A stretch of DNA of 23,639 nucleotides from a virus: IMG/VR virus record IMGVR_UViG_3300048838_000456, positions 1-23,639 of that record; one strand, 5' to 3'. Made by a program: the position numbers and the translations under genes. A model generated the notes under the pieces. The model did no database searches and had not been told where the DNA came from. It worked only from the letters and a program-made list of their open reading frames with translations. The first letter of the stretch is position 1, and each line of letters opens with the position of its first letter. Below, in pieces: positions 1 through 23,639 of this stretch.

Positions 1-2
1 CA

Positions 3-113
3 GGCGCAATAAATAACCACAACGGAACATATACGATATACGAAAAGGACATAAAAGCATGGTTTGAAAGCGGAAGTCATTTAAAGGCTTTTACGGATTA
101 TGATGTTCTTTAG
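3..113 (+). CDS. 3' end of an unrecognised gene (partial)
   Basis: An open frame runs from the window edge to a TAG stop and encodes the last 36 residues of a protein, ending ...KAFTDYDVL. The segment is polar, with an aromatic/charged mix (Tyr-Glu-Lys-Asp, Trp-Phe-Glu). I do not recognise it. The position, upstream of a portal gene in an HK97-type late operon, is where a terminase large subunit or a small gene following it normally sits. The residues show no terminase nuclease motif, so that identity is positional inference only. A 65-nt gap separates it from the next gene. Confidence 0.45.
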   Translation, partial: GAINNHNGTYTIYEKDIKAWFESGSHLKAFTDYDVL

Positions 114-178
114 CATTACCGTTAACTACTATATGTACACAACACACTACAATTAATTAAATACTAAATACTTAAATC

Positions 179-982
179 ATGAATATCGGAAAGTACCTAA
201 AAATGTATTCCGATGATTTGCAGTTTGCAAATTATGCCGCGAATACAATCAAAAACTATACTTCACAAGTCGAATTATTTTTAAAATACTTCAACAACAA
301 AGCCACAAAACCCAGTGAAATAAACGAAAAAATGATTAAAGATTGGTTGATGCTATCAAAATCTACCAACAGTATGAAACACCGTATTTCAGCGGTAAAA
401 CTATTCTATGAATTAACTGGAAAACAACCGCTAAAATTCAAATACATAAAATACCCGCGTTCCGAAAAACATTTACCGAAGGTTATTGATTCAGAATATT
501 TGCTAAATAGAATATATAAAATTAAAAACATAAAACACAAAGCAATAATTATGCTTGCTTATTCCGTTGGCTTGCGGGTTTCAGAGGTAATTAACTTAAA
601 AATTACAGATATTGATTCAAAAAGAATGTTAATTTACATTAACCAGGCAAAAGGAAACAAAGATCGCATTGTCCCACTTTCTCAAAATGTGCTCGACGTT
701 TTGCGCCTGTATTACAAAAAAGAAAAGCCAACAGAATATTTATTTAACGGGCAATTCATTAAAAAATATTCTGCCGAAAGTTGCAATCAAATAGTGAAAA
801 AATATTTGGGCGAAGCTTATCATTTTCATTTACTACGCCATTCATCATTTACTACAATGCTCGAAAATGGGATTGATTTGCGCATAATTCAAAAAATTGC
901 AGGTCATAAAAACGTAAAAACAACCGAAATATACACACATGTTTCAAACAATCTTTTAAATAAAATTCAATTGCCAATATAA
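179..982 (+). CDS. XerC/D-like tyrosine recombinase (Rec1)
   Basis: This 267-residue protein has the two-domain layout of a simple tyrosine recombinase. A SAM-like core-binding domain spans about residues 1-85 and a catalytic domain about 105-260. The catalytic set is complete: Arg133 in GLRVSEV, a Lys near 158 (QAKGNKD), His217-x-x-Arg220 in HLLRH, His243 in AGHKN and nucleophile Tyr252 in EIYTHV. It should therefore be an active strand-exchange enzyme. It lies between the packaging end of the genome and the portal gene, an unusual place for a recombinase and far from the attachment site at 15556. It may be a second integration or resolution enzyme, a phase-variation invertase, or a cargo gene. 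The assignment to the superfamily is secure; its substrate is unknown. The start is the first ATG after the upstream stop. Confidence 0.9.
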   Translation: MNIGKYLKMYSDDLQFANYAANTIKNYTSQVELFLKYFNNKATKPSEINEKMIKDWLMLSKSTNSMKHRISAVKLFYELTGKQPLKFKYIKYPRSEKHLPKVIDSEYLLNRIYKIKNIKHKAIIMLAYSVGLRVSEVINLKITDIDSKRMLIYINQAKGNKDRIVPLSQNVLDVLRLYYKKEKPTEYLFNGQFIKKYSAESCNQIVKKYLGEAYHFHLLRHSSFTTMLENGIDLRIIQKIAGHKNVKTTEIYTHVSNNLLNKIQLPI

Positions 983-1002
983 ATAAATTAAACATTGTTG
1001 TA

Positions 1003-1033
1003 TTGCACCAATAAATAAAATCTATAATCTTTG
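1003..1033 (+). promoter_or_regulatory. possible late structural-operon promoter
   Basis: The 69-nt gap before the portal gene holds TTG (1003-1005) and, 19 nt later, TAATCTTTG (1025-1033). This resembles the Bacteroidota -33 TTTG / -7 TAnnTTTG promoter, with one extra base in the -7 box. The following bases include TACCTTACAT (1044-1053), identical to a stretch in the early operator at 18140-18149. The call is tentative because the -7 box is imperfect. Confidence 0.3.
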
Positions 1034-1051
1034 TAGGGTAAAATACCTTAC

Positions 1052-2260
1052 ATGAATTTTATTGACCGTACTATTCAACATTTTGCTAAAAAACGCGGCA
1101 TTTTCACAATGCCAATAAGCGAATATTCACGTTCATTTCAAAGCATTGAAAATTCATTAACTCCCGTAAACCATTCCAATGCACTAACCTTCACCGCCGC
1201 ATTTTCAGCCATTTCAACAAAGGCCGAAAACATGGCATCTATCCCAAAATCCGTTTTTAAAACAACACCAAAAGGCAAAATTACCGACAAAAACCACCCT
1301 GTTTATAATCTCATCCATTTTCGCCCAAATAACTACATGACCGATTTTTCATTTTGGGAAAAAATAGAATCCGATGTTGCAGGCTGGGGAAACAGTGTTG
1401 TAGTTATCGAATCCGATGCTAAAGGCTATCCCAAAAACCTTTGGCCCGTAGAACCCGACAATTACAGGATCATAAAACATAAACGCGAAATTTTTTACAA
1501 AATACCAAACGGCGAATTCTCAGGAACTTATCATAGTTCCGAAATCCTGCATTTTAAATTTTTTAGTATCGATGGATTAAACGGGATCGACCCAATTTCA
1601 TACAATGCCGTCGCCCTGGGTATCGGAATTTCAGGCCAAAACTTCGCCAGCGAATATTTTACAACAAAGGGTAAAATGCGCGGGGTTTTCGAAATGGATA
1701 GCGAACTCGGAGAGGAAGCATTTAACCGCCTAACTACACGCCTTGCAGCACAAAAAGACCATGCCACGCCAATTCTCGAACACGGTTTAAAATATAAAAA
1801 TATTTCCATTTCGCCCGATGCTGCTCAGGCTATCCAGTCCCGTGTTTTCAGTATTCAGGATGCTTCACGAATTTGGAAAGTACCCGTTTCTTTATTGGCC
1901 GAACATTCTCATTCAACATTTTCTAACACCGAACAGCAAGACATTCAATTTGTCAAGTACGGATTACGCCCCGAATGTAAACGCTTTGAAACCGAAATTG
2001 AAACAAAGCTTTTCCTGCCTGATGAACTCGAAATATATAACGTAAAATTCGATTTGCGCGGCCTCTTACGTGGCGATATTAAAACTCAGGCCGAATGGTA
2101 CCATAAAGCAATACTTGACGGATGGATGAGCCGCAACGAAGTACGGGAAATAGAAAACTTAAACCCACAGGAAGGACTTGATGAATACTTGGTCCCGGTT
2201 AACATGACATTGCCCGAAGCTTTGCAAAATGCAATTGATAACAATAAAAATCAGGAATAA
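1052..2260 (+). CDS. HK97-family portal protein
   Basis: This 402-residue protein would form the dodecameric ring at the capsid vertex through which DNA is packaged and to which the tail connects. Features typical of HK97-type portals are visible: an N-terminal segment followed by a conserved FSAISTKAENMASIP-like helix near residues 50-65; a DFSFWE...GWGNSVVVIE core near 95-125; a proline-rich LWPVEPDNYRI strand near 130-142; EILHFKFFSIDGLNGIDPI near 165-185; and the C-terminal VSLLAEHSHSTFSNTEQQ clip/stem region near 275-295. Length is normal for the family. The stop TAA overlaps the start ATG of the next gene (TAATG), indicating translational coupling to the protease. It is the first gene of the structural operon. 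Confidence 0.95.
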   Translation: MNFIDRTIQHFAKKRGIFTMPISEYSRSFQSIENSLTPVNHSNALTFTAAFSAISTKAENMASIPKSVFKTTPKGKITDKNHPVYNLIHFRPNNYMTDFSFWEKIESDVAGWGNSVVVIESDAKGYPKNLWPVEPDNYRIIKHKREIFYKIPNGEFSGTYHSSEILHFKFFSIDGLNGIDPISYNAVALGIGISGQNFASEYFTTKGKMRGVFEMDSELGEEAFNRLTTRLAAQKDHATPILEHGLKYKNISISPDAAQAIQSRVFSIQDASRIWKVPVSLLAEHSHSTFSNTEQQDIQFVKYGLRPECKRFETEIETKLFLPDELEIYNVKFDLRGLLRGDIKTQAEWYHKAILDGWMSRNEVREIENLNPQEGLDEYLVPVNMTLPEALQNAIDNNKNQE

Positions 2261-2937
2261 TGAAAAATACAAAATTTACAACCGGCACAATCCGCGCTTT
2301 CGACCGCAAAAAAGCCGAAGAAACCCGTACAATTGAATTCATAATTTCCGATGAAACCCGCGACCGACACGGTACCGTAATTCCAATCAATGCTTGGAAA
2401 ATCGACCGCTTCAACAATAACGGTATCGTAGGCTATCAACATGAAGTTAATGGAAGTTGGGGCGGGAATTCAAACCCCGATCAGGTCCTTGGAATTGGAT
2501 TTGTATTTGTTGAAGATGGTAAACTTATTGGCCGAGTAAATTTCGAACCTGTCGAAATAAACCCGCTTGCTGAAAAAATATTTCAAAAGGTCCTGCACGG
2601 AACTTTAAAAGCCACTTCAGTAGGTTTCATCGAAACCGAAAAAGGGAAATACGGCGAAAAAGCCGAAGCACGGGACGGCGAAAACCCTACTTATTATTTC
2701 AAATCGGTTGAGTTGTTGGAATTCAGTATAGTAAATATCCCATCAAACCCAAACGCTTTGCGCCGGTCCATCGAAACCGAAACCGATGAACCCGAAATTT
2801 CATCCCGCGATCTGGAAGAAACTCGCCAACAATTGGCAACTGCTCAAATGGAAATTGCAGCCCGTGATTTAACAATCGCAACGCTCAAACAAAATATTAA
2901 AATCGAGAAATTAAATAACGGCCTCAAAAGGTCATAA
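2260..2937 (+). CDS. prohead (capsid maturation) protease, HK97 / U35 family
   Basis: The 225-residue product is the serine protease that trims the capsid precursor during head maturation. The N-terminal strand pattern TIEFIISDETRDRHGTV, the catalytic His61 in GYQHEV, the Ser120 motif KATSVGF and the LLEFSIVNIPSNPNAL block near residues 151-166 are the hallmarks of this family. Residues from about 178 to the end are charged and helical (EETRQQLATAQMEIAARDL), probably a coiled scaffold tail. The gene overlaps the portal stop by one base and is followed 12 nt later by the capsid gene, the standard portal-protease-capsid order. Confidence 0.93.
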   Translation: MKNTKFTTGTIRAFDRKKAEETRTIEFIISDETRDRHGTVIPINAWKIDRFNNNGIVGYQHEVNGSWGGNSNPDQVLGIGFVFVEDGKLIGRVNFEPVEINPLAEKIFQKVLHGTLKATSVGFIETEKGKYGEKAEARDGENPTYYFKSVELLEFSIVNIPSNPNALRRSIETETDEPEISSRDLEETRQQLATAQMEIAARDLTIATLKQNIKIEKLNNGLKRS

Positions 2938-2949
2938 ATAAATTGTATT

Positions 2950-4224
2950 ATGAAAAAGTCAGATGAATTAAAACAAAAACTGGCAACTTTAGAGGCCGCA
3001 AATAAAGATTTGGTTTCTAAAGAAAGCCGCACCGTAGAAGAAAATACGGAAGTTGATAACTATATTTCAGCCCGTGAAGCATTACAGGCCGAAATAGAAC
3101 GCGAACTAAAATTGGAGCGCATTAACGCAGCCAATGCCGCCGCCGCCGGACAAAGCCAGTCCGAAAAAGAAACCCGCGAAATCGGTTCTTATTCTTTCCA
3201 CCGTGCTATAAAATTGCTGGGCGAAGGCCGCAATGTTGACGGTTTGGAGGGCGAAATGGCCCAGGAAGGCGCAAAAGAACGTACTTCTTTAGGTATTGCC
3301 ACAAAAGGTTTCGCAATTCCTTTAATGGTGTTGCAGGCTGGTAAACGTGCTTCAACAGGCCAAAACATAACAACCGCCGCCGATGGTGGTAACTGGGTAG
3401 ATACCGACCCTGTTGTATTTATCGAAGCCCTTAAAAATGCAATGGTTATCAATCAACTGGGCGCAACATTTTTAACCGGGTTGGTTGGAAATTTGCCGCT
3501 TGTTAAAAACGGCGCATTTTCTGCTTCTTGGATTGCTGAAGGTTCTGATGTTACAACCACAAAGGCTGCTTTGTCAAAAGCCACGTTAACACCTAAAAAC
3601 TTAATGGTTGCAGGTGCAATTTCAAAACAGTTATTGGTTCAAACTGCCGGGGTTGCTGAAACTTTGGTTCGTAACGAACTTATTGCAGCTATGGCGCAAG
3701 GTCTGCAATCTGCCGCTATCAATGGCGCGGGTGGTACTGCCCCAACAGGTATTTTAAACACTGTTGGTATTGGCGCTGTTGCTGGTGGAACAGATGGGCT
3801 TATCCCAACATGGGGGAATGTTGTTGACCTTGAATCTGAGGTTGCAATTGATAACGCCGTTTTTATGAATCCTGGCTACTTAACAAATGCCAAAGTTCGC
3901 GGAAAATTGAAACAAACTTTAAAAGCTAACGGCGTTTCCGGTTATATATGGGATGGCGAAGGCGTTAACGGATACAAAGCTCATGTTACAAACGGTGTTC
4001 CGTCAAACCTTGTAAAAGGCGGTTCAGGTGCAGTCTGTTCTGCAATCATTTTTGGTTATTTCAGCGAGTTGTTTATAGGTATGTGGGGCGGTCTCGACTT
4101 AGTGGTTGACCCTTACACGCTCAAAAAACGCAACGAACTGGAAATCGTTTTCAATCAGTTTGCCGATGTTGCACTTCGCAACCCCGAATCTTTCGCAGCA
4201 ATGAAAGATGCTTTAACTGTATAG
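2950..4224 (+). CDS. major capsid protein, HK97 fold
   Basis: This 424-residue protein has the two-part structure of a capsid precursor. Residues 1 to about 105 form a charged, helical delta (scaffold) domain that the upstream protease should remove. The rest matches the HK97 capsid domain, with WVDTDPVVFIEALKNAMV, LSKATLTPKNLMVAGAISKQLL, the GLQSAAINGAGGTAPTGIL loop, and the C-terminal FGYFSELFIGMWGGLDLVVDPYT and IVFNQFADVALRNPESFA blocks. The N-arm and E-loop should lie near residues 105-180. The gene ends in five consecutive in-frame stop codons and is followed by a strong hairpin, features not seen after the flanking genes. Confidence 0.94.
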   Translation: MKKSDELKQKLATLEAANKDLVSKESRTVEENTEVDNYISAREALQAEIERELKLERINAANAAAAGQSQSEKETREIGSYSFHRAIKLLGEGRNVDGLEGEMAQEGAKERTSLGIATKGFAIPLMVLQAGKRASTGQNITTAADGGNWVDTDPVVFIEALKNAMVINQLGATFLTGLVGNLPLVKNGAFSASWIAEGSDVTTTKAALSKATLTPKNLMVAGAISKQLLVQTAGVAETLVRNELIAAMAQGLQSAAINGAGGTAPTGILNTVGIGAVAGGTDGLIPTWGNVVDLESEVAIDNAVFMNPGYLTNAKVRGKLKQTLKANGVSGYIWDGEGVNGYKAHVTNGVPSNLVKGGSGAVCSAIIFGYFSELFIGMWGGLDLVVDPYTLKKRNELEIVFNQFADVALRNPESFAAMKDALTV

Positions 4225-4242
4225 TAGTAGTAGTAATACATA

Positions 4243-4279
4243 AAACTGAGCGGTTAAGTTCCACTTGACCGCTCAGTTT
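4243..4279 (+). terminator. strong hairpin after the capsid gene (3'-end stabiliser or terminator)
   Basis: A 16-bp stem (4243-4258 with 4264-4279, one G.T pair) closes a 5-nt loop. The stem core is AAACTGAGCGGT with ACCGCTCAGTTT. No U-tract follows (the next bases are AACACTTT), so it is not a textbook intrinsic terminator. It may instead cap and stabilise the capsid mRNA or partially attenuate transcription into the following genes. Confidence 0.7.
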
Positions 4280-4307
4280 AACACTTTACAATTCAATAAA
4301 ATCTAAT

Positions 4308-4610
4308 ATGAAAATTAAATTTTTAAAACCAGTTCAAGGCTTCGCATACTTCGAAAACGAAATTGCCGCCGATTTATCGGACGATGCCGCCGCTACATTG
4401 ATTTTACAAGGTTTTGCAATTATTATTCCCGATACCGAAGGAAATGAAAACAATTTACCTGAAGATCTACCGGCCCGTGAAATCCTTTTTAACGAAGGTT
4501 TGGAAACAATTGAAGATGTTCTCAATGCGCTTCCAACAATCGGAGATATTTCCGGAGTAAGCAAAAAGGATGCAAAAAAGCTGTTAACCTACTTTAGTAC
4601 CATAAAATAA
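4308..4610 (+). CDS. small capsid-adjacent protein with helix-hairpin-helix-like end
   Basis: This protein of 100 residues sits between the capsid and head-tail connector genes. Residues 1-45 (MKIKFLKPVQGF... DLSDDAAATLILQGFAI) resemble the small beta-rich domain often found after capsid genes in HK97-type phages. Residues about 60-100 (ILFNEGLETIEDVLNALPTI..ISGVSKKDAKKLLTYF) have the spacing of a helix-hairpin-helix/HeH module. It could be a minor head component or a DNA-end binding protein at the connector. The family is not identified with certainty. It is 1 nt from the next ATG, so the two genes are co-translated. Confidence 0.7.
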   Translation: MKIKFLKPVQGFAYFENEIAADLSDDAAATLILQGFAIIIPDTEGNENNLPEDLPAREILFNEGLETIEDVLNALPTIGDISGVSKKDAKKLLTYFSTIK

Positions 4611-4611
4611 A

Positions 4612-5172
4612 ATGGCAAACATAAAACTAATATCAGCGAAATCAACCGAAAGCCCGGTAACATTAACCGAGTTTAAAAATCATATCGGGTTCCCTGCTGC
4701 CGATGTTTCGCGTGATGCTGGTTTTACGCTTATACTGGAAGCCGCAACCGATGACGCGCAAAAATACACAGGCCGTCAATTCATGCTTTCTGATTATCAG
4801 TTGATTGAATCAGGGTTTAAATACAAATTTAAAATTCCTTTAAATCCTGTCTCAGAAGTTGCAAATATCATGTATTTCGATGAAACGAACCAGGAACAAA
4901 CTCTGGATTCATCAAAATACATGGTCAACTTATTTACCGAACCAGTTGAAATTGAAATAATAAACGCCCCTTCAGTTTATACCGAAAGGGTTGATGTTGT
5001 TAAAGTAAATTTTAAAGCGGGTTATGCCGCAGCGGCAAATGTTCCTGCTGCAATAAAGGCCGCAATATTATTAAGTGCCGCCGATTTATATGTAAATCCG
5101 TCCGATGCTGTTCGAACAATGCCAACAGCTTCGCGCAATTTATTAAGAAATTATAGGCTGTTTCAGCCTTAA
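4612..5172 (+). CDS. gp6-like head-tail connector (adaptor) protein
   Basis: The 186-residue protein carries the pattern of the phage gp6-like connector family: LTEFKNHIGFPAADVSRDAGFTLILEAATDDAQKYTGRQF near residues 18-58, followed by a beta-rich middle (PLNPVSEVANIMYFDE) and a C-terminal helix (AAIKAAILLSAADLYVNPSDA). These adaptors dock under the portal and form the first ring of the neck. The position directly after the capsid cluster fits. Length is somewhat above the minimum for the family because of the beta-rich middle. The last residues include FQP just before the stop. Confidence 0.85.
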   Translation: MANIKLISAKSTESPVTLTEFKNHIGFPAADVSRDAGFTLILEAATDDAQKYTGRQFMLSDYQLIESGFKYKFKIPLNPVSEVANIMYFDETNQEQTLDSSKYMVNLFTEPVEIEIINAPSVYTERVDVVKVNFKAGYAAAANVPAAIKAAILLSAADLYVNPSDAVRTMPTASRNLLRNYRLFQP

Positions 5173-5232
5173 GATAGTTTGATTTTTGGGATTTGTTTTT
5201 TTAGGTTTAGGTGTGTTAGTTTATTAGAAATC

Positions 5233-5268
5233 GAAAGGGCGAAAGCCGCCGCCGCCGCCCTTTCTTTT
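5233..5268 (+). terminator. rho-independent terminator-like hairpin
   Basis: GAAAGGGCG (5233-5241) pairs perfectly with CGCCCTTTC (5256-5264), and TTTTT follows at 5265-5269. An inner GGC-GAAA-GCC tetraloop is an alternative fold. The hairpin lies in the 107-nt gap between the connector and head-closure genes. Because the downstream genes are also structural, it would act as a partial terminator or processing point within the operon. Confidence 0.65.
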
Positions 5269-5279
5269 TAAAATGTAAA

Positions 5280-5612
5280 ATGAAAAAAGAGTTTATAAAT
5301 ATTGGCGATTTTAACGAACAAATAATCTGGATGCAACCTGTTGCCGCCAAAGATTCATTTGGCCAATCAAAACGCACATTTACACCATTCAAAACTACAT
5401 GGGCCAATGTTCAGCCCGTTTCAGTTGGCGAAACCGAAATGTCCAACCGCCTGCAATATGCCGAAACGTACAGTTTTACAACGCATTTTGATAGCGCAAT
5501 AAACAACACTTTTCAACTCACATACAATGCCGAACAATACAATATCAGCCGAATTGAAAAACTGAATCTTAGCCGATTTATTCGTGTAACCGCTTCAAAA
5601 ATTGTTGAATAA
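5280..5612 (+). CDS. head closure / head-tail joining protein
   Basis: This is a 110-residue beta-barrel-type protein of the phage head-tail joining family (SPP1 gp16-like). It opens with INIGDFNEQIIWMQPVAAKDSFGQ and continues with KTTWANVQPVSVGETEMSNRLQYAETYSFTTHF and a C-terminal YNISRIEKLNLSRFIRVTASKIVE, a typical arrangement for these proteins. It would plug the neck after DNA packaging. Its stop TAA overlaps the ATG of the next gene by one base (TAATG). The start follows a hairpin and a short AT-rich leader. Confidence 0.85.
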   Translation: MKKEFINIGDFNEQIIWMQPVAAKDSFGQSKRTFTPFKTTWANVQPVSVGETEMSNRLQYAETYSFTTHFDSAINNTFQLTYNAEQYNISRIEKLNLSRFIRVTASKIVE

Positions 5613-6085
5613 TGGCAAAAACAGAAATTGAAATAATAGGTATTCAGGAGTTAAGCAATATATTTGCTCAATTGCCCGAAAAATACGGTAAAAAGCCAGT
5701 TGTTGCGGCATTTCGCAAAGGCGCTGCAATATTTTCAAAACAATTAAAACAAAGTACCCCAACAGCTTCAGGAGATACCCGCAAATCAATAAAAGTTAAA
5801 GCGCTCAGGGGTGCAGCCATAAATGTAGGTTTTCAGGGTAAGGGAAACATGCCAGCCTATTTTAAAGCATACTGGAACAACTACGGAACCTTGTCAAATC
5901 GCAACGCTTCACACCAATTCAAGAAATCGCGTAAACGGATAACAGCAAATTGGAGCGGTGGAATTCGTGCCGGGGGCTTTGTTGAAAACGCCTGGGAACA
6001 AACAAAAAATACAGTGCAAACAACAATCAATACCGAACTGGAAACACAAACTGTTAAATTCCTGCAAAAACACGCAATACAATGA
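5612..6085 (+). CDS. HK97 gp10-like tail component
   Basis: The 157-residue product begins KTEIEIIGIQELSNIFAQLPEKYGKKPVVAAFRKGAAIF, which matches the N-terminal strand and amphipathic helix of the gp10 family of minor neck/tail proteins. It continues with TPTASGDTRKSIKVKAL and a C-terminal AWEQTKNTVQTTINTELE helix. Members sit at the head-tail interface in siphoviruses. It is basic, consistent with contact to DNA or the neck. It overlaps the next gene by 4 nt (ATGA). Confidence 0.85.
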   Translation: MAKTEIEIIGIQELSNIFAQLPEKYGKKPVVAAFRKGAAIFSKQLKQSTPTASGDTRKSIKVKALRGAAINVGFQGKGNMPAYFKAYWNNYGTLSNRNASHQFKKSRKRITANWSGGIRAGGFVENAWEQTKNTVQTTINTELETQTVKFLQKHAIQ

Positions 6086-6444
6086 TATTACAGGCATTAC
6101 ATACCACTTTAAACCCAATTGTCCCTGCATATCCTTTAATCGGAGATATTGAAGCAACAACCCCGTTTTGTATGTACAAAGCCGATGCCGCTCCAATACG
6201 CGACAAATCGGGTATTGTTGGCTACACCTACACGGTTTCAATTGGAATTGTAGATGTTACAATCGAATCAGTAAACACATTAACCGAATCAATAACCGCC
6301 GCCATTGCTGCAATGTCAGGCACAATAAACAATACCGAAATAAAATCGGTATTGCAAACCGATGAAAGCGGAATTTATTATGCCGATACCGATAAAGTAT
6401 ATATCAATGATTTAGAATTCAAATTTTATACAAATAACAGATAA
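6082..6444 (+). CDS. tail terminator / completion protein (DUF3168-like)
   Basis: The protein of 120 residues starts MILQALHTTLNPIVPAYPLIGDI and has PFCMYKADAAPIRDKSGIVGYTYTVSIGIVDVTIESVNTLTESITAAI. That is the strand-strand-helix layout of phage tail-terminator proteins, which cap the head-proximal end of the tail tube. Gene order supports the call: it lies between a gp10-like gene and the major tail protein. Sequence conservation in this family is weak, so the position carries much of the weight. Confidence 0.75.
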   Translation: MILQALHTTLNPIVPAYPLIGDIEATTPFCMYKADAAPIRDKSGIVGYTYTVSIGIVDVTIESVNTLTESITAAIAAMSGTINNTEIKSVLQTDESGIYYADTDKVYINDLEFKFYTNNR

Positions 6445-6456
6445 AAATAAAAGATT

Positions 6457-6876
6457 ATGTCACTAACAAAAGTACAAGGGTACAATCTCAGGCTCGATTT
6501 TGGAGGCAAAAAAATTGCCGGCACAACTTCCGATTCTTTCAATATCGAAGGCGTTCGCAAAGAATCAATCATGAAATCAGATGTAGGGAACAAGCAATAT
6601 GAAAACGATGGCCGCGCCGTTACTTTCTCAGCTACTTTGTTTATTATGCACGGCACCGATGCCGCGTTAATGAGCATTGACGACCTACGAAAAGCCGCCG
6701 CCGCTAATACCGTTGCAGCCTACATTTACGGCGGGCAAGCCGCAGGAGACCCAACCGTTACGGGTTCTGCAATGGTTTTGAAAGTGGGTGAAACTTCCGA
6801 TTCAGAAAACTTTGCAACCGCAACGGTTGATTTTGAAGAGGTGAAGGGAACCGGCGGCTTTGCCGTTGTATCTTAA
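6457..6876 (+). CDS. major tail (tube) protein
   Basis: The 139-residue product looks like a TP901-1-type major tail protein: SLTKVQGYNLRLDFGGKKIAGTTSDSFNIEGV at the start, a central TFSATLFIMHGTDAALMSIDDLRKAA, and a final strand EVKGTGGFAVVS. The many short beta strands with Gly/Thr and the ring-forming family size fit a stacked tail-tube subunit. It stands immediately before the chaperone pair, as expected. The gene ends in tandem TAA TAA and is followed by a perfect hairpin, paralleling the arrangement after the capsid gene. Confidence 0.85.
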   Translation: MSLTKVQGYNLRLDFGGKKIAGTTSDSFNIEGVRKESIMKSDVGNKQYENDGRAVTFSATLFIMHGTDAALMSIDDLRKAAAANTVAAYIYGGQAAGDPTVTGSAMVLKVGETSDSENFATATVDFEEVKGTGGFAVVS

Positions 6877-6877
6877 T

Positions 6878-6913
6878 AAATACCATTTTCCTGTTGCCGG
6901 GAAAATGGTATTT
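6878..6913 (+). terminator. perfect 14-bp hairpin after the major tail gene
   Basis: AAATACCATTTTCC (6878-6891) pairs perfectly with GGAAAATGGTATTT (6900-6913) around the 8-nt loop TGTTGCCG. No U-tract follows (AAGTAAAC). The structure begins one base inside the second of two tandem TAA stops. As after the capsid gene, it probably stabilises or partly terminates a highly expressed mRNA. Confidence 0.7.
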
Positions 6914-6939
6914 AAGTAAACTATTAATTTTAAAACAGC

Positions 6940-7284
6940 ATGAAACACGACAAAATACAAATAAACGATAAGCAATACCGGATAGAATTCAACTGGAATG
7001 CTTTGGCTAATTTTTTGGAAGCCGAAAACCTAAAGTTGTCAGAAATTGACAAACTGGAAGAACTTAGCGCAAAAATGGTTACTGCCTTAATTTACGAAGG
7101 CGTTAAAGAAGGGGCAAGGATGCAAGGCGATGAATTTAATTTCACCAAAGAAGATTTTGGCGCAAACATATCTACAACCGATGTTGCCGCTATGCTGATG
7201 ATTTACCGCCGCCAGTCCGAAGTGAAAACAACGGTTGCCGACAATCATTCGCCTAAAAAAAAACTGACAATTTTCAAGAGGTAA
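6940..7284 (+). CDS. tail assembly chaperone, G-type (upstream part of a frameshifted pair)
   Basis: This 114-residue protein lies between the major tail protein and the tail-measuring region, as do the gpG-type chaperones that coat the tape measure protein before tail polymerisation. It begins MKHDKIQINDKQYRIEFNWNALANFLEAENLKL, the usual short beta hairpin followed by a helix with a conserved FNWNAL core. It ends NHSPKKKLTIFKR with a TAA at 7282-7284. Nine consecutive A residues at 7255-7263 encode the KKK near the end and provide a -1 slippage site. A fraction of ribosomes should bypass the stop to make the longer fusion with the next open frame. Confidence 0.85.
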   Translation: MKHDKIQINDKQYRIEFNWNALANFLEAENLKLSEIDKLEELSAKMVTALIYEGVKEGARMQGDEFNFTKEDFGANISTTDVAAMLMIYRRQSEVKTTVADNHSPKKKLTIFKR

Positions 7285-7308
7285 CTGTTGATTACTTTCT
7301 TGCAATTG
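7255..7308 (+). promoter_or_regulatory. programmed -1 ribosomal frameshift signal
   Basis: Nine A residues (7255-7263) in frame as AAA AAA AAA precede CTG. Four nucleotides later a nested stem-loop can form: CAATT 7268-7272 with AATTG 7304-7308, CAAGA 7275-7279 with TCTTG 7298-7302, and GTAA 7281-7284 region with TTAC 7292-7295. Slipping back one base continues reading ACT GAC AAT TTT CAA GAG without a stop into the open frame ending at 7607. The pairing and spacing are what is seen in characterised tail-chaperone frameshift sites. Confidence 0.8.
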
Positions 7309-7325
7309 CCCTGGGGCGTTTAAAC

Positions 7326-7607
7326 ATGTCAGTTGATGAGTTTTTTGAAATGCGTTTAAACCATTTTTTTATGAAGGTGCAGGAACATGACCGGGTGAAC
7401 GAAGAAAAAACAAAGCTCGATTGTGAATTAATACGGATGCAAACCGTGGAACTAATCAACATCAACCTGAAACCTTCCGATAAAATTAAAGCCCGTTCCT
7501 TATGGCGTTTCCCGTGGGATGAAGAAACCGACTTTGAAATCAATTTACGAAACATGAACAAAACCGATTTTGAAAACAATTACAAACAATTTTTAGGTAT
7601 AAGTTAA
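7326..7607 (+). CDS. tail assembly chaperone, T-type extension (translated by -1 frameshift)
   Basis: The open frame encodes SVDEFFEMRLNHFFMKVQEHDRVNEE... and ends NYKQFLGIS. Its in-frame extension upstream runs without a stop to 7263 and encodes TDNFQEVTVDYFLAIALGRLN, well-formed protein sequence that has no start codon of its own. The natural product is therefore a fusion of the preceding chaperone with this segment, like lambda gpGT. The T part binds the tail tube protein while the G part binds the tape measure. A separate 93-residue product from the internal ATG at 7326 is possible but less likely. The KARSLWRFPWDEET segment near residues 56-69 is a likely conserved surface. Confidence 0.8.
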   Translation: MSVDEFFEMRLNHFFMKVQEHDRVNEEKTKLDCELIRMQTVELININLKPSDKIKARSLWRFPWDEETDFEINLRNMNKTDFENNYKQFLGIS

Positions 7608-7638
7608 AACAGAGTACAAACCCATTTAAGATTACAAG

Positions 7639-8136
7639 ATGCCCTATAAAAATGTATTGGATAAATTAAGCTGGTTCTTTGAAACAACATTAAATTTTGT
7701 AGGTGCGCTGGTATTTACCGGGGTTGCTTATTTGGCCGAAATAAAGGGTTCAATCCACATCATGTGGTTGGTTATGATTGCTGATTTGTTTGTGGGTATT
7801 TGGAAATCAAAGCGGGTGAATAAAGAGCGTATTAACTTGAAAAAAATAAAATACTGGGTAGAGTTTGTACTAATTAACACAATGGTAGTTGCGCTAACCT
7901 ATGGAATTGAAAAAGAAATGATTGGCGTTAGCCCACGCTATTACAACGGATTTACGATACTAATTACCGGCTTCACATTAACCAGCATTTTACGAAACGC
8001 TGAATTATTGACGGAAAAATACATTTTCACCATTTTGATTGACCTCACCAACGATAAAATAAAGGCATGGATTGGCATTGATTTGAGAAAATATAAAACC
8101 GAACGAGATGAGCAAAATAATAGAAATAGCAATTAA
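7639..8136 (+). CDS. holin (phage holin family 4-like)
   Basis: This 165-residue membrane protein has about four hydrophobic segments: residues about 17-33 (LNFVGALVFTGVAYLAE), 40-55 (HIMWLVMIADLFVGIW), 75-92 (VEFVLINTMVVALTYGI) and 100-115 (YYNGFTILITGFTLTSIL). A basic WKSKRVNKERINLKK loop lies between the second and third. This layout matches holins of family 4, which open the inner membrane to release the endolysin. The next gene, a CHAP-type lysin, begins inside its 3' end (8108 versus stop at 8136), so the two form a coupled lysis pair. Confidence 0.8.
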   Translation: MPYKNVLDKLSWFFETTLNFVGALVFTGVAYLAEIKGSIHIMWLVMIADLFVGIWKSKRVNKERINLKKIKYWVEFVLINTMVVALTYGIEKEMIGVSPRYYNGFTILITGFTLTSILRNAELLTEKYIFTILIDLTNDKIKAWIGIDLRKYKTERDEQNNRNSN

Positions 8137-8563
8137 GGAAATCGACACTACTGAAGTTCCCGAAAATTCAAACCTTACAAAATACGGCAAATGGTTTGGG
8201 TTAGATGGCGTTCCGTGGTGTGGTATATTCGTTTCGTGGGTGTACGCAATGGCCGGCCGTCAACTGCCGCGTATTGGTTTTTTAAAAGGTTTTGCCGGAT
8301 GCCAAACAGCGGTTAAATATTTCCGTGACCAGGGTTTGATTACCGAACACCCAGTCCCTGGTGATTTAGCTTTTTTCGATTGGAACAATGACGGACGGCA
8401 CGACCACGTGGGAATATTCGAAAAGCGAATAGATCTAAATTTTTTCCACTCCATTGAAGGGAATACAAGCGTAGGGAACGACAGCAACGGCGGTTGTGTG
8501 ATGCGAAGAAAAAGAACCTACCGAAGCGCAATTTTTGTACATCCAAACGAAAATAAGCAATGA
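8108..8563 (+). CDS. CHAP-domain peptidoglycan hydrolase (endolysin)
   Basis: The 151-residue protein is a single CHAP-type cysteine peptidase/amidase. Catalytic Cys38 lies in GVPWCGIFVSWVY, His100 in GRHDHVGIFE and a polar Asn119 in SIEGNTS; PVPGDLAFFDWNNDG is the family's conserved strand before the His. There is no cell-wall binding domain and no signal peptide, so it should rely on the upstream holin for export. The gene overlaps the holin by 29 nt and the tape measure gene by 4 nt (ATGA). A virion-associated wall-piercing role is an alternative, given its place among tail genes. Confidence 0.88.
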   Translation: MSKIIEIAIKEIDTTEVPENSNLTKYGKWFGLDGVPWCGIFVSWVYAMAGRQLPRIGFLKGFAGCQTAVKYFRDQGLITEHPVPGDLAFFDWNNDGRHDHVGIFEKRIDLNFFHSIEGNTSVGNDSNGGCVMRRKRTYRSAIFVHPNENKQ

Positions 8564-10326
8564 GCGAAGTAATCACGAATATGAAAGTCCGGTTTGGTGC
8601 CGATACGAAGCAGTTCAAGAAGGGAATGGATGAAGGCACCAAAGCAACGCAACAATTTAAAAACGATGCGGGTTCAGCCTTAGATTCATTTGCCGCCGCT
8701 TTTGGTGTGGATATGGGAAAGCTCCGCGAGGGGATGAATTCATTTAAAACTTCGTTGTTAGGTATAAATTCAGGATTCAAAGCTGCCGCCGGTGGTTCAA
8801 ATATATTTTCTAAAGCACTTCAATTTTTAAAGGTTGCATTAATCAGCACCGGAATAGGGGCTATCATTGTCGCGCTTGGTTCCTTGGTTTCCTATTTTAC
8901 TAAAACACAAAGCATGAAATCAATCGGAGCGATTGTTAGTGTTTTTGTAGATCGGTTTTCTGCTCTTGGTGAAAAGATTTTCAAAGCTTTTTCCGACCCA
9001 AAACAGGCGGTGGTTGACCTTTGGGAGGCCATAAAGAAAAACATTGTCAATCGTTTTGAGGGAATCATACTTTTGTTTGAAAAAGTTGGAACCGGCATGA
9101 AAGCCCTTTGGGAAAGAGACTGGGAAACCTTAAAAACCGCAGCCGCCGATGGCGTTACTGCAATAACACAAATTACAACCGGGTTAGATGCCGATCAACA
9201 AAATAAATTTGCCGCTTCAATCCGTGGGGTTGTAACCGAAATTAAAGAGGAAAGCAAAGCGGCAAAAGAACTCGAAGCCCGCCGCCAACGTTTGCGCGAT
9301 CAGGAAATAGCATTAATCGAAATCCAATCCAAACGGGATAAGCAAATAAGAGCCGCCCGGCTGTTGGCCGTAAACGAAGATGTTTCAGCCGAAAAACGTT
9401 TAGCCGCTATAAAAGAAGCCACAGCCTTAGAACTAAAATCGTTAAGCGAAAACAAAGCAATTCAAAAAGAACGTATTGCAATTATGGCCGCCGAAATTGA
9501 TCTGGGTGAATCAATGGCCAGCGATTACCAGGCATTGGCCGAAGAAAAAGCGAAGCTAAACAATATCGAAGGCGAAAGCCTGCAACTACAACGCCGTTTG
9601 CAAGGCGAAATTAACCGCCTCACCAAAGAAATTGAATCGCAAACCGCCGCAATTATCAAGCAGCGCGAAGCAGCAAGTTTAACCGATGACGGTAAAAAAA
9701 TGACCGAAATTAAAACAATCGGGTTAGGTCTAAAACTGGAAGCTCCACAACTTGAATTTGATAAAATTGCCGCAACCCTTAAAACCGGACTGGAACCCGC
9801 CAAAGCTGTTTTGTTAGATTTTCAGGAAACATTTTCAACAGCCTTTGAGGATATGGGCGTTTCTTTTGCCGAAAGTTTGGGCGGCATGTTGGCACAGGCT
9901 CCAAACGTGGATAATTTCGGTACGGTAGTTTTGCAATCCTTGGGTAAATTGGCATCTTCAGCGGGAAGAATGATAATGTCAGCCGGGTTTGCTTTTTTTG
10001 CCCTTGGGAAAGCATTTCGGGCGGCAATTAAAAACCCTGCAACCGCTTTGCTTGCAGTTGCAGCCGGGGCCGCTTTAATCGCAGTAGGTGCCGCCGTTTC
10101 AGCTTCGGCCGCAAAAATGGCCGACGGTTCGGGTACCGGAACTTTTTCAGCCAACAGCGGGGGAAATTCTTACTCCGATTTCACACCCTCAAATAACAAT
10201 GCTTCAAGCGTTCGCGCTCAGGCTCAACCGGTGCAAGTTCAAGTTTCCGGCGAATTTGTGCAACGTGGTTCGGTTATGGTGGCAACAATTGCCGAAACAA
10301 ATAAACGAAACGCATATAAAAATTAA
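8560..10326 (+). CDS. tape measure protein
   Basis: This 588-residue protein is the longest of the tail-core genes. Its opening, MKVRFGADTKQFKKGMDEGTKATQQFKNDAGSALDSF, is the usual start of tail-length proteins. A hydrophobic stretch at about residues 88-112 (LKVALISTGIGAIIVALGSLVSYF) is followed by long charged helices (about 220-370, coiled coil rich in Glu/Lys/Ala) and an Ala/Gly-rich hydrophobic region near 460-520. The C-terminus is Ser/Asn/Gln-rich. At about 1.5 angstrom per residue a fully helical ruler would give a tail of roughly 90 nm. The gene overlaps the CHAP lysin by 4 nt and abuts the next gene exactly. Confidence 0.9.
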   Translation: MSEVITNMKVRFGADTKQFKKGMDEGTKATQQFKNDAGSALDSFAAAFGVDMGKLREGMNSFKTSLLGINSGFKAAAGGSNIFSKALQFLKVALISTGIGAIIVALGSLVSYFTKTQSMKSIGAIVSVFVDRFSALGEKIFKAFSDPKQAVVDLWEAIKKNIVNRFEGIILLFEKVGTGMKALWERDWETLKTAAADGVTAITQITTGLDADQQNKFAASIRGVVTEIKEESKAAKELEARRQRLRDQEIALIEIQSKRDKQIRAARLLAVNEDVSAEKRLAAIKEATALELKSLSENKAIQKERIAIMAAEIDLGESMASDYQALAEEKAKLNNIEGESLQLQRRLQGEINRLTKEIESQTAAIIKQREAASLTDDGKKMTEIKTIGLGLKLEAPQLEFDKIAATLKTGLEPAKAVLLDFQETFSTAFEDMGVSFAESLGGMLAQAPNVDNFGTVVLQSLGKLASSAGRMIMSAGFAFFALGKAFRAAIKNPATALLAVAAGAALIAVGAAVSASAAKMADGSGTGTFSANSGGNSYSDFTPSNNNASSVRAQAQPVQVQVSGEFVQRGSVMVATIAETNKRNAYKN

Positions 10327-12609
10327 ATGGCAGCCGCTACAAAATACCGTTTGGAAGCTTACAGCGATAAATACAATGATGTTTACCGCGTAGATATACA
10401 AGCAGAAGGTTACACCGGCCCCGTGTATTCAAAAAGCATTGGAGCCAATAAAATAAAGCTCGAAAAAACGGACGGTATCATTCAGCGTACTTCGTTACTT
10501 ATTTCAATACAAGCCGATACAAATTTTGAATTCATTGAATTTTTCCAATACAACACGCAGCAATTTAAAACCATTCTATATAAGAACGATATAGCTATTT
10601 GGAGTGGTTATGTAGTTGCCGAAAGTTACAGCGAACCATACATTAACCCGCCTTATGATGTTGATATTGTTGCAACCGATGGTTTAGGATTCCTTGAAAA
10701 TTATACATTCGATAATGACGGGATGCAATCCTATTTGCAGGCTATTCAATTTTGTTTGGCAAAACTAAATTTGGGTTTGGCCTATTCAATTGCAATCGAT
10801 TTGTTTGAAGAAAACAACCTAACAACCCGTTCGCTACTTGAGCAAACTTATTTTGATGGCTCAATATTCAATGGCGAAACCTGCAAAAGTGTTATCGAAA
10901 GTCTCTTACCGTTTGGCGCAATAATTACCCAACACAAAAACCGCTGGTTAATTCGCCGCCCTTTCGAAGATATTGAAAAAACACATTTCCTTTATAATTC
11001 ATTGGGAATTTACACAGGTACCGAAACAGGCGAAACAGTTCGCACTTTAGGGATTTACGGAGCCGGTGCCGATGTATGGCCACGTGGTTCTTCGCCTTTA
11101 TTGACATTGGAACATGCCAGGCGTGATGTTGAAGTAAAAGAAATTTATGGTACAAAAAAATCAATAATAGGGAATAGTGATTTTTCTAAATTTGCTTTAT
11201 CACTTTTTGGCGATACAATGCCAACGGGTTACCCGTTATTAAAACCCGTTTATTTTGAAAATTGGGAATCTCAACAAACGCTATATACATACACAACTTC
11301 AAACCCGCTTTATTTTCCCTTTATAAATATGGAAATGGCGCTTACTTCAATGCCTGACGATATGGCTGGAATAACAGTTACCTCCTATTTTTCCGCCAAT
11401 GTTATTAAACCTTTAATGGTTGCTGATTCGGTTTTGAAATTAAAAATAGCTTTTGATTATTTTGTTGGGAGCCCTGTGCATGTATATGTAATGATTAAAT
11501 GTGGAGCTAACTTTTTGTATGCAGACCAAACATGGTCAACTACTGAAAATGTTATTGATTTAGGAATAAATCCAGTTAATGACGATAAGGGAAATATAAT
11601 TATACATCATTTCGAAATAATATCAAATGGCATTACAAGCGGAAATTTAGAAATAAGATTTTTCCATCCATTGAGTTCATCAGGTAATTTTTTGTGGCAT
11701 ATAAGTAATTTTTCTGCAAATATTATTGATGTCAATGGAGTAACATTTCCTGAATCTTCAGAATATGTATTAGGAATAAGGGAAGAAAGCAGCCATAAAA
11801 CAGAAAAATTAGAATTAAAACCTGTTGATTTGCCTGATATTTTAAACGCGGAGAGTGCTTATAATAATGGTAAATACCGAAAAAGCGGCTCAGATTACAT
11901 TCCAACTCTAAACTGGATAAACAACAGCAAACCGGCCGCCCCAATGCTTAATGTTTTGCAGGCCCAATTAATAAACTATTATGGCGACCCAAAACAAACC
12001 CTTACCGGGTGTGATTGGCGCGGTCCAAACCTGCACCTGAACAGTGTAATTAAACACGCCAAAAATTATAACCGGGTGTTTATTGCCGAAGCCGGTACCT
12101 GGAATATTTTAGCCGATGAATTCTCAATCAATTGGCGTGAAAAATGGATGGAGTTTGAAAGCATTGCATATTGCACCGCCTATTTCGACCGCCGTATTGG
12201 GAACAACATAATCGACCGATTTAGTGGAGCAATTGCCACAATTGACGAAACAGGTGTAACCTTTCCAACCCTCACACCCGATGTTTTCAACAAAACAAAC
12301 ACAACCTACTGGGGAGGCACAATTCCCAACACAGCCGGTGATAACCGCAAATGGTTGTTTGCTGAGTTAAGCTGGGAATTCATGGTTGATTACGCCACAG
12401 ATGCAGCCCACGGTACTATATTTTTAAAAGACTTTGGCTCTGACGTTCGTAGCACATTGCCAATAATGGTTTTCAGCCCTGCACGTAGCGAAGCACAACA
12501 AACAGAGATTGTAAAATATATAAATTCATATTCTTTTATCATAGATGAAAACGGTAATATAGTTACTGATGAAGATGGAAGTACATATTTAGTTGATGGA
12601 ACGATTTAA
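10327..12609 (+). CDS. large tail-tip / baseplate protein with an inserted variable module
   Basis: This 760-residue protein follows the tape measure directly, the place of distal-tail and tail-hub proteins. The N-terminal 260 residues (KYRLEAYSDKYNDVYRVDIQAEGYTGPVYSK..., FTQ-like hub strands, SLLEQTYFDGSIFNGETCKSVIESLLPFGA) and the C-terminal 250 residues (LNVLQAQLINYYGDPKQTLTGCDWRG...) read as one tail-tip scaffold. Between them, at about residues 280-510, lies a beta-rich segment (NWESQQ..., MALTSMPDDMAGITVTSYFS, LEIRFFHPLSSSGNFLWHISNFSANIIDVNGV). Its DNA is more AT-rich and it resembles a jelly-roll carbohydrate-binding module. The exact family is not identified. It probably carries the central tail tip and contacts host glycans. 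Confidence 0.75.
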   Translation: MAAATKYRLEAYSDKYNDVYRVDIQAEGYTGPVYSKSIGANKIKLEKTDGIIQRTSLLISIQADTNFEFIEFFQYNTQQFKTILYKNDIAIWSGYVVAESYSEPYINPPYDVDIVATDGLGFLENYTFDNDGMQSYLQAIQFCLAKLNLGLAYSIAIDLFEENNLTTRSLLEQTYFDGSIFNGETCKSVIESLLPFGAIITQHKNRWLIRRPFEDIEKTHFLYNSLGIYTGTETGETVRTLGIYGAGADVWPRGSSPLLTLEHARRDVEVKEIYGTKKSIIGNSDFSKFALSLFGDTMPTGYPLLKPVYFENWESQQTLYTYTTSNPLYFPFINMEMALTSMPDDMAGITVTSYFSANVIKPLMVADSVLKLKIAFDYFVGSPVHVYVMIKCGANFLYADQTWSTTENVIDLGINPVNDDKGNIIIHHFEIISNGITSGNLEIRFFHPLSSSGNFLWHISNFSANIIDVNGVTFPESSEYVLGIREESSHKTEKLELKPVDLPDILNAESAYNNGKYRKSGSDYIPTLNWINNSKPAAPMLNVLQAQLINYYGDPKQTLTGCDWRGPNLHLNSVIKHAKNYNRVFIAEAGTWNILADEFSINWREKWMEFESIAYCTAYFDRRIGNNIIDRFSGAIATIDETGVTFPTLTPDVFNKTNTTYWGGTIPNTAGDNRKWLFAELSWEFMVDYATDAAHGTIFLKDFGSDVRSTLPIMVFSPARSEAQQTEIVKYINSYSFIIDENGNIVTDEDGSTYLVDGTI

Positions 12610-12623
12610 AACATAATAAAAAA

Positions 12624-14786
12624 ATGGCAAAAAAGAAACTTAGCGAAATAGGGATAGAACAGGCGCAGGCAGTGCAACTTTTACAGGTACATAATCAAAA
12701 CCTTGTATTTTCTGGATTTGTTGATGTAAGCACAGCGATTCCAGATCACACACTAAATAAAGCATATATTTCATCTGTTACAGGTACCGTATTAGGAATA
12801 GCTGTTAATAAAGGTGAAGTAATAAAGGATACTGGCACAACTTTTATTGCAGAAAAATTTTACAAAACCCAAAACCAATATTCATTTATAAATTATGATC
12901 AGATTAATTTATATATTTCAGAGATAAATATTAGTAGTCATATTGCTACTGACAATATTTACATTGCATCTTTCAGTATCAGTGCTTCTACAAATAATAT
13001 CACAATTTATTTTTATAAATCAGGCGTTTACATTGGGCGTGTTTATTATAGAGATGGCATTAACAGATTTGGTCAGGTATTGAAAATTGAAGCAACTGGT
13101 GGTAGTGGATTGAGCGGTTATGTTGTTTTAAAAAGCGGTACAATTTCGCTAAGTGGTTTAACTACTTCGTTTTTGAGTTATAAATCATTTAATTTAAGTT
13201 ATTCACCTAATATAAATAACAGTATCGTATCAACATTTCGCAATGATATTGCTTCCATAAATTTAATTACAGGTAAAAATCTTATCGCTCACGGTTTAAT
13301 AAATGATAATATTTCAGAATTATTTATCAATGCCGGGTTTGTTTTGGCTGATAATGTTTATATCGGTTCATTCACAATAAATTCAACAACTAAGGCCATA
13401 ACTATTTATTTTTATAAAGCAGGGGCGTTGGTTGCAAGGGTTCTTAAAAATACTGGAGTTTCTTTTTTTGGTGAAGTATTGGAAATTGAGGAGCAAAATA
13501 CATCCGGGATAAAAGGGTTCATAGTTGTAAATTCAGGCACATATGCAGTTTCAGGATTAACAAATTCATATTTAACTGATCAAGCATTTAATATTAATAA
13601 AAACCCAAATATAGACACATTTATTTTGCATGGATTACGAACTGACGTAGATATTTTGATAGGCACTCCATTGAATACCATATATATTAACGATACTGCT
13701 GCAAATCTCAGAATAACGGAGTTATATATTCCTGACGCGGCAAGTTATGGAACTATGCACCTGGGGCAAATAACAATTCAACAAACACAAATAAGGTTGT
13801 TTTTTTACAATTCATCTAATGTATTGATTGCAATCGGGTCTTATACAGGTGTTGATTTAGGTATTTATGATAAGCCTTTTACTATTTACAAATATCAAAC
13901 AAGTGAAATATTAGGGTATTGTATTTTAAATCGTTATGGCGATATTGATTATTCATTGTCAGGGATTAATTACACTATAAATAATACAGTTGTAGGAGAC
14001 ATTTCAAAAAGTCCCAAATTAGAGGCATTATTAACAGGCGATCAAATAGTATTATCCGGCGATAGTTTGTTCGGAATACTTGATGAAACAAATGTTTTAC
14101 AACCATTTATAACCAATTTTACGAATGTATTTACAAGAAATGCAGGGTTTGGGGGATGTAGAATGGCGTGGCGAACGGCTGACGGTTCAAATAATTACGA
14201 TAAATTTACATTTATTGCCGTTGCAGATGCTTTGGTCACTGGTAATTTCTCGGCAATGGAAGCCGCAAACACGGATTTGTCAGGTTCATTTAACATACGA
14301 CTTGCCGATCTGAAAAAAGTTGACCTTACGAAAAAAACAACAATATTTTGTAATTACGTAAATAACGACTTAACAGGTAGTTCTTATGTTGGTAATAAAT
14401 GGATCAAAGGGCAAATAATTACTGATTTTGACAAAACAACCTATTTAGGTGCAATGAATTACGGTATTTACCGCATTTTAACAGCCTTTCCTGAAACAAC
14501 GATTGTATTTTTAACAGAGGCATGGAGATACAAAACAGACAAAGATGGCAATTCAGTTCCACCATATTTTTATGTTAATGCTAATTTGGAATCATCAGTT
14601 AAATTTCGTGATGATGCCATAGAAAATTGGTTGAGGCTTGGAATTTCTTATTTTGATTATTTGAATTTTGGAGGGAGAAATGCTTTAAATATTGGTATAA
14701 TGACAATTGATGGAACTCATCATAGTTATTTAGGATATAAACAGTTTTCGGAAAAATTAAGCAGTATTTTTTTAAATAAAAAATAA
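12624..14786 (+). CDS. tail fibre / receptor-binding protein with triple repeat and SGNH esterase domain
   Basis: This 720-residue protein has a short N-terminal anchor, then three tandem beta-rich repeats whose matching points (D110 in DNIYIASF, D243 in DNVYIGSF, G376 in GTMHLGQI) are exactly 133 residues apart. A C-terminal SGNH/GDSL hydrolase domain follows. Its catalytic blocks are Gly-Asp480-Ser481-Leu in LSGDSLFG, the NYVNND block near 577-582 that includes the family Asn, and Asp696-Gly-Thr-His699 in IDGTHHS. SGNH domains on tail fibres commonly de-esterify surface polysaccharides. It is likely a host-range determinant that binds through the repeats and deacetylates capsule or O-antigen. 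Confidence 0.82.
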   Translation: MAKKKLSEIGIEQAQAVQLLQVHNQNLVFSGFVDVSTAIPDHTLNKAYISSVTGTVLGIAVNKGEVIKDTGTTFIAEKFYKTQNQYSFINYDQINLYISEINISSHIATDNIYIASFSISASTNNITIYFYKSGVYIGRVYYRDGINRFGQVLKIEATGGSGLSGYVVLKSGTISLSGLTTSFLSYKSFNLSYSPNINNSIVSTFRNDIASINLITGKNLIAHGLINDNISELFINAGFVLADNVYIGSFTINSTTKAITIYFYKAGALVARVLKNTGVSFFGEVLEIEEQNTSGIKGFIVVNSGTYAVSGLTNSYLTDQAFNINKNPNIDTFILHGLRTDVDILIGTPLNTIYINDTAANLRITELYIPDAASYGTMHLGQITIQQTQIRLFFYNSSNVLIAIGSYTGVDLGIYDKPFTIYKYQTSEILGYCILNRYGDIDYSLSGINYTINNTVVGDISKSPKLEALLTGDQIVLSGDSLFGILDETNVLQPFITNFTNVFTRNAGFGGCRMAWRTADGSNNYDKFTFIAVADALVTGNFSAMEAANTDLSGSFNIRLADLKKVDLTKKTTIFCNYVNNDLTGSSYVGNKWIKGQIITDFDKTTYLGAMNYGIYRILTAFPETTIVFLTEAWRYKTDKDGNSVPPYFYVNANLESSVKFRDDAIENWLRLGISYFDYLNFGGRNALNIGIMTIDGTHHSYLGYKQFSEKLSSIFLNKK

Positions 14787-14819
14787 ATTTTAATAACAAA
14801 TATGTGAAGAATTGAGGAC

Positions 14820-15398
14820 ATGAAAAACATAAATACAATTTCCATCATAGTTCTTTTACTTCTATTAGCAGTTTTGTCAATTATTTACAAGCATGAAAGA
14901 AGCGAAAGAAAACGTTTTCAGGCAAATCAATCTTCATTACTCGAAGATGTAACCAGGTACAAAACAAAGGATAGTTTAAATGTGGCTTCAATTCAAAGCT
15001 TAACTCTTTCAGTTGATGAGTTCAAAACATATAATTCAGATTTGACAAAATCGGTTAAAAGTTTAGGATTAAAAGTGAACCGTCTGCAAAGTGCTGCAAG
15101 TACCGGAACTGTTACAAATACAAAAATAAAAGCCGATTTAAAAGACAGTTTGAAAAATGGCGGCAATATAAAGTGTTTGGAGTATAAAGACCCATATTTA
15201 ACGGTTGATGGTTGTATTGTAAACGATGTATTTGAGGGCGAAATAGAAAGCCGCGATACAATAGACCAGTTTGTGCATAGAGTGCCTAAAAAGTTCTTAT
15301 TTATCAAATATGGCACAAAGGCAATCCGGCAGGAAGTTTTGAGCCGCAACCCACATACAAATATCACTTATTCAAAATATATTGAGTTGAAAAAATAA
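14820..15398 (+). CDS. membrane-anchored coiled-coil protein (spanin-like candidate)
   Basis: The 192-residue product has one N-terminal membrane segment (residues about 5-23, NTISIIVLLLLLAVLSIIY) followed by a basic stretch, a predicted coiled coil (about 30-105: LLEDVTRYKTKDSLNVASIQSLTLSVDEF...) and a small C-terminal domain with two Cys (CLEYKDPYLTVDGCI). This layout resembles i-spanins of the Rz type and a Bacteroidota phage family of anchored coiled-coil proteins (DUF6549-like; I am not certain of the family). As the last gene before a terminator, after the receptor-binding gene, it could help fuse the inner and outer membranes at lysis. No embedded Rz1-like gene was recognised. Confidence 0.7.
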   Translation: MKNINTISIIVLLLLLAVLSIIYKHERSERKRFQANQSSLLEDVTRYKTKDSLNVASIQSLTLSVDEFKTYNSDLTKSVKSLGLKVNRLQSAASTGTVTNTKIKADLKDSLKNGGNIKCLEYKDPYLTVDGCIVNDVFEGEIESRDTIDQFVHRVPKKFLFIKYGTKAIRQEVLSRNPHTNITYSKYIELKK

Positions 15399-15433
15399 AT
15401 TTGTGTTTCGTTTTTGTTGTGTATTAGTTTTTA

Positions 15434-15466
15434 CCCTGCATGGTCATTCATGCAGGGTTTTTTATT
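15434..15466 (+). terminator. rho-independent terminator ending the late operon
   Basis: CCCTGCATG (15434-15442) pairs perfectly with CATGCAGGG (15449-15457) around a 6-nt loop. TTTTTT and then ATT follow. It lies 36 nt after the last structural-operon gene and marks the boundary with the attachment region. Confidence 0.9.
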
Positions 15467-15481
15467 AAAATCAACCCCTGA

Positions 15482-15503
15482 GTTTATAAATAGTTTATAA
15501 ATG
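15482..15503 (+). repeat. attachment-site arm repeat, left copy
   Basis: A 22-bp direct repeat made of two GTTTATAAAT units separated by one A and ending in G. An identical copy lies at 15713-15734, on the other side of the tRNA fragment. Such paired repeats flanking a core are the usual arm-type binding sites of a tyrosine integrase. A shorter variant, AGTTATAAAT, is at 15540-15549. Confidence 0.7.
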
Positions 15504-15555
15504 GAAATTTATAAAAACACAATATACTGTAAGATAATTAGTTATAAATATATTA

Positions 15556-15606
15556 CACTGGTCTCCAAAACCAGGTGTCGGGAGTTCGAGTCTCTCCTCC
15601 CGTGCA
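15556..15606 (+). other. attachment core: 3' part of tRNA-Trp(CCA) (attP-type)
   Basis: The sequence folds as the 3' three-fifths of a tRNA. The anticodon stem is CTGGT/ACCAG (15558-15562, 15570-15574) with loop CTCCAAA and anticodon CCA for Trp. A 5-nt variable loop follows, then a T arm GGGAG-TTCGAGT-CTCTC (15580-15596), acceptor strand CTCCCGT (15597-15603) and discriminator G. The complementary ACGGGAG and the D arm are absent upstream, so it is not a working tRNA gene. Only the 3' part is carried, as in phages that integrate into the 3' end of a tRNA gene and restore it. An integrase gene begins 136 nt downstream. Confidence 0.85.
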
Positions 15607-15638
15607 AGTTGAAAGGCTTGATATTACAGGCGATTTAG

Positions 15639-15672
15639 AAGGGTTTCAATTAGTTTTGAAACCCTTTATTTT
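15639..15672 (+). terminator. terminator-like hairpin in the attachment region
   Basis: AAGGGTTTCAA (15639-15649) pairs perfectly with TTGAAACCCTT (15656-15666) around a 6-nt loop, followed by TATTTTTTC. It lies 33 nt after the tRNA fragment, where a tRNA gene's own terminator would be, so it could be captured host sequence as well as an insulator in front of the integrase promoter. Confidence 0.8.
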
Positions 15673-15691
15673 TTCATATAAACACGTTTTT

Positions 15692-15713
15692 GTGTATATA
15701 TACACTATATTTG
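15692..15713 (+). promoter_or_regulatory. integrase promoter with 14-bp palindromic operator
   Basis: GTGTATATATACAC (15692-15705) is a perfect 14-bp palindrome directly followed by TATATTTG (15706-15713), a full match to the Bacteroidota TAnnTTTG -7 box. No clear -33 box is seen. The last base of the -7 box is the first base of the right arm repeat. Protein bound at the palindrome or at the arm repeat would therefore compete with RNA polymerase, suggesting autoregulation of the integrase. Confidence 0.5.
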
Positions 15714-15734
15714 TTTATAAATAGTTTATAAATG
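15713..15734 (+). repeat. attachment-site arm repeat, right copy
   Basis: Identical over 22 bp, and in the same orientation, to 15482-15503. It ends 7 nt before the integrase ATG at 15742, so it lies within the leader of the integrase mRNA and immediately downstream of its probable -7 box. Confidence 0.7.
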
Positions 15735-15741
15735 AAACACA

Positions 15742-17064
15742 ATGGCAAACTTTAAATCTGTTATTCTAAAGGGGGAAATTCACACAAAAGCGGACAAAAC
15801 TACGAACATTAAAATCAGGATTACGCACAATAGAAAGGTTAATTATATATCTACCGATCTATATGTTCTGCCTGGTAATTTCGACACGAAAACAGGGCTT
15901 GTAAAAATAGGTCCAAACCGCGAACATATAAACCTCACGCTTGCTAAAATGCTTTTCGATTACCAGCGAAAATGCTTGGAGTTTGGCGAAACGCTGAATT
16001 CATTGTCTGTTGCCGAATTAAAAGAACTGGTTCAATCTAAAAAAACAAAAATAACAACCATTGATTTTTTTGATTATGCCGAAATATTGATAAATAAAAC
16101 CAATAGCATAGGCACTGCCCAACAATACAAGGCACTCAGTAATAGTTTAAAATCGTTTGTTTCGGGTAGATTGCCATTTTCGGCCATCAACTTAAATTTC
16201 TTGCTCAATTATGAAATTTACTTGAAGAACCGGGGCACAAAAAATGGTATTATCAACTACATGCGAACGTTTAGGGCCATTTTTAATAAAGCGCGGGATT
16301 TTTATAACGATGAAGATAGGGATATTATAAAAATAGCAAATTACCCATTCAAAAAATACAAATTTCCGAAACGAAAGGTAAAAAGTAACGATCATGTTTT
16401 AACTATTGACGAGTTGAAAATGTTTATAAATTATAAACACACAAACCCCGATGAACTTTTTGCAAAAGATATGTTTTTACTTATGTTTTATTTAATAGGT
16501 ATCGAATCGAAAGATTTGTTTCATTTACAAAAACCACGATCGGGCCGGGTAAATTATACAAGGTTTAAAACCGGGCGTAATTTGTCGGTAAAGCTGGAAC
16601 CCGAAGCCATTGAAATAATTAACCGATATAAAGGAAAAATTAACTTGCTGAATGTAAGTGAAAGGTTCAGCCTGAATAAAAGTTTTTACCGTTGTGTAAA
16701 CAATTATTTGCAGGGCGAAAAATCGCACCATATAACAGGTATTTTTGAACGCCTGGGGATAAACAAACCAGTTACAACAAAATGGGCGCGGCACACATGG
16801 GCCACAATTGCACGTAATGAATGCCGGATTAATAAAAGCGATGTAGCTTTATGTTTAGGCCACGAAGACGAAGGAAACCATGTTACGGATATTTATGTGA
16901 AATATGATTATTCGATAATTGACGAAAGCAACCGGAAAGTAATTGATTATTTATACGCCAAATATGAGCCACAAAATAAGCATGAAACCCAAAATGATAA
17001 CTATAACAACACCGCTGCCGCTTCGGTAATAGTTGCGCCACGGTTTATATTCACTCAAAACTGA
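15742..17064 (+). CDS. phage integrase (Bacteroidota-type tyrosine recombinase)
   Basis: This 440-residue protein has three parts: an N-terminal arm-binding domain of short strands (about 1-100, starting MANFKSVILKGEIHTKADKTTNIKIRITHN), a SAM-like core-binding domain (about 105-205) and a catalytic domain (about 215-410). Visible catalytic residues are Lys277 (RFKTGR), Arg350 (KWARHTWAT), His374 (LCLGHED) and nucleophile Tyr385 (DIYVKYD). The usual first Arg is not obvious in YLIGIESKDLF (250-260), and the usual His of HxxR is Lys347; both are, to my knowledge, common in this Bacteroidota subfamily. It should integrate the phage at tRNA-Trp through the core at 15556-15606 and the arm repeats. 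Its 3' end overlaps the reverse-strand gene by 14 nt. Confidence 0.92.
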   Translation: MANFKSVILKGEIHTKADKTTNIKIRITHNRKVNYISTDLYVLPGNFDTKTGLVKIGPNREHINLTLAKMLFDYQRKCLEFGETLNSLSVAELKELVQSKKTKITTIDFFDYAEILINKTNSIGTAQQYKALSNSLKSFVSGRLPFSAINLNFLLNYEIYLKNRGTKNGIINYMRTFRAIFNKARDFYNDEDRDIIKIANYPFKKYKFPKRKVKSNDHVLTIDELKMFINYKHTNPDELFAKDMFLLMFYLIGIESKDLFHLQKPRSGRVNYTRFKTGRNLSVKLEPEAIEIINRYKGKINLLNVSERFSLNKSFYRCVNNYLQGEKSHHITGIFERLGINKPVTTKWARHTWATIARNECRINKSDVALCLGHEDEGNHVTDIYVKYDYSIIDESNRKVIDYLYAKYEPQNKHETQNDNYNNTAAASVIVAPRFIFTQN

Positions 17065-17509
17065 TGGATCCAAATTGTTTTGCAAACTGGTACATTTCTA
17101 CAAAAGCACTTCCATAAATAAATTTCTGGGTACTTACATTCTGAATATCTTCCATTTCAGGTTCTAATGTTGTGCCTAACAATCCGGGTGTGGTAATTCC
17201 TGTATTTATTAACCCTGAAAACAGGATGCGATTGTCTTTTAACCGTGCCTTTAGTTTATAAACGCCTCCTTTGGGGAGCGGTTTAAACTTTGTGCTTATA
17301 TATCCGGCTTCAATATCTTCGGTTTCAATTTCGAAACCAGAATCAATAAACGCTGTTTTTATAGCTGCCATATTTTCTGTTGCCTTTTTATCGGTTTCAA
17401 CAAAAAGTATTTTAGCTTTTTTGGGTATCGCTTTAAATTCGTCCTTTGGTATTTGCGAAAATGCCGCAATATTTGCAAATATGATAATTGATAGTAAAAT
17501 TGGTTTCAT
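17051..17509 (-). CDS. secreted protein, probable lysogenic-conversion gene
   Basis: The 152-residue protein begins with a clear signal peptide (MKPILLSIIIFANIAAFS, then Gln-Ile-Pro-Lys), probably cut after AFS. The mature part of about 134 residues has an alpha/beta pattern (AKILFVETDKKATENMAAIKTAFIDSGFEIETEDIEAGYISTKF) and no Cys, and should be periplasmic or surface-exposed. It lies between integrase and repressor on the strand of the repressor, away from lytic genes. That is the classic place for morons expressed from the prophage, such as superinfection exclusion or envelope-modifying proteins. The fold of the first 60 residues looks like small Bacteroidota secreted proteins. No specific function is claimed. 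Confidence 0.8.
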   Translation of the reverse strand: MKPILLSIIIFANIAAFSQIPKDEFKAIPKKAKILFVETDKKATENMAAIKTAFIDSGFEIETEDIEAGYISTKFKPLPKGGVYKLKARLKDNRILFSGLINTGITTPGLLGTTLEPEMEDIQNVSTQKFIYGSAFVEMYQFAKQFGSISFE

Positions 17510-17567
17510 TTTGGTGTAGTGTTATCGGTGTGTAAAACTATGTTAATTGTGCAATTTTTAATAATAG

Positions 17568-17628
17568 TTGTTTGTTTTTTTAAGTTACGGCCTACTTGTT
17601 TGTTTTTTCTTCCACTGGCTTGTTTGTT
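17568..17628 (-). repeat. three TTGTTTGTT repeats upstream of the secreted protein gene
   Basis: TTGTTTGTT occurs at 17568-17576, 17596-17604 and 17620-17628, spaced 28 and 24 nt. The last two share a 10-bp core, CTTGTTTGTT. They lie in the 196-nt gap between the repressor and secreted-protein genes and may be binding sites in the promoter of the latter. The motif is T-rich, so chance or low-complexity bias is a fair alternative. Confidence 0.4.
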
Positions 17629-17705
17629 CGATTTCATTACATGGGTTTGTTAATGTTTTAGTGCTGTAAACTAAAACAAAAAACCATTTAGAATCAAACC
17701 AAATA

Positions 17706-18083
17706 TTATTTTTTCAATAATTCGCGTAAAAACTTTATTTGTTCGTCTTTTTCGTTTATCAATTCCTTTAGGTGTTTATTTTCTATTGCAATGGCGGTTT
17801 GATTATCGCTTACCAATGTATTTCCGCCCGATTGAATGTTCTTGTTTCCGGTTACAATTTGCGTATTGCTTTCGCTATTGTTTTCTTTGCCACGGATCAA
17901 CCAGTTTGCATCTACTTTATCAAAATGAAAAATAAACTTTAAAATAAGCCGTGGAGATGGTAAACTTTTACCTATCTGCCATTCATTAACTGTTGGCCGT
18001 TTAACACCCAAAATCCTTGATAATTCAGCCTGTGTAATATTGTTATTTTCTAAGTATAGAAATATTCTATCGGTTATTCCCAT
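17706..18083 (-). CDS. XRE-family HTH repressor (CI-like)
   Basis: The 125-residue protein starts with an XRE helix-turn-helix (about residues 5-60): ITDRIFLYLENNNITQAELSRILGVKRPTVNEWQIGKSLPSPRLI, with the recognition helix near VKRPTVNEW. The middle is Asn/Thr/Gly-rich (NTQIVTGNKNIQSGGN). The end (about 95-125) is a charged heptad-like helix, LKELINEKDEQIKFLRELLKK, that probably dimerises it. There is no LexA/S24 peptidase domain, so RecA-stimulated self-cleavage is not expected. It is transcribed opposite to the early operon from a shared 103-nt region that contains a palindromic operator, the arrangement of a CI-type lysogeny switch. Confidence 0.88.
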   Translation of the reverse strand: MGITDRIFLYLENNNITQAELSRILGVKRPTVNEWQIGKSLPSPRLILKFIFHFDKVDANWLIRGKENNSESNTQIVTGNKNIQSGGNTLVSDNQTAIAIENKHLKELINEKDEQIKFLRELLKK

Positions 18084-18111
18084 AATATAAATATTATTGA
18101 ATGTAAATAAT

Positions 18112-18152
18112 AAGGTAAATAGCCGTACATAAGGATATTTACCTTACATTTG
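18112..18152 (+). promoter_or_regulatory. divergent early promoter with palindromic operator
   Basis: AAGGTAAATA (18112-18121) and TATTTACCTT (18136-18145) form a perfect 10-bp inverted repeat with a 14-nt spacer. The right half runs into TACATTTG (18145-18152), a full match to the TAnnTTTG -7 box, 34 nt before the first early gene. Dimeric repressor bound to the two halves would block this promoter. No clear -33 box is seen. A second copy of the GTAAATA half-motif at about 18103 may be another site. Confidence 0.65.
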
Positions 18153-18186
18153 CATAGTTCTTATAACAAAAGTAGAATAAAAACAC

Positions 18187-18438
18187 ATGAATACAAATAC
18201 CGAAAAAACGTTACAAAATTTCTCGAAAGCCTATGCCGGGTTTCACCCCGTTGTGAGGAAAGAAATTTACAGCAAAATAATTGCCTGGACTGAATGGAGC
18301 AAGCTAACATTCTACAACAAAAAAAACGGTGTTAGGCCATTGCGCCCACTCGAACACGGTATTGTTGAACAGATTTTTTTGGATTATGGTGTTTGTGCAT
18401 GGACTGGGGAAGAAGTTACTGAACCGATAAACCTATAA
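18187..18438 (+). CDS. small conserved-looking phage protein, first early gene
   Basis: The 83-residue protein has no recognised domain. It is rich in Trp/aromatic residues and contains EIYSKIIAWTEWSKLTFYNKKNGVRPLRPLEHGIVEQIFLDYG, a mixed helical segment. The basic patch KKNGVRPLRP is striking. It is the first rightward gene after the divergent promoter, where Cro-like or antirepressor proteins sit in other phages, but nothing in it resembles an HTH. The next gene starts 4 nt after its stop, so they are co-translated. Confidence 0.65.
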   Translation: MNTNTEKTLQNFSKAYAGFHPVVRKEIYSKIIAWTEWSKLTFYNKKNGVRPLRPLEHGIVEQIFLDYGVCAWTGEEVTEPINL

Positions 18439-18441
18439 CCA

Positions 18442-18831
18442 ATGAACCTACACGTAACACCACGCGAAACGCAAGTTATGGAGCTTATCAGCTTCGGGAA
18501 TAGCCAAAAAGAAATAGCCGATATTTTGCATTGCTCGGTTAATACTATTGATGTGCATGTGAAAAACATAAAGCACAAAACAGGGCTTCAAAAAGCAACA
18601 GAAATAAGTTGTGCGTATATGTTTAACCGCTACCATTTACCAATGTGCGATTTGCCCGAAGGTGTTCGCAGGGCTATTGCTGTTGCACTGTTGTCGTTAA
18701 GTGTTTTTTCGATTACGCTGCACACTACCGATTTTATTAGGGTTATGAGGCCAGCCGCGCGCAGTGCTTCGCGTGGTGCCAATGGTAGAACCGGAAAGCG
18801 GGATTCGATTAACTATTTAAACGTTGCCTAA
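18442..18831 (+). CDS. LuxR-type HTH regulator with a C-terminal hydrophobic segment
   Basis: Residues 5-62 match the LuxR/GerE HTH: VTPRETQVMELISFGNSQKEIADILHCSVNTIDVHVKNIKHKTGLQKATEI. No receiver or autoinducer domain precedes it. Residues about 78-95 (AIAVALLSLSVFSITLHT) are hydrophobic enough for one membrane segment, followed by an Arg-rich tail (RVMRPAARSASRGANGRTGKR). The layout suggests a membrane-tethered or oligomerising transcription factor. Its position second in the early operon suggests it activates later phage genes. The start follows the previous stop by 4 nt; its stop overlaps the next possible start (TAATG). Confidence 0.8.
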   Translation: MNLHVTPRETQVMELISFGNSQKEIADILHCSVNTIDVHVKNIKHKTGLQKATEISCAYMFNRYHLPMCDLPEGVRRAIAVALLSLSVFSITLHTTDFIRVMRPAARSASRGANGRTGKRDSINYLNVA

Positions 18832-18998
18832 TGAAACAAATCCTATCCATATTATTCATTTCGGCCTTGTATGTTGCAATTTTCAATGAAGATTATTTGT
18901 GGGCCAAAAACCTTAAATTATGGTTAAAAAAGAGCTTGTTAAAAACACAATGTTTAACCCGGATGAAGTTGAAAAACACGACCGAAAAAAACAATTAA
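18831..18998 (+). CDS. short membrane peptide (55 residues)
   Basis: An ATG overlapping the preceding stop by one base opens a 55-codon frame starting MKQILSILFISALYVAIFNEDYLW, with one hydrophobic segment at the start followed by a basic tail. The overlap style is that of its neighbours. A different frame (18920-19072, 50 codons, MVKKELVKNTMFNPDEVEK...) covers the same DNA and is a competing possibility; the two cannot be ranked with certainty. Confidence 0.4.
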   Translation: MKQILSILFISALYVAIFNEDYLWAKNLKLWLKKSLLKTQCLTRMKLKNTTEKNN

Positions 18999-19001
18999 AA
19001 A

Positions 19002-19277
19002 ATGTTGTACCAATTCAATCAAATACAGTTGAGCGAACTGTTGACCACTGCCGCAAAAATGGGTGCCAGTAACTTTGCAGTTGAACAGGGGCTTGTTAAA
19101 ACAAAAATAAACAAAGCCGAAAGTTACAGAAGATATACACGCTCGTTGGTTGACAAATGGATAAAACATGGCAAAATTAAAGCGGTTAAAATTGATGGTA
19201 AATCAATGTTTGATGTTAAAGAGTTGGAAGAAATCAGTTCGGTTAATAAGTTGTTGAACCACTTTGTAAACATTTAA
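19002..19277 (+). CDS. putative excisionase-like / small DNA-binding protein
   Basis: This 91-residue protein contains ELLTTAAKMGASNFAVEQGLVKTKINKAESYRRYTRSLVDKWIKHGKIKAVKIDGKSMFDVKELEEI. Residues about 30-80 follow the order of a MerR/Xis-type winged helix: a recognition helix (YTRSLVDKWIKHGKI) and a two-strand wing (KAVKIDGKSMFDVKEL). It is not followed by a repressor gene, and lies in the early operon. An excisionase or an early transcription factor are the leading ideas. It overlaps the 3' part of the competing small frame upstream. Confidence 0.6.
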   Translation: MLYQFNQIQLSELLTTAAKMGASNFAVEQGLVKTKINKAESYRRYTRSLVDKWIKHGKIKAVKIDGKSMFDVKELEEISSVNKLLNHFVNI

Positions 19278-19289
19278 AAAACATAATAT

Positions 19290-19374
19290 ATGGCGGTTTC
19301 CGGTAATTTTCTGAGTAGTTTATATTGATTTGATTGATTGATTTTAAGTTAAAGTTCACAGCCGGTGCCGCCAT
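19290..19374 (+). other. long-range inverted repeat in a non-coding gap
   Basis: In the 122-nt gap before the next gene, ATGGCGG (19290-19296) can pair with CCGCCAT (19368-19374), and CCGG (19300-19303) with CCGG (19362-19365). The enclosed 58-nt loop contains GATT repeats. This may be a structured mRNA leader or a replication-related site; function is unknown. Confidence 0.35.
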
Positions 19375-19399
19375 TAAAAAACATTTTAAGATTAAGATT

Positions 19400-19606
19400 A
19401 TGAAAACACAAAAACAACAAGATTTATTTGAAAAATGCTGGATGCGGTTTTTTACAACGCTATTTTCAATGGTTTCGCTATTGTCGTTTGTAGGCGGTTG
19501 TTGTGGTGCAACATGGCATTTTTACACAGCTTTTTTAAGCGCATTGCTTGCATTTATTGTTTATTACGCAACAATTGCCACACCTTCAAAAAACTTATTG
19601 CAATGA
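19400..19606 (+). CDS. small membrane protein
   Basis: From the ATG at 19400, a 68-residue protein reads MKTQKQQDLFEKCWMRFF and then two hydrophobic segments (about residues 17-34 and 43-60: SMVSLLSFVGGCCGATW and FLSALLAFIVYYATIA). A longer frame from an upstream alternative start exists, but its first 22 residues are poor sequence. No family is recognised. The gene is followed with a 4-nt ATGA overlap by the DnaA-like gene, so it is part of the early operon. Confidence 0.6.
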   Translation: MKTQKQQDLFEKCWMRFFTTLFSMVSLLSFVGGCCGATWHFYTAFLSALLAFIVYYATIATPSKNLLQ

Positions 19607-19938
19607 ATTATATGATATTACCAGGTGTTGAAAAAACCTCAAAAATGGATAATCTGAAAAGAAATATGAATTCGGTATTGAATGAAGTTTGCGAGCTTTA
19701 CAATACACAGCCAATTGCTGTTTTAAACAGCACAAAAAAGAGGGATAGAAACCTCGTTTTAAGCCGACAAATTACTATGTATTTAACCCGAAAAAGGTTT
19801 AAATTAACATATAGTCTTTCCGAAATTGGAGGATATTTTAAAAAAGACCATTCAACAGTTTTACACTCCATTAGGGCTATTGATAATTTACTTGAAACAG
19901 ACAGGGATTTCAGAATAAAAATGAATCATTTAGTATAA
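19603..19938 (+). CDS. stand-alone DnaA domain IV-like DNA-binding protein
   Basis: Residues about 45-100 read RDRNLVLSRQITMYLTRKRFKLTYSLSEIGGYFKKDHSTVLHSIRAIDNLLE. This is the DnaA domain IV pattern, including the signature KDHSTVLHS that recognises the DnaA box. The ATPase domain is missing, so it cannot be a full initiator. The gene uses the ATG at 19603 (111 residues); the longer open frame reaching back to 19435 overlaps the real upstream gene in another frame. It may help phage replication by binding DnaA boxes or compete with host DnaA at oriC. It sits next to SSB-like and initiator-like genes. Confidence 0.85.
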   Translation: MNYMILPGVEKTSKMDNLKRNMNSVLNEVCELYNTQPIAVLNSTKKRDRNLVLSRQITMYLTRKRFKLTYSLSEIGGYFKKDHSTVLHSIRAIDNLLETDRDFRIKMNHLV

Positions 19939-19958
19939 ATTTCACTTAAAAAAACAAC

Positions 19959-20258
19959 ATGAAAGAAGGTAAAAGACGAACCATGTCGATATGCTTGACC
20001 GACATAAAAAACTTAGCAGCCGATAAAATTGTGAAAGCCGGAAACGGCAAACTGTATATCAATATCGAAACATACGATAAAGATGAACCGGACAAATATG
20101 ACAATGATTTCAGTGTTTCGGTTTGCCGCTCAAAAGAAGAAACCGAAAGGATTAAAGCAGGCGAAAAGTTAGACCGTGTATTTATAGGTAACGGTAGAAT
20201 TTGGGAACCACAACAACAGGAAGCCAGCCCAGCCGAAGTTAACGACTTACCGTTTTAG
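19959..20258 (+). CDS. SSB-like phage protein
   Basis: The 99-residue protein has a short OB-like core (ICLTDIKNLAADKIVKAGNGKLYINIETYDKD..., FSVSVCRSKEE..., DRVFIGNGRIWEP) and ends in the acidic-then-hydrophobic tail EVNDLPF. That ending matches the SSB C-terminal motif that recruits replication and repair proteins. This, and the location between a DnaA-like gene and a replication-initiator-like gene, suggests single-strand DNA binding. An internal start at residue 9 (MSICLTD) may be the real one. The core is smaller than a classical SSB. Confidence 0.6.
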   Translation: MKEGKRRTMSICLTDIKNLAADKIVKAGNGKLYINIETYDKDEPDKYDNDFSVSVCRSKEETERIKAGEKLDRVFIGNGRIWEPQQQEASPAEVNDLPF

Positions 20259-20260
20259 TA

Positions 20261-20458
20261 GTGAAAGCCTGGTACAATTCAGAAACACGCTTCAAAAACA
20301 AAATTATGAAAGACTGGAACAAAAGAGGGATTAAATACAATGCCGGAAATGTAAATATTTTACGGTATGCTTTCAGAACTCTTTTGTTTTGGTCAACCAT
20401 AAAAGGACAAAAAATGTCAAAAATAAACAAGGTAGAAATTCATCCAAAATTATTTTAA
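20261..20458 (+). CDS. small basic protein
   Basis: An open frame begins with GTG at 20261 (65 residues) or ATG at 20306 (50 residues, MKDWNKRGIKYNAGNVNILRYAF...). It is basic and has no recognised domain. It lies one codon after the SSB-like gene and one base before the next small gene, which favours a real gene in the operon; the start is uncertain. Confidence 0.45.
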   Translation: MKAWYNSETRFKNKIMKDWNKRGIKYNAGNVNILRYAFRTLLFWSTIKGQKMSKINKVEIHPKLF

Positions 20459-20569
20459 ATGAAACGAGCGTGTAAAAACTGCCTGAAAGTTAAAGGATGC
20501 ACACAAAAGTATTATTTCGAGAAACAAGAAATTTTAACATGCCCCAATTTTAGAAAGAAAACAAAATGA
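20459..20569 (+). CDS. 36-residue four-cysteine mini-protein
   Basis: ATG at 20459 opens MKRACKNCLKVKGCTQKYYF, with Cys at 5, 8, 14 and 28 (CxxC...C...C). This could bind one zinc ion. It starts one base after the previous stop and overlaps the next gene by 4 nt (ATGA), the coupling seen throughout this operon. It is shorter than most gene callers keep. Confidence 0.5.
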   Translation: MKRACKNCLKVKGCTQKYYFEKQEILTCPNFRKKTK

Positions 20570-20769
20570 ATAAAAAATCATCTACCCGAATTATAACCAG
20601 TTCAAAAAAATATGAAATGTTTGATAGTGGCCGTTTTAATACAAATTTTCCAAAAGATTATAATTTTTTGATTGGAATGTGCGAAGGAATAAAAGCATCA
20701 AAGGTTTCAAAAATTAATATTGAACAGAATGTTTCGAAAATTAACGGAATGACTATAATACCGAATTAA
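20566..20769 (+). CDS. small hypothetical protein
   Basis: The 67-residue protein (KKSSTRIITSSKKYEMFDSGRFNTNFPKDYNFLIGMCEGIKASKVSKINIEQNVSKING) is basic and serine-rich at the start. No family is recognised. It overlaps the preceding mini-protein by 4 nt and is followed 1 nt later by the replication-initiator-like gene. Confidence 0.6.
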   Translation: MNKKSSTRIITSSKKYEMFDSGRFNTNFPKDYNFLIGMCEGIKASKVSKINIEQNVSKINGMTIIPN

Positions 20770-20770
20770 C

Positions 20771-21478
20771 ATGGCAAAAAGGTATACCGATACAAATAAA
20801 TACAAAAAACCATTTATAAGGGGTTTGCAAGGGGCTTATAAATTGTTTTGGGATTACCTGTATCACGATTGCGATCATGCCGGGATTTGGATAGTTGATT
20901 TTGATATAGCTCAAATTTATATTGGTGCCGATATGAAGATAAATAAAGCCGATGCACTGAAATTTTTTAACCAAAACGAAACCCGGATTATTGAGTTTGA
21001 TAACGAACAAAAGTGGTTTATAAAACCTTTCATCGATTTTCAGTATGGAGAGTTGAATCCTGCAAATCGTGTTCATAACTCAGTTCTTTCAGTGTTATTA
21101 TCAAATAATTTAATCGAAAAAAATAAGGGTCTTGGAAGCCCCTTAGAAGGGGCTAAAGATAAAGATAAAGATAAAGATAAAGACAAGGATAAAGATATTC
21201 TTAAAAGAAGGGAAAAAATCAAATTTTCAGATTTGGAAAATACGCAGTGGTTTGAGTCGATTTTAAGGTTCTTAAAATTGCAAATTAACTACGATGAATT
21301 AATGGAATATTGGAAGCAATATCAGGAAGCAATGACAGCCGATGACGACTTGAACAGGGATGCTAACGATTATCGCGCTCACTTTAGAAATTGGGTAAAA
21401 ATTCAGGTCGAAAAAAAAGGCTATCAAAATCAATCCACTTTTAAGAAACCTAATTACGAACTTTTAAAAATGATTTGA
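20771..21478 (+). CDS. replication-initiator-like protein with KD-repeat linker
   Basis: This 235-residue protein has an N-terminal globular domain (KPFIRGLQGAYKLFWDYLYHDCDHAGIWIVDFDIAQIYIGADMKINKADALKFFNQNETRI..., residues about 12-110). A flexible linker (about 120-142) with seven tandem KD units follows, then a C-terminal helical domain with LMEYWKQYQEAMTADDDLNRDANDYRAHFRNWVKI, which fits the DnaD/phage-replisome C-terminal domain. The layout recalls replisome organisers such as phage O-type and DnaD-like proteins. Winged-helix DNA binding of the N-terminal domain is inferred, not seen. It overlaps the next gene by 4 nt (ATGA-type), suggesting the two work together. Confidence 0.7.
   Translation: MAKRYTDTNKYKKPFIRGLQGAYKLFWDYLYHDCDHAGIWIVDFDIAQIYIGADMKINKADALKFFNQNETRIIEFDNEQKWFIKPFIDFQYGELNPANRVHNSVLSVLLSNNLIEKNKGLGSPLEGAKDKDKDKDKDKDKDILKRREKIKFSDLENTQWFESILRFLKLQINYDELMEYWKQYQEAMTADDDLNRDANDYRAHFRNWVKIQVEKKGYQNQSTFKKPNYELLKMI
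21155..21196 (+). repeat. seven 6-bp tandem repeats (AAAGAT type) within the initiator-like gene
   Basis: Seven consecutive units, AAAGAT with single-base variants (AAAGAC, AAGGAT), encode the KD linker. A GCCCCT/AGGGGC hairpin at 21138-21153 lies directly upstream. In lambda the origin lies inside the O gene in a repeat-rich linker, so this is a candidate origin; the repeat may equally be only a coding linker. Confidence 0.75.
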
Positions 21479-22068
21479 TTATGAAATATGAGGATATAAA
21501 ACACATGAGGATTTCAGATTTGAATGAAGATGATTTTAAAATCTGGATTATGGATGAATTAACCGATTTGATGAATGATTGCGGCCAAAAAATTGATAAC
21601 GATATGTTAATTCATTCAGTTCGTAGGTTGCGCGGGGTTTTATTCTTGGGAAAATACCGGAGTTGGTATGTTGGCGATGTGCATGCTACTTTTCAGGTTG
21701 GTTTGTCGGGTGCTTACGGAATGTTTACAAAAGTTACTGTTAAATCATTGTTGCAATTTCTGAACCAGGCTCAACGGCAATTAACAAACAAAAACGTTAA
21801 CAAAGCCGAAGAAGAAAGCGATCGCAAAAATGCCGCCTTTAGCCCGCGCATTACGTTTGTTTCCGACTTTATTATTTGGGCCACAACAAACCAAATTTGT
21901 TTGGAGTATTTAAACCCAGGTTATAACCCGATGGTAGAAAGAAAGGTATCAAAAGAAGTTGAAGCAATGGCCGATGATTATCATACTGCAAAGGATTTAG
22001 GGGTTTTGCACTCTTTCAAAAACAGGATTAAAAATGATTCAATGGCTTATTTCGAAAAAATAAAATAG
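21475..22068 (+). CDS. hypothetical protein, possible replication partner
   Basis: This 197-residue protein is a mixed alpha/beta type: DLNEDDFKIWIMDELTDLMNDCGQKIDNDMLIHSVRRLRGVLFLGKYRSWYVGDVHATFQVGLSGAYGMFTKVTVKSLLQFLNQAQ. I do not recognise its family. It starts inside the end of the initiator-like gene (4-nt overlap). It is followed 2 nt later by a small zinc-knuckle gene. Given this coupling it could load helicase or act with the initiator, but that is context only. Confidence 0.65.
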   Translation: MIMKYEDIKHMRISDLNEDDFKIWIMDELTDLMNDCGQKIDNDMLIHSVRRLRGVLFLGKYRSWYVGDVHATFQVGLSGAYGMFTKVTVKSLLQFLNQAQRQLTNKNVNKAEEESDRKNAAFSPRITFVSDFIIWATTNQICLEYLNPGYNPMVERKVSKEVEAMADDYHTAKDLGVLHSFKNRIKNDSMAYFEKIK

Positions 22069-22070
22069 CC

Positions 22071-22289
22071 ATGACCGATAGCGAAGCCAAAAGCATTTTT
22101 AAAGAAATGAAACGCATACTTTGCCCAGGTTGCAAAGGCGAAAAGGTGCAAATGTACCTTGATAAATGGGACGAACGTGAAGAAAGAACATGCCACGTTT
22201 GCGATGGCGAAGGAATTGTTTTTGAAATTACCGAAAAACTAATAAAGAAAATTAACAATGGCAGAAAAAACAGGGAGTTGCAGCCGTAA
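22071..22289 (+). CDS. DnaJ-type zinc-knuckle small protein
   Basis: The 72-residue protein contains CPGCKGEK (C18, C21) and CHVCDGEG (C41, C44), two CxxCxGxx knuckles of the DnaJ central zinc-finger kind that bind one zinc. It has no J domain. It starts 2 nt after the previous stop and overlaps the HNH gene by 32 nt. It may be a protein-interaction or nucleic-acid-binding adaptor. Confidence 0.75.
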   Translation: MTDSEAKSIFKEMKRILCPGCKGEKVQMYLDKWDEREERTCHVCDGEGIVFEITEKLIKKINNGRKNRELQP

Positions 22290-22596
22290 TTATGCCCCAA
22301 AAACAACCACAACCGGGCAAAAAATGGAGAGCCGGGAGCGGTCGCGCAAAGAATACCATACAAACCGATGGACGGTTATTAGTAAGAAATTCAGGGAATC
22401 GCACCCGCTTTGCCAAAGGTGTTTGGATTCGGGTATTGTTACACCTTCTGAAGTAACAGACCATATTGTCCCGGTTGAAATACATGGTAAGTTTTGGGAT
22501 AGGTTTAACTACCAGGCACTTTGTAAACGTTGCAATATTGCTAAGGGAAATGAAGATAAAACAAAAATAAATGAACACAGAAAAGCCGTTAAATAG
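22258..22596 (+). CDS. HNH endonuclease (packaging-type)
   Basis: This 112-residue protein carries the phage HNH pattern: HPLCQRC (C52, C55), VTDHIVPV (D68, H69), NYQALCKRCNIAKG (C89, C92, N93, K97). The two CxxC pairs hold zinc and the His/Asn residues form the active site. Such HNH genes sit directly before terminase small subunit genes in many HK97-like phages and assist cos cleavage. Here a tyrosine recombinase gene follows instead, its start lying inside the HNH 3' end (22571 versus stop 22596). The ATG at 22258 gives a 32-nt overlap with the upstream gene. Confidence 0.9.
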   Translation: MAEKTGSCSRNYAPKTTTTGQKMESRERSRKEYHTNRWTVISKKFRESHPLCQRCLDSGIVTPSEVTDHIVPVEIHGKFWDRFNYQALCKRCNIAKGNEDKTKINEHRKAVK

Positions 22597-23524
22597 ATTG
22601 ATTACTGATTACGTTGAACAACTGGACTGCAAAGAGTACGTTCAAAAAAATACACTATGGGTATTGCAAAGGTTTGTAAAATGGATGACAATTAACAGAG
22701 TTAACATATCGGAACCACGCCGCGCTGATATTATCCACTACAAAAACACAATTACAAGCGAAGGGAAAACTCCTACTACATTGAACCGTTATATGTCGCC
22801 TGTTCGTGGGTTCTTTCGCTATCTCGAAAAAGAAAACATTTATAGCGACATTGCCGTCGGTATCAAAACACCTGACGACCAAAGGCGAGTAAGAAAAGAA
22901 TATTTAAAACCTGAACAAATTATTCAATTACTTGAATCTATACCTACTACAACAGTAACCGGATTACGCGATTACGCAATGATTAACCTTATGGTTTGTT
23001 TAGGGTTGCGCCGTGTTGAAATATTGCGCTTAACAGTTGCAGACCTTTGCACTGAATCAAATGGATATTCTCTTAATGTTTGGCGCAAAGGCAAAAACTA
23101 CAAAGAGAAAATTAAAATTGAATCAGAACTATTTGAACCAATTGAAAACTATTTATTGAAGCGTGAATCATTTTCAGATAGTTCAGCACTGTTTGGAAAT
23201 CACGGGCCGCACTCAAAGCAATCTATCAACCTTGACACATTGAGTTTGATAGTTAAAAAATATTTGAAACTGATAAATGATTCGAAGAAATTAACATGCC
23301 ACTCATTGAGGCACTCAGCCGCAATCAACCTGTTAAATTCAGGCAGTTCGATTTATGATGTTAAGGACATGTTAGGCCATAGTACAACGAAATCAACAGA
23401 AATCTATTTAAAGGCCATAGAGGCAGAAAGAAGGTTTAATAGTCCAGCTGTTAACCAATTAATAAAACTATACAGAAATAGGACAAGAATACCCAATAAA
23501 GACCAAATAATAGCTGTTGATTGA
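22571..23524 (+). CDS. XerC/D-like tyrosine recombinase (Rec3)
   Basis: This 317-residue protein has a SAM-like core-binding domain (about 1-90) and a catalytic domain (about 110-300). All catalytic residues are visible: Arg147 (LGLRRVEI), a Lys near 173-175 (RKGKN), His244 and Arg247 (CHSLRHSA), His270 (MLGHST) and Tyr279 (EIYLKA). It differs clearly in sequence from both other recombinases in this window. It starts within the 3' end of the HNH gene and occupies the place of a terminase small subunit. That is unusual for a phage already carrying an integrase at 15742. Role unknown: dimer resolution, cos-adjacent recombination or inversion are possible. Confidence 0.9.
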   Translation: MNTEKPLNRLITDYVEQLDCKEYVQKNTLWVLQRFVKWMTINRVNISEPRRADIIHYKNTITSEGKTPTTLNRYMSPVRGFFRYLEKENIYSDIAVGIKTPDDQRRVRKEYLKPEQIIQLLESIPTTTVTGLRDYAMINLMVCLGLRRVEILRLTVADLCTESNGYSLNVWRKGKNYKEKIKIESELFEPIENYLLKRESFSDSSALFGNHGPHSKQSINLDTLSLIVKKYLKLINDSKKLTCHSLRHSAAINLLNSGSSIYDVKDMLGHSTTKSTEIYLKAIEAERRFNSPAVNQLIKLYRNRTRIPNKDQIIAVD

Positions 23525-23552
23525 TTGCTATATATGTTTTCCGTTAAGAAAT

Positions 23553-23639
23553 ATGGATATGACTATTAAAATGACTGAACCATCAATGAAATATAGGGGG
23601 ATAGGGGGTAAAATCTCTTTTTTGAAAGATTACCAAGAC
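23553..23639 (+). CDS. possible start of a further gene (partial at edge)
   Basis: ATG at 23553 opens a frame of 29 codons to the window edge (MDMTIKMTEPSMKYRGIGGK...). Its composition is unremarkable, and the G-rich repeat lies inside it. A terminase subunit gene is expected here, but the visible residues do not identify one. Confidence 0.25.
   Translation, partial: MDMTIKMTEPSMKYRGIGGKISFLKDYQD
23593..23608 (+). repeat. tandem ATAGGGGG repeat, candidate cos-region element
   Basis: ATAGGGGG occurs twice in a row, giving two G5 runs in otherwise AT-rich DNA, followed by TAAAATCTCTTTTTT. It lies after the HNH and recombinase genes, where a cohesive-end site upstream of the terminase genes would be expected. 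No cleavage site can be assigned from sequence alone. Confidence 0.35.

Follow-up and report, generated by a model that had tools for sequence, protein, structure and literature searches.

Gene order, recombinases, and genome ends

The window analyzed here, the whole 23,639-nucleotide stretch of IMG/VR virus record IMGVR_UViG_3300048838_000456, belongs to a Bacteroidota phage and carries three recombinase genes, designated Rec1, Rec2, and Rec3. The features considered below are listed by window position; a slash in a motif marks the boundary of a unit or point of exchange.

1 to 113, + strand: 3' end of the last cassette gene, which starts left of the window and ends at L004:1456
112 to 126, + strand: R''-type end box of the last cassette, AGCATTACCGTTAAC, an inverted repeat with the start box
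123 to 178, + strand: attI-like site and leader, TAAC/TACTATATGTA..., conserved beside the recombinase
179 to 982, + strand: Rec1, putative cassette recombinase of 267 aa (tyrosine recombinase, XerA-like, without the integron-integrase insertion)
1052 to 2260, + strand: portal protein; homology to the relative G012 resumes at position 976, directly at the end of Rec1
15482 to 15503, no strand assigned: 22-nt direct repeat beside Rec2, first copy
15713 to 15734, no strand assigned: 22-nt direct repeat beside Rec2, second copy
15742 to 17064, + strand: Rec2, phage integrase with an arm-binding domain (Arm-DNA-bind_5 and Phage_int_SAM_5, both above their cut-offs)
22258 to 22596, + strand: HNH endonuclease adjacent to the probable cos end
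22571 to 23524, + strand: Rec3, XerD-like recombinase, in near relatives located immediately ahead of the terminase genes
23590 to 23639, + strand: conserved sequence rich in G, GGGGGATAGGGGGTAAAATCTCT...CCAAGAC, probably forming the right cos end in virion DNA

All three open reading frames (ORFs) matched tyrosine recombinase domains, with PF00589 scores of 130 bits for Rec1, 93 bits for Rec3, and 20 bits for Rec2, the last being below the cut-off of 27.1. As the preliminary description had proposed, these are three distinct enzymes and not close copies: profile comparison gave a different best family model for each, and Rec3 shared only about 23 to 31% identity with genes of the Rec1 family. 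The catalytic residues of Rec1, previously described as complete, form a full RKHRHY set (R133, K158, H217, R220, H243, and Y252) that was invariant among 42 aligned sequences of its family. Rec2 looks like the ordinary integrase of the phage, and the 22-nt repeat beside it, which was the sole repeat pair revealed by self-BLAST of both strands of the window, is possibly part of an attP serving ordinary integration rather than the cassette system described below. Rec1 was also considered as a lysogeny integrase and rejected in that role, since it has no arm-binding domain and the only repeat pair of the window adjoins Rec2; no attP-like repeats were found beside the Rec1 gene in the window.

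No terminase gene was found in the window, where Rec1 lies directly before the portal gene and Rec3 follows the HNH gene with an ORF overlap of 26 nt. The record of G012, the closest relative by synteny (71% amino acid identity for the portal and 62% for Rec3), runs from TerS and TerL through other genes and cassette genes to the portal, and ends with HNH and Rec3. TerL is located upstream of Rec1 and the portal in L031, Rec3 is followed by TerS, TerL, and the portal in L209, and a terminase homolog begins 189 to 559 nt after Rec3 in L204, L205, L207, and L234. When terminases from three phages served as queries, 19 of the 60 loci with sufficient sequence had a homolog starting at most 2.6 kb downstream of the Rec3 relative, and the preterminase position thus holds for the nearer relatives rather than for the whole hit list. 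Given this placement, the claim that Rec1 and Rec3 flank a missing TerS-TerL segment in circular order is right, by synteny of the relatives rather than by reading of this genome. At its right end, the window stops at the same homologous bases as G012 (locus L201), both closing in CCAAGAC after a conserved G-rich stretch, and this end is therefore probably a physical cos terminus and not a chance break. A similar G-rich stretch runs on towards TerS in L207, L209, and L234, and an exact search of IMG/VR for the right end of the window returned no match.

Cassette array and sites across the Rec1 family

The DNA to the left of the window was visible in the near-identical contig L004, which overlaps the window at 99.98% identity over 5,448 nt (L004:1344 corresponding to window position 1). 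There, a cassette array bearing attC-like sites fills the 1.3 kb preceding the window and extends to window positions 123 to 126, beside Rec1. Three such sites were detected in L004, while 999 of 1,000 dinucleotide shuffles of the same 1.5 kb contained none and the remaining one contained a single site. The end box of the last cassette, AGCATTACCGTTAAC, is complementary to the start box of its own cassette (L004:1223-1237), the pair being GTTAACGGTAGT and ATTACCGTTAAC. Between the array and Rec1 lies the attI-like site; homology between L005 and the window (75%) spans positions 123 to 942, covering the leader and most of Rec1, and the motif was recovered in 58 of 69 leaders versus 88 of 2,536 random segments. 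This motif, together with natural junctions at the same TAAC, where sister phages diverge and the arrays of Polaribacter phage Freya are joined, corresponds at least in form to an attI adjoining an integrase gene.

The Rec1 family comprised 83 loci, of which 73 were kept after ten near-copies were removed (a few, L071/L072, L060/L079, and L043/L045, remain, and the trio L098-L100 was wholly dropped). These 73 loci contained 125 sites in 144,705 nt upstream of the recombinase, none in 172,982 nt downstream, and none in dinucleotide-shuffled upstream DNA; a cruder block shuffle of all 83 loci gave 129, 0, and 1, respectively. At least one site was present in 46 of the 56 loci having at least 1.5 kb of upstream DNA. 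L031 yielded no detectable site. Because the detector, built on L004 and L005, finds sites by arm complementarity, the R' and R'' boxes were compared in place of arm covariation, using bases not employed in detection. All four bases matched within one cassette in 92 of 140 comparisons, across other cassettes of the same array in 20 of 446, and between the two ends of one site in 4 of 156. The sites are thus palindromic, carry YAAC...GTTR cores, and have boxes that match within the cassette, as attC sites do. Furthermore, 73 of the 156 sites contain the start of a read-through ORF, with GTT read as a codon in 53 of these 73.

Phylogenetically, one clade of 65 rows (SH-aLRT 99) takes in 62 of the 70 phage Rec1-type rows, in a tree built without IntI sequences. 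Considering the array beside Rec1, the match of R' and R'' within the same cassette, and the array states of Freya described below, Rec1 very likely acts, as far as sequences can tell, as recombinase for an integron-like system of gene cassettes carried by the phage. Several observations argue against this reading: 10 of the 56 loci with adequate upstream DNA were without a detected site, including that of Cellulophaga phage Ingeline (L014); the detector was modeled on two loci of the family itself; Freya sites score below those of most arrays; Rec1 is absent from the closest relative, G012, although a site and cassette genes are present there; and the single mismatch between L004 and the window is an in-frame TAG at codon 10 of the L004 copy of Rec1.

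These sites also bear on the roles suggested previously, namely dimer resolution, inversion of the packaging module, or module exchange. Joint action of Rec1 and Rec3 on the packaging segment, by inversion or by resolution of genome dimers, would fit the flanking position of the two genes and the Xer resemblance of both, as well as L071, in which Rec1 and a Rec3 relative are adjacent. Such action is nevertheless very improbable: attC-like sites accompany Rec1, with none in the window on either strand, including at Rec3; the portal lies on the same strand as Rec3 in all nine records, and the only repeat pair of the window is beside Rec2, both of which speak against inversion; and G012 retains Rec3 without Rec1. 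The refuting case of lone insertions that lack target repeats does not apply to Rec1, whose repeats sit just outside the window. Module exchange was therefore nearest the truth for Rec1, for which inversion and dimer resolution lack support, while Rec3 alone may resolve dimers.

Natural variants and the candidate mechanism

Seven isolates of Freya represent seven array states with every junction at AAC. Compared with type 10, types 1, 2, 5, 6, 8, and 9 differ by whole units, their 43,925-nt backbones having 0, 4, 0, 1, 0, and 0 mismatches, respectively. The searches turned up no source for the additional cassette that Freya_6/7 carry: it occurs whole only in these two among phage records, and scanning IMG/VR with its 71-aa ORF gave no confirmed relative. 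Homologous recombination between repeated sites, by phage RecT or host RecA, might also shuffle genes and would make a site-specific enzyme unnecessary; sites are 75 to 87% identical between arrays, and Freya carries RecT. However, the two joined partners visible in Freya_10 have only AAC or CAAC in common, which is too little for homologous recombination, and the attI-like partner is unlike the cassette sites beyond the core. Likewise, in the metagenomic sister sets L034/L035/L036/L037, L043/L045, and L047/L048 (recombinases 98.9 to 100% identical), in which the donor cassette is out of view, identity ends 0 to 2 nt before TAAC. This explanation is thus largely refuted, and we regard it as the least probable of all.

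A further possibility is that a host integron integrase moves the attC cluster in trans, with Rec1 being an unrelated XerC-like neighbor engaged in dimer resolution or integration. Integrase-less attC clusters of phages have been published, and IntI1 was reported to recombine one of two tested sites of Polaribacter phage P12002L (PMC9892861). P12002L has sites of the same shape, one of which may be P12002L_attC2, and no Rec1 relative (at a lowered threshold, with some background matches elsewhere), and the site of G012 likewise occurs without Rec1. In Danklef, a single 777-nt cassette with its junction at TAAC distinguishes isolates D1/D5 from D2-D4, even though the recombinase is reduced to its 3' 466 nt; this also counts against a role of Rec1, which would require an enzyme supplied in trans or a loss preceding the truncation. 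Nonetheless, we consider a host enzyme unlikely, given that sites were found upstream of the recombinase gene in 46 of 56 Rec1-family loci and none downstream, that the attI-like motif, with its sister divergence and Freya joins, is located at the recombinase gene itself, and that, among 11 Bacteroidota genomes whose chromosomes carry Rec1 relatives (a set outside which the phage hosts fall), none encodes an IntI above the TIGR02249 cut-off.

In the mechanism we favor, Rec1 itself would perform the recombination on cassettes arranged in tandem upstream of its gene and on its strand. Each unit, in gene sense, consists of a spacer of ∼5 nt, an arm, a loop (often with the start codon), the complementary arm, 0 to 3 nt, GTTRNNN, the gene, and NNNYAAC. 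Rec1 would act on the YAAC/ core of one cassette, which reads /GTTR on the opposite strand, and recombine it with the core of another or, alternatively, with the fixed attI-like site TAAC/TACTATATGTA before its own gene; whole genes would thereby leave the array in circular form or enter it at the end proximal to Rec1. By analogy with integrons, the substrate may be a folded single strand, and the benefit would be exchange of antirestriction and other accessory genes. The few cassette genes that could be recognized mostly resemble functions that counter bacterial restriction, and PADLOC assigned methyltransferase models to cassette ORFs (among the 25 of 80 families listed).

More broadly, it is probable that Bacteroidota phages own an integron class with a non-IntI recombinase, mirrored cassettes often holding the start codon in the site (giving proteins with a site-encoded tag, e.g., PQLNIGAV), and a fast-turnover pool rich in antirestriction methyltransferases, so that near-identical isolates differ. 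If so, phages would have a dedicated device for swapping counterdefense genes, which would account for isolates of one phage differing by a few kilobases at one spot and would offer a candidate recombinase for their integrase-less attC clusters. As regards integron origins, whether folded-site cassette recombination requires the IntI-specific domain would become testable. Moreover, an annotated "integrase" in such phages need not imply lysogeny, as for Freya, which was judged potentially temperate on this annotation (PMC8776804).

Comparison with Xer recombinases, integrons, and chromosomal relatives

The best sequence matches of Rec1 are XerA (4a8e, 5hxy) and XerC/XerD, which resolve dimers at one dif site and for which, to our knowledge, no cassette arrays are known. 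XerA gave the best Foldseek E value and, with 181 bits (NF040815), the highest score among the 14 models listed, still below the threshold of 220; the XerC and XerD equivalog scores were 159 and 156 bits versus the 335 and 330 needed.

In classical integrons, the integrase gene diverges from the array and every cassette gene has an attC at its 3' end. The phage systems resemble integrons, both class 1 and sedentary chromosomal, in their tandem cassettes, palindromic sites (R''/L''-loop-L'/R'), GTTR/YAAC cores, R' and R'' boxes that are complementary within a cassette, attI-like site beside the recombinase gene, and junctions that fit exchange at G/TT (AA/C). In contrast, the phage-carried array lies upstream of and codirectional with the recombinase, and the site is at the 5' end of the gene in the moving unit; as read from the sequences, the cassettes are mirrored relative to classical ones, so that about half of the sites contain an ORF start. 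The enzyme differs as well, in a comparison based on the NCBIfam model and PDB 2a3v: Rec1 reached 125 bits against the TIGR02249 cut-off of 265, in two stretches with a profile gap between them, and lacks ∼48 residues that VchIntIA has between the aligned stretches (IntI 178-265 being skipped against Rec1 176-215).

Qi et al. (2023) described attC sites and methyltransferase cassettes in phages, including a Polaribacter phage, and reported integrases of the IntI type in a small number of temperate phages and clusters lacking an integrase in another 17 (PMC9892861); the available part of that paper mentions no non-IntI recombinase, attI-like site of such an enzyme, or variation from isolate to isolate. 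Chromosomal recombinases of Bacteroidota (316 to 401 aa) are related to the Rec1 type (42 to 46% identity) and are accompanied by arrays with the same site shape (L106, L108, L111-L117, L119-L121, and L124). They differ in having an N-terminal extension, an array downstream of the recombinase, and, as read in L119, cassettes of the classical gene-then-site order.

Three recombinases and the probable gene order of the phage genome

The 23,639-nt IMG/VR virus record carries genes for a portal, a prohead protease and an HK97-type major capsid protein and, judging from its relatives, was probably derived from a Bacteroidota phage. The three tyrosine recombinases of the preliminary description, Rec1 (179-982), Rec2 (15742-17064) and Rec3 (22571-23524), were all found at the positions it had given. 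Rec2, with arm-binding and SAM domains and possible attP arm sites just upstream of its gene, can account for integration.

Possible attP arm sites of Rec2 (window coordinates)
15482-15503, first copy of a 22-nt perfect direct repeat
15713-15734, second copy

Rec3 was XerD-like and 62% identical to its counterpart in G012, the closest syntenic relative, and in nearer relatives it lay directly before the terminase genes; our guess is that it resolves circular dimers. Its sole link to cassettes was adjacency to a Rec1 relative in two loci (L071 and L072), where a Rec3-family gene (L071:1817-2728) directly follows the Rec1 gene in a two-recombinase operon.

A missing terminase segment had also been proposed between Rec3 and Rec1, and gene order in relatives favored this placement. 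G012 (portal 71% identical) reads TerS, TerL, other genes, a set of methyltransferase genes accompanied by a single attC-like site, portal and, at its far end, HNH and Rec3; L209 reads Rec3, TerS, TerL and portal; and L031, where no attC-like site was detected, reads TerL, small genes, Rec1 and portal. No terminase was recognized in the 1343 nt by which L004, a contig from another sample (99.98% identity over 5448 nt, one mismatch), extends the window leftwards; this extension held short genes with long inverted repeats between them. The sole mismatch was a TAG at codon 10 of the L004 copy of Rec1 (L004:1522-1551). G012 lacks Rec1, its homology to the window restarting at window 976, the end of Rec1, and a methyltransferase-domain gene and other accessory genes (L281:3301-3900) lie between its TerL and its cassettes.

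A G-rich stretch (GGGGGG..AATCTCT..) at window 23590-23639 was conserved at the end of L201 and in L207, L209 and L234, in the last three of which it runs on towards the terminase genes, between Rec3 and them. After this stretch, the window and G012 end on the homologous base, and a cos site here is probable. Based on sequence comparison, the genome order is likely cos, TerS, TerL, array, Rec1, portal, Rec2, HNH, Rec3 and cos, with further genes on either side of Rec2.

The attC-like array and the Rec1 family

Three attC-like sites, with YAAC and GTTR cores, were detected upstream of Rec1 in L004, and the last cassette ended at L004:1469 (window 126).

attC-like sites (L004 coordinates)
310-433, attC-like site
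746-871, attC-like site
1101-1226, attC-like site

Dinucleotide shuffles of this 1.5 kb contained no site in 999 of 1000 cases and one site in the remaining case. Cassette-like repeats likewise preceded the recombinase (82% identical to Rec1) in L005, an otherwise different 43-kb phage contig, with which the window shared, by BLASTN, positions 123-942, namely, the TAAC core, the leader and most of Rec1. Scanning IMG/VR with a Rec1 alignment yielded 84 loci, 80 of which were retrieved; together with the phages Ingeline, Leef and Freya_10, 83 loci were examined, or 73 once ten near-copies were removed. In these 73 loci, the 144,705 nt preceding the recombinase contained 125 sites, the 172,982 nt following it contained none, and dinucleotide-shuffled upstream DNA contained none; for all 83 loci, with a cruder shuffle, the corresponding counts were 129, 0 and 1. 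At least one site occurred in 46 of the 56 loci with at least 1.5 kb upstream. Site lengths (n = 162) peaked at 80-95 and 115-132 nt, and the motif YAAC-N3-9-TATAT, TATGT or TATAG was present in 58/69 leaders versus 88/2536 random segments. The L004 site at 746-871 matched at least five others from different loci over ~126 nt (75-87%); a site alone can be common to otherwise unrelated arrays.

Rec1 scored best against XerA (181 bits; cut-off, 220), followed by XerC and XerD, and reached 125 bits (cut-off, 265) against the integron integrase model, with a gap in the alignment; in the alignment with VchIntIA (2a3v), the stretch passed over was ~48 residues longer in the integron enzyme than in Rec1. 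With the AlphaFold2 model (mean pLDDT, 91) as query, Foldseek placed XerA (5hxy) top by E-value, and IntI 2a3v had the highest query TM-score (0.79) among the 50 matches listed. The 143-row tree contained a clade of 65 rows (SH-aLRT, 99), comprising 62 phage rows, including Rec1, and three MAG loci. Outside it were seven site-bearing phage rows (L090, L049, L082, L084, L094, L097 and Leef) and L102; a second group with lower support (85) united most Bacteroidota chromosomal relatives with L094, L097 and Leef.

Cassette ends and natural variants

In integrons, the two outer boxes of a cassette, R' and R'', match each other, as both derive from a single circular site. When four bases beyond the cores that play no part in site detection were compared, all four matched for 92/140 pairs of ends of one cassette, 20/446 pairs from other cassettes of the array and 4/156 pairs of ends of one site (Fisher P = 4e-51, with rows not independent).

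A Rec1 relative (35% identity) is present in Polaribacter phages Freya_1 to Freya_10. The seven isolates that were read completely shared a 43,925-nt backbone (0 to 4 mismatches to Freya_10) and showed seven array states, with junctions at AAC: whole units were missing from Freya_1, 2, 5, 8 and 9 relative to Freya_10, and Freya_6 had an extra unit of ~470 nt absent from Freya_10, which could reflect gain in Freya_6 or loss in Freya_5. In the array parts read, Freya_3 and 4 equaled Freya_2, and Freya_7 equaled Freya_6. Among metagenomic sisters (L034/L035/L036/L037, L043/L045 and L047/L048), identity ended 0-2 nt before TAAC, and the L053/L054 comparison was uninformative on junctions. In Danklef (L193 to L197), a sister species of Freya, a 777-nt methyltransferase unit present in D1 and D5 was missing from D2 to D4 (junction, TAAC), although only the 3' 466 nt of the recombinase gene remain (as read in D1, which the other isolates match at 99.9% or more in this region). 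This variation calls for a trans-acting enzyme or an earlier event and counts against a simple requirement for the phage's own recombinase gene. In Ingeline, no site was detected, the recombinase gene is of full length in L014, the record read, and the eight records differ in length by at most 4 nt.

Judging from the Freya and L034/L036 junctions, the moving unit consists of spacer, arm, loop, arm, GTTR, gene and YAAC, so that each gene moves with the site on its 5' side. An internal ATG opened a read-through open reading frame (ORF) of at least 40 codons in 73/156 sites, with GTT in frame in 53 of the 73 (binomial P = 8e-12, homologous sites not being independent), giving site-encoded N termini such as PQLNIGAV and LHISDV; the first such ORF began beyond the site in 81 cases, and none was found in 2.

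Cassette content and known integrons

Most cassettes had no recognized function by Pfam or PHROGs. Pfam searches of 143 cassette ORFs gave 14 member matches (11 to DNA-methyltransferase families, one to the restriction-alleviation protein Lar and two to DUFs). DNA methyltransferases also dominated the PHROGs matches; the 25 of 49 families listed included a small number of other functions, e.g., helicase (four members), membrane protein and phosphoheptose isomerase.

Bacteroidota are named among the phyla with integrons (PMC8618304). For Freya (44.0-48.9 kb), the integrase was taken as a sign of a possibly temperate life (Bartlau et al. 2021, PMC8776804), and "integron" and "cassette" each occur zero times in the main text of that paper. 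Within the open-access literature searched, as far as its accessible text goes, no description of the chromosomal arrays or of the phage cassette system was found. Integrons and attC clusters have been found in phages, with IntI1 recombining 5/6 phage sites in an assay, including 1/2 from a Polaribacter phage (Qi et al. 2023, PMC9892861); the published cluster of Polaribacter phage P12002L has an IntI1-active site. At a lowered threshold, several sites of the Rec1-array shape were seen around DNA methylase genes of P12002L (L285, about 32223-40949, minus strand), in which no Rec1 relative was found.

AttC-like sites were also observed downstream of non-IntI recombinases (316-402 amino acids) in Bacteroidota chromosomes (L106, L108, L111 to L117, L119 to L121, L124, L135, L154 and L161), and none of 11 genomes with chromosomal relatives searched had an IntI above the cut-off. 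Flavobacteriaceae genomes encode longer Rec1-related enzymes with arrays downstream, and at the locus with seven sites (L119) the cassettes are classical, gene then site. Compared with the classical cassette, the phage unit is the mirror image, its site preceding the gene.
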